64,000 bases of DNA from Roseomonas gilardii subsp. gilardii (GTDB taxonomy: Bacteria > Pseudomonadota > Alphaproteobacteria > Acetobacterales > Acetobacteraceae). Below the pieces are notes generated by a model. That model had not been told where the DNA came from. It was given only the letters and a program-made list of their open reading frames with translations, and ran no database searches. The position numbers and the translations under genes were made by a program. The stretch spans positions 3,774,501 through 3,838,500 of the forward strand of contig NZ_CP095554.1 of assembly GCF_023078375.1 (NCBI RefSeq), in the 5' to 3' direction. Below are positions 1 through 64,000 of the stretch, one piece after another. The stretch's first letter is position 1. Every line of letters begins with the position of its first letter.

Positions 1-207
1 GCCATGCAGGGCCGCCAGACGGCCCTCGGCCAGGATCGTCTGGTACCAGGGCAGCAGGAACACCTCGAAATCGCTGTTGGAGCGGGTGATCCAGAACCCG
101 GCCATCGCCAGGGCCGCCAGGGAAAGAACCAGGGCCAGGCCACGCATCACCGCGAGGGCATGCGCCGATTCGGGCGCCACTGTCTCGCCTTGCTGGAATG
201 GTGCCAT
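1..207 (-). CDS. Membrane protein, N-terminal part (runs off the window)
   Basis: A reading frame on the minus strand begins with ATG at 207 and stays open to the window edge, giving 69 residues. After a polar N-terminus there is one clear membrane segment (about residues 20-42, ending MAGFWITRS) followed by a soluble stretch with NSDFEVFLLPWYQ. That arrangement, a first membrane helix followed by a short acidic loop, resembles polytopic glycosyltransferases of the GT87/DUF2029 kind, but too little is present to name it. The gene points away from the SDR gene, so the 208-569 interval serves both. I am sure it is coding and unsure of the family. Confidence 0.55.
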   Translation of the reverse strand, partial: MAPFQQGETVAPESAHALAVMRGLALVLSLAALAMAGFWITRSNSDFEVFLLPWYQTILAEGRLAALHG

Positions 208-569
208 GCGCCTTGCTTTTTCTCTCGAACGGCAAGGCAATAGCAAAAGAAAATCGTCCTTCCACGAAAAAGATTAGCACAGCACAAAAATTTCAGATTT
301 TTAAGACATCACGCCCGCATGGCAGAGCTGTCCTGAAGCGTGGCACCGTTACATGCGGGCACGGCCGGCGATCAGGGCCGCATCGCCCCGGCATGCCGGA
401 ATCCGACAGGCCAAGACGGGGCAGCCAGAGCCCGGGCGCCCGGATGGGTTGACGCCTTCCTCCTCCTGGCAGCAGCCTTGACGAAGCGGCATCGGATACG
501 CAACCAAAAGTTGCAATTCTTCCGGCAGCACCGGGATGCGGCTCGCCCATCGCCCGAAGGGACATCGGC
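208..569. promoter_or_regulatory. Divergent intergenic region with an AT-rich patch
   Basis: This non-coding interval separates two divergent genes. The part from about 225 to 305 is strikingly AT-rich for this genome and holds a short hairpin (AAAAAT / ATTTTT at 286-302 with a 5-base loop). It probably carries the promoter for the leftward gene. Nothing else convincing is seen apart from a GAAGGGA ribosome-binding-like stretch shortly before the SDR start. Confidence 0.3.
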
Positions 570-1325
570 ATGCGGATTCGGTTCGACGGCGTCACCGTGG
601 CGGTGACGGGCGGGGGCCACGGCTTCGGGCGCAATATCGCCCGCGATTTCGACAGGCTGGGCGCGCGTGTCTTCACCTGCGACCTGTCCGCCGCGGAGCT
701 GTCGGAAACCGCCGCCGGCACCGCCATCGTGACCGATACCTTCGACCTCACCGCCCCTGGGGCCGCGCGCGGCTGGATCGCCCGTGTCGAGGAAGCCAGT
801 GGCGGGCCGGTCGGCGTCCTGGTCTGCAATGCCGGCGGCGTGCGCGGGCAGGTGATGCATCCGCTGGAGGATGTGCCGGAGGCGGACTGGCACGCGCTGT
901 TCGACATAAACCTGCACGCCGCCTTCAACCTTTGCGCGGCCGTGGCGCCCGGCATGAAGCGCGCCGGCACCGGGCGGATCGTCACCATCAGCAGCAGCGC
1001 CGGGCTCCGCGCCTCGCTCACCGGCATCCAGGCCTATTGCGCGGCCAAGCATGGTCTGGTCGGGCTGACCCGGCAGCTCTGCCATGAACTCGGCCCGCAT
1101 GGCATCACCGTGAACTCCGTGGCGCCCGGCTTCGCCCCCACCAACCCCGCCAGCATCGCGCAGTTCGAAAGCTATGGCCCCGAGGGCCAGAAGGCCCTGC
1201 TGGACGGCATCGCCCTGCGCCGCCTCGGCACGGCGCAGGACATCGCCAACGCGGTGCTGTTCTTCGCCAGCCCCCTCGCCTCCTGGGTCAGCGGCGAGGT
1301 GCTGAGCGTGAACGGCGGGCGCTGA
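570..1325 (+). CDS. SDR family oxidoreductase
   Basis: This 251-residue protein is a classical short-chain dehydrogenase/reductase, an NAD(P)-dependent Rossmann-fold enzyme acting in the cytosol. The N-terminal cofactor motif TGGGHGFG is at residues 13-20, CNAGG lies near residue 90, the catalytic serine is in the SSSAG stretch, and YCAAK (Tyr near 156, Lys four residues on) completes the active site. PGFAPT follows the catalytic region, and the C-terminus ends with the family-typical SGEVLSVNGGR. The length matches FabG-like members. Substrate is unknown; there is no pathway partner next to it. The ATG at 570 is preceded by a GAAGGGA stretch and gives the expected short N-terminus. Confidence 0.9.
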   Translation: MRIRFDGVTVAVTGGGHGFGRNIARDFDRLGARVFTCDLSAAELSETAAGTAIVTDTFDLTAPGAARGWIARVEEASGGPVGVLVCNAGGVRGQVMHPLEDVPEADWHALFDINLHAAFNLCAAVAPGMKRAGTGRIVTISSSAGLRASLTGIQAYCAAKHGLVGLTRQLCHELGPHGITVNSVAPGFAPTNPASIAQFESYGPEGQKALLDGIALRRLGTAQDIANAVLFFASPLASWVSGEVLSVNGGR

Positions 1326-1432
1326 ACCCGCGCCGCGATGGCGCGACCGTGACCGTCCCCACCCCTGGTCCAACCCCTGCCCGCGCGGCAGTTTGGCGCG
1401 GTGCGACTCATGACCCCGAGGGAATCCTTCCC

Positions 1433-1794
1433 GTGACCCGTTCCATCATCCCGGCCGCCCTGCTGGCCCTTGCCGGCTTCCTCAGCCTGGGCGGACAGGC
1501 CGTCGCCCAGCCCGCCCCCGCGCCCACCCCGGCCCCGGCGGCGCCCGCGGCCCCCCCGCCCCGGAGGCCGGGCGGCACGAGACGAAGTTCGAGTATCTCG
1601 ACCAGTCGCTGGAGGCCCTGCTGAAGGATGGCTTCGAGGTCCGCACCTCGATCGGGCCGATGCTCTTCCTGTCCAAGCCCGGGGCGCTCGGCGCCGCCCG
1701 CACGGCGGCCTGCACCATCGGCCTGACCAACAGCATGATGGCCCGGCCGACCGAGATGAAGCACGCGCCCTCGACCTGCTTCTCGCTGAACTAG
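1433..1794 (+). CDS. Small exported protein, frame broken in a C run
   Basis: A GTG start at 1433 gives a signal peptide (basic start, hydrophobic LLALAGFLSLGG, cleavage likely after VAQ) and then a Pro/Ala linker. The frame is lost in a run of seven Cs at 1551-1557. Adding one C joins it to a second stretch (residue motif HETKFEYLDQSLEALLKDGFEV, ending CFSLN) that stops at 1794. The restored product would be about 120 residues with two cysteines in the mature part, likely periplasmic. I do not recognise the family. Because the downstream part keeps protein-like composition to its stop, I read the break as a one-base sequence deletion rather than decay. Confidence 0.55.
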
Positions 1795-1914
1795 GGCGGG
1801 AACCCGAAGCCGGGAGGGGTGAGGCCGGCTCGGCCGGGATTGGCGGAACGGCTCTTTTGTGCCAGTTTTGTTCTCATCCCTCCCGCCATCCTCGCCGATG
1901 GGCCGCCACAGCAC

Positions 1915-2559
1915 ATGAGCAACCGCGAAGCCCGCCGCCATCTGGCCCAGGACCCCGTCCTGGCGCCGGTGATCGCCCAGGTCGGCGCCTGCTGCCTGAA
2001 ACCCGTCAGCGGGCGCGAGCCCTATGAGGCGCTGGTCCGGGCCATCGCGCACCAGCAGGTGCATGGCCGGGCCGCCGAGGCGATGCTGAACCGGCTGATC
2101 GCCCTGGTGCCCGGCCACCCCTTCCCGCCCCCGGCCAGCATCCTGGCCCTGCCCGAGGGCGCGCTGCGCTCCTGCGGCTTTTCGGGCGCCAAGCAGGCTG
2201 CGATCCTGGACATCGCCCACAAATCCGCCGCCGGCTGGGTGCCCACCCGCCGCGCCGCCAGCCGCATGACGGACGAGGCGCTGATCGAGCGCCTGGTGGC
2301 GCTGCGCGGCGTCGGCCGCTGGACGGTGGAGATGCTGCTGATCTTCACCCTGGGCCGGCGCGACGTGCTGCCGGTGGATGATTTCGGGGTTCGGGAGGGC
2401 TATCGCCTCGCCGCCGGGATGGAAAGCCAGCCCCGCCCGCGCGACCTCGCCACGATCGGCGAGGCCTGGGCCCCCTTCCGCTCGGCCGCCTCCTGGTATC
2501 TCTGGCGCGCGGCGGACCTGCACAAGGCCGGCCAGTTCCAGATGCCCCAGGCCATCTGA
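1915..2559 (+). CDS. DNA-3-methyladenine glycosylase (AlkA-type, HhH-GPD)
   Basis: This is a base-excision repair glycosylase that removes alkylated purines. The ATG at 1915 gives about 214 residues. The HhH-GPD fold is visible: an early helix region with AIAHQQVHG (about residues 42-50), then the helix-hairpin-helix LRGVGRWTVEM (about 128-138), then the catalytic-aspartate segment LPVDDFGVREG (about 150). A longer in-frame start at 1819 would only add poorly conserved residues. It is the first of two AlkA-like genes in this window; the other begins at 27507 and has a different neighbourhood. Substrate range cannot be told from sequence alone. Confidence 0.85.
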   Translation: MSNREARRHLAQDPVLAPVIAQVGACCLKPVSGREPYEALVRAIAHQQVHGRAAEAMLNRLIALVPGHPFPPPASILALPEGALRSCGFSGAKQAAILDIAHKSAAGWVPTRRAASRMTDEALIERLVALRGVGRWTVEMLLIFTLGRRDVLPVDDFGVREGYRLAAGMESQPRPRDLATIGEAWAPFRSAASWYLWRAADLHKAGQFQMPQAI

Positions 2560-2654
2560 AGCCTGCGGACGGCTTCCGGTCCATGGCGTGACGCTTTCTT
2601 CATCCCGCCCCGCCCGCCATGGACGCGCCAGGAAGCCCCGTGCCAGAAGCGGGC

Positions 2655-3590
2655 ATGCCTTTGCTGACCCGCCGGAACCTGCTGGCCACCGGTGCCACGC
2701 TCCTGGCCACCGGCGCTTCCGGCTCCGCCTATGCCATGGTGGTGGAGCCTGGCTTCCGCCTCATCGTCCAGGAATACCGGATCCCCATGGCCAACTGGGG
2801 AAACCGGCCGGAACTGCTGATCTGCGCCACCGCCGACCTGCACAGTGGCGATCCCTGGATGCCGCTCAGCCGCGTGGAGCGCATCGTGGATCTGGCCAAC
2901 CGGCTGCAGCCCGACCTGCATGTGGTGCTGGGCGACCTGCCCGGCGCGCTGCGCGGGCGCTTCCGCCGTGCCTTCCCCGCCCCGCCGCCGGAGGAGACCG
3001 CTTGGCGCCTCGGCCGGCTGGAAGCGCCGATGGGCGTCTTCGCGGTGACGGGCAACCACGACTGGTGGGACGACCGGGAGGCCGTGCTGAACCGGCAAGG
3101 CCCGCCCCGGTCCGCCCGCGCCATGGCCGAGGCGGGGCTGCGCCTCCTGTCCAACGAGGCGACACGCCTGCCGCTCGGCCCGCCCGGGCGTGACGGTGGC
3201 GTCTGGCTGAGCGGCATCGACAGCCAGCAGGCCTTCTGGCCGCTGATGCACTGGGAGGGGGCGGACGACCTGCCCACCGCCCTGGCGCCCCTGGCGCTGG
3301 ACGATGCCCCGGCCATCCTGCTGGCGCATGAGCCCGACATCTTCCCGCGCGTCCCCGCCCGGGTCGGCCTGACCCTGTCCGGCCATACCCATGGCGGGCA
3401 GATCCGCATCCTGGGCTATTCCCCGATCGTGCCCTCACGCTATGGCCGCCGCTATGCCTATGGGCTGGTCGAGGAGGGGGGACGCCGGCTGGTCGTCTCC
3501 GGCGGGCTGGGCTGCAGCCGCTACCCGATCCGCTTCGGCGTGCCGCCCGAGCTCACCCTGGTCAGGCTCGGTCCTCCAGGAAAGGCGTGA
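2655..3590 (+). CDS. Metallophosphoesterase, calcineurin-like, exported
   Basis: The protein (about 311 residues from ATG 2655) starts with a twin-arginine-like signal, LLTRRNLLATGATLLATG, suggesting folded export. The phosphoesterase metal-binding blocks appear in order: TADLHSGD, LGDLPG, GNHDWWDD, LAHEPD and SGHTHGGQ. These match YkuE/YaeI-like membrane-associated phosphohydrolases. An ATG at 2619 is also in frame, but only the 2655 start has a purine-rich stretch (GAAGCGGG) before it and it puts the arginine pair in the usual place. Its last 29 bases overlap the end of the convergent esterase gene. Confidence 0.85.
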   Translation: MPLLTRRNLLATGATLLATGASGSAYAMVVEPGFRLIVQEYRIPMANWGNRPELLICATADLHSGDPWMPLSRVERIVDLANRLQPDLHVVLGDLPGALRGRFRRAFPAPPPEETAWRLGRLEAPMGVFAVTGNHDWWDDREAVLNRQGPPRSARAMAEAGLRLLSNEATRLPLGPPGRDGGVWLSGIDSQQAFWPLMHWEGADDLPTALAPLALDDAPAILLAHEPDIFPRVPARVGLTLSGHTHGGQIRILGYSPIVPSRYGRRYAYGLVEEGGRRLVVSGGLGCSRYPIRFGVPPELTLVRLGPPGKA

Positions 3591-4335
3591 CCGCCTCCAG
3601 GAAGCCGGCCGGGTTCTCGGCATGCAGCCAGTGCCCGGCCTTCACCACGGTGAGGAAGCGCGCCTGTGGAAACAGCGCGCGGATGCCGTCCTCGTCCCGC
3701 GGGCGGATGTAGTCGCTGCTCTCCCCGCGCAGGATCAGCACCGGCCCGTCATAGCGCCCGCCCGCCGGCAGGTCCGGCCAGCCGACGATGCCGTCCATCG
3801 CCGCCGCGATCTCCTCCAGCCCGATCTTCCAGCGCGGCGGTTCGGCGGCAAGGTCCAGGTTCTGCAGCAGGAAGGCCCGCACCCCCGCTTCCGGCACCGC
3901 CTCCAGCAGCGCGGCATCGGCCTCCTTGCGCGTCAGCCCCGGCCGCAGCGGGATGGCCCGCATGGCCGCCGCATAGGCGCCGAAGGCCGGGCGGTAGGGG
4001 CGCGGCGCGATATCGGCCACCACCAGCCGCGCCACGGCGCCCGGATCGGTGAGCGCCAGCATCATCGCCACCTTGCCGCCCATGGAATGGCCCAGCACCG
4101 CCGCCGGCCGCGCCTCCGCCGCCCGCAGCGTGTCCGCCACATCCGCGGCCATGGCCGGATAGTCCATGCGGGCCTCGTGCGGGCTGTCGCCATGGTTGCG
4201 GAGGTCGAGCGCCAGGACGCGATGCCGCTCCGAGAGGTTGCGCTGCACGAGGCCGAAATTCCGTCCCTGGCCGAACAGCCCGTGCAGCAGGGCGACGGGC
4301 TCTCCCGCCCCGGATTCGAGCATCTTCAGGCGCAT
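3562..4335 (-). CDS. Alpha/beta hydrolase (YbfF-like esterase)
   Basis: This is a soluble alpha/beta-hydrolase of about 257 residues. LLHGLFGQGRNF forms the oxyanion-hole strand, LGHSMGGK the nucleophile elbow with the catalytic serine, and VKAGHWLH near the C-terminus the catalytic histidine; the acid lies between (ILRGESSDYI region). DLRNHGDSP is the other signature of the YbfF / epoxide-hydrolase-like branch. The ATG at 4335 is preceded by GGGGAGAG, which favours it over the in-frame ATG at 4377. Natural substrate unknown. It is convergent with, and overlaps, the phosphoesterase gene. Confidence 0.85.
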   Translation of the reverse strand: MRLKMLESGAGEPVALLHGLFGQGRNFGLVQRNLSERHRVLALDLRNHGDSPHEARMDYPAMAADVADTLRAAEARPAAVLGHSMGGKVAMMLALTDPGAVARLVVADIAPRPYRPAFGAYAAAMRAIPLRPGLTRKEADAALLEAVPEAGVRAFLLQNLDLAAEPPRWKIGLEEIAAAMDGIVGWPDLPAGGRYDGPVLILRGESSDYIRPRDEDGIRALFPQARFLTVVKAGHWLHAENPAGFLEAVTPFLEDRA

Positions 4336-4417
4336 CGGCTCTCCCCATCCCGGCAATGGCGCTGGTTCGCAGGCCATGGCCCAGCCGTCAAACCCGGAGC
4401 GGCGCCAGGCGCGGAGG

Positions 4418-5421
4418 TCAGGCCGCCACCTCCAGCATGATCTTGCCGATATGGGCGCTGCTCTCCATCAGCGCATGCGCCTCGGCCGCCTTCTCCAGCG
4501 GGAAGCGCGCGTGGATGCGCGGCGCGCAGCGCCCGGCGGCGAGCAGCGGCCAGACCTGCCCTTCCAGCGCCTGGGCAATGGCCCCCTTCTCCGCCGCCGT
4601 GCGCGGGCGCAGGGTGGAGCCGGTGACGGTCAGCCGCCGGACCATGATCGGCCGCAAATCCACCTCGCTGGCCTTCGGCCCGTCCAGGAAGGCGATCATC
4701 ACCAGGCGCCCGTCCTGCCCCAGGCAGCGCAGGTTGCGGGGGAAATAGGAGCCTCCGACCATGTCCAGGATCACGTCGATTCCTTTCCCGTCGGTCAGGC
4801 GCTTCACCTCCTCGACGAAATCCTGTTCGCGGTAGTTCCAGGCCGCCGCCGCGCCGAATCCGCGGCAGGCCGCGACCTTCTCCGCGCTGCCGGCGGTGGC
4901 CAGCATGCGCGCGCCGAAGGCCTCGCCGAGCTGGATCGCGGTGATGCCGATGCCGGAGGTGCCGCCATGCACCAGCGCCGTCTCGCCCGCCTTCAGCCGC
5001 CCCAGGCCGAAGAGGTTGTTCCAGACGGTGAAGAAGTTTTCCGGCAGCGCCGCCGCCTGCACCGCGTCATAGCCCTGCGGCCAGGGCAGGCACTGGGTCT
5101 CCGGCGCCGTCACGTATTCCGCATAGGCACCGCCATTGGTCAGGGCGCAGACCCGGTCCCCCACGCGCCAGCGGCCCACACCGGCGCCGCAGGCCACCAC
5201 CTCGCCGGCCGCTTCCAGCCCCAGCACCGGGCTGGCACCGGGCGGCGGCGGATAGCTGCCCTGGCGCTGCGCCACATCAGGGCGGTTCACCCCGGCCACC
5301 AGCACGCGGATCAGCACCTCCTCCGGCCGCGGCTTCGGCAGCGGCCCCTGGGCCACCCGCATCACCTCGGGGCCACCCCCTCGCCATGCTCGATGAAGCG
5401 CATGCTGTCCGGCAATGCCAT
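4418..5421 (-). CDS. NAD(P)H-quinone oxidoreductase (zinc-free MDR family), one apparent frameshift
   Basis: The protein belongs to the PIG3/QOR branch of medium-chain dehydrogenases, which reduce quinones with NAD(P)H. Visible signatures are GVNRPDVAQRQG, LGLEAAGEV, the nucleotide-binding HGGTSGIGITAIQL and a C-terminal HIGKIMLEV. There are no structural zinc cysteines. The first 15 or so codons (MALPDSMRFIEHGEG, from ATG 5421, preceded by AGGAGGAGG) lie in another frame. Adding one base to the five-C run at 5376-5380 joins them to GGPEVM and the rest, giving a normal length near 334 residues. It is divergent from the binding-protein gene at 5559. Confidence 0.82.
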
Positions 5422-5558
5422 GGCGGCCTCCTCCTTGTACGGCCCCAGGGTCGGGACCGGGGGCCGGAGCGTCAAGAGCGGCCGGGGTTGCGCTGGCGGG
5501 ACGCTTCCGCTTGCATGCCCGCCGGATTTTCCTCCAGCCGGGCCAGATTCCCCTTCCG

Positions 5559-6881
5559 ATGCTTCCTGCCGCGCGCCGCCCTCTGCTGGCGGGCCTCGCC
5601 GCCCTCCTTTTGCCCGGCACCCAGGCCGCCCGGGGGCAGAGCCCGGGCGCGGGCAGTGGCGCGGGCGGCGCTCCGGCCGCGAGCGGCACGGGCCAGGCCA
5701 CGCCGCCCGCCGCCACGGCGGGGGAATGGCGCCTGGGCGCCCTCTTCCCCTTCACCGGCCCCTTCGCGCTGATGGGCGACGAGGCCTATCGCGGGCTGGA
5801 ACTGGCGGCGGACGAGCGAAACGAGTCCGGCGGCCTCGCCGGGCGCCAGATCCGGCTGCTGCGCGGCGATGCCTCGGACCAGACCCAGGCGGTGAGCGAG
5901 GCCCGCCGCCTGACCTCCGGGGAAGGCCGGGTCGCCTGCGTCTTCGGCACCGCCATCTCCGCCCTGGCCCTGGCCGCCTCCCAGCTCACCGAGGCACAGG
6001 GCACGCCCTATTTCGAGCTGTGCGCCATCGCCGACGCGCTGACCGGGCGCGGCGCCCGCTATGTCTTCCGCAGTTGCCCGCGCGCCACGGAGTTCGGCCA
6101 CGTCTCGGTGGATGCCGTGGCCGACCGGCTCGCCCCTCTCTGGAAGGCCGACCCCAAGGCCCTGCGCATCGCCATCCTGGCGGAGGACGGCCCCTATGGG
6201 CAGAGCGTCGCCGCCGCCCAGGAGGACCGGCTGCGCGCGCGTGGCATCCCGCTGGCGGCCCGCCTGTCCTTTCCCTCCCGCACCACGGATCTCGGCACGC
6301 TGCTTGGCCAGCTCCGCACGGCGCGGGCCGAGGTGGTGCTGCACAGCGCCTATCCCGGCGATGTCGTGCCCTTCTTCCGCGCCATGCGGGAGGCACGCTG
6401 GCAGCCGCGCATGGTGATCGGCGCCGGCGGTGCCTACAGCCTCAGCGACACGGCCCGCAGCCTGGGGCATGAGATCGAGGGGGTGATGAATGTCGATGTC
6501 ACTCCCTTCGCCACGAACGAGGCCGCCGCCCCCGGCGCCGGCCTCTTCGCCGAGGCCTATAAGCGCAAATACGGGGCCGAACCGCGTTCCGGCCACAGCC
6601 TCGCCAGCTATGCCGGGGCCACGATCTTCCTGGAAGCGCTGGGCCGCGCCGGCAGCGCCGAGAAGGAGCGCCTCCGCGCCGCCGTGCTCGCCACCGACCT
6701 GCCGGAGGGCAAGGCCGTCACCGGCTGGGGTGCCCGTTTCGACGAGAGCGGCCAGAACACCCGCGCCCGCCCGCTGCTGGCGCAATGGCAGGATGGAAGG
6801 CTGGTGACGGTGGCCCCGGCCTCGGCGGCAGCAGCCACGCTGCGGGGTAGCCTCGGCGCGGTGCGGACCGCGCCGCCCTGA
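5559..6881 (+). CDS. ABC transporter substrate-binding protein, branched-chain amino-acid type
   Basis: This periplasmic binding protein of about 440 residues belongs to the Leu/Ile/Val-binding (Peripla_BP_6) family. It starts with a signal peptide (RRPLLAGLAALLLPG) and a low-complexity Gly/Ala linker of about 35 residues. The binding fold begins with LGALFPFTGPFALMGDEAYRG, the canonical first strand and ligand loop, and continues with SEARRLTS, AILAEDGPYGQS and YKRKYGAEP. No permease or ATPase genes are adjacent, so it is an orphan receptor, a common arrangement in this group of bacteria. Ligand unknown. The ATG at 5559 is chosen because the signal peptide begins there. Confidence 0.85.
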   Translation: MLPAARRPLLAGLAALLLPGTQAARGQSPGAGSGAGGAPAASGTGQATPPAATAGEWRLGALFPFTGPFALMGDEAYRGLELAADERNESGGLAGRQIRLLRGDASDQTQAVSEARRLTSGEGRVACVFGTAISALALAASQLTEAQGTPYFELCAIADALTGRGARYVFRSCPRATEFGHVSVDAVADRLAPLWKADPKALRIAILAEDGPYGQSVAAAQEDRLRARGIPLAARLSFPSRTTDLGTLLGQLRTARAEVVLHSAYPGDVVPFFRAMREARWQPRMVIGAGGAYSLSDTARSLGHEIEGVMNVDVTPFATNEAAAPGAGLFAEAYKRKYGAEPRSGHSLASYAGATIFLEALGRAGSAEKERLRAAVLATDLPEGKAVTGWGARFDESGQNTRARPLLAQWQDGRLVTVAPASAAAATLRGSLGAVRTAPP

Positions 6882-6931
6882 ATGGGTTTCGCGGGGGTGG
6901 CACCTTGTCCCGCCCGCGGACCGGAAACGCC

Positions 6932-7906
6932 CTATCCCGCCGTGATCCCGGCTTCCTTGATGATCGGCTCCCATTTGGCGATCTCGGTCTTCAGGAAATC
7001 GCCGGTCGCCTCGGGCGTGAAGTTGGAGCGGGTTTCCATGGTCAGGTCCGACAGGCGCTTCTGCACGGATTCCATGGCCATGACCTTGTTGGTCGCCTCG
7101 TTCATCGCCTGGATGATGGCGGGCGGCGTGCCGGCGGGGGCGAAGACCATGTGCCAGGTATAGGCCTCGTAGCCCGGCACCCCGGCCTCGGAGAAGGTCG
7201 GCAGGTCGGGCAGTTGCGGCAGGCGCCTGGAGGAGGAGACGGCCAGGCCGCGCACCTCGCCCCGCTGCACGAAGGGCAGCGCGTTGTTGGCCACGTCCAG
7301 CATCATCGCCACCGTACCGTTCAGCAGGTCCGGCATCGCGGCGGCGGAGCCGCGATAGGGCACGTGGTTCACCTTCAGCCCGCCGGCCTGCTTCAGGAAC
7401 AGCTCGCTCGCCAGATGCAGCGCCGCGCCCGCGCCGGTGCTGGCATAGTCGAACTTGCCCGGATTGGCCTTCGCCAGGGCGATGAACTCCGGCAGCGTCT
7501 TCGCCGGCAGGTCCTTGTTCACCATCATCAGCATCGGGATCACGCCGGTCATGGTGACGGGCGCGAAATCCGCGATCGGGTCGAAGGGCAGCTTGGCGAA
7601 GATCGCCCGCAGCGTGGCATGGGCGATGGTGGTATAGAGGAAGACCGAACCGTCCTTCGGCGCCTTGGCCACCACGTCCGAGCCCACCACGACGCCCGCC
7701 CCGGTGCGGTTCTCCACCACCACCCGCTGCGGCAGTTGCTTCGACAACTCGTCCGCGATCAGCCGGGCCGGGATGTCGGTCGGTCCACCGGCGGCGAAGG
7801 GCACCACGAGGCGGACCGGCTGGCTGGGCCAGCTTCCTTGGGCACGCAGCGCGGCGGGAGCGGCAAGGGTCGCGAGGGCAGCCCCCGCCAGGGTACGACG
7901 CCTCAT
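6932..7906 (-). CDS. Tripartite tricarboxylate transporter receptor (Bug/TctC family)
   Basis: This 324-residue protein is a periplasmic solute receptor of the Bug family. It has a signal peptide with arginines followed by LAGAALATLAAPAALRAQ, then the family-defining start WPSQPVRLVVPFAAGGPTD. The two ligand-contact loops appear as NRTGAGVVVGSDVV and YASTGAGAALHLASELF. The C-terminus has the usual APAGTPPAIIQAMN. CTGGAGG precedes ATG 7906. No TctA/TctB membrane genes are nearby. Bug receptors are greatly expanded in some Beta- and Alphaproteobacteria and bind small carboxylates; the ligand here is unknown. Confidence 0.9.
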   Translation of the reverse strand: MRRRTLAGAALATLAAPAALRAQGSWPSQPVRLVVPFAAGGPTDIPARLIADELSKQLPQRVVVENRTGAGVVVGSDVVAKAPKDGSVFLYTTIAHATLRAIFAKLPFDPIADFAPVTMTGVIPMLMMVNKDLPAKTLPEFIALAKANPGKFDYASTGAGAALHLASELFLKQAGGLKVNHVPYRGSAAAMPDLLNGTVAMMLDVANNALPFVQRGEVRGLAVSSSRRLPQLPDLPTFSEAGVPGYEAYTWHMVFAPAGTPPAIIQAMNEATNKVMAMESVQKRLSDLTMETRSNFTPEATGDFLKTEIAKWEPIIKEAGITAG

Positions 7907-8034
7907 TCGTTCCTCCAGAATATCATCCGTCCCGGCTCCGGGCGCGGGATCCGATCCGGACAGATTACGCGTCAACCATGAAGAAACGTCAATCTGACTG
8001 ACAGGAAAGCTGCTCCGCGGGCGGGCACCGGCGG

Positions 8035-9168
8035 TCAGTCCATCGCGACCCCGGCGAGGGGCGCACCGGCACCGAAGGCCAGGACACGGCTCCCGGCATC
8101 GAGGCCCAGAGCCGGCCGCACCACCGGATCGCGCGCCGCCAGCAGCAGCCCCGCCAGCACCACCCCGCCGCGCTCCCCGGCCTGGATCGCCCCACCACTG
8201 CGGGCGGGCAGTCTGCGCCCGGCCTCGGCCGCCGCCTCCGGCGGGACGGCGAGGCAGGCGAAAGCCGACCGTTCCAGTTCCCCCCAGGCCAGCAGCGCCA
8301 TGCTCTCCTTCGCCCCGCCCCGCCCTTCCCCGGAAGTGGTCCAGGAACGGGCGGCCTCCGCCATCAGCCCGCCCCTGCCCTCCGCCTCCACCACGACCAG
8401 CCTCGGCGCGGCCCCACCCAGGCGGCGCGACTGGACCGCGACCGCCGTGGCCAGGGCGCCGCTGCCGCCGGGGACGAAGACATGGCTGGGCGGCCCGGGC
8501 AGGCCGGAAAGGGCTTCCTCCGCCGCGAGGCGGCAGCCCTGCATCACGTCGCGCGCCGCCTCGGTCTGGCCCGGCCAGGAGCGGTCCGACAGGAAGAGCC
8601 AGCCTTCCGCCTCCGCTCGCCGGACGGCCTCCCCTGCCGCGCTCACCACGCTTCCGCCCGGCCATTCCCGGATCTCCGCGCCCTGCCGCGCCAGCGCCTC
8701 ACTCCAGCCATCCGGGCCTCCCGGCGGCAGGAGGGCCACGCAGCGGGCATGGAAACGGCGGGCCGCCGCGCCCACGGCCAGGGCGAAAGCGGCATCCGGG
8801 CCGCTGGCCAGGGTCATGCCCCGCGTCGCCTCCGCGAGCCGCCCGGATTCCAGCTCCGCCGCCTCCGCCGCCCGCGCCACGCCACGCCGGGCCAGTTCCG
8901 CCGAGAGCAGCCGCTGCGCCGCATAGGCGGCGCCGGGCGCCTCGGCGCCACCCGTGCCGGCGCGCCGCTCCTCATCCTTCCAGTGCAGGGTCGCGAGCCC
9001 ATGTGCCGCCGCCAGATCGGGGAGTCCGATCAGGGGCGCCGGGGCATAGTCCGCCCAGGCCGTGATGGTGGCCCTGGCCCGCCGCCAGCCTCCTTCGGGC
9101 AGGGTCACGAGGCCCGGTATGCCGGGGCGGGGATTGACGAGGCAGCGAAGAGAAGCGGACGCGGTCAT
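8035..9168 (-). CDS. PLP-fold protein like diaminopropionate ammonia-lyase, lacking the PLP lysine
   Basis: This 377-residue protein has the layout of fold-type II PLP enzymes of the diaminopropionate ammonia-lyase / threonine dehydratase group. YAPAPLIGLPDLAA and LHWKDEERR open it, and the Gly-rich phosphate loop FVPGGSGALATAVA comes later. In known members the Schiff-base lysine follows in an SFKALG-type motif. Here the corresponding stretch is GGAEAPGAAYAA, so the lysine is replaced by Glu (read directly from GCC GAG GCG CCC near 8940). The frame is otherwise intact. It may be a non-catalytic or repurposed paralogue. The ATG at 9168 gives the expected N-terminus. Confidence 0.7.
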   Translation of the reverse strand: MTASASLRCLVNPRPGIPGLVTLPEGGWRRARATITAWADYAPAPLIGLPDLAAAHGLATLHWKDEERRAGTGGAEAPGAAYAAQRLLSAELARRGVARAAEAAELESGRLAEATRGMTLASGPDAAFALAVGAAARRFHARCVALLPPGGPDGWSEALARQGAEIREWPGGSVVSAAGEAVRRAEAEGWLFLSDRSWPGQTEAARDVMQGCRLAAEEALSGLPGPPSHVFVPGGSGALATAVAVQSRRLGGAAPRLVVVEAEGRGGLMAEAARSWTTSGEGRGGAKESMALLAWGELERSAFACLAVPPEAAAEAGRRLPARSGGAIQAGERGGVVLAGLLLAARDPVVRPALGLDAGSRVLAFGAGAPLAGVAMD

Positions 9169-9549
9169 GCCGCCAGCCTAGCCCGCGGTCACCCCAGGCT
9201 GGAATCGACGGACATGCTCCCTGCCTTCCCGGCCCTGGTTCCGTCAGGGCTATCCCGCCGCGCCGCTTCCCGGCACCATCCCCCACTGCGGCTTCCCGGC
9301 GGCTTCCCGGCCGGTGCAGATCTGCGCCACATGACGGTCTGCAATGGCGGGAGAAGCCAGGCCATGGGTTGATGCGGCACGGGCGAGACCGCATTTGTTG
9401 CACTGTGCCAAGCTTTGTTCACAAGCGGGCGACTGTCTTGCGTTTCGTCATCGGGCAGGCCGATGTTGCATCGCACAAGTACGACCCCCGAAGACAAGGG
9501 GCATGAAAGCCCCGGGCAAATGGGCAGGAACGTCGGAGACAACGCGGAC
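9169..9549. other. Intergenic region, no gene seen
   Basis: This 381-base interval lies between the divergent PLP-fold gene and the DUF983 gene. Open frames here lack protein-like composition. It presumably carries both promoters, and GGAG near 9534 serves the DUF983 start. Confidence 0.3.
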
Positions 9550-10107
9550 ATGACGCAGATTTCCCATGCGGGCGGCGAGGCCCTGACCATCCACAGGCCG
9601 GCCACCGCTCCCGTGGAGGCCGGGGCATCCCATGGCCCCCTTCCGGAGGCGCGCTGGAGCCCGCGGCGGGGGCCGCCGGACGCGCCGGCCGGGGCGCCTG
9701 CCCTGCCTTCCCTGCTGACGGCGATGGGGCGCGGGCTCCGGAACCGCTGCCCGGTCTGCGGCGAAGGCCGCGTCTTCCAGGGCTTCCTGGCCGTGGCGCC
9801 GGCCTGCGGGCATTGCGGCACGCCGCTGGGGCGCATCCATGCGGACGATGCCCCACCCTATTTCACCATCTTCATCGTCGGCCACCTGCTGCTGCCGCCG
9901 GTCTTCTGGGTGGAGAAAGCCTACCAGCCGCCGATGTGGTTCCACATGGCGCTCTGGCTGCCGCTCTTCGCCATCGTGACGACGCTGCTGCTGCGGCCGG
10001 TGAAGGGGGCCACGGTGGGCCTGATGCTCAAGCTGGGCTTCGGCGGGGCCGAGGACATTCCCCTGGAGAACCAGGACCATATCCGAGGTGGACGGCATGA
10101 TGTCTGA
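9550..10107 (+). CDS. DUF983 family membrane protein
   Basis: This 185-residue protein has a disordered N-terminal third, then the DUF983 core. The core starts with a four-cysteine, rubredoxin-like metal motif (RCPVCGEGR and ACGHCG, about residues 76-100), followed by two membrane helices (YFTIFIVGHLLLPPVFWV and MALWLPLFAIVTTLLLRPV). The helices carry the family's polar residues DDAPPYF just before the first. ATG 9550 has GGAG upstream; in-frame starts further 5' give only low-complexity sequence. It overlaps the next gene by about 11 bases, so the two are probably translated together. Function of the family is unsettled; a link to respiratory-complex assembly has been suggested because of genome neighbourhoods. 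Confidence 0.82.
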   Translation: MTQISHAGGEALTIHRPATAPVEAGASHGPLPEARWSPRRGPPDAPAGAPALPSLLTAMGRGLRNRCPVCGEGRVFQGFLAVAPACGHCGTPLGRIHADDAPPYFTIFIVGHLLLPPVFWVEKAYQPPMWFHMALWLPLFAIVTTLLLRPVKGATVGLMLKLGFGGAEDIPLENQDHIRGGRHDV

Positions 10108-10618
10108 CGGCGGGGCCCCGATGGGCCATGTCACCGAGGCGTCGCAGGCCGAAAGCCAGCGCCTGGTCCGCATCGAGCTGCCGGAAGGGCTGACGCCGCA
10201 CAGCCCCTATGCCGAGGCCGACCGCGCCCAGGCGGTGGCCGACCTGCTGGCCGGGAACCGCTTCGACCCGCCCGGCCTGCCGCCCGGTCCCTATGGCCTG
10301 CACCTGGACCTGCGGGAGAACCGGCTCTGGCTGGATATCCGCGGCCCCAACGGCGCGCCCCTGCACGGCTTCGCCCTGTCGCTCAGTCCTTTCCGCCGGC
10401 TGATCAAGGACTACCTGATGGTCGTCCAGGCGCATGAGGAGGCGGTCACTCAGGACAGCCACGATGCCCGTATCCAGGCCATCGACATGGGCCGTCGCGG
10501 GCTGCATGACGAAGGCGCCGGCCTGCTGCGGGAGCGGCTGGAGGGCAAGGTCGCGGTGGACCTCGTGACGGCGCGCCTGCTCTTCACCCTGGTCTGCGCC
10601 CTGCACAGCCGCGTGTAG
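10097..10618 (+). CDS. UPF0262 family protein
   Basis: This protein of about 173 residues matches the UPF0262 family, a short cytosolic protein found mainly in Alphaproteobacteria. Recognisable blocks are RLVRIELPEG, YGLHLDLRENRLWLDI, SLSPFRRLIKDYLMV (about two thirds in) and IDMGRRGLHDEGAGLLRERL near the end. No catalytic motif or membrane segment is visible. The start is one of several closely spaced codons overlapping the end of the DUF983 gene (ATGATG at 10097). Function unknown. Confidence 0.85.
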   Translation: MMSDGGAPMGHVTEASQAESQRLVRIELPEGLTPHSPYAEADRAQAVADLLAGNRFDPPGLPPGPYGLHLDLRENRLWLDIRGPNGAPLHGFALSLSPFRRLIKDYLMVVQAHEEAVTQDSHDARIQAIDMGRRGLHDEGAGLLRERLEGKVAVDLVTARLLFTLVCALHSRV

Positions 10619-10666
10619 CCGAAATTTCATGGGTCCCGGCGTCATCATGGGCCATATGCCGCCCCC

Positions 10667-11773
10667 ATGAAGATCGCCGGTGTTCCCTATCGCAGCATCT
10701 GGGTGGATGAGGATGGCTGGTCCGTCCGCATCTTCGACCAGACCAAGCTCCCCTGGGCGGTGGAGACCCTCCGCCTGACCGATGAGGAGCAGGTGGCCCA
10801 TGCCATCCGCTCCATGCAGACGCGTGGCGCGCCGCTGATCGGCGCCACCGCCGCCTATGGCCTGGCCCTGGCCCTTCGCCGCGACCCCTCCACGGAGAAC
10901 CTGGAACGGGTGGCCGCCATGCTGGGCGAGACCCGCCCGACGGCGATCAACCTGCGCTGGGCGCTGGAGCGGATGCTGGAGGCGCTGCGCAACCAGCCAC
11001 CCGGGCGCCGCGCCGAGGCCGCCTATGCCGAGGCCAAGGCCATCTGCGACGACGATGTGGAGACCAACCGCCGCATCGGCGAGCACGGGCTGGAACTGCT
11101 GCGCGACATCGCCGCCCGCAAGCGGGCCGAGGGCCGGGGCGGCGAGCCGGTGAACGTGCTCACCCACTGCAATGCCGGCTGGATCGCCACGGTGGATTAC
11201 GGCACCGCCCTGTCGCCCATCTATCAGGCGCATGACGAGGGCATGAAGGTCCATGTCTGGGTGGACGAGACCCGCCCGCGCAACCAGGGCGCCGCGCTGA
11301 CCGCCTGGGAACTGGGCGCCCATGGCGTGCCGCATACCGTGGTCTCCGACAATGCCGGCGGGCACCTGATGCAGCACGGGCAGGTCGATATCGTCATCGT
11401 CGGCACCGACCGCGTCACCCGCAACGGCGACGTGGCGAACAAGATCGGCACCTATCTCAAGGCCCTGGCCGCGAAGGACAACGGCGTGCCCTTCTGGGTC
11501 GCCCTGCCGCATTCGACCTATGACCCGCGCGTGGCCGACGGCGTGAAGGAGATCCCGATCGAGGAACGCTCCGCCGCCGAGGTCACCGATGTCACCGGCC
11601 GCGCCCCGGACGGATCGCTGGTCACGGTGCGCGTCGCCGCCGAGGGCAGCGGCGCGGCCAACCCGGCCTTCGACGTGACGCCCGCGCGCCTCGTCACCGG
11701 GCTGATCACCGAGCGCGGCCGCTGCGAGGCCAGCGCCGAGGGCCTCGCGGCGCTCTATCCCGAGCGTCGCTGA
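10667..11773 (+). CDS. mtnA: S-methyl-5-thioribose-1-phosphate isomerase
   Basis: This 368-residue enzyme isomerises methylthioribose-1-phosphate to methylthioribulose-1-phosphate in the methionine salvage pathway. It is a member of the eIF2B-like family. Signatures include TRGAPLIGATAAYGLAL, NLRWALERM, LTHCNAGWIAT with the catalytic cysteine, VDETRPRNQGAALTAWEL, and VIVGTDRVTRNGDVANKIGTY with the catalytic Asp. Length is normal. The other salvage genes are not adjacent. A start at ATG 10667 gives the family's usual N-terminus. Confidence 0.96.
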   Translation: MKIAGVPYRSIWVDEDGWSVRIFDQTKLPWAVETLRLTDEEQVAHAIRSMQTRGAPLIGATAAYGLALALRRDPSTENLERVAAMLGETRPTAINLRWALERMLEALRNQPPGRRAEAAYAEAKAICDDDVETNRRIGEHGLELLRDIAARKRAEGRGGEPVNVLTHCNAGWIATVDYGTALSPIYQAHDEGMKVHVWVDETRPRNQGAALTAWELGAHGVPHTVVSDNAGGHLMQHGQVDIVIVGTDRVTRNGDVANKIGTYLKALAAKDNGVPFWVALPHSTYDPRVADGVKEIPIEERSAAEVTDVTGRAPDGSLVTVRVAAEGSGAANPAFDVTPARLVTGLITERGRCEASAEGLAALYPERR

Positions 11774-11833
11774 GGCCCCTCCCTCTGGGCCGGTCGGCCT
11801 CCTCCGGCCTGCCGGGGCTCCGGCATTGCGGCT

Positions 11834-12012
11834 GTGGCCCGGGGGGAAGGCTCCGCCCTGCCCCCCATCCGCCAGGAACCCGGTCAACGGATAGGTTGAC
11901 CCTGGACCTGCCATTCACCGGCTCTTCGCGGCGACCGGACCGTGCCGGAGAGCCTGGCTCTCCGGCGACTGCGGACGCGACCAGCGCAGGCACGGCGCTG
12001 TTTTCTTTTTGG
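11834..12012 (+). repeat. Structured intergenic repeat, copy A
   Basis: This non-coding segment is closely related to the reverse complement of 35348-35525. Shared blocks, in order, are GTGGCCCGGGGG, CCCCCCATCCGCCAGGA, GGACCTGCCATTC.CCGGCTCT, a perfect 21-base palindrome (CCGGAGAGCC T GGCTCTCCGG at 11945-11965) and GTTTTCTTT. Between the second and third blocks this copy has a hairpin with arms GGTCAAC / GTTGACC. Copy B has a different hairpin (AGGAGCC / GGCTCCT) in the same place. The rest of the gap after mtnA holds nothing else that I recognise. Confidence 0.7.
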
Positions 12013-12069
12013 GAAGCGCGGAGGGGGGCCGGGATCAAGGTGCGGCGCCCGGGGAAGCCGCCGGCCGGA

Positions 12070-13479
12070 TCAGCCCTGCCGCTCGGCCTCGCAGAGCCGG
12101 TTCACCGCGGCCTCGTAGGCTTTCGCGTCGATCTTCCGCAGCGAATTCTCGCTCTGGTAACGCACGGTGCCGAAGATGGCCCGTTTCGCCCAGGGCCGGT
12201 CGTGCAGCCCATAGACCCACGCGACGTTGGTGAAGGAATTGGGGTCCCGCCCGTCGAGGAAGTAGCGGTTGTTCAGGCGCAGCGTCCGCGCGAAGCCTTC
12301 CTCGGGGCTGGGCGACCATTCGAGGATCTTCTTGCCCCAGTACATGCGCAGATGGTTGTGCATGTAGCCGGTCTCCCGCATCTCGGCCATCGCGACATTC
12401 CAGGCATGGTCGTGCGTCCGCCCTTCGGCGAGTTCCCGCTCGCTGTAATGATGCGTGCGCGGGTCCGCGCTGGCGGCGGCGAGCGTCCTGCGCGCCCATT
12501 CCGGCACGGCATGCCCATAGCGGTCGTAATGCGCCGTATAGTGCACATGGTTCATCGCCAGTTCGCGGCGGACCACCAGCTCCTCCAGATAGGCCGCCCG
12601 GTCCTCCTCGCTGCCTTTCCGCGCCGCGCGGATGGCGAGGACGATCTCCACCGGCGAGATCTGCCCGAAATGCAGGTAGGGGCTCATCTGCGAGGCCGCC
12701 GCCGCCTCGGGCCGGCCGCGCCCGGTGCCGTACCGGGTGAAAGGGCCGGCCAGCCAGGCCCGCAGGCGCCGCCTCGCCTCCGTCTCCCCACCGCGGAAGC
12801 GGCGCACCGGCGCCACGCCGCGGTCCAGCGCCATGCCGTCGAGCACGGCGCGCGGGTCGGCGATGTCCAGCCCCGGCAGCCGCAGTCCCGCGGCGCTGTG
12901 CCGGACCTTCCGCGCCGGCAGAGGGTGCAGGAAATCCTCCATCCGCCGCAGGAGCCTGGGCCGCAGGGTGCGGGCGGCATGCTCGTGATGGTCGGAGGCG
13001 ATCTCCACCGGCACCACCACATCGCCTTCGACCTGGAGGGTGCGGATCGTCACGGCCCCGCGGATCTCGGCATACCAGCGCTTCTGGATGGCGAGGTAGC
13101 CACGGTCCAGCACCAGCAGCGCCGCCTCCCGCGACAGGTCGGCCGCGATCTCCGCCGGGGATGCCTTGCGGATCACGAAGCCGATGCCGCGCTTCGCCAG
13201 CCCTTCCGCCGCATCGGCCAGCCCCTCCAGCAGGAAGGCATAGTGCCGGGCATTCGCCTCGGGGAAGCCGTTGGAGCCATCGAGCAGCCCGAAGCAGGCG
13301 ACCACCGGCAGGCCCAGCCGGTTCGCCTCCTCCACCGCCAGCTCCAGCGCCGGGTTGAAGCGCGACCGGTTGGCCTGCTGCAGCAGGCAGAGCACGTACC
13401 GGCCCCCGGTGGCGGGCGCAGTCGCCGGCCCCGCCCCGTTCAGCACCGTGACGCGCCCTTCCTCGATCCCGGATGCCAA
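12070..13479 (-). CDS. phr: Class II CPD photolyase
   Basis: This enzyme uses blue light and FAD to reverse cyclobutane pyrimidine dimers. It belongs to class II, the branch typical of plants, animals and some bacteria: diagnostic blocks are RRELAMNHVHY, THHYSERELAEGRTHDHAWN, MHNHLRMYWGKKILEW, LNNRYFLDGRDPNSFTNVAW and HDRPWAKRAIFGTVRY. The N-terminal domain (LLQQANRSRFNPALELAVEEAN) is the antenna-binding Rossmann part. I favour the TTG at 13479 because GGGGGAGG sits nine bases before it, giving 469 residues, the family length. An in-frame ATG at 13590 would add 37 residues of non-conserved sequence. The gene is divergent from tyrS. Confidence 0.9.
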   Translation of the reverse strand: MASGIEEGRVTVLNGAGPATAPATGGRYVLCLLQQANRSRFNPALELAVEEANRLGLPVVACFGLLDGSNGFPEANARHYAFLLEGLADAAEGLAKRGIGFVIRKASPAEIAADLSREAALLVLDRGYLAIQKRWYAEIRGAVTIRTLQVEGDVVVPVEIASDHHEHAARTLRPRLLRRMEDFLHPLPARKVRHSAAGLRLPGLDIADPRAVLDGMALDRGVAPVRRFRGGETEARRRLRAWLAGPFTRYGTGRGRPEAAAASQMSPYLHFGQISPVEIVLAIRAARKGSEEDRAAYLEELVVRRELAMNHVHYTAHYDRYGHAVPEWARRTLAAASADPRTHHYSERELAEGRTHDHAWNVAMAEMRETGYMHNHLRMYWGKKILEWSPSPEEGFARTLRLNNRYFLDGRDPNSFTNVAWVYGLHDRPWAKRAIFGTVRYQSENSLRKIDAKAYEAAVNRLCEAERQG

Positions 13480-13704
13480 GCCCCCGTCCTCCCCCGATCT
13501 CCGCCCGGATATCTGTGGCCGCCCGGGAAACCGGCAAGGCAGGCGGGCGGAGGCAGGCGCATGGCCAGGGCGCGGCGCAGAGGCCGCCACGCGGTCCGGT
13601 GATCCACGGCTTCCGTTCCCGACAGTCCCGTTCTTCGCAGCATGGTGTCACTGTGCTAACGCCCGGCCCACCGACCGGCACACTTCACTGCGGAACCCCG
13701 CCAG

Positions 13705-14928
13705 ATGGACGATTTCCTGCATGCGGCGCGCGAGCGCGGCTTCATCCACCAGGTCACCGACGAGGATGCCCTCGCCGCGCGGCTGAAGGCTGGGCCGCTG
13801 CCGAGCTATGTGGGTTTCGACCTGACGGCGGACAGCCTGCATGTCGGCCATCTGCTGCCGATCATGCTGCTGCGGCTGCTGCAGCGCTGCGGCCACAAGC
13901 CCGTCGTGCTGATGGGCGGCGGCACCACGCGCATCGGCGACCCGTCCGGCAAGGACGAGGCGCGGCAGCTCCTCTCCGACGAGGTCATCGCGCAGAACAA
14001 GGCGGGCATCCGCCGCGTCTTCGAAAGCTTCCTCACCTTCGGCGACGGCCCGGCCGATGCCATCGAGCTCGACAACAACGAGTGGCTCGGCAAGCTGGAA
14101 TACATCCCCTTCCTGCGCGACGTGGGGCGGCACTTCTCGGTCAACCGCATGCTGACCATGGACAGCGTGAAGCTGCGCCTGGACCGCGACCAGCCGCTCA
14201 CCTTCCTCGAATTCAACTACATGCTGCTCCAGAGCTACGACTTCCTGGAGCTGAACCGCCGCCACGGCGTCGGCCTGCAGCTCGGCGGGCGCGACCAGTG
14301 GGGCAACATCATCATGGGCACCGACCTCGTCCGCCGCGTCGCGGGCAAGGAAGCCTTCGGCGTGACCACGATCCTGCTCACCACCGCCTCCGGCGCGAAG
14401 ATGGGCAAGACCGCCGCCGGCGCCGTCTGGCTGAATGCCGACCGGCTCTCGCCCTATGACTACTGGCAGTTCTGGCGCAACACCGAGGATGCCGACGTGG
14501 CGCGCTTCCTGGCCCTTTTCACCGACCTGCCGATGGCGGAGGTCCGCCGCCTCGGTGCGCTGGAAGGCGCGGAGGTGAACGAGGCCAAGAAGATCCTGGC
14601 CACCGAGGCCACCGCGATCCTGCACGGCCGCGCGGCGGCGGAGGCGGCCGCGGAGACCGCCCGCGCCACCTTCGAGGCCGGCACCCTGGCCGAGGACCTG
14701 CCCACGGTCGCCGCCCCGCTGCCCGCCACGGTGCTGGACCTGCTGGTGGCCGCCGGCTTCGTCGCCAGCAAGGGCGAGGCGCGCCGCCTGGTGCGCGGCG
14801 GCGGCGTCCGCCTGAACGACCAGCCGGTGGGCGACGAGACCCGCCAGGTCACCGAGGCCGACCTGCGCGACGGCACCGCCAAGCTTTCCGCCGGGCGCAA
14901 GAAGCACGCGCTGGTGCGGGCAGGCTGA
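13705..14928 (+). CDS. tyrS: Tyrosyl-tRNA synthetase
   Basis: This 407-residue class I synthetase charges tRNA-Tyr. The HIGH motif is HVGH (about residues 46-49, in [10 protein letters not shown]) and the KMSKS loop is KMGKT (about 233-237). Tyrosine-site segments [14 protein letters not shown] and [10 protein letters not shown] are present. The last 60 or so residues form an S4 RNA-binding domain ([20 protein letters not shown]). Length and order are normal for bacterial TyrRS of the TyrS type. No T-box leader is seen, as expected outside Firmicutes. Confidence 0.97.
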
Positions 14929-14956
14929 CCAGGCTGGTGCCGGAGAAGGTGGCCGC

Positions 14957-15046
14957 CTAGCGGCCGCGCAGGTACATGCCCGTCAGGAAGGCCGCGGCCA
15001 GCCCCGCGGCCGAAAGGCTGAGCAGCAGGCTCTCGCTCCAGTTCAT
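14957..15046 (-). CDS. 29-residue membrane peptide
   Basis: This tiny frame encodes a single hydrophobic helix (LLLSLSAAGLAAAFLTGMYL) between a short polar start MNWSES and a basic end RGR. Its ATG overlaps the stop of the upstream membrane-protein gene (AATGA), and GGAG and GAGGGA lie just before it. The overlap, the clean helix with a positive tail and the ribosome site make it credible as a third gene of the AsmA transcription unit. It is too small to assign by homology here. Confidence 0.45.
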   Translation of the reverse strand: MNWSESLLLSLSAAGLAAAFLTGMYLRGR

Positions 15047-15273
15047 TCCCTCGGCTCCTTCATCTGGCGTCGTGCCTGGAAATGCAGGCCGATCCCCGAG
15101 AACAGAAAGAGAATGCCGCCCTTGGGGGTGGCCGTACCGTGGAGCATCGCCGCCACGGGTGCCACGGTCCCGACCAGCATGGGGCTGCTGGCGATGGAGT
15201 TCAGCCAGGCGGCGGTCAGTTTGACCTGCTCATTGCGGATCGGGTGGGGAGGATGAGCCACCGCCCGGATCAA
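15043..15273 (-). CDS. Small two-helix membrane protein
   Basis: This frame of up to 76 residues contains NEQVKLTAAWLN, a phrase seen at the start of a family of small proteobacterial membrane proteins. It then has two hydrophobic segments (MLVGTVAPVAAMLHG and GILFLFSGIGLHFQA) and a charged C-terminus. A TTG at 15273 overlaps the stop of the AsmA-like gene by four bases (TTGA); a GTG at 15261 is an alternative. Its own stop overlaps the start of the 29-residue peptide. Function unknown. Confidence 0.6.
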   Translation of the reverse strand: MIRAVAHPPHPIRNEQVKLTAAWLNSIASSPMLVGTVAPVAAMLHGTATPKGGILFLFSGIGLHFQARRQMKEPRE

Positions 15274-18200
15274 CGCTCCCGGGGCGGCGCATCGCTGCCG
15301 AACAGGTTCCGCAGCATCCCCGGCGCCAGCATGGAGAGCGGGTTCACGGTGATCTGCGGGTCGCTCAGCGTGCCGGTGGCACGGAAGGTCGCGGCCAGCA
15401 GCCCGCCGCCCGGCTCGGCGCTGAACAGCCGCCCGACCAGGGGCAGCCGCCCGGCCAGGATGTTCAGCAGATAGGACGGCACGATCGTCCCCTCCAGTTC
15501 CAGCCGCCCGTCCCGGCGCATCACCCGCCCCTTGGCGGTGGCGCCGAGCGAGGCCGAGTTGAGCCGCACATCCTCCAGCCCCAGTGCTTCCCGCGTCAGG
15601 GCGAAGGGGGCGTGCAGGCGGCTCACGCGCAGTCCCGGCCCGGTCAGCGCCTCCGGGATGCCGTAGAGGGAGAGCGCCTGCAGCAGCTTGCCCAGCCGCG
15701 CTCTCCCGCGCAGGCCGAAATTCTCCAGTTCCGCCTCGCCCAGCAGTGGCGAGGCCGGCGTGTCGGCGGCCCAGTGCCCCTGGACCCGCAGCCGGCCATC
15801 CTGGACATCCCCCGTCGTGCCGGTGAGCCGCAGCAGCAGCCCCAGATCCGCCACCCGCACCGACAGGTCCCGCCCGCCGCCGGCCCGTGGGGTGACCCTG
15901 GCGGCGAAGGCCTCCTGCCCGCCGAAGCGGCCGGAGGCCTGCATCTGCCGCAGCACACCCTGCGCATCGTGCCGGATCCGGGCCTCGACCCGCTCGAAGG
16001 GGCCGTCCGAGGTCAGCACCTGCCCCAGCGCGATCTCGGCATCGAAGCCCGGCAAGGCGCTGCGCTCCGGCGCATCCTTCCCCCCTCCTTGTCTCCGGAC
16101 CCGCTCAGGAAATCCGGATCGGCGCCGCGCAGGTCCAGCACCGGGCCGCGCACCACGATCCGCCAGAGCCCGTCCGGCCCTTCGGGGAAGCCCAGCTCGC
16201 CGCTCACGCGCGAGGCCCCGGCCCGCCCTTCGGCCAGGGTCAGCCGGGTGATCCGGGAACCGGGCGCGAATTCCGCCGCGCCGCGCAGCATCAGGTCCGG
16301 CGCCTCGATCCGCAGCCCCTCGATGCCGCGCAGCCCGCCGTCGCGCAGGCGCATGGACATCTCCGCCCGCGCCGCCAGGCCGGGCGCCTTGCGCCAGTTG
16401 AGCGGCGCCAGGGAAAGCCGCGCCTGGGCGAGATCCGCCTTCGCCTCCACCTGCGTATCGGCGCCGCGCCGCTGCTCGAACTGGGCACTGACGGTGGCCT
16501 GGCCGCCGATCCGGTCGCCCAGGATGTCCAGCCGCGTGCCGCGCAGCGCCGCCAGTTCCGCCGGACCTTCGACCTGCCCCTTCACCACCAGTTGCCCCGG
16601 CGGGCCGTCGCGGAAATCCACCTGCATCCCCATCCGCGCCGCGCGCAGCGGGCCGAGATCGGCGGTGCCGTCGAGGCGCATCCCCGCCTCGGTCAGGTCC
16701 AGCGTGGCCCGGCCCCGCCGCAGCGACTGGTCGAGCAGCAGATCCGGCAGGGCCGCATCCGTCACCTGCCCCTTCACCGCCACGGCGATGCGCTCCACCG
16801 GCAGGTCGGCCAACAGCGGGAAGGCAAGGCGCATCGTGACATTCGCCTTGCCGCCCGCCCGCGACAGATCGACCGGCACGGTCTGCAACAGGTGCAGGCG
16901 CGGATGGTCCACCACCCGGAGCATGTCGTTCAGCGGCCCGGTGACGCGGCCCGAGATCTCCGTCTTCTCCTGGCCGATATCGAGGTCGTAGAGCCGGACC
17001 CGCACCTCCGAGGCGGAGAGCGCGGTGCCCTGCTGCCGCCCACCCTGCCCTTCCACCAGGATCTCCGCCGGGGACAGGAAGCGTATCGTGCCGCTCACAT
17101 GCTCCACCGGCGGGACGGGGCGCAGCCAGTGCACCGTCGCGTCCTCCACCGTCAGCAGGCCGGTCATCGTTTCCAGCTTCGGCACGCCGCCATTCGCCGG
17201 CAGCAGGCCGCCGAACTCCCAGTGCCCGTCCCGCGCCGTGCCGGCGGTCAGGTTCTCCACGATCCAGGAACGCCCGCCCGGCGCCACCGAGGCGGGCCAG
17301 TAGAGCGCCAGGTCGGGCAGGAAGGTCCGGTCCACCCCCAGGCCGAGCCGCCAGCGCCAGCCCTCGGCGTGGTGCTGTGCCTCGCCCTGCGCGCTGGCCA
17401 CCGGCGCGATGCCGCGTGCCCCGGCTCCTTCGGCCAGGGCGAGACGGAAGCGTTGCAGCGTCACGCGATCCGGCCCGGCCTGCAGCGCCGCCTCGATGCC
17501 GCGGAAGCCGATGCGCGTGCCGTCCGGCTGCGCCACCTGCCCGGCGCCCAGATGCAGGTCCAACCCGGCGTCGGGTATGTTCCATTGCAGCAGGTCGAGG
17601 CCCGAGAAGTGCAGCGCGATCCTGCTTTCCGCCCCGGCCACCGGCGTTGGGGCCGGGGCGGCGGGCGGGGAGGAGCCGCCAGCGCCCCCGGGTTTCGCGC
17701 CCTGGTCCGGGGCCTTGACGCCCCCCGCCGCACCTGAACGCGCCGCGCCCGGGGCCGGAGCTGGGACCGGAGCTGGGACCGGGGCCGCCCGGCCGGGAGG
17801 CGGGGATGGCGCCGCACCGAAGGACACCCGCTCCCCGGTCGCGGCGCTCAGGGCCACGCGCCCCAGCGTCACCTCGGCCTCGCCGGAGGACCGCCCCCGC
17901 GCATCGGGTTCCCCGAGGCTCGCCGAGAGCCGCAGCGCCGGCATCGCGGCCATGGCGGGGGCAGGGGGCGCCGGTGCCGTGCTTCCGGCTGCCACCGGCC
18001 CTGGCGCTCCCGGCCCTGGCGCTCCCGGCCCTGGCGCTCCCGGCTCGGGCATGGCGGCGCCCACCCGCACCTTCCCAAGGCCCGGCATCTCCAGTTCGCC
18101 CTGCCGGAGCCCGATCTCGACATGACCCCAGGGGCGGCGCTCGGCATCCACGCCATCCAGCCGCAGGGAGAGGGTCGCCGCATCCGGGCCGCCGCCGATC

Positions 18201-19234
18201 ACCGCCCGCCCCCCTTCCGGCAGGGCGAGCACCCCGGCGCCCGCCCGCATGTCGAGCTGCCCCCGGACCCCGTCGCGGCTGTAGCGGAGCCGTGCCTCCA
18301 GCGCGACCGGCGCGTCCAGCCCGGCCAGCGGCGCCAGCACCGGCAGTTCCGCCGCGATCTCGGCCGGGCGCATCGCGGGCAGCGAGGCGCGCAGCTCCAG
18401 CGTGGCGGGCGCCGCCCCGATGTGGCCGAAGAAGCGCAGGCTGCCCTCTGCGGCCCCGACCCGCAGGCTGCCACCGCCCCGGAAGCCCATATTCTCCCCC
18501 TGACGGTCGCGGCGCAGCAGCAGGTCGCCGCCCTGCATCACCGCTCGCAGGGCGCCGTCATGGTCGCGCACCTCCAGCCGGGCCGCGTTCACCCGTACCT
18601 CGTGCAGCGCCGCCAGCCGGTCGCGCGCGCCGCTCCGGCGCAACAGGTATTGCAGCGGGTTCTCGTCCGGCAGGGGCCGCGCCGGCCCACGCGAGCCTTC
18701 CCCGGCCGCCGCGCCGCGCCCGTCCCGGCTGGAGCTCGCCCCGTTCCTCGCCCGGGGCAGGTTCGGCAGCCCGTCCGGCCCCACCTCCAGCACCAGCAGG
18801 GGACCGTCCACCGTCAGCGTCTCGGGCACATAGGCGCCCCGGAGCAGGAGGTTCCGCGCCGGAATCTGCGCTCCGATCTCCGGCAGATCCAGCCGCGCCT
18901 TGCCCGAGGCATCCGGCAGTTGCAGCCCGTAGAGCCGCAGCGACAGCGCCGGCGAGCCCGCCGAGTCGACCGGCGGCAGCCAGCTCAGGGCGGCGCCGCC
19001 GATCCGCAGGTCCATCCCGTCGCCCGAGGCCAGTTGCTCCAGCGCCGTGGCCAGCATCGGCACGGGCAGCGGCCCCGCCTGCAGCCGCCAGAGCAGGGCG
19101 CAGGCCACCAGCCCGCCCGCCGCCGCCAGCGTCATCGCCGCATGGGTCAGCGACACCAGCGCCGGAAGCAGCCCCCGCCGGATCAGCCGCCCCAGGGCCC
19201 GGCGCATCCGGCGCCCCGGGCGGGGGCCGGGCAT
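15270..19234 (-). CDS. AsmA/YhdP-like giant envelope protein, one apparent frameshift
   Basis: This gene encodes a protein of about 1,320 residues once one base is restored in the C run at 16080-16085. An N-terminal membrane helix (about residues 24-48, LTHAAMTLAAAGGLVACALLW) anchors a long, beta-rich repetitive body. The middle has a Pro/Gly/Ala-rich linker with short tandem repeats. The C-terminal part has FDAEIALGQVL, ELENFGLRGRARLGKLLQALSLYGIPEAL and VNPLSMLAPGMLRNLF, typical of the YhdP/DUF3971 branch of AsmA-like proteins. Such proteins bridge inner and outer membrane and are implicated in phospholipid transport. Starts at 19327 (TTG) or 19234 (ATG) are possible. It is divergent from glnE. 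Confidence 0.82.
17997..18041. repeat. 15-bp x 3 minisatellite inside the AsmA-like gene
   Basis: Three identical copies of GGCCCTGGCGCTCCC occur head to tail. On the coding (minus) strand they give repeated Gly-Ala-Pro-Gly-Pro in the linker. Because the unit is a multiple of three, copy-number change would lengthen or shorten the linker without breaking the frame. Confidence 0.85.
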
Positions 19235-19320
19235 CTCCGCCCGTGCCGCGGGGTCGGCGGCATCGCCCGCCGGAACCGTCGTGACTTGACCGCTCCGCCG
19301 CGTCACGGGACGAAAGGCCG

Positions 19321-22275
19321 ATGACAACGCCCGGGATGAAACGCCCCCCGCCCCCTTCGATCCGGCGGCGGCGGAACGGCTGATCGCCAGCTTCGCGGAA
19401 CGCGGGGCGGCGGAACGTGCCTATGCCACCGGCGAGGGCCAGGCCCTGCTCGCCGCGCTCGGCGGCAACAGCCCTTTCCTGTCCGACCTCGCGCTGCGGG
19501 AGGCGCAGACCCTGCTGCGCATGGCTGAGCGCGGGCCGGAGGCGGCGCTGGACACGGCGCTCGACCCGGTGGGCCGCGTCCTGCCCGATGCCGGGCGCGC
19601 CCAGCTCGGCGCCGCGCTGCGCCGGGCCAAGCGTCAGGGCGCGCTGATCGTGGCCGCCGCCGACCTCGCCGGGCTCTGGGGACTCGACCAGGTGACGGAG
19701 GCGCTGTCCCGCCTCGCCGACACGACGCTGGAGGCGGCGACCAACCAATTGCTGCGCGAGGCGGCGGCGCGCGGGAGCTTCGCCCGGCCCGCAACGGGCG
19801 CGGCGCCGGCATCACCGTGCTCGGCATGGGCAAGCTCGGCGCGCGGGAGCTGAACTACTCCTCCGACGTGGACCTGATGATCCTCTTCGACCCGGAGGCG
19901 ATGCCGGAGCAGGACCGCGCCCAGTCCGTCGCCGTGCGCTTCGCCCGCGACCTGGTGAAGCTGATGGAGGAGCGCACCGAGGAAGGCTATGTCTTCCGCA
20001 CCGATCTCCGCCTGCGCCCCGACGGCGCCGCTCAGCCGCTCGCGGTCAGCATCCCGGCCTCCGTCTCCTATTACGGCAGCATGGGGCAGAACTGGGAAAG
20101 GGCGGCGATGACCAAGGCCCGTCCGGTGGCCGGGGACAAGGTGCTGGGTCAGAGCTTCCTGGATGAGATCCGTCCCTTCGTGTGGCGGCGGCACCTGGAT
20201 TTCGCGATGATCGCGGACATCCATTCCATCAAGCGGCAGATCCACGCGACGCACGGCCATCGTGGGGCGGGGACCGAAATAGCGGTCGCGGGCCATGACG
20301 TGAAGCTCGGCCGTGGCGGCATCCGCGAGATCGAGTTCACGGTCCAGGTGCTGGAGCTGATCTGGGGCGGGCGCGACCCCAGCCTGCGCGACCCGACCAC
20401 CCTGGGCGCTCTGGCGGCCCTGGCCGGGGCCGGGCGGCTCGACCGCCGCGCGGCGGTGGACCTGGCCGATGCCTATACCTTCCTGCGGACCATCGAGCAC
20501 CGCCTGCAGATGGTGGCGGACCGGCAGACGCACCGGTTGCCGGAGGATGAGGACGGGTTGCGCCGCATCGCCGCCTTCAGCGGCTTCAGCAGCCTGGATG
20601 CCTTCTCCGCCGCGCTCACCGCCTGTTTCAACCGCGTGGCGCATCACTACGGACGCCTGTTCGAGAGCGCGCCCGACCTGAGCGGCGAGGGCGGCAACCT
20701 CGTCTTCACCGGCACGGAGGACGATCCGGAGACCACGCGCACGCTGCGGGAGATGGGCTTCACCAACCCGGCCGGCATCTCCGCCATGATCCGCGGCTGG
20801 CACCATGGCCACCGCCGCGCCACCCGCAGCGAGCGCGCGCGCGAGCTGCTGACGCTCCTCATGCCGACCCTCCTGGCCGCCTTCGCGCGGCAGCGCGAGC
20901 CCGACGCGGCGCTGGCCCGCTTCGACACGCTACTGGAAAAGCTGCCGACCGGCGTGCAGTTGCTCAGCCTCTTCCTGCGCAACCCGCACCTGCTGGAACG
21001 GGTGGCCGGCATCCTGGGCGCCGCGCCGGCGCTGGCCGACCACCTCGCCCGCCATCCCTCGGCGCTGGAAGGGCTGCTGTCCGGCGGCGCGGGCTCGGCC
21101 GCCGCCGCCCTGCCCGCCCTGGTCGGCGCGGCGCGGCACTACGAGGAGGTGCTGGAGGGTGCCCGCCGCCTCGTCACCGAGGGGCGTTTCGAGATCGACG
21201 CCGATGCGCTGGAGGGGCTGATCGACGCCGATGCCGCCGGGCTGGCGCGCGCCGACCTCGCCGATGCCGCCATCGCCGCGCTGCTGCCGGAGGTGGTGCG
21301 CGATTTCTCGGCCCGCTACGGCCGGATCCGCGGCGGTTCCATGGCCGTCGTCGCCATGGGCAAGCTCGGCGGGCGGGAGATGCAGCCGGGCTCGGACCTG
21401 GACCTGATCCTGATCTACGACCACCCGCCGGAGGTGCAGGACAGCAGCGGCGGGGCGCGGAGCCTGCCGGCCCCCACCTGGTTCGCCCGGCTCGCCGCGC
21501 AGTTCATCGCCGCCCTCACCGCCCCGGGGGCCGAGGGGCGGCTCTACGAGGTGGACATGCGGCTGCGCCCTTCCGGCAACAAGGGGCCCATGGCCACCGG
21601 CCTGGCGGGCTTCGAGCGCTACCACACCGAAGGGGCCTGGAGCTGGGAGCGCATGGCCCTCACCCGCGCCCGCCCGCTGGCGGGGCCGCCGGCGCTGCGG
21701 CGACGCATCGCCGCCACCGTGCGCCAGGCCCTGGCCCTGCATGCCGGGCCGAAGGTCCTCTCCGATGCGCGCGACATGCGCGCCCGGATGCTGCGCGACC
21801 TGCCGCCCGAGGGGCCCTGGGATGTGAAGGCCATGCGCGGCGGGCTGGTGGAGGTGGAGTTCATCGCCCAGGCCCTGCAATGCGCCCATGCCGCCAGCCA
21901 TCCGCGCATCCTGGCGACGACGACGCGCGAGGCGCTGGCGCGGCTGGCCAAGGCGCGGCTGCTGCCGCCCGAGGATGCCGCCGCCCTGATCCGCGCCGAC
22001 CGCTTCTGGCGCAGCATCCAGGCCATGCTGCGCCTCACCGTCGGGCGGCCGCGGACCGAGGCCCTGCCCCCCGCCGCCAGCACGGCGCTGCTGCGCATCT
22101 GCACGCCCTACATGACGGATGGCGCGGCCGACTCCGCCGCTCCGGTTGACCTCGCCGCGCTGCGCGGGGAGATGCAGAGGACCGCCGAGACGGTCCGGAC
22201 TCTCTTCGAGCGCCATCTCGGCCCCCTCCCCCACCGGGCGGAGGCACATCCCATCGGGAAAGGACCACGCCGTGA
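19321..22275 (+). CDS. glnE: Glutamine synthetase adenylyltransferase/adenylyl-removase, three apparent frameshifts
   Basis: GlnE adds AMP to, and removes it from, glutamine synthetase to tune nitrogen assimilation. Both nucleotidyltransferase domains are visible: GMGKLGARELNYSSDVDLM in the N-terminal adenylyl-removase half and AMGKLGGREMQPGSDLDLIL in the C-terminal adenylyl-transferase half, each with its GSD-type metal site. The frame is broken near 19344-19355, near 19788-19790 and near 22222-22232, always in C runs and always cured by one added base. With these restored the product is about 985 residues, and its stop (TGA 22273-22275) overlaps the GTG start of bcp, a natural coupling. Without the last correction the frame would run on through bcp. 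Confidence 0.88.
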
Positions 22276-22733
22276 TCGAAGCGGGAATGGACGCGCCGCC
22301 CTTCACCATGCCGGCCAGCGGCGGCCGCACGGTCAGCAAGGCGGCCCTCGGTGGGAAGCCCTTCCTGCTCTACTTCTATCCGAAGGCCGACACCTCCGGC
22401 TGCACCCAGCAGGCCTGCGGCATCCAGGAGGCCCTGCCCGCCCTGGGCAAGCTCGGGCTGACGGTGATCGGTGTCTCGCCCGACCCGATGAAGGCGATCG
22501 AGAAATTCGCCGCGAAGTACAACCTCACCTTCCCGCTCGCCTCGGATGCCGAGCATGCGGTGGCCGAGAGCTATGGGGTCTGGGTCGAGAAATCGATGTA
22601 CGGGCGCAAGTACATGGGCATGGAGCGCACGAGCTTCCTGATCGGCCCGGACGGCAAGGTCGCGCAGGTCTGGCGCAAGGTGAAGCCGGCCGAGCACGCC
22701 GCCCTGGTGCGCGAGGCTGCGGCGAAGCTCTGA
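22272..22733 (+). CDS. bcp: Thiol peroxidase of the Bcp/PrxQ family
   Basis: This 153-residue peroxiredoxin reduces peroxides in the cytosol. YFYPKADTSGCTQQACGIQEA carries the peroxidatic cysteine and, five residues later, the resolving cysteine of the atypical two-Cys type. GVSPDPMKAIEKFAAKYNLTFPLASD follows, as usual for Bcp. The GTG at 22272 overlaps the corrected glnE stop by four bases (GTGA) and has AGGA upstream. Length is normal for the family. Confidence 0.93.
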   Translation: MIEAGMDAPPFTMPASGGRTVSKAALGGKPFLLYFYPKADTSGCTQQACGIQEALPALGKLGLTVIGVSPDPMKAIEKFAAKYNLTFPLASDAEHAVAESYGVWVEKSMYGRKYMGMERTSFLIGPDGKVAQVWRKVKPAEHAALVREAAAKL

Positions 22734-22748
22734 GGCGCCGGCACGGCA

Positions 22749-22773
22749 CGGGGAGCGGCGCAGCCCCTCCCCG
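22749..22773. terminator. Possible bidirectional terminator
   Basis: CGGGGAG (22749-22755) and CTCCCCG (22767-22773) can form a perfect 7-bp stem with an 11-base loop. It sits exactly between the convergent bcp and YqaA-like genes. There is no strong T run on either side, so this is tentative. Confidence 0.35.
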
Positions 22774-22778
22774 GCCTC

Positions 22779-23357
22779 TCAGATGTAGCGCAGCGCCAGC
22801 ACGCCGCCGACGATCGCCAGGGCCGTCGCGCCCGCGATCAGGTTCAGCCGCTTCTCGATGAACTCCCGCGCCGGCGGGCCATAGGCGCGCAGCAGCCAGG
22901 CCAGCATGTAGAAGCGTGCGCCGCGCGTGACGACGCTGCACACGAAGAAGATCGGCAGCGAGAAATGCGCCGCGCCGGCGGCGATGGTGACGATCTTGTA
23001 GGGGATCGGCGTCAGCCCCTTGATCAGGATCACCGCCGCGCCCCAGCGTTCGAACCAGGCGCCGAAGGTCTGCAGCGCGTCGGCATGGCCATAGGCGGCC
23101 AGCACCGGCAGCGCCACCGCCTCGAAGAGATAGGCGCCGATGGCATAGCCCAGCAGCCCGCCGATCACCGAGGTGACGGTGCAGATGAAGGCGTAGTGGT
23201 AGGCCCGGTCCGGCCGCGCCAGGCACATGGGGATGAGCATGGCGTCGGGCGGGATGGGGAAGAAGCTGCTTTCCGCGAAGGACACCGCCCCCAGGGCCGC
23301 CGGGGCCCGGGGATGCGCGGAAAGGGCGATGATCCAGTTGTAGAGGGCGCGGAGCAT
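22779..23357 (-). CDS. YqaA-type VTT/DedA-like membrane protein
   Basis: This inner-membrane protein of about 193 residues belongs to the small YqaA branch of the DedA/VTT family. Features are AESSFFPIPPDAMLIPM near the start, GGLLGYAIGAYLFE, and ILIKGLTPIPYKIVTIAAG, where the Gly-x-x-Pro-x-P motif forms the re-entrant loop. Three or four further hydrophobic helices follow. Relatives are implicated in lipid flipping and membrane homeostasis. I chose ATG 23357 (MLRALYNW) over an in-frame ATG at 23393, as homologues start this way. Confidence 0.85.
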   Translation of the reverse strand: MLRALYNWIIALSAHPRAPAALGAVSFAESSFFPIPPDAMLIPMCLARPDRAYHYAFICTVTSVIGGLLGYAIGAYLFEAVALPVLAAYGHADALQTFGAWFERWGAAVILIKGLTPIPYKIVTIAAGAAHFSLPIFFVCSVVTRGARFYMLAWLLRAYGPPAREFIEKRLNLIAGATALAIVGGVLALRYI

Positions 23358-23434
23358 GACCCGCGGCATCCCATGCCGCGATGCAACAAGCAAGTTACAA
23401 ATCGCGGATTCATCTTAAAAAATGGACAGCGCTC

Positions 23435-24493
23435 TCAGAAAGCGTAACGGATGCGGCAATAGGGCATCACCTCACCCAGGATGGCGGTGAAGCGCTGGAG
23501 CAGCCTCCCCTTCACCCCATGCCGGTAGCGCAGGTTGCGCGCCCCGTTCTGGCTCAGCTTCTCCTCCTGCCAGCGCGGCTGCCAGAGCAGTTCCTCGGCC
23601 CTCGGATGCCAGGCGAGGTTCACCTCGTGCAGTCCGGCGCTGTGGGTCAGCATGATCACCTCCGCCGCCAGCCCCTGCTTCGCCGCCTCCGGCAGCCGGC
23701 CGTCGATCTGCCGGAACAACTCGCGCCATTCCGCCTCCCAGCCCTCATGCACCACCACGGGCGAGAAGTTCAGGTGCAGTTCGTAGCCGGCCTGGAACAG
23801 CTCGCCCGCGAAGCCGATCCGCTCCGCCACCGGGGAGGTCCGCACATCCAGCAGCCGCGCCCGCGCGTCCGGCATCAGGGAGATCCGCACCCGCGTCCGG
23901 CCGCGCGGGTCGTAGTCCAGGATCGCCGGATTCACGAATTTCGTGGCGAAGGAGCCCTTGGCGTTCGGCAGACCGCGGAACAGGGCCACGAGGTCGCGGA
24001 CGTTGCCGGAGATCGAGGCATCCACCGACAGGTCGCCATTCTCTCCGATGTCATAGACCCAGTCGCGCGCATCCACCTGGTTGGGCTCCAGCTTCATGCC
24101 CTGCCGCGCAGCGTGGCGGGCGATGAAGCCGGTGATCGCCTCGATGTTGGTGAAGACGGTCACCGGGTTCGCATGGCCCTTGCGCCGCGCCACGTAGCAA
24201 TAGGCGCAGGCCATGGCGCAGCCGTTGGAGACCGAGGGTGCGATGAAATCGGCGCTGCGCCCGTTGGGCCGGCAGACCAGGGTCTTCTTGACGCCCAGCA
24301 CCAGCACGTCGCGCTTGCTGGCCAGCCAGTCCTCCGCGCTCCCCTCCCGCAATTCCGGGATGGACTGGTGCGAGGCCACCTCCACCTGCCGCGCCTCCGG
24401 GAAGCGCGCCAGGATCTCGCGCCCTCTCCCGCCTTCTCGCACGGCGGGTTCCAGGAAGATGGTTTGGGGATCGAGTAGGTAGCCGGGCAGCAT
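23435..24493 (-). CDS. Spore-photoproduct-lyase-like radical SAM protein
   Basis: This protein of about 352 residues carries the radical SAM motif as NGCAMACAYCYVARRKG, a CxxxCxxC cluster site with the following Tyr, as in the SPL family. Other family phrases are LGVKKTLVCRPNGRSADFI, FTNIEAITGFI and ALFRGLPNAKGSFATKFVN. SPL proteins repair the spore photoproduct of UV-damaged DNA in Bacillus. The alphaproteobacterial group has no spores and its substrate is not established. The start at ATG 24493 (MLPGYLLDPQTIFLEP) matches homologues; 24544 is also possible. Confidence 0.82.
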   Translation of the reverse strand: MLPGYLLDPQTIFLEPAVREGGRGREILARFPEARQVEVASHQSIPELREGSAEDWLASKRDVLVLGVKKTLVCRPNGRSADFIAPSVSNGCAMACAYCYVARRKGHANPVTVFTNIEAITGFIARHAARQGMKLEPNQVDARDWVYDIGENGDLSVDASISGNVRDLVALFRGLPNAKGSFATKFVNPAILDYDPRGRTRVRISLMPDARARLLDVRTSPVAERIGFAGELFQAGYELHLNFSPVVVHEGWEAEWRELFRQIDGRLPEAAKQGLAAEVIMLTHSAGLHEVNLAWHPRAEELLWQPRWQEEKLSQNGARNLRYRHGVKGRLLQRFTAILGEVMPYCRIRYAF

Positions 24494-24605
24494 GCCATTC
24501 CACGCCTTGGTCCCCGCAAGTGGCGATGCGGCGGCGCTCCGCAAGCGGTTTTCCAGGCACTGCTGGCCACCCCGGGGGAGGCCCGCCTCCCCCCGCCCCC
24601 CTCCG

Positions 24606-24628
24606 CTGGGGAGATGGTATCTCCCCAG
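24606..24628. repeat. Perfect hairpin at the head of the third intergenic element
   Basis: CTGGGGAGAT (24606-24615) and ATCTCCCCAG (24619-24628) form a perfect 10-bp stem with a GGT loop. It lies between the SPL-like gene and the histidine kinase gene. Neither gene reads towards it in the normal terminator orientation with a T tail, so I treat it as part of an extragenic repeat. Confidence 0.6.
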
Positions 24629-24659
24629 ACCCCGCCTTTCGTTGGCGCCAGAGACAAGG

Positions 24660-24818
24660 TCGGCCTGCGGCCTGATCCTCGGGAGCAGGTGGGTCAGCGG
24701 GGCTCCCGAAAGGAAAAATCATCATCTCCGCGCTGGCGGCGCGCTCCGGCATCAGCCAGCACCAACGAACCGGGTCCGGGGGAAAGGCTGCGCCTTGCTC
24801 CCGGAGGGCGGCGCCCAC
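24660..24818 (+). repeat. Diverged, partial copy C of the intergenic repeat
   Basis: This segment resembles the plus strand of 35348-35525 in block order: GCCTGCGG.CTGATCC, a GAAAGGAAAAAT stretch matching GAAAGAAAAC, GCGCTGGCGGCG before a CTCCGG, and GGGGGAAAGGC...TCCCGG at the end. The central palindrome is missing. The match was made by eye and is weaker than between copies A and B. Confidence 0.4.
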
Positions 24819-24823
24819 CCAGC

Positions 24824-26293
24824 TCAGACCGGCAGCGTCACCACCGCCCGCAGGCCGCCTTCGGCGCGGTTTTCCAGCGTCACGTCGCCGCCATGGGCGC
24901 GCAGGATGTTGCGGGCAATGGGCAGGCCGAGGCCGGTGCCGCCCGTCTCCCGGTTGCGGCTGGTTTCCAGGCGGCGGAAGGGCTGGAACACCGCCTCCTG
25001 CGATTCCTCCGGCACGCCGGGCCCGTCATCCTCGACGAAGAGCCGCACCACAGGGTTCTGGCGGCCGCTGGGCGGTTCCAGCCGGAGCCGGGCGGCATGG
25101 CCGTATTTCAGCGCGTTGTTCACGAGGTTCGTCAGCGCCCGCTTCAGCGCGATGGGGCGCCCGCGCACCGTCAGCCGCAGCGGCCCCTGATAGGCCAGCA
25201 CGTCCTCCGCCTCCGGCCGCGCATCCGCTTCCTCATCCAGCACGGTGCGGCAGAGCGCCGCGAGGTCGAGGGGCACGGAGGGTTCGTCGGCCGCATCGTC
25301 GCGCGCGAAGGCCAGGGTGGCGTTCACCATGGCCTCCATCTCGTCGAGGTCGGTCAGCATCCGCCGCCGCTGCTCGTCATCCTCCAGGAACTCGGCCCGC
25401 AGCCGCAGCCGGGTGATCGGCGTGCGCAGGTCGTGGCCGATGGCCGCCAGCATCTGCGTGCGGTCGCCGACGAAGCGGCGGATGCGCTCGGCCATGGTGT
25501 TGAAGGCATGGGCGGCGGTGGCGACCTCCAGCGGCCCGGTCTCCGGCAGGGGTGGCGCGTTCACGTCCCGCCCCAGCGCCTCGGCGGCCCGCGCCAGGTC
25601 GCGCACAGGCCGGATCAGGCGCCGTGTCGCCGCTACGATCAGCAGCGCCGCGGCCACCGTCATCACCCCGAAGGCGATCAGGAAGGTGGGCGAGTGCCAG
25701 GGCCGCGGCGGCGGCACCCGCAGCCGCAGGTTCAGCCAGAGGTCGCTGTTGGGCAGGCGCAGGGAGATCAGCAGCGCCTGGCCCTTGCCGGTGCCCACCA
25801 CCATCTCCCGCGGTTGCAGGCGCGGCGGCAGGTTCAGGATGGCCTCGGGCGGCAGGAGGCTGAGCACGTCCTCGCCGGGCGTGGCGAGGCTGTTCCGGGC
25901 GGTGGGCGCGTCGTCCAGGCTGGCGGTGAGGCCCTCGGGCAGGTCCACCTCGTTCACGATCATGTCGCGCCGGTCGGGCGGCGCGATGATCAGCGTCCGC
26001 CACAGCCCCATGGCCCGGCCAGAGATTTCCCGGCGCTCCACGAAGCGCTGCAGGTCCACCCGGTCCAGCGCATGGATCAGCAGGCCCGCCGCCTGCACCA
26101 GCATCAGGGCCAGTAGCAGGAAGATCGCCGTGCGCGCCGCCAGCGAGCGCGGCAGCCAGCCGATGTGCCAGACGCCGCGCCCCTGCGCCGGCGCGCTACC
26201 GGAGGGGTTGCCGGAGGGACTGCCAGGAACGGAGGTGGCGTGGGGCGGCCCGGCGGACGGGCTGGAAAGGCCGGCGGCCGGGCCGGGACTCAC
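24824..26293 (-). CDS. Sensor histidine kinase, EnvZ-like
   Basis: This membrane kinase of about 489 residues pairs with the upstream response regulator. Order: a disordered Pro/Gly-rich N-terminus, TM1 (TAIFLLLALMLVQAAGLLI), a periplasmic domain of about 130 residues, TM2 (TFLIAFGVMTVAAALLIVA), HAMP, then the phospho-acceptor box AAIGHDLRTPITRLRLRAEF and the ATPase boxes NLVNNALKYG, VEDDGPGVP and GGTGLGLPIARNI. The H-box matches the EnvZ/RstB type. The GTG at 26293 begins 10 bases after the regulator's stop. The signal is unknown. Confidence 0.92.
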   Translation of the reverse strand: MSPGPAAGLSSPSAGPPHATSVPGSPSGNPSGSAPAQGRGVWHIGWLPRSLAARTAIFLLLALMLVQAAGLLIHALDRVDLQRFVERREISGRAMGLWRTLIIAPPDRRDMIVNEVDLPEGLTASLDDAPTARNSLATPGEDVLSLLPPEAILNLPPRLQPREMVVGTGKGQALLISLRLPNSDLWLNLRLRVPPPRPWHSPTFLIAFGVMTVAAALLIVAATRRLIRPVRDLARAAEALGRDVNAPPLPETGPLEVATAAHAFNTMAERIRRFVGDRTQMLAAIGHDLRTPITRLRLRAEFLEDDEQRRRMLTDLDEMEAMVNATLAFARDDAADEPSVPLDLAALCRTVLDEEADARPEAEDVLAYQGPLRLTVRGRPIALKRALTNLVNNALKYGHAARLRLEPPSGRQNPVVRLFVEDDGPGVPEESQEAVFQPFRRLETSRNRETGGTGLGLPIARNILRAHGGDVTLENRAEGGLRAVVTLPV

Positions 26294-26303
26294 TTCCGGG
26301 GCC

Positions 26304-27026
26304 TCATGCCGCGCGCTCGACGCTGGCTGCCAGCACATAGCCGCCGCCGCGCACGGTCTTGATCAGCGTGGGGTTGCGCCCGTCATCCTCCAGCTTGCGC
26401 CGCAGGCGGGACACCGCCACGTCGATCGCCCGGTCGAAGGGCCCGGCCTGCCGCCCGCGCAGCAGGTCCATCAGCATGTCGCGCGTCAGCACGCGGTTCG
26501 GCCGCTCCACCAGCACGGTCAGCAACTCGTACTCTCCGCCGGTGAGCGAGACCTCGGTGCCGGAGGGGTCGAGCAGGCGGCGGCGGGCGGGTTCCAGCGT
26601 CCAGCCGGCGAAGCGCATCGCCTTGGGCGGCGGGTCCTTGGGCGCCGCCCCCTCGCCCGAGGCGCGGCGGAGCACGGCGCGGATGCGGGCCAGCAACTCG
26701 CGCGGGTTGAAGGGCTTGGCGACATAGTCGTCCGCCCCCAGTTCCAGCCCCACGATGCGGTCCGTCTCCTCCCCCATGGCGGTGAGCATCACGATCGGGA
26801 CATCGGACTGGCTGCGCAGCCAGCGCGCGAAATCCAGCCCGGATTCCCCTGGCAGCATCAGGTCCAGGATCACCAGATGGTAGCGGCCGAGCGGCCAGAC
26901 GCGCCGCGCCTCCCGCGCCTCCCGCGCGGCGGTGACGCGAAGCCCCTGTTTCTCCAGGAAACGGGACAGAAGGTCGCGGATCTCTCGATCGTCATCGACG
27001 ATCAGGATGTGAGGGGCAGGCTCCAT
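26304..27026 (-). CDS. OmpR/PhoB-family response regulator
   Basis: This 240-residue regulator has a receiver domain beginning ILIVDDDREIRDLL, a phosphorylation site in VILDLMLPGESG, the conserved Thr in VMLTAMGEE and the Lys in VAKPFNPREL. A winged-helix DNA-binding domain follows: LTGGEYELLTVLVERPNRVLTRD and the recognition part DVAVSRLRRKLEDDGRNPTLIKTVRGGGYVL. The ATG at 27026 (MEPAPHILIVDDD) gives the normal N-terminus; 27074 would add non-conserved residues. It is the first gene of a two-gene operon with the kinase. Confidence 0.94.
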   Translation of the reverse strand: MEPAPHILIVDDDREIRDLLSRFLEKQGLRVTAAREAREARRVWPLGRYHLVILDLMLPGESGLDFARWLRSQSDVPIVMLTAMGEETDRIVGLELGADDYVAKPFNPRELLARIRAVLRRASGEGAAPKDPPPKAMRFAGWTLEPARRRLLDPSGTEVSLTGGEYELLTVLVERPNRVLTRDMLMDLLRGRQAGPFDRAIDVAVSRLRRKLEDDGRNPTLIKTVRGGGYVLAASVERAA

Positions 27027-27035
27027 GGCTGTTAC

Positions 27036-27087
27036 ATAAGCCGGCTTATCGGGATTCGTCCGCATCTCTTGCAACGATATGTTGCAA
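27036..27087. promoter_or_regulatory. Two inverted repeats before the two-component operon
   Basis: Just upstream of the regulator start lie a 14-base perfect palindrome (ATAAGCCGGCTTAT, 27036-27049) and a second inverted repeat TTGCAAC-GATAT-GTTGCAA (27069-27087). Two further half-site-like GTTGC words follow at about 27099 and 27108. They sit where an operator or autoregulatory site would be. Which protein binds is unknown. Confidence 0.5.
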
Positions 27088-27506
27088 TGCGCCTGCCCGT
27101 TGCCAGCCGTTGCACTTTCGCATGCATCATGACTTGGGTTTCCGTCTCCCCGCGCCCATCTTCAGGATACGCCGCTGCCCTTCCCCCCCTTACGGGGCAG
27201 TGGCGATAGCAGGCGGCGGGAGAGCCGCACTTCCCCCCTCAGGCTCCCCGCCGCCTCTTCTCCGTTCCGTTCTGTTCCACGGTCTCGCCCTTCGGCATCT
27301 GCGTCCGCAGATCCATCGCGGCCGCATGCGCATCCCCGCGCGCGGCACCGCTTTCCAGGGCGCGCGTTTTCCGGCAGGGGCGGATATCCCCCGGAACAGG
27401 ACCGGCAGCCCTGACGACCCCTTCCCCCTTCGTTTCGCCCCCAGCTCCCGCCGAGCAGCTCGACGCCATCGCCCCGCCGGGGCTCGATGCCGCACGCCGC
27501 CGGCTG
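27088..27506. other. Intergenic region, possibly holding the 5' end of the next gene
   Basis: No independent gene is seen. From about 27459 the frame of the downstream glycosylase is already protein-like (LDAIAPPGLDAARRRLL) but has no ATG, GTG or TTG in frame there. The true start may therefore be obscured, perhaps by another one-base deletion in a C run near 27424-27441. Confidence 0.3.
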
Positions 27507-28109
27507 TTGCTGGCCGATCCGGCGCTGGCGCGGGTCGAGGACGTCGCGGGGCCGCTTCCCTGGCGCACCCGGCCGCGCGGCTTTCCGGGCCTGCTCCGGG
27601 CGATCTGCGGCCAGATGATCAGCGACCGGGCGGCCTCGGCGATCTGGCTGCGCCTCGCCGCCCTGCCGGGCGCGCTGACGCCGGAGGGGCTGCTGCGCCT
27701 GGACGATGCCGCCCTCTGCGGCACCGCCGGCCTGTCGCGCCCCAAGGCCGCCCATGCGCGCGCCCTGGCCCTGGCGGTGGTGGAAGGGCGGCTCCGTCCC
27801 GAAGCCCTGCCCGGCATGAACGATGCCGAAGCGCTGGCGCATCTGACCGCCATTCCCGGCCTCGGGCGCTGGACCGCCCAGGTGCATCTGCTCTTCGCCG
27901 AGGGGCGGGAGGACATCTTCCCGGATGGCGACCTCGCCCTGGCCGCCGGCCTCGCCCATTTCCGGGACCTGCCGTCACGCCCGCCGCCACGGGAACTCGC
28001 CCGGCTCGCCCTGGCCTGGGCGCCGCACCGTTCCCTGGCCGCCCGGCTCCTCTGGCACTGGTGGCGCCATGCCACCTATCCGCCCGCCCTCCTCCGGCCG
28101 CCGGGCTGA
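27507..28109 (+). CDS. Second DNA-3-methyladenine glycosylase (AlkA-type)
   Basis: This is a second HhH-GPD DNA glycosylase, here read from TTG 27507 as 200 residues. PGFPGLLRAICGQMISDRAASAIW corresponds to the family's first helix block, LTAIPGLGRWTAQVHLLFA is the helix-hairpin-helix, and DIFPDGDLALA holds the catalytic aspartate. The C-terminus HRSLAARLLWHWWRHA is typical. The N-terminus is uncertain because family-like residues continue upstream without a start codon. It is only moderately similar to the paralogue at 1915. It precedes an aminotransferase gene with no obvious functional tie. Confidence 0.82.
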   Translation: MLADPALARVEDVAGPLPWRTRPRGFPGLLRAICGQMISDRAASAIWLRLAALPGALTPEGLLRLDDAALCGTAGLSRPKAAHARALALAVVEGRLRPEALPGMNDAEALAHLTAIPGLGRWTAQVHLLFAEGREDIFPDGDLALAAGLAHFRDLPSRPPPRELARLALAWAPHRSLAARLLWHWWRHATYPPALLRPPG

Positions 28110-28165
28110 GGACTCCCGCTCCGCCGGGATAGACCGGTGCCCTTCGCCATGAGAAGGGATGGGGC

Positions 28166-29365
28166 ATGTCCGCCGCCCTCGCCCTGCCCCCAACCCCGCC
28201 CCTTTCGGCCCGCCTGCGCGCCACCGCCGCCCCGCCCATCCCCGCCGCGCGCCGCTGGGCCGCCGCCTATGACGGCGCGGCCGGGCCGCTGCTGGACCTG
28301 ACCCAGGCGGTGCCGGGCTATCCGCCCCCGCCGGAACTGCTGGCGCGGCTGGCCGAGGCGGCGGGGGAGGCTTCCTGCGCCACCTACGGCCCGATCGAGG
28401 GCGACGCGGCGCTGCGCGAGGCCCTGGCCGCCGATATCGCCGCGGCCTATGCGGCGGCGGTGACGGCGGAGGATGTGGTGATCACCGCCGGCTGCAACCT
28501 CGCCTTCTCGCTGGCCATGCCGGTGATGGCGGGCAGTGGCGAGGCGGTGATGCTGCCCACCCCCTGGTACTTCAACCACCGCATGGCGCTGGAGATCGCC
28601 GGGATCGGCGCGGTGCCGCTGCCCTGTGACGCCGGGGACGGGTTCGTGCCCGATCCGGACCGCGCCGCCGCGCTGCTGGCGGCCAATCCGCAGGTCCGCG
28701 CCCTGGTGCTGGTGACGCCCAACAACCCGACCGGCGCCATCATCCCGCCAGCAACCCTGGCGCGCTTCGCCACCCTCTGCCGCGAACGCCGCGTCTGGCT
28801 GGTGCTGGACGAGACCTATCGCGACTTCCTGCCGGGGCGGGAGGCGCCGCACGGGCTCTTCGCCGACCCGTCCTGGCGCGACGGCATCCTCCAGCTCTAC
28901 TCCTTCTCCAAGTCCTACTGCGTGCCCGGCCACCGGCTCGGCGCCATCCTGGCCGGCCCGGCCTTCCGCGCGGAGCTCGCGAAGTCGGTGGACACGCTGC
29001 AGATCTGCCCGCCCCGCGCGGCACAGAAGGCGGTCGCCTGGGCGGTGCCCGCGCTGCGCGGCTGGCGGGAGGGCAACCGCGACCTGATGGGCCGCCGCGC
29101 CGCCGCCTTCGCCCGGCTGATGGCCCCGATCGGCCATCGCTGGCGCGTGGATGCGCTGGGCGGGTACTTCGCCTATCTGCGCCTGCCAGACGGCGCCCCG
29201 GATGCCGTCGAGGCCGCGGAGATCCTGGCCGCCAGTCACGGGCTCCTCACCCTCCCTGGCCCTTTCTTCGGCCCGGGGCAGGAGCGCCACCTGCGCCTCG
29301 CCTTCGCCAATGCGCCGGAGGAAGCCCTGGCCGACCTGCCGGCACGGCTGTCCGGCCTGGGCTGA
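28166..29365 (+). CDS. Aminotransferase class I/II, PLP-dependent
   Basis: This 399-residue enzyme is a fold-type I aminotransferase. LDLTQAVPGYPPPPELL and YGPIEGDAALREALA open it, TPNNPTGAIIPPATL carries the cofactor-ring contact, LDETYRDF the conserved Asp-x-x-Tyr, and SFSKSYCVPGHRLG contains the PLP-binding lysine. The C-terminal HLRLAFAN has the carboxylate-binding arginine. It resembles the aspartate/tyrosine aminotransferase group, but the substrate cannot be fixed. No biosynthetic neighbours help. Confidence 0.9.
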   Translation: MSAALALPPTPPLSARLRATAAPPIPAARRWAAAYDGAAGPLLDLTQAVPGYPPPPELLARLAEAAGEASCATYGPIEGDAALREALAADIAAAYAAAVTAEDVVITAGCNLAFSLAMPVMAGSGEAVMLPTPWYFNHRMALEIAGIGAVPLPCDAGDGFVPDPDRAAALLAANPQVRALVLVTPNNPTGAIIPPATLARFATLCRERRVWLVLDETYRDFLPGREAPHGLFADPSWRDGILQLYSFSKSYCVPGHRLGAILAGPAFRAELAKSVDTLQICPPRAAQKAVAWAVPALRGWREGNRDLMGRRAAAFARLMAPIGHRWRVDALGGYFAYLRLPDGAPDAVEAAEILAASHGLLTLPGPFFGPGQERHLRLAFANAPEEALADLPARLSGLG

Positions 29366-29382
29366 GGGCGCCCGCGCCCCGG

Positions 29383-29613
29383 TCAGCGCAGCCGCGCGCC
29401 CTCCCCGCCCCAGGCGTCGCGCTCCAGGATCACGATCCCCGCCTCCTCCAGCGCACGCCGGATGGCCGCGCTGGTGGAACGCTGCAGCTCGTGCTGCCCA
29501 CCCTCGAAGCCGCGCACGGTGCTGCGGCTGATCTCGGCCCTTTCGGCCAGATCATCCTGTGTCCAGCCCAGCAGCGCGCGGGCGGCGCGGCATTGCCCGG
29601 AAGTCAGAGTCAT
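29383..29613 (-). CDS. XRE-family helix-turn-helix regulator
   Basis: This 76-residue protein is essentially one Cro/C1-type DNA-binding domain. RAARALLGWTQDDLAERAEISRSTVRGFEGG contains the helix-turn-helix; the C-terminus (AIRRALEEAGIVIL) is the usual short tail of this very common alphaproteobacterial class. ATG 29613 is preferred to the in-frame 29625 since homologues begin MTLT. The start codon lies inside an inverted repeat (29611-29633), suggesting self-repression. It is divergent from the antiporter gene, which it may also control. Confidence 0.85.
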   Translation of the reverse strand: MTLTSGQCRAARALLGWTQDDLAERAEISRSTVRGFEGGQHELQRSTSAAIRRALEEAGIVILERDAWGGEGARLR

Positions 29614-29633
29614 CCCAACTGACACATGGGATG
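29611..29633. promoter_or_regulatory. Inverted repeat over the XRE start codon
   Basis: CATCCCA (29611-29617) and TGGGATG (29627-29633) are perfect inverted arms with a 9-base spacer. The left arm contains the start codon of the XRE gene. Binding here would block initiation, so it is a good candidate autoregulatory operator. A TTGACG word lies further upstream on the minus strand. Confidence 0.45.
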
Positions 29634-29730
29634 CGGATTTACCGCGTCAATATCACCCAAAATGGTTGAAAGAACTTACAGCCGATCCATCTTTTGACCG
29701 TCCATACCATGCAACCGGAAGGGGAGAGCC

Positions 29731-31550
29731 GTGCCACACCACACGCCGCTCATCGCGACGATCAGTGTCGGCCTTGTGCTGGCTTTCGCCTTCGGCCTCC
29801 TGGCCCACCGGCTGAGGATTTCTCCGCTGGTGGGCTATCTCCTGGCCGGTGTCGCTGTCGGTCCCTTCACCCCCGGCTTCGTCGCCGACGCGGAACTCGC
29901 CGCGGAACTCGCCGAGATCGGCGTCATCCTGCTGATGTTCGCGGTCGGGCTGCACTTCTCCCTCAAGGATCTGATGTCGGTGCGCAACATCGCCGTGCCC
30001 GGCGCGGTGGTGCAGATCGCGGTTGCCACGCTGATGGGCATGGCGCTCGCCTGGGGGCTGGGCTGGAGCATCCCGGCCGGCATGGTCTTCGGCCTCGCCC
30101 TTTCCGTCGCCAGCACCGTGGTGCTGACCCGCGCCCTGGGCGAAAGGCGGCTGCTGGAAACCGAGCGCGGGCGGATCGCGGTCGGCTGGCTGGTGGTGGA
30201 GGATCTGGTGATGGTGGTGGCGCTGGTGCTGCTGCCGGTGGTCGGCCAGATCTCCGCCGGGGGCACCGTCTCGATCGGCGAGGTGGCCACGATCCTGGGC
30301 ATCACCCTGGCGAAGGTCTCCGCCTTCGTCGCGGTGATGCTGCTGGTGGGCCGCCGGGTCATCCCGATGATCATGCACTACGTCGCCCATACCGGCTCGC
30401 GGGAGTTGTTCCGGCTTGCCGTCTATGCGCTGGCGCTCGGCGTGGCGGCGGGGGCGGCCTCGCTCTTCGATGTCTCCTTCGCCCTTGGCGCCTTCTTCGC
30501 CGGCATGGTGATGGCGGAAAGCCAGCTTTCCCAGCGCGCGACGGAGGAGGCGCTGCCGCTGCGCGATGCCTTCGCGGTGCTGTTCTTCGTCTCGGTCGGC
30601 ATGCTGTTCGACCCGACGGTGCTGGTGGAGGCGCCCTGGGCGGTGCTCGGCACCATCGCCATCATCCTGCTGGGCAAGTCCGTCGCCGCCTGGCTGATCG
30701 TGCGCGCCTTCGGCCATCCCAACGGCACCGCCGTCACCATCTCCGCCAGCCTGGCCCAGATCGGCGAGTTCTCCTTCATCCTGGCCGGCCTCGGCGTCAG
30801 CCTGCACCTGCTGCCGGAGGAAGGGCGCGACCTGATCCTGGCCGGCGCCATCCTCTCGATCTTCCTGAACCCCTTCATCTTCGCCCTGGCAGAGCGCCGC
30901 CCCGCCCGCCGCTATCCGAAGGAGGAGGTGGCTGCCGCGGCCGCCGCCGATGCCGCCGCGGCGATGGAGCGGGTGCAGGAGGAGATCCCCGGCCCCGGCG
31001 AGCAGACGGCCACCACGCTCGCCGACCACGACGTGCTGATCGGCTATGGCCGCGTCGGCCGGATCGTCGGCAGTGGCCTGCTGGAGGCGGGCCGGCCGCT
31101 CCTGGTCTTCGACGACCGGGAGGATTCGCTGGAGCGCGCCCGGGCCGCCGGGGCGGAGGTGATCGAGGGCAATGCCGCCGATCCGCAGGTCCTCGCCCTG
31201 GGCAACATCGCCGGCGCCCGGCGCCTCTTCGTCACCGTGCCGGAGGCTTTCGAGGCCGGACAGGTGGTGGAGCAGGCCCGCGCCCTGAACCCTGATCTGG
31301 AGATCGTGGCCCGGGCGCATTCCGACGCCACGGTGGAGCACCTGTCCCGGCTCGGCGCGATCTCACGGTGATGGGGGAGCGCGAGATCGCACGGCGCATG
31401 CTGGAGGCCGCCCTGCCGGAGGATGCCGAACTCGCCGCCGCCGAACGGGCGGCCGGGTTGCTGCCCACCCCGCGCCAGGACGTGATCCAGACGCTGGACG
31501 AGGCGCTGGATCAGGCCCCGGACCGGACCGCGAGCCAGGCAGCCGGGTGA
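29731..31550 (+). CDS. KefB/YbaL-type cation:proton antiporter with TrkA-N domain, one apparent frameshift
   Basis: This CPA2-family antiporter exchanges potassium or other monovalent cations for protons. About twelve membrane helices fill residues 5-390 (for example LVGYLLAGVAVGPFTPGF, LALSVASTVVLTRALGERRL and the FALGAFFAGMVMAES segment). After an Ala/Glu-rich linker comes a TrkA-N nucleotide-binding domain (DVLIGYGRVGRIVGSGLLEAG). The frame stops at 31371, but adding one base near 31356-31359 turns LGAISR-stop into LGADLTVMGEREIARRMLE, the expected YbaL C-terminus, which then runs to 31550. The restored length is about 606 residues. Confidence 0.9.
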
Positions 31551-31663
31551 CGGGGCGGGGCTATCCGCCCTGGAAAGCGCCCGGCTGCCCATGAAATGAC
31601 CGATCTGGCCATGGAGGCGGCGTGCGCCCGGCGGATGGCGCCACCGCTTCGGCCTGCTCCGCC

Positions 31664-31810
31664 TCAATAGCCCTGGATCAGCAGGGCCAGTTCCGCCAGC
31701 CCCCAGGAGGCCAGCAGGCCGAGCAGCCCGGCCATGGTGGCCTCCCGGACCACGATCGGCAGTGGGCGGCGGCGCGTCGCCGAGACACAGGGGGGAAGGG
31801 GCTGGGTCAT
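31664..31810 (-). CDS. 48-residue membrane peptide
   Basis: A short frame from ATG 31810 has a basic, proline-rich start and one C-terminal hydrophobic helix (GLLGLLASWGLAELALLIQGY). A weak GGGGC precedes it. Protein-like topology is the only support; it could be chance in this GC-rich sequence. Confidence 0.3.
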   Translation of the reverse strand: MTQPLPPCVSATRRRPLPIVVREATMAGLLGLLASWGLAELALLIQGY

Positions 31811-31985
31811 GCCCCGATCATGCACGAACAAAACATGAACACAACGGGAAAATAATTGCCCCGGCGTTCCTCCTCTTGCCCCTACCGGGGCCGGCGGACC
31901 GGTGGCGATGCGAAATATCGCGTGACCTCCCCGGAACCCGCACCGTCCCACTTTTCCGGCACGTGCCTTGCTGTACGCTCATACC

Positions 31986-33533
31986 ATGGTCGCCAAAGCC
32001 TTCGACGAGATGAACGCTGACGGGGAGATCAGGCCGCCCTATGCGGGCCTGGCTCGCTACCTCGACAAGCACGGGCCCGCAGCCCTGGACGCCAAGAGAC
32101 GGGAAGCCGAGGTGCTGTTCCGCCGCATCGGCGTCACCTTCGCCGTCTATTCCGACGGTGGCGACCCTGAGCGGCTGATCCCCTTCGATGTCCTGCCGCG
32201 CATCCTGTCCCGCGCCGAATGGGACCGGCTGGCGGCGGGGCTGGAACAGCGGGTCAAGGCGCTGAACGCCTTCCTGCAGGATGTCTACAACGAGCAGCGC
32301 ATTCTGGAGGAAGGGGTGATCCCCGCCGCCCTGGTGCTGGAGAACGAGGGCTACCGGAAGGAGATGACGGGCTTCACCCCGCCCGCCGGAGTCTGGACGG
32401 TGATCTCGGGCATCGACCTCGTGCGCACCGGCCCCGACGCCTTCTTCGTGCTGGAGGACAATTGCCGCATCCCTTCCGGCGTCTCCTACATGCTGGAGAA
32501 CCGGGAGGCGATGATGCGGCTCCTGCCGCAGCTCTGCGCCGCCCACCGCATCGCGCCGGTGAGCCATTATCCCGAGGAGCTGCTGGAGACGCTGAAGGCC
32601 ATCGCCCCGGAGGGTGCCGGCGACAGCCCGACCGTGGTGGTGCTCACCCCCGGGCCGTACAACAGCGCCTATTACGAGCATTCCTTCCTGGCCGACGAGA
32701 TGGGCGTGGAACTGGTCGAGGGCCACGACCTCTTCGTGAAGGACGACACGGTCTTCATGCGCACCACCGCCGGGCCGCAGCGGGTGGATGTGATCTACCG
32801 CCGCGTGGACGATGAGTGGATCGACCCGGAGGTCTTCCGCCCCGACAGCGCGCTGGGCGTCCCGGGGCTGATGCGCGCCTACCGCGCCGGGACGGTGGCG
32901 CTGGCCAATGCCCCCGGCGCCGGGGTCGCGGACGACAAGGCGGTCTATCCCTACGTGCCGGAGATGATCCGCTTCTACCTGAACGAGGAGCCGCTGCTGC
33001 AGAACGTGCAGACTTTCATGTGCTCCCGCGACGATGACCGCGCGCATGTGCTGACCAATCTCGACAAGCTGGTGGTCAAGCTCGCCCGCGGCTCCGGCGG
33101 CTATGGCATGCTGGTCGGCCCGCATGCGACGGAGGCGGAGCGCGAGGATTTCGCCGCCCGCATCCGCGCCCGGCCGGAGGACTACATCGCCCAGCCGACG
33201 CTCGCCCTTTCCACCGTGCCGACGGTGACGGAGGACGGGCAGCTCGCCCCCCGCCATGTCGATCTCCGTCCCTTCGTCCTGATGGGCAGGGAGGTGCGCA
33301 TGGTGCCCGGCGGGCTGACCCGCGTGGCGCTGCGCGAGGGCTCGCTCGTGGTCAATTCCTCCCAGGGCGGCGGCACCAAGGACACCTGGGTGATCGAGGA
33401 CCGCATGGTCCAGCAGATGGGGCCGCGCGGCATGACCCAATCCATGGGGGGCATGACCCAGAGCCTGGCGCCGATGCCACCGCTGTCGCCATTGCCCCCG
33501 GCACCCGCCGACGAGACGGAGGGCAAGTCCTGA
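31986..33533 (+). CDS. Circularly permuted ATP-grasp protein of the Anbu cluster
   Basis: This 515-residue protein belongs to the circularly permuted ATP-grasp type 2 family (DUF404/DUF407). Signature blocks are the early EVLFRRIGVTFAVYSDG, RVKALNAFLQDVYNEQRIL, FFVLEDNCRIPSGVSYMLENR, VVLTPGPYNSAYYEHSFLADEMGVELVEG, and the nucleotide-site stretch LDKLVVKLARGSGGYGMLVG. Such enzymes are predicted to ligate an amine to a carboxylate, forming a peptide or amide bond. The stop overlaps the next start (TGATG), so the alpha-E protein is translationally coupled. The Met-rich tail (MTQSMGGMTQSLAP) is variable. ATG 31986 matches homologues. Confidence 0.93.
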   Translation: MVAKAFDEMNADGEIRPPYAGLARYLDKHGPAALDAKRREAEVLFRRIGVTFAVYSDGGDPERLIPFDVLPRILSRAEWDRLAAGLEQRVKALNAFLQDVYNEQRILEEGVIPAALVLENEGYRKEMTGFTPPAGVWTVISGIDLVRTGPDAFFVLEDNCRIPSGVSYMLENREAMMRLLPQLCAAHRIAPVSHYPEELLETLKAIAPEGAGDSPTVVVLTPGPYNSAYYEHSFLADEMGVELVEGHDLFVKDDTVFMRTTAGPQRVDVIYRRVDDEWIDPEVFRPDSALGVPGLMRAYRAGTVALANAPGAGVADDKAVYPYVPEMIRFYLNEEPLLQNVQTFMCSRDDDRAHVLTNLDKLVVKLARGSGGYGMLVGPHATEAEREDFAARIRARPEDYIAQPTLALSTVPTVTEDGQLAPRHVDLRPFVLMGREVRMVPGGLTRVALREGSLVVNSSQGGGTKDTWVIEDRMVQQMGPRGMTQSMGGMTQSLAPMPPLSPLPPAPADETEGKS

Positions 33534-34462
33534 TGCTCGCCCGCACCGCCGACAGCCTGTTCTGGCTCGCCCGCTACAACGAGCGCGCCGGCAACCTCGC
33601 CCGGGCGCTCGCCTCCAGCCTGCGCATGGCCTCGCTCACCACCATGGATGGGGAGGACGGGGAATGGCGGCATCTCCTCGTCGCCTCCGGCACCGATGCC
33701 AGCTTCCGGGGCCGCTACGAGGAATGCTCCGGCCGCGCCGCGGTGGAATGGCTCACCCTCGACACCGGCAACCCCTCCTCCATCGCCTCCTGCCTGGAGG
33801 CCGCGCGACGCAACGCCCGCACCGTGCGCACGGCGCTGACCGTGGATATGTGGGAGGCGGTGAACGACACCTGGATCGCGCTGCACCGCCTGGGCTCCGA
33901 CGCGGTGCAGGACGACCAGCTTCCCGGCTTCCTGGACTGGGTGAAGTCCCGCACCCTGGCCTTCAACGGCGCCGCGGCGGACACCATGCTGCGCGACGAT
34001 GCCTGGCGCTTCACCCATCTCGGCACCATGCTGGAGCGTGCCGACAACACCGCGCGGCTGCTCGATGCGCGCCACATCCTGTTCGGCGTGCAGCATCCCG
34101 AGCATCACCTGCAATGCCAGGCGGTGCTGCGCTCCCTTTCCGCGCTGCGCGCCTACCAGTACATGTACCGCTCGCGGATCGAGCCCTCCCGCGTCGCCGA
34201 GCTCCTGCTGCTGCGGCGGGAGATGCCGCGCTCGCTGCGCTTCTGCTACATGCGGCTCGACCGCACGCTGGCGGATATCGAGGCGGAGGAGACGCTGATC
34301 TGCGGCGACTGCCGCACCATCTCCTCGGGGCTGCTCGCCCGCGTCAGCGGCCGGCCGGTCGCGGATATCCTGACCCCTGGGCTGCACGGCTTCCTGACCG
34401 CGGCGATCAACGAGCACACCCGCCTCGGCGCCGAGATCAGCCGCTGCTTCCTGAACGGCTGA
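33533..34462 (+). CDS. Alpha-E domain protein (DUF403)
   Basis: This 309-residue, almost all-helical protein is the alpha-E partner that is nearly always encoded next to the permuted ATP-grasp protein. It begins with the diagnostic MLARTADSLFWLARYNERAGNLAR, and contains FNGAAADTMLRDDAWRF, LGTMLERADNTARLLDAR and RSLRFCYMRLDRTL. The conserved Glu/Arg pattern has been predicted to act in a peptide-tag system, but no activity is proven. It starts one base inside the upstream stop and is followed 16 bases on by the Anbu gene. Confidence 0.93.
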   Translation: MLARTADSLFWLARYNERAGNLARALASSLRMASLTTMDGEDGEWRHLLVASGTDASFRGRYEECSGRAAVEWLTLDTGNPSSIASCLEAARRNARTVRTALTVDMWEAVNDTWIALHRLGSDAVQDDQLPGFLDWVKSRTLAFNGAAADTMLRDDAWRFTHLGTMLERADNTARLLDARHILFGVQHPEHHLQCQAVLRSLSALRAYQYMYRSRIEPSRVAELLLLRREMPRSLRFCYMRLDRTLADIEAEETLICGDCRTISSGLLARVSGRPVADILTPGLHGFLTAAINEHTRLGAEISRCFLNG

Positions 34463-34478
34463 GCATGGGGGCGGCGGC

Positions 34479-35240
34479 ATGACCTATTGCGTCGGGCTGT
34501 TCCTGCGCCAGGGGCTGGTCATGCTCTCGGACACCCGCACCAACGCGGGCGTCGACAACATCGCCACCTTCAGCAAGAGCTACGCGGTCAGCGTGCCGGG
34601 GGAGCGCGTGCTCTGCCTGCTCTCCTCGGGCAACCTCGCCATCACCCAGGCGGTCTGGAACCGGCTCCAGGAAGGCGTCTTCCTGGAAGGGCAGCGCCAG
34701 ACCCTGCTCACCGTCTCCTCCATGTTCCAGGCGGTGCAGCTCGTCGGCGCCGCGGTCCGCGCCATCTATGCGACGGACGGGCCGAGCCTCTCGGCCCACA
34801 AGGTCGGCTTCTCCGTCTCCCTGATGCTGGGCGGGCAGATCGCCGGCGGGCCGATGCGGCTCTACCTCGTCTATGCCGCCGGCAACTTCGTCGAGGCCAC
34901 GCCCGACACGCCCTTCCTGCAGATCGGCGAGACCAAGTACGGCAAGCCCATGCTGGACCGGGTGCTGACCCACGAGACCGGGCTGGTGGACGGCATCAAG
35001 CTGACCCTGATCAGCATGGACGACACGCTGCGCTCCAACCTCACTGTCGGCCTGCCGCTGGACCTCCTGGTCTATGTGGAAGGCAGCCTGCGGATCGGGT
35101 TGCAGCGCCGGATCACCGAGGACGATCCCTATTTCCGCGCCCTGCGCGAGAACTGGTCCAACCGGCTGCGGGATACCTATGCCAGCCTGCCGGTGCCGGA
35201 CTGGCTCCCGCCCGGTGAGCCGCCGCCCATCCCGGTCTGA
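34479..35240 (+). CDS. Anbu proteasome-like peptidase
   Basis: This 253-residue protein is an Anbu (ancestral beta-subunit) N-terminal-threonine hydrolase. It starts MTYCVGL, so removing Met exposes Thr1; Asp17 (LSDTRTNAG) and the lysine at about 32-33 (FSKSYA) complete the proteasome-type catalytic set. The fold continues with LCLLSSGNLAITQAVWN and FLQIGETKYGKPMLDR. Anbu particles are ring or helical assemblies. The gene lies directly behind the ATP-grasp and alpha-E genes. Here the transglutaminase-like gene often found in the cluster is absent from both flanks. Confidence 0.93.
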   Translation: MTYCVGLFLRQGLVMLSDTRTNAGVDNIATFSKSYAVSVPGERVLCLLSSGNLAITQAVWNRLQEGVFLEGQRQTLLTVSSMFQAVQLVGAAVRAIYATDGPSLSAHKVGFSVSLMLGGQIAGGPMRLYLVYAAGNFVEATPDTPFLQIGETKYGKPMLDRVLTHETGLVDGIKLTLISMDDTLRSNLTVGLPLDLLVYVEGSLRIGLQRRITEDDPYFRALRENWSNRLRDTYASLPVPDWLPPGEPPPIPV

Positions 35241-35347
35241 TACGGGCGGCGGCTCGCATGGAGGATACCCTCCGCCTCAGCCGTGGCACCCGGCGTCCGG
35301 CCCCGGGGAGTGGGCGCCACTGGTGGCCGTCCGCCTGCGGGCTGATC

Positions 35348-35525
35348 CCCAGGGAGAAAGAAAACAACACCCTGGCCGCTCTGGCGGCATCCGGACCCGC
35401 CGGAGAGCCAGGCTCTCCGGCGCGATCCGGCCACAGCCAGAGCCGGCGAATGGCAGGTCCAGGAGCCACCGGCTCCTGGCGGATGGGGGGTACGGGGGGA
35501 AGGCAGGGCCTTTCCCCCGGGCCAC
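35348..35525 (-). repeat. Structured intergenic repeat, copy B
   Basis: Read on the minus strand, this matches copy A (11834-12012) block by block, including the perfect 21-base palindrome at 35400-35420 and the GTTTTCTTT tail. In place of copy A's GGTCAAC/GTTGACC hairpin it has CAGGAGCC / GGCTCCTG. It fills most of the 358-base gap between the Anbu gene and the transglycosylase gene; no gene is seen in that gap. Confidence 0.7.
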
Positions 35526-35598
35526 AGGCACGGCGCGCCCCGGGGCGGACGGCATCTTTTCTTCTTTGTTTCGCAACCACTGGCTGCTAGGGCGGAAG

Positions 35599-36411
35599 AT
35601 GATGACGCCCGCGAGCAGCCGGCCGACGCCTTCGCGTCGGCGACGAGACGCGGCGTTCCCGAGCGGTATGCCGCGGAGCGCCCATCACGCCAGGATCGAG
35701 GGTCGATCCCTGGTCCCCCGAGGCAGCGGCCTGGCGGCCCGCGGCGCGCTGATGCTCGTCGGCGGCCTGCTGATGGCCATGCCGGCCGCCCAGGCCAAGC
35801 CGACGGGGGCCAAGCCGATGGGGGCCAAGGCGGAAGCCAGGCAGGCCCGCCCGGAACGGGGGGAAGCCGGGGGGCGCGCCGAGGGCAGCCCGCGTGCCGC
35901 CTGCCTGTCCGCGGCGCGGGAGGCGGAGGCCCGGAACGGCCTCCCCGAGGGCCTGCTGGTGGCGGTGGCGCTGGCGGAATCCGGGCTGCATGCCTATGCG
36001 CTGAACATCGGCGGCCGCTCCTACTTCCCCGATACCTCCGAAGCCGCCCGCCGCCTCGTGGCGGGTGCCCGGCCCGGCCAGTCCATCATGGCCGGCTGCG
36101 TGCAGGTGAATGCCCGCGTCCATGCCGCGCGCTCCGATTGGCCGCTCGACCCGGCCCGCGCCACCGACTGGGCGGCCCGCCATCTGCGGGCGAAGTATGA
36201 CAGCACGGGCGACTGGGGCGATGCGATCCGGGCCTGGAACGGCGGCAGCCCCCGCACCCGGGACGAGCTGGTCTGCCGTATCCAGGCGAAGCTGCAGGTG
36301 ACCAACCCGGCCTCGCGCCTGCTGGCGAGCGAACAGTGCGGCGCCCGCTTCGCCCAGGACCGCCGCAATGGCGCGGCCCTGCTGGAAGTGGCGGAGGCGA
36401 AGGAACGCTGA
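35599..36411 (+). CDS. Lytic transglycosylase (SLT domain), ending in a tandem repeat
   Basis: This 270-residue protein cleaves peptidoglycan glycan strands. An Arg-rich start leads into a signal or anchor segment (GALMLVGGLLMAMPAAQA), then a Lys/Ala/Pro linker, then an SLT domain: LLVAVALAESGLHAYALN holds the catalytic Glu, followed by IMAGCVQVN and WGDAIRAWNGG. It resembles type IV secretion-associated VirB1-like and general soluble transglycosylases, but no secretion genes are nearby. The final codons GAA CGC TGA are the first copy of the 7-bp repeat that continues for 200 bases. Confidence 0.82.
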   Translation: MMTPASSRPTPSRRRRDAAFPSGMPRSAHHARIEGRSLVPRGSGLAARGALMLVGGLLMAMPAAQAKPTGAKPMGAKAEARQARPERGEAGGRAEGSPRAACLSAAREAEARNGLPEGLLVAVALAESGLHAYALNIGGRSYFPDTSEAARRLVAGARPGQSIMAGCVQVNARVHAARSDWPLDPARATDWAARHLRAKYDSTGDWGDAIRAWNGGSPRTRDELVCRIQAKLQVTNPASRLLASEQCGARFAQDRRNGAALLEVAEAKER

Positions 36412-36606
36412 ACGCTGAACGCTGAACGCTGAACGCTGAACGCTGAACGCTGAACGCTGAACGCTGAACGCTGAACGCTGAACGCTGAACGCTGAACGCT
36501 GAACGCTGAACGCTGAACGCTGAACGCTGAACGCTGAACGCTGAACGCTGAACGCTGAACGCTGAACGCTGAACGCTGAACGCTGAACGCTGAACGCTGA
36601 ACGCTG
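36404..36606. repeat. Perfect 29-copy tandem repeat of AACGCTG
   Basis: The 203 bases are exactly 29 uninterrupted copies of the heptamer AACGCTG, with no mismatch. The array begins inside the last codons of the transglycosylase gene, whose TGA stop is formed by the first and second copies, and ends about 98 bases before the next start. Perfect identity over 29 units indicates recent slippage. Adding or losing copies does not change the protein, as the first stop is always kept. Confidence 0.98.
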
Positions 36607-36703
36607 GCGCATTGCGGGAAGATGACGAAGACCATCAAGGATTTTCCCGCATAAAGTGTTAATCATACCCTTCAGGACAACCTGGAATGGGCAAGGCAAC
36701 CGA

Positions 36704-37204
36704 ATGCACGATACCAGTTGGATCCTGTCGCTCTTCGGTGCCTTCGTGGCCGGCTGGCTGGTGCTGCTTGGCCTCCGCATCCGGCGCCCGGTCACGCTGA
36801 AGGCCGATGGCCAGGGCGGCATGGTCTCCGGTGGCCGCCTGCGCCCGGCCCCGACGCCCTTCGACGATTCCGAACCCCAGGGCGCGCTGCTGGCCGATCA
36901 TCTCGAACTGCCTGTCGTGCTCCATTACGCGCGCCCCTCCGGCGCGGTGGATGTGGTGGAGGTCCGGATCGGGCGGATCTTCGGCCATCATGACAGCCAG
37001 GGCCTCCGGATCGGCAGCCTGCAGACCCTCCCCGACCAGCCGAAGGGCTTCCGCCGCAACCTGCAATTCTACCGGCTGCGTGGGCTGGAGGACCCGGCCA
37101 CCGGGGTCGTGATGGTCAGCGATGCCGACAAGGCGCACTGGCTGGCGCACAAGGCCGGGCTGCTGCGGCCGGTCCGGGAAGCGGCGATGGCCCGGCCAGG
37201 ATAG
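36704..37204 (+). CDS. Membrane-anchored protein of unknown function
   Basis: This protein of about 166 residues has one N-terminal membrane helix (WILSLFGAFVAGWLVLLGL) and a cytosolic domain of about 140 residues. The domain shows VEVRIGRIFGHHDSQGLRIGSLQTL and GFRRNLQFYRLRGLEDPATG, a pattern reminiscent of the small beta-barrel WYL-like domains, but I cannot assign it. ATG 36704 (MHDTSW) begins just after the tandem repeat. No operon partner is evident. Confidence 0.7.
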   Translation: MHDTSWILSLFGAFVAGWLVLLGLRIRRPVTLKADGQGGMVSGGRLRPAPTPFDDSEPQGALLADHLELPVVLHYARPSGAVDVVEVRIGRIFGHHDSQGLRIGSLQTLPDQPKGFRRNLQFYRLRGLEDPATGVVMVSDADKAHWLAHKAGLLRPVREAAMARPG

Positions 37205-37299
37205 GGCTGCCTCCCTCCCCGCCCCGCTGGCATCGCCCAACTGGCATCGCCCGGCCCGCTCAGGCGTTGTCCCCTCTCTGCCAGGACGGGCCGCCCCGC

Positions 37300-38448
37300 G
37301 TGAACTCCCCACCCCATCCCGAAAGCTGGATGCGCGTCACACCGCTGGGCCTCTATTGCGAGCCCGGCGATTTCCACATCGACCCGTCCCGCCCCGTCCC
37401 CCGCGCGGTGATCAGCCATGGCCATGCCGACCATGCGCGCCCCGGCCATGGCGCCGTGCTCGCCACGGCAGAAACCCTGGCGATCATGGAGGCCCGCTTC
37501 GGCGAGGGGAATGCGGGGCGCGAGCGGCAGGCGCTGAGCTATGGCGAGGCCCTGACCCATCGCGGCGTGCGCGTCACCCTGGTTCCGGCCGGGCATGTGC
37601 TGGGCTCGGCGCAGATCGTGCTGGAATGGCGCGGCAGCCGCATCGTCGTCTCGGGCGACTACAAGCGCCGCCACGACCCGACCTGCGCGGGCTTCGAGCC
37701 GGTGACCTGCGACGTCTTCGTCACCGAGGCCACCTTCGCCCTGCCGGTCTTCCGCCACCCCGATGCCTCGCAGGAGATCGCCCGGCTGCTGAAGAGCCTC
37801 GCCCTCTTCCCGGAACGGGCCCATGTCGTGGGTGCCTATGCGCTGGGCAAGACGCAGCGGATCATCGCCCTGCTGCGGCAGGCAGGCTACGACCGGCCCA
37901 TCCACCTGCATGGCGCGCTCTGGAACCTCTGCGCCCTTTATGAGCGCCTCGGCATCCCGCTCGGCCCGCTGGAGCCGGTGCCCAAGGGACTCAAGCGCGG
38001 CCATCCGCCGATCCTGGCCGGCGAGATCGTGCTGGCGCCGCCTTCCGCCGAGGCCACGCCCTGGTCGCGCCGCATGGCCGATCCGGTGACCTGCGCCGCC
38101 TCCGGCTGGATGACGGTGCGCCAGCGCGCCCGGCTGCGCGGCGTGGAACTGCCCCTGGTCATCAGCGACCATGCCGACTGGGACGAGTTGCTGGCCACCT
38201 GCGCGGAGGTCCAGGCCCCCGAGGTCTGGGTCACCCATGGGCGCGACGATGCGCTGATCCATACCCTGTCCCTGCGCGGCGTGCGGGGCCGCGCCCTGCA
38301 CCTGATCGGCCGCGAGGAGGATGACGACGCCCCGGAAGCCGTTCCTCCAGGGGAGGCCGTGCCGGAGGAAGCCATGCCGGAGGTGGCCCCGCTGCCCGCC
38401 GGTGGCGGCTTCGCCGCGGATGCCTCCGCCGGGGATGTGGCCCGATGA
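37300..38448 (+). CDS. Ligase-associated DNA exonuclease (metallo-beta-lactamase fold)
   Basis: This protein of about 382 residues is the mRNA-3'-processing-like exonuclease that is always coupled to an ATP-dependent ligase in bacterial repair operons. Metal sites are visible as VISHGHADHARPGH, VPAGHVLGSAQIV, VSGDYKR and ISDHADWDEL. LYCEPGDFHIDPSRPV opens the protein as in homologues. A GTG at 37300 gives the closest family N-terminus; ATG 37330 and TTG 37267 are alternatives. The last 60 residues are an acidic/proline tail. Its stop overlaps the ligase start by four bases (ATGA). Confidence 0.9.
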   Translation: MNSPPHPESWMRVTPLGLYCEPGDFHIDPSRPVPRAVISHGHADHARPGHGAVLATAETLAIMEARFGEGNAGRERQALSYGEALTHRGVRVTLVPAGHVLGSAQIVLEWRGSRIVVSGDYKRRHDPTCAGFEPVTCDVFVTEATFALPVFRHPDASQEIARLLKSLALFPERAHVVGAYALGKTQRIIALLRQAGYDRPIHLHGALWNLCALYERLGIPLGPLEPVPKGLKRGHPPILAGEIVLAPPSAEATPWSRRMADPVTCAASGWMTVRQRARLRGVELPLVISDHADWDELLATCAEVQAPEVWVTHGRDDALIHTLSLRGVRGRALHLIGREEDDDAPEAVPPGEAVPEEAMPEVAPLPAGGGFAADASAGDVAR

Positions 38449-40061
38449 GCCTGCCCGCCTTCGCGGAGCTGCTGGAACGCCTGGTCTTCACTCCGGGACG
38501 CCTCGCCAAGCTCGCCCTGATCCGCCGCTGGTTCGACGAGCAGCCCGACCCCGAGCGCGGCGTCGGCCTTGCCGCCCTGACCGGCGAGCTGGTCTTCAGC
38601 GCCGCCAAGCCCTCGGTGATCCGCGCTCTGGTGGCGGAACGCACCGATCCCGTGCTCCTCGCCCTGTCGCAGGACTATGTCGGCGATTTCGCCGAGACGG
38701 TGGCGCTGATCTGGCCGGAGAAACCCGGCACCAACGCGCCGCCGCCGATGCTGAGCGAGGTGGTGGAGGGGCTGGAGCTCGCCTCCCGCGCCGAGGTGCC
38801 GCGCCTGATCGAGACCTGGCTGGACAGCCTCGACGGCACCGGGCGCTTCGCGCTGATCAAGCTCGTCACCGGCGCCCTGCGCGTCGGCGTCAGCGCCCGC
38901 CTCGCCCGCGTGGCGCTGGCCGAATGGGCCGGCCGGAGCGTGGAGGAGATCGAGGAGGTCTGGCACGGTGTCGCCCCGCCCTACATCCCGATCTTCCGCT
39001 GGCTGGAAGGGCGCGAGCCGAGACCGGACCCCAGGGATGCCCCGGTCTTCCGCCCGCTGATGCTGGCCCATCCGCTGGAGGAGGCCGATCTCGGCGCCAT
39101 CGAGGCCGCGCCGGAGGACTGGCGCGCCGAATGGAAATGGGACGGCATCCGCGTGCAGCTCGCCGCCAGTCCGGGCGGCGTCCGGCTCTGGTCGCGCACC
39201 GGCGAGGATGTCTCGGGCGCCTTCCCGGAACTGCTGCAGGACCTCCGCTTCCACGCCACGCTGGATGGCGAGCTGCTGGTGATGCGGGATGGCGTCGTCG
39301 CCCCTTTCGCCGATTTGCAGCAGCGGCTGAACCGCAAGGTGATCACGCCGAGGATGCAGCGCGACTTCCCGGTCGCCGTGCGGCTCTATGACCTGCTCCT
39401 GGAGGGCGAGGAGGATCTGCGCCCCCTCCCCTTCGCCACGCGGCGCGACCGGCTGGAGGCATGGTTCACGCGGCACCGGCCGGCGGGGATGGATCTGTCG
39501 CCGCTGGTCGCCTTCTCCTCCCTGCGCCATCTGGCCGAGTTGCGGGAGGGCGCGCGCGCCGCCTCGATCGAGGGGCTGATGCTCAAGCGCGCCGACAGCC
39601 CCTATGTCGCCGGCCGCGTGAAGGGCCTGTGGTGGAAGTGGAAGCGCGCGCCGCTCACCGTGGATGCGGTGCTGATGTACGCCCAGCGTGGGCACGGCAA
39701 GCGGTCGAGCTACTACTCGGACTACACGTTCGGCCTCTGGCGCGCCGCGGAGGACGGGACGGAGGAGCTGGTGCCCGTCGGCAAGGCCTATTCCGGCTAC
39801 ACGGACCAGGAACTGGTCTGGCTCGACCGCTGGATCCGCGAGCACACCACCGGCCGTTTCGGCCCGGTGCGGGAGGTGGAGAAGGCGCTCGTGCTGGAGG
39901 TCATCTTCGATGCCGCACAGCTTTCGGGGCGGCATCGTTCCGGCGTCGCCATGCGCTTCCCCCGCATCGCCCGCATCCGGCGCGACAAGCCGGCCCTGGA
40001 GGCGGACCGGCTGGAGACGCTGCTGGCCATGGTGGAGAACCGGGCCGAGGCCGTGGACTGA
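38445..40061 (+). CDS. ATP-dependent DNA ligase, repair type
   Basis: This 538-residue ligase seals nicks with ATP, separately from the replicative NAD-dependent LigA. A long N-terminal domain comes first, then the adenylation motif AEWKWDGIRVQ with the nucleotidylated lysine, then the Glu of TLDGELLVM, IEGLMLKRADSPY, and motif V in VKGLWWKWKRAP. The OB domain follows (YAQRGHGKRSSYYSDYTFGLW). The gene is translationally coupled to the exonuclease, so they act together in end processing and joining. The helicase and phosphoesterase that often accompany the pair are not here. Confidence 0.93.
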   Translation: MSLPAFAELLERLVFTPGRLAKLALIRRWFDEQPDPERGVGLAALTGELVFSAAKPSVIRALVAERTDPVLLALSQDYVGDFAETVALIWPEKPGTNAPPPMLSEVVEGLELASRAEVPRLIETWLDSLDGTGRFALIKLVTGALRVGVSARLARVALAEWAGRSVEEIEEVWHGVAPPYIPIFRWLEGREPRPDPRDAPVFRPLMLAHPLEEADLGAIEAAPEDWRAEWKWDGIRVQLAASPGGVRLWSRTGEDVSGAFPELLQDLRFHATLDGELLVMRDGVVAPFADLQQRLNRKVITPRMQRDFPVAVRLYDLLLEGEEDLRPLPFATRRDRLEAWFTRHRPAGMDLSPLVAFSSLRHLAELREGARAASIEGLMLKRADSPYVAGRVKGLWWKWKRAPLTVDAVLMYAQRGHGKRSSYYSDYTFGLWRAAEDGTEELVPVGKAYSGYTDQELVWLDRWIREHTTGRFGPVREVEKALVLEVIFDAAQLSGRHRSGVAMRFPRIARIRRDKPALEADRLETLLAMVENRAEAVD

Positions 40062-40084
40062 ACCACCACTTCAATGGGCGTGGG

Positions 40085-40642
40085 TCAGCGCAGCCCGCTC
40101 TTCTTCTCCACCACCAGCGGCACGCGCGTGCCGGTGAGCGGGTTCAGCGCCGCCGTTCCCTCGATATCCTCGTCCTCACGGCCTTCCCGCCTGGTCGGCG
40201 CGCCCAGGTCGGCGGGGTCCGGCGTCCCGGCGGTGGCGGCGGCCAGGGCCGCCATCTCCGCAGGCGAGAGCCCGCCGGTCTCGCCCTGCGGCACATAGTC
40301 CTGCCAGCCCGCGCCCCGCCATTCGCGGCGCCGGTCCTCCAGATCCGCCGCGCCGTGGTCGCGGAACACCGCGATGGCGTGGTCGGCCTCCCCCTCCTCC
40401 ACCTCGGCGGTCAGCACGATGCCGCCGCGCCGGATTCCCTCCGAATAGGCATGCCGGTCCTCGTCCGGCATGAAGAGGTGGCGCAGCGAGGCCCAGAAGC
40501 CTTCCTCCGCCACCGCATCCGCCCCGTCGGTGGCGTGCACCGCGATGCGGCGGCGGTCCAGCCCGTCCTGCTGCACCAGATGCTCGATGACCAGTTCGAC
40601 ATCCTCTCGCCGGTCGAACAATCCCGACACGATACGGGCCAT
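40085..40642 (-). CDS. General stress protein with YflT-like domain
   Basis: This 185-residue cytosolic protein begins [28 protein letters not shown], the signature of the YflT / general-stress-17M-like domain, which covers about residues 4-105. The C-terminal part is acidic and disordered ([20 protein letters not shown]). Such proteins are stress-induced in many bacteria, and no activity is known. An inverted repeat with a GGAAC word lies 22-43 bases upstream of the ATG, a possible stress-promoter element. It is convergent with the ligase gene. Confidence 0.75.
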
Positions 40643-40664
40643 GCTGGTGTCTCCCCTGGGCATT

Positions 40665-40685
40665 TCCCGGCACGCCGGGAGTTCC
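40665..40685 (-). promoter_or_regulatory. Hairpin and GGAAC word upstream of the stress gene
   Basis: TCCCGGC / GCCGGGA (40665-40680, spacer AC) is a perfect 7-bp inverted repeat. On the gene's strand it is preceded directly by GGAAC (40681-40685), the -35 word of EcfG-type general stress promoters, but no matching CGTT -10 word is found at the right distance. Tentative. Confidence 0.3.
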
Positions 40686-40793
40686 GGCAGGAGTGGCGGG
40701 CGATGTCCCGCGCGGCCCCTGCCACATGCGGGGGAAACGGCCGGCCCGCGCCGTCAGTTGCGGCGCGGCGGCCGGGCGGCCCGGCCGGATGCC

Positions 40794-40827
40794 TGCCATA
40801 TCCGGAGGCGGTGCTTGCCATATCCGG
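40794..40827. promoter_or_regulatory. Two direct repeats upstream of icd
   Basis: The 12-mer TGCCATATCCGG occurs twice (40794-40805 and 40816-40827), 22 bases apart start to start, or about two helical turns. It lies 130-165 bases before the icd start in an otherwise featureless GC-rich leader of about 310 bases. The phasing fits two protein dimers on one face of the DNA. Confidence 0.45.
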
Positions 40828-40956
40828 CGGGGGCCTTGCCCCGGGGCGGACCCGATGCGAATGTCCGCGCCACCCTCCCGCCCCCCGGCTGGCCGCGGCC
40901 CCGCGCCGTGTCCCCGCCCCAGGGCGGCCCGAACCCGCTGCCGGAGAGGATCCGCA

Positions 40957-42168
40957 ATGGCCAAGATCAAGGTGAAGACCCCCGTCGTCGAGCTCGACGG
41001 GGATGAGATGACCCGCATCATCTGGGGGTTCATCAAGGACCGCCTGATCCTCCCCTATCTCGACATCGACCTGAAGTACTACGACCTCGGCATCGAGCAT
41101 CGTGACCAGACCGACGACCAGGTGACGGTGGACGCCGCCAACGCCATCAAGCAGTACGGCGTCGGCGTGAAGTGCGCGACCATCACCCCGGACGAGGCGC
41201 GGGTGAAGGAGTTCGGCCTGAAGAAGATGTGGAAGTCCCCGAACGGGACCATCCGCAACATCCTCGACGGCACCATCTTCCGCGAGCCGATCATCTGCCA
41301 GAACGTGCCCCGCCTGGTGCCGCACTGGAGCAAGCCGATCGTGGTCGGCCGCCATGCCTATGGCGACATCTACCGCGCCGTCGAGATGAAGGTGCCCGGC
41401 CCCGGCAAGGTCACGATGACCTACACGCCCGAGGGTGGCGAGCCGCAGGAGATCGGCGACTTCCCGTTCAAGGGCACGGGCGTCGCGATGATGCAGCACA
41501 ATCTCGGCTCCTCGATCGAGGGCTTCGCCCGCGCCTCCTTCAACTATGGCCTGGCGCGCAACTTCCCGGTCTATCTCTCCACCAAGAACACGATCCTGAA
41601 GGCCTATGACGGCACCTTCAAGGACACGTTCCAGGCGATCTTCGACAAGGAGTTCAAGGCCGAGTTCGACAAGCGCGGCCTGACCTACGAGCACCGGCTG
41701 ATCGACGACATGGTGGCCGCCGCGCTGAAGTGGGAAGGCGGCTATGTCTGGGCCTGCAAGAACTATGACGGCGACGTGGAGTCCGACATCGTGGCGCAGG
41801 GCTTCGGCTCGCTCGGCCTGATGACCTCGGTGCTGCTGGCGCCGGACGGCAACACGGTGGAATCCGAGGCCGCGCACGGCACGGTGACGCGCCACTTCCG
41901 CGAGCACCAGAAGGGCCGCGACACCTCCACCAACCCGATCGCCTCGATCTTCGCCTGGACGCGCGGCCTTGCCTATCGCGGCCGCTTCGACGGGACGCAG
42001 GATCTGGTGGACTTCGCCAATGCCCTGGAGCAGGTCTGCGTCGAGACGGTGGAATCCGGCCACATGACCAAGGACCTCGCCATCCTGATCGGCAAGGACC
42101 AGCCCTGGCTGAACACCCAGGCCTTCCTCGCCAAGCTGGACGAGAACCTGAAGAAGAAGATGGGCTGA
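40957..42168 (+). CDS. icd: NADP-dependent isocitrate dehydrogenase
   Basis: This 403-residue enzyme oxidises isocitrate to 2-oxoglutarate in the citric-acid cycle. It is of the eukaryote-like homodimeric type (type II), common in Alphaproteobacteria: [36 protein letters not shown] with substrate-binding Ser and Arg, [38 protein letters not shown] carrying the metal aspartates, and [16 protein letters not shown] for NADP. GGAGAGG precedes the ATG. A strong terminator follows 25 bases after the stop, so it is transcribed alone. Confidence 0.97.
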
Positions 42169-42193
42169 TCCGGCCCCTCCTCGCCGGAACAGG

Positions 42194-42225
42194 AAGGGCG
42201 GGCGCCTCCGGGCGCCCGCCCTTTT
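42194..42225 (+). terminator. Rho-independent terminator of icd
   Basis: GGGCGGGCGCC and GGCGCCCGCCC form an 11-bp GC stem with a short loop, followed by TTTT. It is positioned just after icd. Confidence 0.85.
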
Positions 42226-42350
42226 CCGTTTCCGGGGGGTGGCATCACGCTGTGAGACGGATGGGACGGATCGGCGCTCCCCCCGGCGCGACGGTCCTCT
42301 CACAATCGGGTCAGAACCGCTCCCCTTTCCCGCCTTCGTCCGATCCTCCG

Positions 42351-42375
42351 GCAACAGGGCCTGCCGCCAGCCGTT
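42351..42375 (+). promoter_or_regulatory. Possible EcfG-type stress promoter
   Basis: GCAAC (one mismatch to GGAAC) at 42351-42355 and CGTT at 42372-42375 are 16 bases apart, as in EcfG promoters of Alphaproteobacteria. It lies about 90 bases before an SDR of a type often in the general stress regulon. The single mismatch makes this tentative. Confidence 0.3.
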
Positions 42376-42463
42376 CATGCCCTGACGGCACGGCCGCCCC
42401 ATGAGGCCCTCGGTCAGGCCTGCCCTGCCGGCCCGCGCCCCTTCCGGAAAGGACGACCCGCTC

Positions 42464-43369
42464 ATGAGCCAGGACGGCCACGACCCCTACGCGATGCGCG
42501 ACCCGCGCCAGCAGTATCCCCGCCCGCCCTTCCCACGGCAGCCGCAGGACGCGCCCGGCGAGGTCCGCCGCATGGAGCCGATGCCCGACCATGGCGAGAA
42601 CAGCTATCGCGGCAGCGGCCGCCTGACGGACCGCAAGGCGCTGATCACGGGCGCCGATTCCGGCATCGGCCGCGCCGCCGCCATCGCCTTCGCGCGGGAG
42701 GGCGCGGATGTCGCGATCGGCTACCTGCCCAGCGAGGAAGCGGATGCGCGCGAGGTGGCGAAGCAGGTCGAGGCCGCCGGGCGCAAGGCCGTGCTCCTGC
42801 CGGGCGACGTGTCGGAGGAGGCGTTCTGCGGGAGGCTGGTGGCCGATGCGGTCGCGCAGCTCGGCGGGCTGGACATCCTGGTGAACAACGCGGGCAAGCA
42901 GACCGCGGTGAAGGCCATCGCCGAACTGACGACCGAGCAGTTCGACGCCACCTTCAGGACCAATGTCTATGCGATGTTCTGGATCACCAAGGCCGCGCTG
43001 CCGCACATGCCGCCCGGGGCGGCGATCATCAACACGACCTCGATCCAGGCGATGAACCCGTCCCCCTCGCTGCTGGACTATGCCCCCACCAAGGCCGCGA
43101 TCATGAACTTCACCAAGGCCCTGGCGAAGCAGGTGGCGGAGAAGGGCATCCGCGTGAATGCCGTGGCGCCCGGCCCCTTCTGGACGCCCCTGCAACCCTC
43201 CGGCGGGCAGCCGCAGGAGAAGATCGAGGAGTTCGGCAGCCAGACCGTCTTCGGCCGCCCCGGCCAGCCGGCCGAACTCGCCGCGGCCTATGTGCTGCTC
43301 GCCTCGCAGGAAGGCAGCTACATGACCGGCGAGGTGATCGGCGCCACGGGCGGCAGCACGCCCTTCTGA
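42464..43369 (+). CDS. SDR oxidoreductase of the YghA/general-stress type
   Basis: This 301-residue short-chain dehydrogenase carries an N-terminal extension of about 55 residues (proline/arginine-rich, then [24 protein letters not shown]), typical of the YghA/YhdF/GsiB-linked branch. Cofactor motif [10 protein letters not shown] is at about 63-72, NNAGKQ near 142, the catalytic Ser in [11 protein letters not shown] and the Tyr-Lys pair in DYAPTKAAI. It ends [16 protein letters not shown]. The branch is often stress-induced; its substrate is not settled. It is transcribed alone. Confidence 0.9.
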
Positions 43370-43509
43370 AGCCGCCGCGGCATCGCCCCGGCACCGGCGC
43401 AGGGCGGAACCGCCGCCCTGCCCTCTTCTCTCTCCGCCAAAGCGTGGCACTGTGCGCCTCTTGCGCCGCCCGGCCGGGCGGCCCTTCCGAGCCCAGGATG
43501 ATTGCCCCC

Positions 43510-45110
43510 ATGAAGCGCCGCGACCTCGCTTCCGCCTCCCTTGCCCTTCTGGGTTCCCCGCTTCTCGCCCGCCATGCCCTGGCCCAGGGTGCCGTTTCCG
43601 GCGAGAGCAAGCCGCTGGTCATGGCCATCGGCGGCGCGATCCAGTCGATCGACCCGCATTTCTTCTCCGCGACGCCCAACCACACCGTCGCGAACCACAT
43701 CTTCAGCCGCCTGATGGAACGGGACCGCAAGGGCAATCCGATCCCCGGCCTGGCCCTGTCCTGGACGCCGGTCTCGGAGACCGAGTGGGAGTTCAAGCTC
43801 CGCCCTGGGGTGAAGTGGCATGACGGCCAGGATTTCACCGCCGACGACGCGATCTTCACCTTCGCCCGCGCCCGGGACGTGCCCAACAGCCCCGGCGGCC
43901 TCGGGCCCTACCTCTCCTCCATCGCCGAGGCGAAGGCGCCCGACCCGCTGACGCTCCGCGTCATCACCCGGGGCCCGGCACCTCTCCTGCCGCGCCAGTT
44001 GCAGCAGGTCCATATCGTCTCCCGCCATGTCGGCGAGGGCGCGACCACGGACCAGTACAACAGTGGCAAGGCCGCCATCGGCACCGGCCCCTACAAGTTC
44101 GTCCGCTACGTGCCCGGGGACCGGCTGGAGCTGGCCCGCAACGAGGAATACTGGGGCACGAAGCCGGAATGGACCCAGGTGACGCTGCGGCAGATCACCA
44201 ATCCCGGGGCGCGCGTCGCGGCGCTGCTGTCCGGCGATGTCGGCATCATCGACACGCCGCCGGCCGGCGCCTGCCGCGCCTGCGCAATTCCCCCCAGGTT
44301 GTGGTGGAGACGGCGCCCGGCCTGCGCCTGATCTATCTGGGCCCGGACTTCTCGCACGCCACCAACCCGCCCGAGGTGACGACCAAGGACGGCAAGCCCT
44401 TCGACAAGAGCCCGCTCCTCGACCAGCGGGTGCGCCGGGCGCTGAACATCGCCATCAACCGCCAGGCCCTGGCCGACCGGGTGATGCAGGGCATGGCGAC
44501 CCCCACCGGGCAGTGGATGCCGCAGGGCAGCTTCGGCTATGCCCCCGGCGTGCCGGTGCCCCCCTATGCGCCGGAGGATGCGCGGAAGCTGCTGGCCGAG
44601 GCCGGCTTCCCCGAGGGGTTCCGCATCACCCTCCGCACCCCCAACGACCGCTATCCGAACGATGCCGAGACGGCGCAGGCGGTGGCGCAGATGTGGACGC
44701 GGATCGGGGTGCAGACCCGCATCGAGGCCATGCCCTGGAGTGCCTATGTCCCCCGCGCCACGCGGCAGGAATACTCCATGTGCCTCTGGGGCTGGTCGAG
44801 CAGCACCGGCGAGGGCAGCAACGTCATGAACAGCGTGCTCAGCACCTATAACAGGGAGAAGGGCCGCGGTTCCTCCAATGACGGCCGCTATTCCAACCCG
44901 GAATTCGACGCCCTGACCGACGAGGTGCTGTCCACCATCGACGATGCGAAGCGCGAGGCCCTGATCCAGAAGGGCGTGGCCATGGCGATGGGCGACGTGG
45001 CGCTGATCCCGCTCGTCATCCTCACCAATGCCTGGGCGACGCGGAAGGGGCTGACCTATACGGCCGGGTCCAGTGAAATGACCCTGGCCATGGATGTGCG
45101 TTCCGCCTGA
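43510..45110 (+). CDS. ABC transporter substrate-binding protein, peptide type (SBP_bac_5), one apparent frameshift
   Basis: This periplasmic protein of about 533 residues belongs to the oligopeptide/nickel-binding family. A signal peptide (MKRRDLASASLALLGSPLLARHALAQ) precedes the fold; SIDPHFFSATPNHTVANHIFSRLM, LRPGVKWHDGQDFTADDAIFT, IGTGPYKFVRYVPGDRLEL and later VRRALNIAINRQALADRVM are all diagnostic. The frame is lost near 44270; one added base gives PAGALPRLRNSPQVVVE and continues to the normal C-terminus at 45110. No permease genes adjoin it, so it is a third orphan receptor in the window. An ATG at 43498 is also in frame. Confidence 0.88.
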
Positions 45111-45298
45111 TCGCGCAGGGGGGCCGCCCGGCCCCCTTCCTCCTCAGTAATTCGATTGTAAATCATCATAAATATACAACCCATGATTTATTTCGTCGCA
45201 GTTTCCTGACTTTCTGCCTTCTCCTGCATGATTTTTGATCCCGGCTTGTAAAATAAAGCCAACACCGTAACATTGGCGACGGGGGAAGGATCAAAAGA
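45111..45298. promoter_or_regulatory. AT-rich intergenic region
   Basis: This interval is much richer in A and T than its surroundings (for example TAATTCGATTGTAAATCATCATAAATATAC) and ends with a GGGGGAAGGA ribosome site before ATG 45299. It probably holds the promoter of the membrane-protein gene and may bind a nucleoid protein. No specific operator was identified. Confidence 0.4.
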
Positions 45299-45876
45299 AT
45301 GAATTCTTCGTTGCTGCTGGTCGCCGTCCATTTTCTGCCCGAAATTTCCCGCGCCGTGGCACTTGGCCAGGAAAGCGAAACGGCATGCCAGGTGTCGCAC
45401 GCGGTCCGCGCCGCCGCCGGCACCGGCAATCCCTTTCTGGCCCTGCGACGGATCGAGGCCGATCTGAACCGCGCGGCCGCCCTGCGCATCCGCCTCGCCT
45501 CGATCGCCTGCGACCGGGAGATCGCCCTGGCCGAGATGCGCCACCGGACCCGGAACGGGCAGGACGGCGGGCGCCATCCCTTCCCGGGCCGTGCCCATGC
45601 CCTCGGGCTGGCGATGACCCTCTGCGCAGGCTTCCTGTCGATCTTCGCCCTCGGCTTCCGGTGGAGCCGGACGGCGCCCGCCTCCCCGCGCCTGGCCGGA
45701 CCTGTTGCCAGTTGCCTGCTGCTTGCCGCCATGCTGGTCGCCGCCCTGGGGATCACGACCCGGCCCGAGAGCCCGGGGCAGTGGCGGTGCTGGCCCCGGC
45801 GCCGGAATCGGCCGATGCATCGGCCCTGCCATCGGAGCCGGTGCCGCAGGCGGCCGATCTCATGCGGCCGGCCTGA
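45299..45876 (+). CDS. Two-helix membrane protein of unknown function, one apparent frameshift
   Basis: The product starts MNSSLLLVAVHFLPEIS, has a helical, charged middle and two hydrophobic helices (LGLAMTLCAGFLSIFALGF and AGPVASCLLLAAMLVAALGI). The frame after the second helix changes composition abruptly. Adding one G to the four-G run at 45775-45778 gives SPGAVAVLAPAPESADASALPSEPVPQ and a stop at 45876, a credible disordered tail. The restored protein is about 192 residues. I recognise no family. Preceded by GGGGGAAGGA and an AT-rich leader. Confidence 0.6.
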
Positions 45877-45908
45877 TCCGGCCTGTCACCCCCTGGGCAA
45901 AGGCGCGT

Positions 45909-46694
45909 TCAGCCACCCAGCAGGAAATAGGCGTAGTTCGTGTTGCCGTTGAGCGGCTCCTCCGGCACCAGCCTGACCGCCAGCGGCACGAAGCCCTTCG
46001 CCTCCGCCTCCGTCCAGAAGACATCGATGGGATAGGTGGTCATGTTCGCGACATGGCGCCGATAGGAGAAGCGTTTCGTCCGCGACGTCCAGGAATGCCG
46101 GCTGTAGCGGATCTGGATCATGGCCAGGCCGCCGGGCCGCAGGAGCCGCCGCGCGGCGGCCAGGACCCGCAGCCCGTACTCGGCGGAGGGCAGCAGTTCG
46201 AACACATAGGTCGAAAGGAACAGGTCGCAGGGCTCGGACAGCTTCTCCGGAACGGCTTCCGGCGATGCCGGATCGGCGAGCAGGGGATGGAAGCCGCGAT
46301 AGCCCATCGCCGCGAGTTGCCGGCCGCATTCGTCCAGACTCTCCGGCACGATGTCCAGGCCGATATAGGTGGTGCCGAGCGGCGCGAAATGCACCGCGTT
46401 GGCGCCACCGCCGCAGCCCCATTCCAGGATGCGCCGCGGCGCCCCGGCGCCCGCCATCAGCGCGAACTGCCGGTACAGGGCCAGGTTCTGCCGTCCGATC
46501 GCCAGCCAGCGTTCGTCGTCCGCAAAGACCCCGACGCCGCGCCAGTGCGAATACTCCTCGCGCCGCGCCGTCGCCGGCGAGTTCCAGAAGGCATTCGCCT
46601 CGCCCACCAGCCCCGCCTCGCTCGTCGCCGGTCGGAGGTGGAACTCCATCCAGCGATAAAGCCGCCGCAGCCTGCGCAGCGGATGAAGGCACAC
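45909..46694 (-). CDS. SAM-dependent methyltransferase
   Basis: This protein of about 261 residues is a class I methyltransferase. ILEWGCGGGANAVHFAP is the SAM-binding motif I (about residues 88-104), YIGLDIVPESLDECGRQL motif II with the acidic residue, and CDLFLSTYVFELLPS and LLRPGGLAMIQIRYS the later blocks. C-terminal ANMTTYPIDVFWTEAEAKGF is less conserved. The GTG at 46694 has GGAG upstream. Substrate unknown. The divergent gene at 46952 shares its promoter region. Confidence 0.8.
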   Translation of the reverse strand: MCLHPLRRLRRLYRWMEFHLRPATSEAGLVGEANAFWNSPATARREEYSHWRGVGVFADDERWLAIGRQNLALYRQFALMAGAGAPRRILEWGCGGGANAVHFAPLGTTYIGLDIVPESLDECGRQLAAMGYRGFHPLLADPASPEAVPEKLSEPCDLFLSTYVFELLPSAEYGLRVLAAARRLLRPGGLAMIQIRYSRHSWTSRTKRFSYRRHVANMTTYPIDVFWTEAEAKGFVPLAVRLVPEEPLNGNTNYAYFLLGG

Positions 46695-46951
46695 CTGCTC
46701 CGGCGATGGTCGAGACCCTATGATGGCCCTGCCCTCCAGCCAGTGGGGCCGGGGGATTCGCGGTTCGCGTGCTGGCCGCGAATGCCGCCCCACGGCGATT
46801 CGCAGCAGGCTATCGCCACCGGCTTCGCGGCTCACCAAGTTTGTTGCGCTCCGTATCGATGGCCGGGCCGGGGCGGTATCCTCCGCCCCGGCGGCGGCCT
46901 TCCCACACCTCCGGCCCATCCGCCGGGGCCATCCGGATCTGGAGTACCGCC

Positions 46952-48064
46952 ATGCGCGTGATCGTCGTCGGAGCTGGCATCCTGGGCTCCAGCCTGGCCT
47001 ATCACGCGGCGCGGGAGGGTGCCGAGGTGATCCTCCTCGACCCCATGGTGGAAGGCCGCGCCACCGCGGCGGGCGCGGGCATCATCTGCCCCTGGGCCTC
47101 CCGCGTCACCGATCCGGACTGGTACCGGCTTTCGGGCGGCGGGGCACGCTTCTACCCCCATCTGGTGGAGCGTCTGGCCGAGGAGGGCGAGACCCAGCTC
47201 AGCTACCGCCGCGTCGGCGCGCTCTGCGTGCCCGGCGACGAGGGCGAGCTGGACGAGACCGAGGCCCGAACCCGCATCCGCGCCGAGGAAGCCCCCGAGG
47301 CGGGGGAGATCACCCGCCTGATGCCGGAGGAGGCGCGCGCCCTCTTCCCGCCGCTGCGCCCGGGCCTCCCCGCCCTGCATGTCGGTGGGGCGGCGCGGGT
47401 GGACGGCCGGCAGCTCGCCACCGCCCTGCTGCGCGCCGCGGAACGGCACGGAGCGCAGCTCCACCGCTTCCCCGTGGCCTCCCTCCAGGCCCGGGACGGC
47501 GCCGTGCGGGGCGTGACGCTGGAGAATGGGATGGCGCTTGAGGCGGATGAGGTCGTGCTCGCCGCCGGGGCCTGGGCCCCGCCCCTGCTGGCGCCCCTGG
47601 GGCTGGAACTGGCGGTGCAGCCGCAGCGCGGCCAGATCCTGCACCTGCGCCTGCCGGGGGTGGAGACGCGCCACTGGCCTGTGCTGCTGCCGATGAGCAG
47701 CCACTATCTCCTGGCCTTCGACGACAGCCGGGTCGTGATCGGCGCGACGCGGGAGACCGGCTCGGGCTTCGACCACCGCTTCACCGCCGCCGGCATCCGG
47801 CAGGTGCTGGACGATGCGCTGGGCGTCGCGCCCGGCCTCGCCGACGCCACCCTGCACGAGATGCGCATCGGCTTCCGTCCCATGGGGCCGGATATCCGCC
47901 CTCTGCTGGGCCGGGTGCCGGGGCTGCCGGGGCTGGTCATCGCCAACGGCCTCGGCGCGGGCGGGCTGACCATGGGCCCCTATGCCGGGGCCCTTCTGGC
48001 GCAGCTCATCCTGACCGGCCGGACCGAGATCCCGCTGGCCCCCTACGACCCGCTGCGCCGCTGA
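46952..48064 (+). CDS. FAD-dependent oxidoreductase (DadA/glycine-oxidase-like)
   Basis: This 370-residue flavoenzyme of the DAO family oxidises amino acids or amines. VIVVGAGILGSSLAYHAAREGAEVILLD forms the FAD-binding Rossmann motif (residues 3-31), AGAGIICPWASR follows as in D-amino-acid dehydrogenases, and the C-terminus has GFRPMGPDIRPLLGRVPGLPGLVIANGLGAGGLTMGP. GGAG lies before ATG 46952. No dehydrogenase partner subunit is nearby. Confidence 0.88.
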   Translation: MRVIVVGAGILGSSLAYHAAREGAEVILLDPMVEGRATAAGAGIICPWASRVTDPDWYRLSGGGARFYPHLVERLAEEGETQLSYRRVGALCVPGDEGELDETEARTRIRAEEAPEAGEITRLMPEEARALFPPLRPGLPALHVGGAARVDGRQLATALLRAAERHGAQLHRFPVASLQARDGAVRGVTLENGMALEADEVVLAAGAWAPPLLAPLGLELAVQPQRGQILHLRLPGVETRHWPVLLPMSSHYLLAFDDSRVVIGATRETGSGFDHRFTAAGIRQVLDDALGVAPGLADATLHEMRIGFRPMGPDIRPLLGRVPGLPGLVIANGLGAGGLTMGPYAGALLAQLILTGRTEIPLAPYDPLRR

Positions 48065-48143
48065 TCCCCCCGAGCCGGGGCGCCGGGGAAACCCGCCTCG
48101 CCGCCGGGGCGTTTTCCGGGCTGGAAGGTTGGGAGAACCGCAG

Positions 48144-48410
48144 ATGATCGACGAGAAGTTCGCCAACCGTGAGGACCGCCCCTTCCCCACGGACGACCCG
48201 ATCCAGCAGGACCCGACGATCCGCCGGCAGGCCCATGGCCGCAAGGCCAAGGACCGGGGCGACGATCCCGCCGCCGGCACGGCGGCCGAACCGGTCTCGC
48301 CGGGCGAATACCAGGCCGGGGACAGCAGCGAACTGGCTCAGGCTCTCGGCGGCCCGGTGGACATCTCTCCGATCCGGGGTCGGCGGATGATCGAACGCGA
48401 GGAGGAATAG
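48144..48410 (+). CDS. Small charged protein of unknown function
   Basis: This 88-residue, strongly hydrophilic protein (MIDEKFANREDRPFPTDDP, ending RRMIEREEE) has no helix long enough to cross a membrane and no cysteine. GGGAGA precedes ATG 48144. Composition suggests intrinsic disorder. I cannot assign a function. Confidence 0.55.
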   Translation: MIDEKFANREDRPFPTDDPIQQDPTIRRQAHGRKAKDRGDDPAAGTAAEPVSPGEYQAGDSSELAQALGGPVDISPIRGRRMIEREEE

Positions 48411-48426
48411 TCCCCCTCGCGGCTGC

Positions 48427-51400
48427 CTACAGGCTCTGCTCCGCGCGCCAGAGCAGCCAGGGCGTGAGCTCCGGCACCCGCTTCGGCGCCGCGGATGGGC
48501 CGGCCAGCCGCAGCCGCACCTCCGGCCCGTCCGGGATGCGGAGGCCTAGGCTCAGATCCAGCATCCGCCGCGTCAGGTCGATCTCGCCTCCCAGGCCCAG
48601 AAGAAGGTCCGTGGCGGTGATCTCGCCCGAGGCGATCCGGGCGCGGCCATCCTGCAGTTGCAGGGCCAGGGCCAGGCGCTCGAAAGGTGTCTCGCCTCCG
48701 GCCAGAGCCTGACGCATCCGCGCCTCCGCCTGGGGGCCCGGTGCCCGGACCGCCTGCAGGGCGGCCGCGCCGTCGATCCCCAGCAGCACGCCCTGCCGCA
48801 GTTCCAGGCTGCCTGCGCCGCCCAGCGTGGCCATCATCGCCGAAGGACTGCGCCCCTGGGCGGACAGACGGAAGATCGCATCCCCCACCCCGCCGCGCAG
48901 GTCGAGGGGCCAGCCCGTCAGCGCGCCATCCAGCGTCGCGCCGGCGATGCGCCCCTGAAGCTCCATCTGCGGCACATCCTCTGCCGCCCGCAGCACCAGG
49001 CGCCCCGAGGCATCGCCGCCCCGCAGCCTGCCGCGCGCGACCTCCACCTCCAGCAGGCCATCCAGCAGCCGGACGGTGCTCTCGCTGTCCTCCAGCAGGG
49101 GGCCGCCCCAGGGGCCGATCCGGTCGGCCGCCACGGACATGTCCAGATCCAGCATCCGCAGCGGCTCCAGCGGCAGCGGCCGCGCATCGAGCGACAGCGC
49201 CGGCAGGGGCAGGTCCTCCGCCACGAGTCGGCCGGTCAGGCGCGGGCGCGGCCGGCCCGCCTCGCCGCCCGCGAAGGCCAGGGAAAGCTGCCCGTCCGTG
49301 CGCAGGGTGCCCGCCACCAGATCGAAGCGGTCACTGGACACGCCCTGGGGTCCGGCGGTGAAATTCGCGATCAGGGACATGGAGCCCTGGCCCAGCCAGC
49401 CTTCGGCCCCATCCCAGCCGGTGAGGTCGCGCACCAGCCGCGGCACCCCCGGATGCCGCAGGGTCACATTCCCGGCCAGCTTCCGCTCCGGCAGATCCAG
49501 CACACCGTTGCTGTCCAGGCGCAGGTCGGACCAGTCACCTTCCAGCCGCAGGCCCAGCGCGTCCAGCGGGCCACCGCCGGACAGGCGCAGGGCCAGGGGC
49601 GCCCCGGCCAGCCGCGTCGCATCCGGCCAGTTCCCCGGCAGCGCCGCGAAGAGCGGCCGCGGGTCCGGCGCCGCCACCTCCAGCATCAGGTCCGACAGGC
49701 GCGGCTGCGCGCCCAGCAGCGCCACGCCGGAGGCCATGACATCCGCCCCCGCCACCCGGCCGGTGAACTGGCGCAGGGTCAGCCGCCCGGCCTCCAGCGC
49801 CGCGTCGAGCCCGGCGCGTTCCGCCGTCACCCCGCGCAGCCGCACCCGGTCGGCGGCCAGGCGCAGATTGGCGTCGAAGCCGCCCAGCTCGGCCGAAAGC
49901 GCCTCCCAGCTCCGCCCCGGTGTCAGCAGCCCATCCAGGTCGAGGCGATCCAGCGTCACCCCCAGGCCGAAGGAGGGCCGCTGCGCCCCCGCCGCCTGCA
50001 CTACGCCGCCGGCTCCCATCACAGCACCGCTCGCCGGAGTGCCTGCCCCGGAAGCGCCGGCGGCGGAGGAAGTCGGCCCGGCGCCCGCCTGGGTTCCCCC
50101 GCCCGGGGTTGCGCCAGCCTGGGATGCATTACCCTGCGTCTGGGCTCCGCCCGCCGCTCCGCTCCCGGGCGTCGCGCCGCCCCTGCCAGCCGCCGCCTGT
50201 GGGGCTCCTCCCTGGGTTGCCCCCCTTGGGTCGTGCCTCCCGGGGCTGCTCCTCCTTGGGCCGCATTGCTGCTGCGCGGCGACGGGAGGCGCCCCTGGGG
50301 CCGCCCCTGGGGCCGCCCCTGGGGCCAACGTCGAGCCCTGGCGGAACACGCCCGCGCCGGACAGGCGCGCGCCGTCCACCGTGGCGCTCAGCTCCGGCAC
50401 CGCCACCTGCCCGTCCTCGATCACCAGCCGGGCATGGCCATCCGCATGTTGCAGACGGTCGGGCGCCAGGCTCGGCAGCGGCCAGCCCAGCGCCGCCAGC
50501 GTCGCCCGCAGCTCCTCGCTGCGGAAATCCAGCGCTGCCTCCAGCCGCTTGCCGGCGGTGGCACCGTTCATCGTCACCTGGGTCTCGCCGGGCAGGATCG
50601 CGGAGGCGTCGGTCAGGCTCAGCCGGTCCCCCTCCCGGAAGACGGAAGCCCGCAGGCGCCGCAGCGGCACGCCGCGCAGCGTCGCCGCCTCTACCGAGAA
50701 ATCCAGGCCGAAGGGCAGGCCGCCCCCGGCACGCAGGCTGTTCTGCCAGGGGTCGAGGTTCAGCCGCCCGGCGGCCAGCGACAGGTCCAGCCGGGGCTGC
50801 GGCCGCAGCCGCAGCGTCAGCGCCCCGCGCGCCGGGTTGCCGTTGAAGTCGAGGTCCAGCCCATCCGCGATGATCAGGTCGGCCGAGGCGGATAGCCGCC
50901 CCTGTGCCCGGAAGGGCCCCGGCGGCCCCGGCAGCATCAGCGAGAGATCCGGCCCGGACGCCTCGATCCGCCCCTCCAGCCCGCCCTCGGGCGGCAGGGC
51001 GCCGCGCGCCGCCAGGGTGGTGCCGCCGGAGGAGAGTGCCAGGTCCAGCGGCATGGCGCCGTCGAAGCCCGCCCGGCCCAGCGTGGCGTCGAAGCGCACC
51101 TCCCGCCCGGCCCAGACCTCCATGGGCACGAAGCTGCCGGTGGCATGCATCGCCTCGGTGTAGGAACCGGCGGACAGCTTCGCCCGCACGCGCTCGAAGA
51201 CCATGCTGCCGATGGTGAGCCGGCTGTCCACCACCTCCGCCTGGAAGGAGGCGAGCGAGGCCGAGAAGGCGAAGCTCGGCACCGGTGGCCAGGGCAGGCG
51301 GATCTCCGCCCCCACCAGGGTCAGCTCGCGCGGCGCCATGCGCCCGGCGAGCAGCGACCAGCCATCCAGCTTCAGGTTCAGCGCCCGCGCGCCGAAGCCA

Positions 51401-51639
51401 AGCGAGGCTTCCGGCTGGCCGACCGTGACGCCCTCGGCCTCCAGCATCGGCTCCGGCAGCAGGGTCAGGTGCACCGGCCCGGACAGCGTCACCGCCATGC
51501 CCAGCCGCTGCGCCGCCAGGCTGGCGAGCTGGCCGCGCCAGGCGGTCCAGTCGAGCAGGCGCGGCGCGAACCAGAGGCCGGCCAGCGCCAGCACGAGCAG
51601 CAGCACCGCCGCCGCGCCGAAGCGGCGCAGGGCGGTCAT
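48427..51639 (-). CDS. AsmA family protein
   Basis: This 1,070-residue envelope protein has an N-terminal membrane helix (FGAAAVLLLVLALAGLWFAP) and an AsmA domain beginning LLDWTAWRGQLASLAAQRLGMAVTLSGPVHLTLLPEPMLEAEGVTVG. The middle includes a long Gly/Ala/Gln/Pro linker (about residues 430-550) with short tandem repeats. The C-terminal AsmA-like part (LELRQGVLLGIDGAAAL, TPFERLALALQLQDGRARI, GGEIDLTRRMLDLSLGLRI) is intact. It is a second AsmA-type protein besides the one at 15270, and of the shorter AsmA proper branch. The linker contains one stretch (CGPRRSSPGRHDPRG) that looks out of frame. Confidence 0.88.
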   Translation of the reverse strand: MTALRRFGAAAVLLLVLALAGLWFAPRLLDWTAWRGQLASLAAQRLGMAVTLSGPVHLTLLPEPMLEAEGVTVGQPEASLGFGARALNLKLDGWSLLAGRMAPRELTLVGAEIRLPWPPVPSFAFSASLASFQAEVVDSRLTIGSMVFERVRAKLSAGSYTEAMHATGSFVPMEVWAGREVRFDATLGRAGFDGAMPLDLALSSGGTTLAARGALPPEGGLEGRIEASGPDLSLMLPGPPGPFRAQGRLSASADLIIADGLDLDFNGNPARGALTLRLRPQPRLDLSLAAGRLNLDPWQNSLRAGGGLPFGLDFSVEAATLRGVPLRRLRASVFREGDRLSLTDASAILPGETQVTMNGATAGKRLEAALDFRSEELRATLAALGWPLPSLAPDRLQHADGHARLVIEDGQVAVPELSATVDGARLSGAGVFRQGSTLAPGAAPGAAPGAPPVAAQQQCGPRRSSPGRHDPRGATQGGAPQAAAGRGGATPGSGAAGGAQTQGNASQAGATPGGGTQAGAGPTSSAAGASGAGTPASGAVMGAGGVVQAAGAQRPSFGLGVTLDRLDLDGLLTPGRSWEALSAELGGFDANLRLAADRVRLRGVTAERAGLDAALEAGRLTLRQFTGRVAGADVMASGVALLGAQPRLSDLMLEVAAPDPRPLFAALPGNWPDATRLAGAPLALRLSGGGPLDALGLRLEGDWSDLRLDSNGVLDLPERKLAGNVTLRHPGVPRLVRDLTGWDGAEGWLGQGSMSLIANFTAGPQGVSSDRFDLVAGTLRTDGQLSLAFAGGEAGRPRPRLTGRLVAEDLPLPALSLDARPLPLEPLRMLDLDMSVAADRIGPWGGPLLEDSESTVRLLDGLLEVEVARGRLRGGDASGRLVLRAAEDVPQMELQGRIAGATLDGALTGWPLDLRGGVGDAIFRLSAQGRSPSAMMATLGGAGSLELRQGVLLGIDGAAALQAVRAPGPQAEARMRQALAGGETPFERLALALQLQDGRARIASGEITATDLLLGLGGEIDLTRRMLDLSLGLRIPDGPEVRLRLAGPSAAPKRVPELTPWLLWRAEQSL
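50291..50326. repeat. 12-bp x 3 minisatellite in the AsmA linker
   Basis: Three perfect copies of GCCCCTGGGGCC lie head to tail, encoding Ala-Pro-Gly-Ala repeats on the minus strand. Being a multiple of three, the array can change length without frame loss. Confidence 0.85.
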
Positions 51640-51668
51640 CGCGGCAGATCCTCCCGTCCCGTCAGGGC

Positions 51669-54600
51669 TCAGCCCCTCCCTTTCGCATCACCCCAGCCGC
51701 CGCCACCCGGGGTTTCCAGCCCGAGGATGTCGCCAGCCTCCAGCACGGCGCGGTCGCAGCCGCGCATCGGCTCGACCCGCCCGTCCAGGCGCTCCACCCA
51801 TTGCCGGCCGGGCGCGCCCGGGGCACCGCCCTCCAGGCCATGCGGCGCGACCTCGCGGCGGGAGGCGACGATCACTGCCTCCATCGGCTCCAGGAAGCGG
51901 ATGCGCCGGCGCGAGCCATCGCCGCCCCGCCATTGCCCCGCCCCGCCCGAGCCGCGCCGAATGGAGAATTCCTCCAGCCGCACCGGATAGCGCATCTCCA
52001 GGATCTCCGGATCCGTCATGCGCGTGTTGGTCATATGCGTCTGCACCGCGCTCGCCCCATCGAAGCCCGGCCCGGCACCGACTCCGCCACAGACCGTCTC
52101 GTAGTACTGGTAGCGCGCATTGCCGAAGAGAAGGTTGTTCATCGTCGCCTGGGCGCAGGCGCAGGCATGCAGCGCGCCGAGCAGCGCATTGGCCACAGCC
52201 TGCGACACCTCGGTATTGCCAGCCACCACCGCGGCCCCCGGATGCGGCGAGAGGAAGCTGCCCTCCGGCACCACGATCTCGATGGGCACCAGGCAGCCGT
52301 CGTTGAGCGGGATCTCCTCCCCCACCAGGCAGCGGAAACAATACAGCACCACCGCCCGCGTCACCGCCGGCGGCGCGTTGAAATTGCCGCCCCGCTGCGC
52401 CCCGGTGCCGGTGAAATCCACCACCGCGCGGCGCGCGGCGCGGTCCACCCGCACCGCGACGCGCAGCGGCGAGCCGTCATCCATCGTATAGGCGAATTCG
52501 CCATCGCCCAGCCGGTCGAGCACGCGGCGCACGCTCTCCTCGGCATTGTCCATCACATGGCGCATATAGGCCCGCACCGTGCCGAGCCCGTGCTCGCGCA
52601 CGGCGCGGCGCAGTTCCTGCACGCCCGTCTCGTTGGCCGCGACCTGCGCCTTGATGTCGGCGACATTCACGTCCGGCGAGCGCGCCGGATATTTCGCTCC
52701 CGACAGCAGGGCGCGGAACTCCGCCTCGCGGAAACGCCCCTGCTCGACGAGGAGGAAGTCGTCGATCACCACCCCCTCCTCCTCCAGCACCGTGGAATCC
52801 GGCGGCGTGGAGCCCGGCGTCAGGCCGCCGATATCCGCATGGTGGCCGCGCGATCCGACGAAGAACAGGATCTGCCCGGTTTCCCCATCGGGGCCGCCCT
52901 CCCCGAAGACCGGCGTGATCACCGTGACATCCGGCAGATGCGTGCCGCCATTGTACGGGTTGTTCAGCGCCACCACGTCGCCGGGACGCAGCGTGGCACC
53001 GCGCGAGCGGATCACCGTGCGCACGCTTTCCCCCATCGCGCCCAGATGCACCGGCACATGCGGCGCATTGGCCACCAGCCGCCCCTCGGCATCGAAGATG
53101 GCGCAGGAGAAGTCGAGCCGCTCCTTGATGTTCACGGAGAGCGAGGTGTTCTGCAGCACCGTGCCCGTCTGCTCGGCGATGCTCATGAACAGCGCGCCGA
53201 ACAGCTCCAGCATCACCGGATCGGGCCGGCCGGTATCCGCCACCACCGCATTCGCCCGCGCCTCGACACGGCGCAGGATCATGTGGTTCAGCGCCGTCAC
53301 CTCGGCCTGCCAGCCGGGCTCCACCACCGTGGTCGCGTTCGCCTCGCGGATCAGCGCCGGCCCGCGCACCGTGTCACCGGCCAGCAGCGCCCCGCGCTCC
53401 AGCACCGGGGCGCGGTGCTCGCGGCCGCCGGTGAAGAGCGCCACCTCGTCGATCACCGGCACGGCCTCGCCCGGCGCGCGGGCGGCGAGCCGCGGCTCCT
53501 CCACCGGCTCGCCCGCTGCGATCGCCTCAGCGATGCAGGCTTCCACGATCACCTCCCGCTCCGGGGAGGCGAAGCCGAAGCGGCGGCGATGCGCCTCGGT
53601 GAAGCCCGCCAGCACCGCCTCGTATTCCCCGAACTCCACCGGCAGGAAGGCATCCGTCCCGGCATAGCGCAGGTGCAGCCGCCGCTGCGCCGAAAGCCGC
53701 GCCGCCCCGTTGCCCTGGCGCAGCAGCTCCGCGCGCCCTTCCTCCGCCAGCGCGTCCAGCCTCGAAGCCAGCGCCGCCATGCCCTCCGGCGAGAGCGGCT
53801 GTTCCACCGCCGCCTCCCGGATCACGCTGGCATCGGCCAGCCCCATGCCATAGGCGGACAGCACCCCGGCGAAGGGATGCACGAAGACCGTCTCCATCCC
53901 CAGCTCGTCCGCCACCAGGCAGGCATGCTACCCACCCGCGCCGCCGAAGCACTGCAGCGTGTAGCGCGAGGCGTCGTGCCCTTTCTGGATGCTCACCTGC
54001 CGGATCGCATGCGCCATGTTCGCCACCGCGATGCGCAGGAACCCTTCCGCCACGGCGCGCGGGTCCATCTCCGGCTCCCCGGTCGCCGCCGCGATCTCCC
54101 GCGCCAGGGCGGCGAACTTCTCCCGCACCACCCCGGCATCCAGCGGTTGGTCGCCATGCGGCCCGAAGATCGCCGGGAAATGCGCCGGCTGCACCTTGCC
54201 GGTCATGACATTCGCATCCGTCACGGTGAGCGGCCCGCCCCGGCGGTAGCAGGCCGGCCCCGGCACCGCCCCGGCGCTTTCCGGCCCGACGCGGAAGCGC
54301 GCGCCGTCGAAGCCCAGCCGCGAGCCGCCGCCCGCCGCCACCGTGTTGATCGCCATCATCGGGGCGCGCATCCGCACGCCCGCTACCTCGGTCTCGAAGG
54401 CGCGCTCGAACTGCCCCGCATAGAGTGCGACATCCGTGCTGGTGCCGCCCATGTCGAAGCCGATGATGCGGTCGAACCCGGCCATGGCGGCGGTGCGCGC
54501 CGCGCCCACGATGCCGCCCGCCGGACCGGACAGGATCGCGTCCTTGCCCTCGAAACCCGCCGCATCGGCCAGCCCGCCGGAGGATCGCATGAAGGAAAGC

Positions 54601-55322
54601 CGGGCACGGTCCCGCTCCGCCCGCCCTTCCGGGTTCAGCTCCCCCGCCACCTGGGCGACGTAGCGGCGCAGGATCGGCGAGAGATAGGCATCCACCACCG
54701 CCGTGTCGGCGCGCGGCACGAGGCGCGGCAATGGCGAGGCCCGGTGCGACAGCGAGACCTGGGCGAAGCCTTCCTCCCGCGCGATGGCGCCGATGCGCTC
54801 CTCATGCGCCGGATTGGCCCAGGCATGCAGCAGCGCCACCGCCACGGCGGGGATGCCGTCGGCCTTCGCCGCCCGCAGCGCCGCCCGCGCCGCATCCTCG
54901 TCTAGCGCCTCGATCTCCCGCCCCTGCGCGTCCAGCCGGCCGCCGATCTCGGCCACCCGCTCATGCAGCAGGGAGGGCAGGCGCACATCCAGGTCGAAGA
55001 GCCGCGGCCGCGCCTGGTTGCCGATGCGCGGCAGGTCGGCGAAGCCCCGGTTGAGGATCAGCAGCACCCGCTCCCCCTTGCGCTCCAACAGCGCATTGGT
55101 GGCGACGGTGGTGCCCATCTTCACCGCCTCGACCGCGCCGGGCGGCAGCACCTCGCCCGGCGCCAGCCCGAGGATGGCGCGGATGCCGGCCACCGCCGCG
55201 TCCCGGTACGCTTCCGGGTTCTCCGAGAGCAGCTTGCGCGTGCTCAGCCGCCCTTCCGGATCGCGCGCCACGATGTCGGTGAAGGTCCCGCCGCGATCCA
55301 CCCAGAACTGCCAGCCCGCCAT
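51669..55322 (-). pseudogene. Hydantoinase/5-oxoprolinase fusion (HyuA-HyuB), split by one in-frame amber codon
   Basis: The N-terminal HyuA half begins [19 protein letters not shown], with [14 protein letters not shown] as the second ATPase motif. After the TAG at 53928-53930 the same frame continues HACLVADELGMETVFVHPFAGVLSAYGMGLADAS and into HyuB (VALNNPYNGGTHLPDVTVITPVFGEGG, GGAGQWRGGDGSRRRI). Together this is a normal-size 5-oxoprolinase-like enzyme of about 1,217 residues that hydrolyses oxoproline or hydantoin rings with ATP. Homologues have FGGAGGQHAC, so CAG became TAG: one C-to-T change, not a frameshift. It may be a real nonsense mutation, a sequence error, or suppressed. A GTG four codons later could restart the downstream piece. 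Confidence 0.85.
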
Positions 55323-55488
55323 CGTCAGATCCCCATCCTGCAACCCCAGGAGCCGGAAGCCCCGGGCCGCCTCGCGGCGCACGATGCGCAGCGCCCCGCC
55401 GCGCGGCAACCCGGCCCATCCCGGGAGAGGGCCGGAAGCGGCAGCGCATGCCGTGCGTTTGCCTTCCGTGCAAGCTCAGGAGCATCGC

Positions 55489-56217
55489 ATGGCCCGGCAA
55501 ACCGCCTACGAACTGTTCTACTGGCCTGGCCTGCCGGGGCGCGGCGAATTCGTCCGCCTGGCCCTGGAAGCCGCCGGGGCCTCCTATACCGACCATGCCC
55601 GGCACCCCGACGGCCTGGCGGCGATGCAGGCGCTGCTGACGGACGTGGCCCAGCCGCACCCGCCCTTCGCGGCGCCCTTCCTGCGCGACGGCCCGCTGCT
55701 GATCGGCCAGACCCCGGCCATCCTGCTGCATCTGGGGAACAAGCACGGGCTGGCGCCGGAGGCGGAGGAGGGCCGCCTCTGGTGCCACCAGATCCAGCTC
55801 ACCATCGCCGACCTGGTGACGGAGGCGCACGACAGCCATCACCCGGTCGCCAGCTCCCTCTACTACGAGGACCAGAAGCCCGAGGCCGCCCGGCGCGCGA
55901 AGGACTTCCGCGACAGCCGGATGCCGAAGTTCCTTGGCTGGTTCGAGCGTATCCTGGCCGCCAACCCCGCCGGCCCCGCCCATCTGGTGGATCGGGCGCT
56001 GAGCTATGCCGACCTTTCGCTGTTCCAGACCGTGGAGGGGCTGCGCTACGCCTTCCCCCGTGCCAGCGCGCGGGCCTTGCGGAAGACGCCGCATGTCGCG
56101 GCCCTGGCCGCCTCGGTGGCGGGATGGCCGCGCATCGCCGCCTACCTCGCCAGCCCGCGCCGCCAGCCCTTCAACCAGAACGGCATCTTCCGCCACTACC
56201 CCGAGCTGGACGGATAG
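55489..56217 (+). CDS. Glutathione S-transferase-like protein
   Basis: This 242-residue protein has a thioredoxin-like N-terminal domain (YELFYWPGLPGRGEFVRLALEAAG, then PFLRDGPLLIGQTPAILLHLGNKHGL with the cis-proline and Ser-binding site) and an all-helical C-terminal domain (IADLVTEAHDSHHPV, LSYADLSLFQTVEGLRYAFPRA). The PGLPGRGE sequence matches the sigma/prostaglandin-synthase-like GST group. Likely role is glutathione conjugation or peroxide detoxification. It is divergent from the hydantoinase gene. Confidence 0.88.
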   Translation: MARQTAYELFYWPGLPGRGEFVRLALEAAGASYTDHARHPDGLAAMQALLTDVAQPHPPFAAPFLRDGPLLIGQTPAILLHLGNKHGLAPEAEEGRLWCHQIQLTIADLVTEAHDSHHPVASSLYYEDQKPEAARRAKDFRDSRMPKFLGWFERILAANPAGPAHLVDRALSYADLSLFQTVEGLRYAFPRASARALRKTPHVAALAASVAGWPRIAAYLASPRRQPFNQNGIFRHYPELDG

Positions 56218-56358
56218 GGCGGCCGGCCCACGCCCCGGCCCCCGTTGCCTTTCCGGATCGGAAATATCGGCGATCGAATGCCTCGCAAGGCACGTCGCCC
56301 AGAATACCGCCACGTGCTATGTCCATGTTGAGAGCTGGGATCGCGCGGGTCGTCGGAT

Positions 56359-57155
56359 TTGGGTTTCTGGGGCAAGATCATCGGCAGTGCGCTCGGCTTC
56401 GCGGTCGGCGGCCCCTTCGGCGCCATGCTCGGCGCCTCGCTGGGCCATGCCGCCGACGAGGGCGCGCTGCGCGGCGCCCTGCCGGGCGGCGCCAACCTCG
56501 CGGGGCTGCTCGGCTCGCGCGAAACGATCTTCGCCATCTCCGTCGTGGTGCTGTCCGCCAAGCTTGCGAAATGCGACGGGCCGGTGCGGCGCGCGGAGAT
56601 CGACGCCTTCAAGATGCAGTTCCGCATCCCGCCCGAGAACATGAAGGACGTGGGCGAGCTCTTCGACCGGGCCCGCGACAGCGCCGAGGGCTACGAGCCC
56701 TATGCCCAGAAGCTGGGCGAGGCCTTCGCCGGTGAGAAGGGCATGCTGGAGGATGTGCTGGCCGCCCTCGCCGCATCGCCACGGTGGACGGGCCGCTGAA
56801 CCAGGCGGAATACCGCTTCCTGGGCAATGTCCACCGCCTCCTCGCCCTCGACCTTCCGGCCTGGGAGCGCGCCAGCCAGGGCCGTCCGCGCCATTTCGGC
56901 CCGGAAGGCTCCTATCAGGGTGGCGCCCGTGCCCCGGCGGTGAGCGAGGGGCCCGACCCCTATGCCACGCTGGGCCTGGCCCCTGGCGCCAGCAACGAGG
57001 CGGTGCGCGCCGCCTGGCGCGGCCTGATCCGGGAGAACCACCCGGATGCCCTCGCCGCCCGCGGCATGTCCGCGGAGCTGGTGCGGCGGGCCACCACACG
57101 CATGGCCGAAATCAACGCGGCCTGGGACCGGATCAAGCGGGAGCGCGGCCTTTGA
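56359..57155 (+). CDS. DjlA-like protein (TerB domain plus J domain), one apparent frameshift
   Basis: The first part (from TTG 56359) has a Gly/Ala membrane-like segment (IGSALGFAVGGPFGAMLGASLG) and a TerB-like domain (VVLSAKLAKCDGPVRRAEIDAFK). The frame is lost near 56771; one added C gives LARIATVDGPLNQAEYRFLGNVHRLL and leads to a C-terminal J domain (DPYATLGLAPGASNEAVRAAWR) with the HPD motif in ENHPDALAAR. The restored protein is about 265 residues, as in alphaproteobacterial DjlA-type co-chaperones. The stop overlaps the amidase start (TTGA), so they form a unit. Confidence 0.82.
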
Positions 57156-57880
57156 CGACCAGCAGCCTGTCCATCCTGGATCTGCCGAGCCCCAACCAGG
57201 ATGACCGCCCCGGCGACATGCCGGTGGACATGCTGATCCTCCACTACACGGACATGGAAAGCGGCGCGGCGGCCATCGAGCGGCTGCGCGACCCGGTGGC
57301 CAAGGTCTCCTCCCATTATGTCGTGGAGGAGGACGGGAGAATCTTCCGGCTGGTGCCGGAGCACCGCCGCGCCTTCCATGCCGGCATCTCCCACTGGCGC
57401 GGGCACGACACGCTGAACGGCCGCTCGATCGGCATCGAGGTGGTCAATCCCGGCCATTCCTGCGGCTACCGCCCCTTCCCCGCCCTGCAGATGGCCGCCC
57501 TCTGCGACCTCTGCCTGGAGATCCTGTCCCGCTGGCCCATCCCGGCCCGCAACGTGGTCGGCCATTCCGACGTGGCGCCGGACCGCAAGATCGACCCGGG
57601 CGAGCTGTTCGACTGGCAGGGCCTGGCCGCCAACGGCGTCGGCCTCTGGCCCGCCGGCGTGTCCGGCCATTCCACGCGGCCGCGCCAGGACGGCACGGCC
57701 CGTGCCCTGCCGCTCCTCCGGGCCATCGGCTACCCGGTCGATCCGGCGCGGCCGGATGTCGTCCTGTCCGCCTTCCAGCGCCACTGGCGGCAGGAAACCG
57801 TTTCGGGGGAGGCCGACTCGGGCACGCTCGCCCGGATCGAGGCCGTCGCCGCGCTCTGCGGCATCGCGCCCGGCGACTGA
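57152..57880 (+). CDS. N-acetylmuramoyl-L-alanine amidase (AmiD/AmpD-like)
   Basis: This 242-residue zinc amidase cuts the amide bond between muramic acid and the stem peptide. DMLILHYTDM gives the first zinc histidine, SSHYVVEEDG and GRSIGIEVVNPG the active-site region, and VVGHSDVAPDRKIDPGELFDW the second and third metal ligands. A C-terminal region of about 60 residues (VVLSAFQRHWRQE) resembles a peptidoglycan-binding domain. No signal peptide is visible, which favours a cytosolic recycling role. The TTG at 57152 overlaps the upstream stop by four bases. Confidence 0.88.
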   Translation: MTTSSLSILDLPSPNQDDRPGDMPVDMLILHYTDMESGAAAIERLRDPVAKVSSHYVVEEDGRIFRLVPEHRRAFHAGISHWRGHDTLNGRSIGIEVVNPGHSCGYRPFPALQMAALCDLCLEILSRWPIPARNVVGHSDVAPDRKIDPGELFDWQGLAANGVGLWPAGVSGHSTRPRQDGTARALPLLRAIGYPVDPARPDVVLSAFQRHWRQETVSGEADSGTLARIEAVAALCGIAPGD

Positions 57881-57957
57881 CAGGCGGCTTCCGCTCCGCC
57901 GGCCCAGTCTGGTTGGGCGGCTTGCGCCGATTCGCCGGAAGCCCCATACCCCGCCTC

Positions 57958-58387
57958 GCCAGATGGTCGGACGGCCGCGGTCCGGGCTCAGCCCGAATCG
58001 AGGAAAGTCCGGGCTCCACGGAAAAGCGGTGCCGGCTAACGGCCGGCGGGGGTCAAACCCCAGGGAAAGTGCCACAGAAAACAGACCGCCCGGCCGGACC
58101 GGTGCCCTCGTGGCGCCGCAACCCTGCCGGGTAAGGGTGAAAAGGTGCGGCAAGAGCGCACCGCGCCCCCGGCAACGGGGGCGGCACGGTAAACCCCACC
58201 GGGAGCAAGACCGAATAGGGGCGGCCGGCGAGCGCGGCGGATTCGTCCGTTCCGCGCCGGCGCAGGGGTTTTTCCGCCTCGCCGCCCGGGTTGGTCGCGT
58301 GAGGCGCGCCGCGAGGCGCGTCCCAGAGGAATGGTCGTCCACCGTCCGAGAGGGCGGTGACAGAACCCGGCTTACAGACCATCTGGC
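57958..58387 (+). ncRNA. rnpB: RNase P RNA, bacterial type A
   Basis: The 430-base segment is the catalytic RNA that matures tRNA 5' ends. Conserved parts in order are GAGGAAAGTCCGGGCTCC (start of P4), ACAGAAAACAGACC, GGGTGAAAAGGTGCGG, AAGAGCGCACC, GTAAACCCCACC.GGAGCAAGACC and, at the 3' side, ACAGAACCCGGCTTAC. The ends GCCAGATGGTC (57958) and GACCATCTGGC (58377-58387) pair perfectly over 11 bases to close helix P1. It lies directly upstream of the mraZ cluster, as in many Alphaproteobacteria. Confidence 0.96.
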
Positions 58388-58436
58388 GCCCACCCCCTCC
58401 CAACCACCCGTATAAGTTGTTGTTTCGCTGGGTCGC

Positions 58437-58470
58437 CGCTTGAAGCAAGCGCCGCAAACCCCTGTTTTTT
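58437..58470 (+). terminator. Possible terminator after rnpB
   Basis: CGCTTG (58437-58442) and CAAGCG (58446-58451) pair around a 3-base loop, and a run of six T follows at 58465-58470. The gap between stem and T run is larger than usual, so this is tentative. Confidence 0.35.
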
Positions 58471-58590
58471 CATGTGTCACGCCGGCAACACTGCCCCGTA
58501 ACCACGCACCATCTCGTGCAGGGCTCGTCTTCGTCCTTGGCGGGGCTCCATTGCCCATGATATCCCGTGTCATCCCGTGAGGCTCAGATC

Positions 58591-58645
58591 CTGAGGGGGG
58601 CTGAGGGGCCTGCGGGTGGTCGGGCGAGCCGGTGGGATCGGGGGT
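58591..58645 (+). promoter_or_regulatory. Phased G-box array before mraZ (candidate MraZ sites)
   Basis: G-rich words recur about every 10 bases (CTGAGGGGGG, CTGAGGGGCC, TGCGGGTGGT, CGGGCG, GGTGGGATCG, GGGGTC). MraZ is known to bind TGGG-type boxes repeated every 10 bases upstream of its own operon, so this looks like the autoregulatory region. The remaining gap between rnpB and mraZ shows nothing else; a tandem ATCCCGTG word lies just upstream. Confidence 0.35.
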
Positions 58646-58739
58646 CCCGCCGGCCGCTGTCCCGACCGGATCAGGGGGCTGGCCGGACCGCGCCTGCGCC
58701 GCCCCTGGAACCCTTGGGGGAGGGGGATGATCGACGCGC

Positions 58740-59234
58740 ATGTCCCTCTTCCTGGGCACCATCACCAACAAGCTGGACAAGAAGGGGCGAGTCTCCATTC
58801 CCGCCCCGTACCGCTCCCTGATGGCCCGCCTGGGCGTCGAGGAACTGATCCTGCGCCCTTATCACCTGGACCCCTGTGTCGAGGGCTGGCCGCAGAGCGC
58901 CTTCGAGCAGTATTCCGCCGATGCCCAGCCCGCCGATCCTTTCGAGGACCCGCAGGACGACCTGTTGCTGACCCTCTTTTCCCAGGCCGAGAGCATCCGC
59001 CCGGATTCCGAGGGCCGCGTGGTGCTCAGCGAGGCTTTGATCGCCCATGCCAACCTCACCGAGAGCGTGGCCTTCGCCGGGCTGGGCAAGAAATTCCAGA
59101 TCTGGGAACCCAGCACGCTGAAGGAACGACAGGCCGCCGCCATGAAGGCACGGCAGGAGAAGCAGCGCGCCCGCGAGGCCCTGCAGACCGCCCTGGGCAT
59201 CGACGGCCGCCGGGGCGGCAGGGACGAAGCATGA
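58740..59234 (+). CDS. mraZ: Transcriptional regulator MraZ
   Basis: This 164-residue DNA-binding protein is the first gene of the dcw cluster. It has two SpoVT/AbrB-like swapped-hairpin repeats: [17 protein letters not shown] (about residues 10-26) and [17 protein letters not shown] (about 84-100). The C-terminus is basic and helical ([19 protein letters not shown]). MraZ forms oligomeric rings and represses its own operon through upstream G boxes. Its stop overlaps the rsmH start by four bases (ATGA). Confidence 0.96.
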
Positions 59235-60214
59235 ACGGGGGCATGAGCGGGGACATGAGCGACGGACTCGATTTCGCCCGGCGCCAGGGCCATGCCCCGG
59301 TGATGCTGCGGGAGGTGCTGGCCAGCCTCGCCCCGCGCGACGGCGGCCACTACCTCGACGGCACGTTCGGCGGTGGCGGCTATACCGCCGCGATCCTGGA
59401 GGCCGCGGACTGCACCGTCTGGGCGGTGGACCGCGACCCGGACGCGATCGCCCGCGGCGCCGCCCTGGCGGAACGCTTCGCCGGCCGCCTGCGCCTGATC
59501 CCCGGCCGCTTCGGCGACCTCGCCGGGCTGGCCGCCGAACACGGCATCCCGCCGCTGGACGGCGTGGTCTTCGATCTCGGCGTCTCCTCCTTCCAGCTCG
59601 ACCAGGCCGAGCGCGGCTTTTCCTTCCGCGCCGATGGGCCGCTCGACATGCGGATGGAGCGCGAAGGACCCTCGGCGGCCGATCTGGTGAACAGCCTGCC
59701 CGAGCGCGAGCTGGCCGACATCCTCTGGCAACTGGGCGAGGAGCGGCATTCCCGCCGCGTCGCCCGCGCCATCCTCGCCGCCCGGGCCGAGGCGCCGATC
59801 ACCACCACGCTGCGGCTGGCCGAGATCGTGCGCGGCGCCGTGCCGCGCGATCCGTCCGGCATCGACGGCGCCACCCGCTCCTTCCAGGCGCTGCGCCTCA
59901 AGGTGAATGACGAGCTGGGCGAGGTGGAGCGCGGACTCGCCGCCGGGGCCGAGGCCCTGGCCCCGGGCGGCCGCCTCGTCGTCGTCGCCTTCCATTCGCT
60001 GGAGGACCGGATCGTGAAGCGCTTCCTGCGCGACGCCAGCGGCCGCACGCCCGCCGCCTCCCGGCACGATCCGGCCGCGCTCCGCCCCCGGGCGGAGACC
60101 CAGCGCTTCCGGCTGCTGACCCATTCCGCCCTCCGCCCGGAGGCGGAGGAGACCCGTTCCAACCCGCGCGCCCGCTCCGCGAGGCTGCGCGCCATGGAGA
60201 GGCTTGCCCCATGA
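59231..60214 (+). CDS. rsmH: 16S rRNA (cytosine-1402-N4) methyltransferase
   Basis: This 327-residue SAM-dependent enzyme methylates C1402 in the ribosomal P site. Signatures: [32 protein letters not shown] (SAM motif), [51 protein letters not shown] and [14 protein letters not shown]. Length is normal. ATGA overlaps join it to mraZ and to ftsL, so the genes are cotranslated. Confidence 0.97.
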
Positions 60215-61107
60215 TACGCCCGCTGACGCTGCTCACTCTTCTCGCCGCCAGCGGGGCCGGGCTGCATCTGTACAAGGTGAAGCACGAGGTCGCCCTGCTG
60301 GACCGGGAGCTGGCCCAGATCCAGGCGCAGGCCGAGGCCGCCAAGGCCCGCACCGGCATCCTGAAGGCCGAGTGGCAGCTCCTGAACGAACCCGAGCGGC
60401 TGCGCCGGAACGTCGAGCAGTACCTGCCGCTCGACACCATGCAGCCGAACCAGTTCATCCGCGCCGCCGATATCGACAAGCGCCTGCCGCAGGCCGTGGC
60501 CTTCGCCGGGCCGCGCAACCTCTTCGCCGTGCCGGCCGAGACCGCGGTGGCCGCGGCCGAGACGCCCGCGCAGGACGAGACGGCGGCCCATGCGCCGGAA
60601 GCCCCGGCCGCGCTGGCCGCCGCCGCGGTCGCGGCCGCCCCGGCGGTGCGCGCCGCCGAGGCAGCGCCGGCCATGCGGAGCAGCGAAGCCGCCTCGCCGG
60701 TCAAGACGGCCGAGAGCCCGGCCCGCGCCGCCAGCCCGCGCAAGACCGAGACGGCCGAGCGCCCCGCGCGCCGCGAGGCGGAGCCCGCCCGCCGCGAACT
60801 GGCGCGCCATGCCGAACCCGCGCCCCGCGTCCTGGAGGCGGTGGAGCGGCGTGAGCAGGCGCCGCGCGCCGTGCCGGTGGCCGCCCGGCCCACGCCGGTC
60901 CCGCCGCCCCGGCCGGTGGCACCTCAGATAGCGCCGCAGGTGGCCGAGGCCGCGCCCATCCCGGGCCAGGGCCGTCCGCTCTACCGCCCGGCCATGGCCG
61001 CGCCGCCGGTCCCCTCCACCTCCGCCCTGGGTGGCGTGCGCAGCATGCTCGCCCCGCCGGTGCCGCTGGCGCCGCCCGTGCCCGTCGCCTCCGCCGCCAC
61101 GCGATGA
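60211..61107 (+). CDS. ftsL: Cell-division protein FtsL with a long disordered tail
   Basis: The first 110 or so residues are FtsL: a membrane helix ([17 protein letters not shown]), a periplasmic coiled coil ([31 protein letters not shown]) and the family phrase [18 protein letters not shown]. FtsL joins FtsB and FtsQ to activate septal peptidoglycan synthesis. After residue 115 there is an unusual extension of about 180 Ala/Pro/Arg/Glu-rich residues with no fold. Position between rsmH and ftsI confirms the assignment. It overlaps both neighbours by four bases. Confidence 0.92.
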
Positions 61108-63089
61108 CCTCGCCCCGCGCCCCGAGGGCCGACGACGCCCCGCCACTGCTCCATACCCGCGCGCGGGTGGAGGGCCGGCATCCTGGTGCGGGCGGGCGCG
61201 GACGTGGCTCGCAGCCCGACCTCGCCCGCCGCGCCGCGCTGGAACGTTCGCGCGGGCGCCTGGTGATCACCGCGCTGGGCTTCGGCCTGCTCTTCGCGGC
61301 GGTGGGCGCGAAGCTCACCCTCGCCACGCTGATCGACCCGCGGGAGCCGCGGCGGATCGCCATGCGCCCCAATACGGGCGCGCCCGTGGCCACCACCGCC
61401 TCGCGTGCCCCGATCACCGACCGCAACGGGGAGATCCTGGCCGTCTCGCTGCCGGTGACGGAGCTGGTCGCCAACCCGAAGGTGATCGAGAACCCGGCCG
61501 AGGTCGCCGGCAAGCTGGTCAAGATCCTGCCGCAGATGGACCGCGACAAGCTGACCGCGCGCCTCTCCGGCGACCGCCAGTTCGTCTACATCGCCCGCGC
61601 CCTGACGCCGCGGCAGACCCAGGCGGTGAACGACCTCGGCGTGGCCGGGCTGGAATTCCACACCTCCGAGCGCCGCTACTATCCGCAGGGGCGTGCCGCC
61701 GTGCATGTGCTCGGCAATGTGGACGTGGACAACGAGGGCATCTCGGGCGTCGAGCGCTTCTTCAACGAGCGCCTGCGCCTGAAGCCGGACGAAGAGCTGC
61801 GCCTCTCCCTCGACGTGCGCGCCCAGGTGGCGATGCGGGACTCGCTGCAACAGGCGATCAACGACTTCAACGGCATCGGCGGCGCCGCCATCCTGGAGGA
61901 TGTGCGCACCGGCGAGATCATCACCATGATCTCGCTGCCCGACTACGATGCCGGCGATATCGGCGGCGCCACGCCGGAACAGCGTTTCAACCGCGCGACC
62001 GTGGGCACCTACGAACCCGGCTCGACCTTCAAGCTGCTCACCGTCTCGATGGCGCTGGAGAGCGGCACCAGCAACCTCTACAGCACCTTCGACGCCAGGA
62101 ACCCGATCCGCATCGGCCGCTTCACGATCCGGGACTTCCAGGGCAAGAACCGCGTCCTCGCCCTGCCGGAGGTCATCGCCTACTCCTCGAATCTCGGCGC
62201 CGCGCGCATGGCCTGGGCCGCGGGGCCGCAACGGCAGCGCGACTTCCTGCTGCGCATGAACATGCTCTCGAAGCTGCATCTGGAACTGCCCGAGCTGGCC
62301 ACGCCCCTGGCCCCGCCCGCCTCGCTCTGGAAGGAGGCAAGCACCTACACCATCGCCTTCGGACAGGGCATCAGCGTCACGCCGCTGCACGTGGTCAACG
62401 CCATCTCCACCATCGCCAATGGCGGCACGCTGCGGCAGCCCACGCTGGTGGCGCAGCCGCCCGGCGTCGAGCGTCCCGGCACGCGCGTGATCTCGGAGAC
62501 AACCACGGCGCTGGTGCGCAAGCTGATGCGCATCGTGGTGACGGATGGCTTCGGCAAGACCGCCGAGGTTCCCGGCTACTTCCCCGGCGGCAAGACCGGC
62601 ACGGCGCAGAAGGCCGGCGCGCATGGCGGCTACGTCCAGGGCAAGCGCATCGCCGCCTTCGTCGCGGCCTTCCCAATGCAGGCGCCTCGCTACGCCATCT
62701 ACATGATGATCGACGAGCCGAAGCCGAACGCGAAGAGCTACGGCTACGCCACCGCCGGCTGGGTGGCAGCCCCCGCCGCCGGCCGCGCCATCGCCCGCGT
62801 TGCCCCGATCCTCGGCATGGTGCCGGACGATCCCAAGGACCCGGCGATCAACCAGGCGCTCTACATCCCGCTGCAGCCCGGCCGTGGCCCGGCGCCCTCC
62901 GCACCGCCAGCCGGCAAGCCCGCCCAGGCTGCCGCGCCTGCCACCACCCGCCCTGCCTCCACGCCGATGCGGGCCGCGCCGCCGGCCACCGCCACGCCGC
63001 CCGGCACGCCGGAACACCCCGCGCGCGGTCCGTTGCGCGTCACCGATGCCAGCGAATGGCGCAACCGGGAGGCCGCGCTGCCACGATGA
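61104..63089 (+). CDS. ftsI: Penicillin-binding protein 3 (septal transpeptidase)
   Basis: This 661-residue class B PBP cross-links septal peptidoglycan. A basic cytosolic N-terminus leads to one membrane helix (LVITALGFGLLFAAVGAKLTLATL, about residues 53-76). The dimerisation domain starts RAPITDRNGEILAVSLP. The transpeptidase domain has PGSTFK (Ser near 307, Lys near 310), the SSN motif in YSSNLGAARM, and KTGTAQ (near 497). The C-terminal 60 residues are a Pro/Ala tail. ATGA overlaps join it to ftsL and murE. Confidence 0.97.
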   Translation: MTSPRAPRADDAPPLLHTRARVEGRHPGAGGRGRGSQPDLARRAALERSRGRLVITALGFGLLFAAVGAKLTLATLIDPREPRRIAMRPNTGAPVATTASRAPITDRNGEILAVSLPVTELVANPKVIENPAEVAGKLVKILPQMDRDKLTARLSGDRQFVYIARALTPRQTQAVNDLGVAGLEFHTSERRYYPQGRAAVHVLGNVDVDNEGISGVERFFNERLRLKPDEELRLSLDVRAQVAMRDSLQQAINDFNGIGGAAILEDVRTGEIITMISLPDYDAGDIGGATPEQRFNRATVGTYEPGSTFKLLTVSMALESGTSNLYSTFDARNPIRIGRFTIRDFQGKNRVLALPEVIAYSSNLGAARMAWAAGPQRQRDFLLRMNMLSKLHLELPELATPLAPPASLWKEASTYTIAFGQGISVTPLHVVNAISTIANGGTLRQPTLVAQPPGVERPGTRVISETTTALVRKLMRIVVTDGFGKTAEVPGYFPGGKTGTAQKAGAHGGYVQGKRIAAFVAAFPMQAPRYAIYMMIDEPKPNAKSYGYATAGWVAAPAAGRAIARVAPILGMVPDDPKDPAINQALYIPLQPGRGPAPSAPPAGKPAQAAAPATTRPASTPMRAAPPATATPPGTPEHPARGPLRVTDASEWRNREAALPR

Positions 63090-64000
63090 CGACCGCGACC
63101 GCCCCAGGGCCTGGGGGTGCCGCGATCGCTCTCGGACAGCTCGCGCGCGCCATGGGCCTTCCCCGGCCGGAAGGCGATCCCGCCATCGCCGGGCTGACCG
63201 CCGACAGCCGCGCCGTGGCGCCGGGATTCCTCTTCGCCGCCCTGCCCGGCTCGCGCACCGACGGGCGCGCCCATATCGGCGATGCGGTGGCGCGCGGCGC
63301 CGCCGCGGTGCTGGCGCCCGAGGGCACCGCCTGGCCGGAAGGTGTCCCCGCCCACCCGCTCCTCACCGCGCCGGACGCCCGCCGCGCCCTGTCGCTGGCC
63401 GCCGCCGCCTTCCACGGCGCGCAGCCGGAGGTGCTGGTCGCCGTCACCGGCACCAACGGCAAGACCAGCACGGTCGATTTCCTGCGCCAGATCTGGGCCC
63501 TGGCCGGCCGCCACGCCGCCTCGCTCGGCACGCTGGGCCTGCGGGCCGAGGGCTTCCCACCCGGCCCTTCCCTCACCACGCCGGACCCGGTGACGCTGCA
63601 TGCCACCCTCGCGGACCTTGCCCGGGCCGGCGTCACCCATGCGGCGATGGAGGCCTCCTCGCACGGGCTCGACCAGCGGCGCCTGGACGGGGTGCACCTC
63701 GCCGCGGCGGGCTTTTCCAACCTGACGCGCGACCATCTCGACTACCATGGCGGCATGGCGGGCTACCGCGCCGCCAAGCTGCGCCTCTTCGGGACCGTCC
63801 TGCCGCCCGGCGCCCCCGCCGTGGCCAATGCCGACATGGAGCCGGAAACGCTTGCGGCCCTGCGGGCCATCGCCCGCGACCGGAGCCTGCGCCTGCTCAC
63901 CGTGGGCGAGGCGGGCCATGACATCCGCCTGCTGCACCATACTCCGCTGCCCGAGGGCCAGGCGCTGGAGCTGGAGGTCTTCGGGCGCCGCGCCGGCCTT
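63086..64000 (+). CDS. murE: UDP-MurNAc-tripeptide synthetase, N-terminal part (runs off the window)
   Basis: The frame starts at ATG 63086, inside the ftsI stop, and stays open to the window edge (305 residues). It is MurE: the N-terminal UDP-binding domain (LTADSRAVAPGFLFAALPG), then the ATP-binding VTGTNGKTSTVDFLRQ (about residues 119-134), TTPDPVTLHATLADLARAGVTHAAMEASSHGLDQRRLDGV and NLTRDHLDYHGGMAGYRAAKLRLF, which contains the carbamylated-lysine region. The enzyme adds the third amino acid (meso-diaminopimelate in Gram-negatives) to the stem peptide. The DAP-recognition motif lies beyond the window. Confidence 0.96.
   Translation, partial: MTTATAPGPGGAAIALGQLARAMGLPRPEGDPAIAGLTADSRAVAPGFLFAALPGSRTDGRAHIGDAVARGAAAVLAPEGTAWPEGVPAHPLLTAPDARRALSLAAAAFHGAQPEVLVAVTGTNGKTSTVDFLRQIWALAGRHAASLGTLGLRAEGFPPGPSLTTPDPVTLHATLADLARAGVTHAAMEASSHGLDQRRLDGVHLAAAGFSNLTRDHLDYHGGMAGYRAAKLRLFGTVLPPGAPAVANADMEPETLAALRAIARDRSLRLLTVGEAGHDIRLLHHTPLPEGQALELEVFGRRAGL

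Follow-up and report, generated by a model that had tools for sequence, protein, structure and literature searches.

The ten reading-frame breaks in the 64,000-nucleotide stretch of DNA analyzed here (the window) are, with a probability of about 95%, consensus errors remaining in the assembly, in most cases the loss of a single base. The living cell presumably carries unbroken frames, and each set of two or three gene pieces is best read as a single gene. The errors would be of the type that remains after long-read sequencing when accurate polishing is insufficient; the G+C content of the window is approximately 72%. This explanation had been proposed in an earlier note made from the letters of the window, and it was supported by split copies of ftsZ and murF, an excess of breaks over two relatives, a bias toward deletions, and selection that was not relaxed in the broken genes. 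The result is a quality flag on this genome, as gene counts and pseudogene lists taken from it would be wrong. It would be equally wrong to claim loss or recoding of glnE, ftsZ, or murF in this species.

The source genome (G000) comprised 4.62 Mb in two contigs, and the window corresponded to C1:3774501-3838500. The genome completeness was 97.58%, which fell inside the 96 to 100 span of 12 same-genus genomes; thus, this value by itself was no mark of poor assembly. Two relatives, G003 (an assembly of five contigs) and G004 (R. mucosa), were 92% and 90% identical in DNA to the window region, respectively. R. mucosa is a close relative of the source genome, and R. mucosa ATCC BAA-692 was the nearest named relative found. 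For the comparison, 324 kb of the source genome, consisting of the window, 80 kb on each side, and five distant 20-kb stretches, was set against 338 kb of G003 and 246 kb of G004. Several observations were made on the layout of these sequences. A complete class A RNase P RNA was located inside the window. The segment corresponding to positions 15278-24547, carrying the YhdP-like gene and glnE, was inverted relative to its neighbors in R. mucosa, but not in the window or G003; this may be a real inversion or an effect of the draft assembly. Between approximately 11775 and 13590, no alignment exceeding 80% identity and 300 bases was obtained in the compared parts of the two relatives, and a 506-aa open frame lay within this stretch on the minus strand (12070-13590). 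The second contig has a length of 423 kb; when a 20-kb portion of it was compared with plasmids, no match over 80% of the portion was obtained, the best among the matches listed covering 23%.

The ten sites were checked in two ways, namely, by base-by-base alignment to both relatives and by three-frame translation placed beside both. In the translations, at all ten sites, the protein of the relatives was matched in one frame up to the site and continued in a different frame beyond it, and G003 and R. mucosa each stayed in a single frame throughout. In the alignments, both relatives carried one extra base at eight sites (5378, 19350, 19775, 22234, 31360, 44270, 45769, and 56771). The site at 16080 lay in a variable linker with a net difference of +8 or +11, equivalent to -1 modulo 3, and the break at 1551, in a variable Pro/Ala linker, was taken from the translations. 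Accordingly, all ten breaks described in the earlier note are present in the deposited sequence, and its count of eight affected genes, glnE with three breaks and seven others, was correct (Table 1). The aligned positions differed slightly from those first given at four sites, being 19775 for 19788, 22232 for 22222, 31359 for 31357, and 45769 for 45775. At four more window positions (561, 1423, 29724, and 43508), the sequence differed by one base from one relative or both; these positions seem to coincide with or precede start codons and did not enter the break count.

Table 1. Frame breaks in the window and the genes affected. Positions are in window numbering; gene names were taken from the intact proteins of the relatives or from the window pieces.
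Feature	Position	Strand	Remark
Small protein, no family match (133 aa in G003)	1545..1555	+	Break in Pro/Ala linker at C7 run
PIG3-type quinone oxidoreductase (zinc-binding dehydrogenase)	5368..5382	-	Break after ~16 residues
YhdP-like protein	16075..16100	-	Break in variable linker with C6 run
glnE region, bifunctional glutamine synthetase adenylyltransferase	19325..22290	+	Split here
glnE, break 1 of 3	19338..19352	+	Near N-terminus; both relatives have one more C in the run
glnE, break 2 of 3	19770..19793	+	No long run
glnE, break 3 of 3	22222..22236	+	Within ~last 14 residues, beside C5 runs
YbaL-type K+ efflux transporter	31353..31362	+	Break near C-terminus, no long run
Family 5 extracellular solute-binding protein	44265..44275	+	Break, no long run
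Small protein, no family match (192 aa in G003)	45765..45785	+	Frame break
DjlA-like co-chaperone (TerB and DnaJ domains)	56765..56775	+	Break, no long run

The strongest evidence for assembly error lies outside the coordinates of the earlier note, in the split genes ftsZ and murF (named by NCBIfam TIGR00065 and TIGR01143, respectively). The only ftsZ matches in the genome were two parts in different frames, covering residues 2-125 and 122-538, which shared 97% and 96% identity with the G003 protein. They were located at G000:C1:3850911-3852522, approximately 76.4-78.0 kb in window numbering. The break was a two-base difference from both relatives, in the glycine-rich tubulin signature. Similarly, murF was found just downstream of the window (G000:C1:3839088-3840505, from approximately 64.6 kb in window numbering) as two parts, residues 1-175 in one frame and residues 169-468 in another, and the only other murF match in the genome was a distinct Mur ligase at 35%. 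A second copy of either gene was searched for in the genome, and none was found. Both genes are essential, and a growing bacterium without ftsZ or murF is not credible. As these single-copy genes were split in the same way as the others, the breaks were read as assembly error rather than biology. If the breaks were true, the bacterium would be dividing with neither ftsZ nor murF intact, which would be very surprising, and the reading of the breaks as real was therefore rejected. The earlier note had argued in part from glnE, as essential to nitrogen control. This argument is weak on its own, since proteobacteria do not in general require glnE for viability, and it is ftsZ and murF that carry the case. 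The G003 glnE product was an NCBIfam equivalog at 990 bits. In all 11 same-genus loci returned, glnE was read in a single frame with no internal stop, at least from residue 7 to residue 970, where the twelfth same-genus genome gave no locus and a duplicate contig was counted once.

The excess of breaks over the relatives was determined in genes whose frame and third-position substitution bias were conserved between two genomes, with the third genome being checked for breaks. With the first reference, 173, 170, and 168 kb of coding sequence was tested in the source genome, G003, and R. mucosa, respectively. Twelve strict lasting breaks were found in the source genome, compared with none in either relative (P about 2e-6). 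Before filtering, the candidates numbered 22, 2, and 4, from which the strict filter removed 10, 2, and 4, respectively. Ten of the 22 raw candidates of the source genome were in the window (five strict) and 12 outside it (seven strict). The strict breaks occurred in the window, its 80-kb flanks, and two of the five distant 20-kb stretches, the other three showing weaker candidates. Extrapolation by length suggests a few hundred breaks genome-wide. Seven of the ten window sites appeared in the raw list, and five passed the strict filter (16080, 19775, 31359, 44270, and 56771), while 19344 and 45769 failed it. The remaining three (1551, 5376, and 22232) rested on the three-frame translations and were presumably missing from the list owing to positions near gene ends or to genes outside the tested set. 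A looser tracking of frames gave 24 and 27 internal breaks by the two references in the source genome, 12 and 9 in G003, and 10 and 10 in R. mucosa; since many of these calls came from wrong starts, it was replaced by the strict test.

The direction of the differences was also unlike that in the relatives. One-base differences unique to the source genome comprised 42 deletions and 12 insertions, compared with 15 deletions and 27 insertions for both relatives combined (Fisher P 5e-5). The uniform direction claimed earlier thus held for the ten window sites but not beyond them, as shown by the 12 insertions and by +1 and -2 events among the breaks of this genome. The statement that the breaks were mostly in C or G runs was borne out as an enrichment only. 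With four sites taken at their shifted positions, five of the ten were within 6 nt of a C/G run of at least 5, compared with 4.3% of window positions (binomial P 3e-5), and the other five were not at such runs. Moreover, the extra C or G predicted in the relatives at each site was not seen. Among the eight sites other than 1551 and 16080, only 19344 showed a plain long run in the relatives that was one shorter in the source genome. A run of at least 5 in at least one relative was beside three of the 11 measurable strict breaks (of 12). When C/G runs of at least 6 agreed on by the other two genomes were considered, 4 of 10 were one shorter in the source genome, compared with none of 6 in either G003 or R. 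mucosa. The overall frequency of C/G runs was no lower in the source genome than in the relatives, which counts against assembly error. Run-length error is therefore one component only of the breaks. A motif beyond runs was sought among 47 deletion contexts, in which C/G runs were prominent along with some purine-rich words; the latter may come from intergenic sites. Substitutions unique to the source genome numbered 7/150 within 6 nt of the 12 strict breaks, 26/582 at 7-30 nt, and 61/2094 at 31-120 nt; this rise was small, and nothing was built on it. The half of the window sites lying away from runs of at least 5 also counts against assembly error, being less run-bound than the published nanopore profile.

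Mutation at one or a few non-essential sites (e.g., 45769, 22232, or 1551) may be real and recent. It is unlikely that a few window breaks outside long runs, such as those at 31359 in the YbaL-type transporter and at 45769, are true recent losses of the strain standing among the errors. That the breaks in general are true, in a lineage losing genes by natural mutation, is very improbable. Such pseudogenes would agree with the presence of the breaks in the sequence and their absence from the other two genomes compared, and several of the affected genes are dispensable in many bacteria. However, single-copy ftsZ and murF were also broken, and deletions exceeded insertions in this genome and not in its relatives. 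In-frame stops, counted unfiltered with two references, were not raised to match the breaks (9 and 13 in the source genome, 5 and 10 in G003, and 11 and 7 in R. mucosa). In addition, the third-position share of mismatches in ten broken genes was 0.680 between G003 and the source genome and 0.685 between G003 and R. mucosa; from the side of R. mucosa, it was 0.660 to the source genome and 0.670 to G003 (10 genes). Selection on the broken genes is thus not relaxed, although a very recent break would leave this share unchanged. For ftsZ and murF, even very recent breaks are excluded by the need for intact genes.

Programmed or slippery frameshifting, in which ribosomes or polymerase switch frame and full proteins are made, has a negligible chance of accounting for the breaks. 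Five sites were at C runs, and a genuine programmed-frameshift element, an ALIL pseudoknot, was present elsewhere in the genome, but half of the sites had no long run. Moreover, the frame transitions were found in neither relative at any of the ten sites, and the single open frame of glnE in all 11 loci is likewise at odds with recoding. Judged from these sequence comparisons, programmed frameshifting can be regarded as excluded for practical purposes. The ALIL pseudoknot itself, an insertion-sequence element, was located at L053:12448-12564 within a 1.3-kb stretch matching R. mucosa at 100%. Equally hard to credit is a natural mutator strain in which slippage mutations have recently accumulated in a burst. 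The length loss at 4 of 10 C/G runs of at least 6 could point to it, but in the relatives most strict breaks did not fall at long runs, and a cell with ftsZ and murF broken would not survive.

The preferred reading, assembly error, can be compared with systems described in the literature. In the nanopore assembly of Kastor, indels made up 69% of the errors and were mostly false deletions, with a strong association between the deletion errors and runs of 2-8 bases (PMC12007338). In the work on Homopolish, systematic homopolymer indels shifted reading frames and produced an excess of pseudogenes (PMC8011154). The source genome resembled these long-read assemblies in its excess of small indels in genes, its majority of deletions, the over-representation of runs, and the intact genes of its relatives. 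It differed from the published profile in that half of the window sites were outside runs of at least 5, and from the Kastor assembly, in which A and T runs led, in that C and G runs led in this genome of richer G+C. Conserved frame transitions have served to detect recoding, with the candidates being grouped by conserved position and direction (PMC3711429). As in genes with programmed frameshifts, such as dnaX, prfB, and those of transposases, two frames jointly gave a family protein; unlike in such genes, the transitions were not conserved in any relative examined. The breaks are almost certainly an artefact of a known kind and not new biology.
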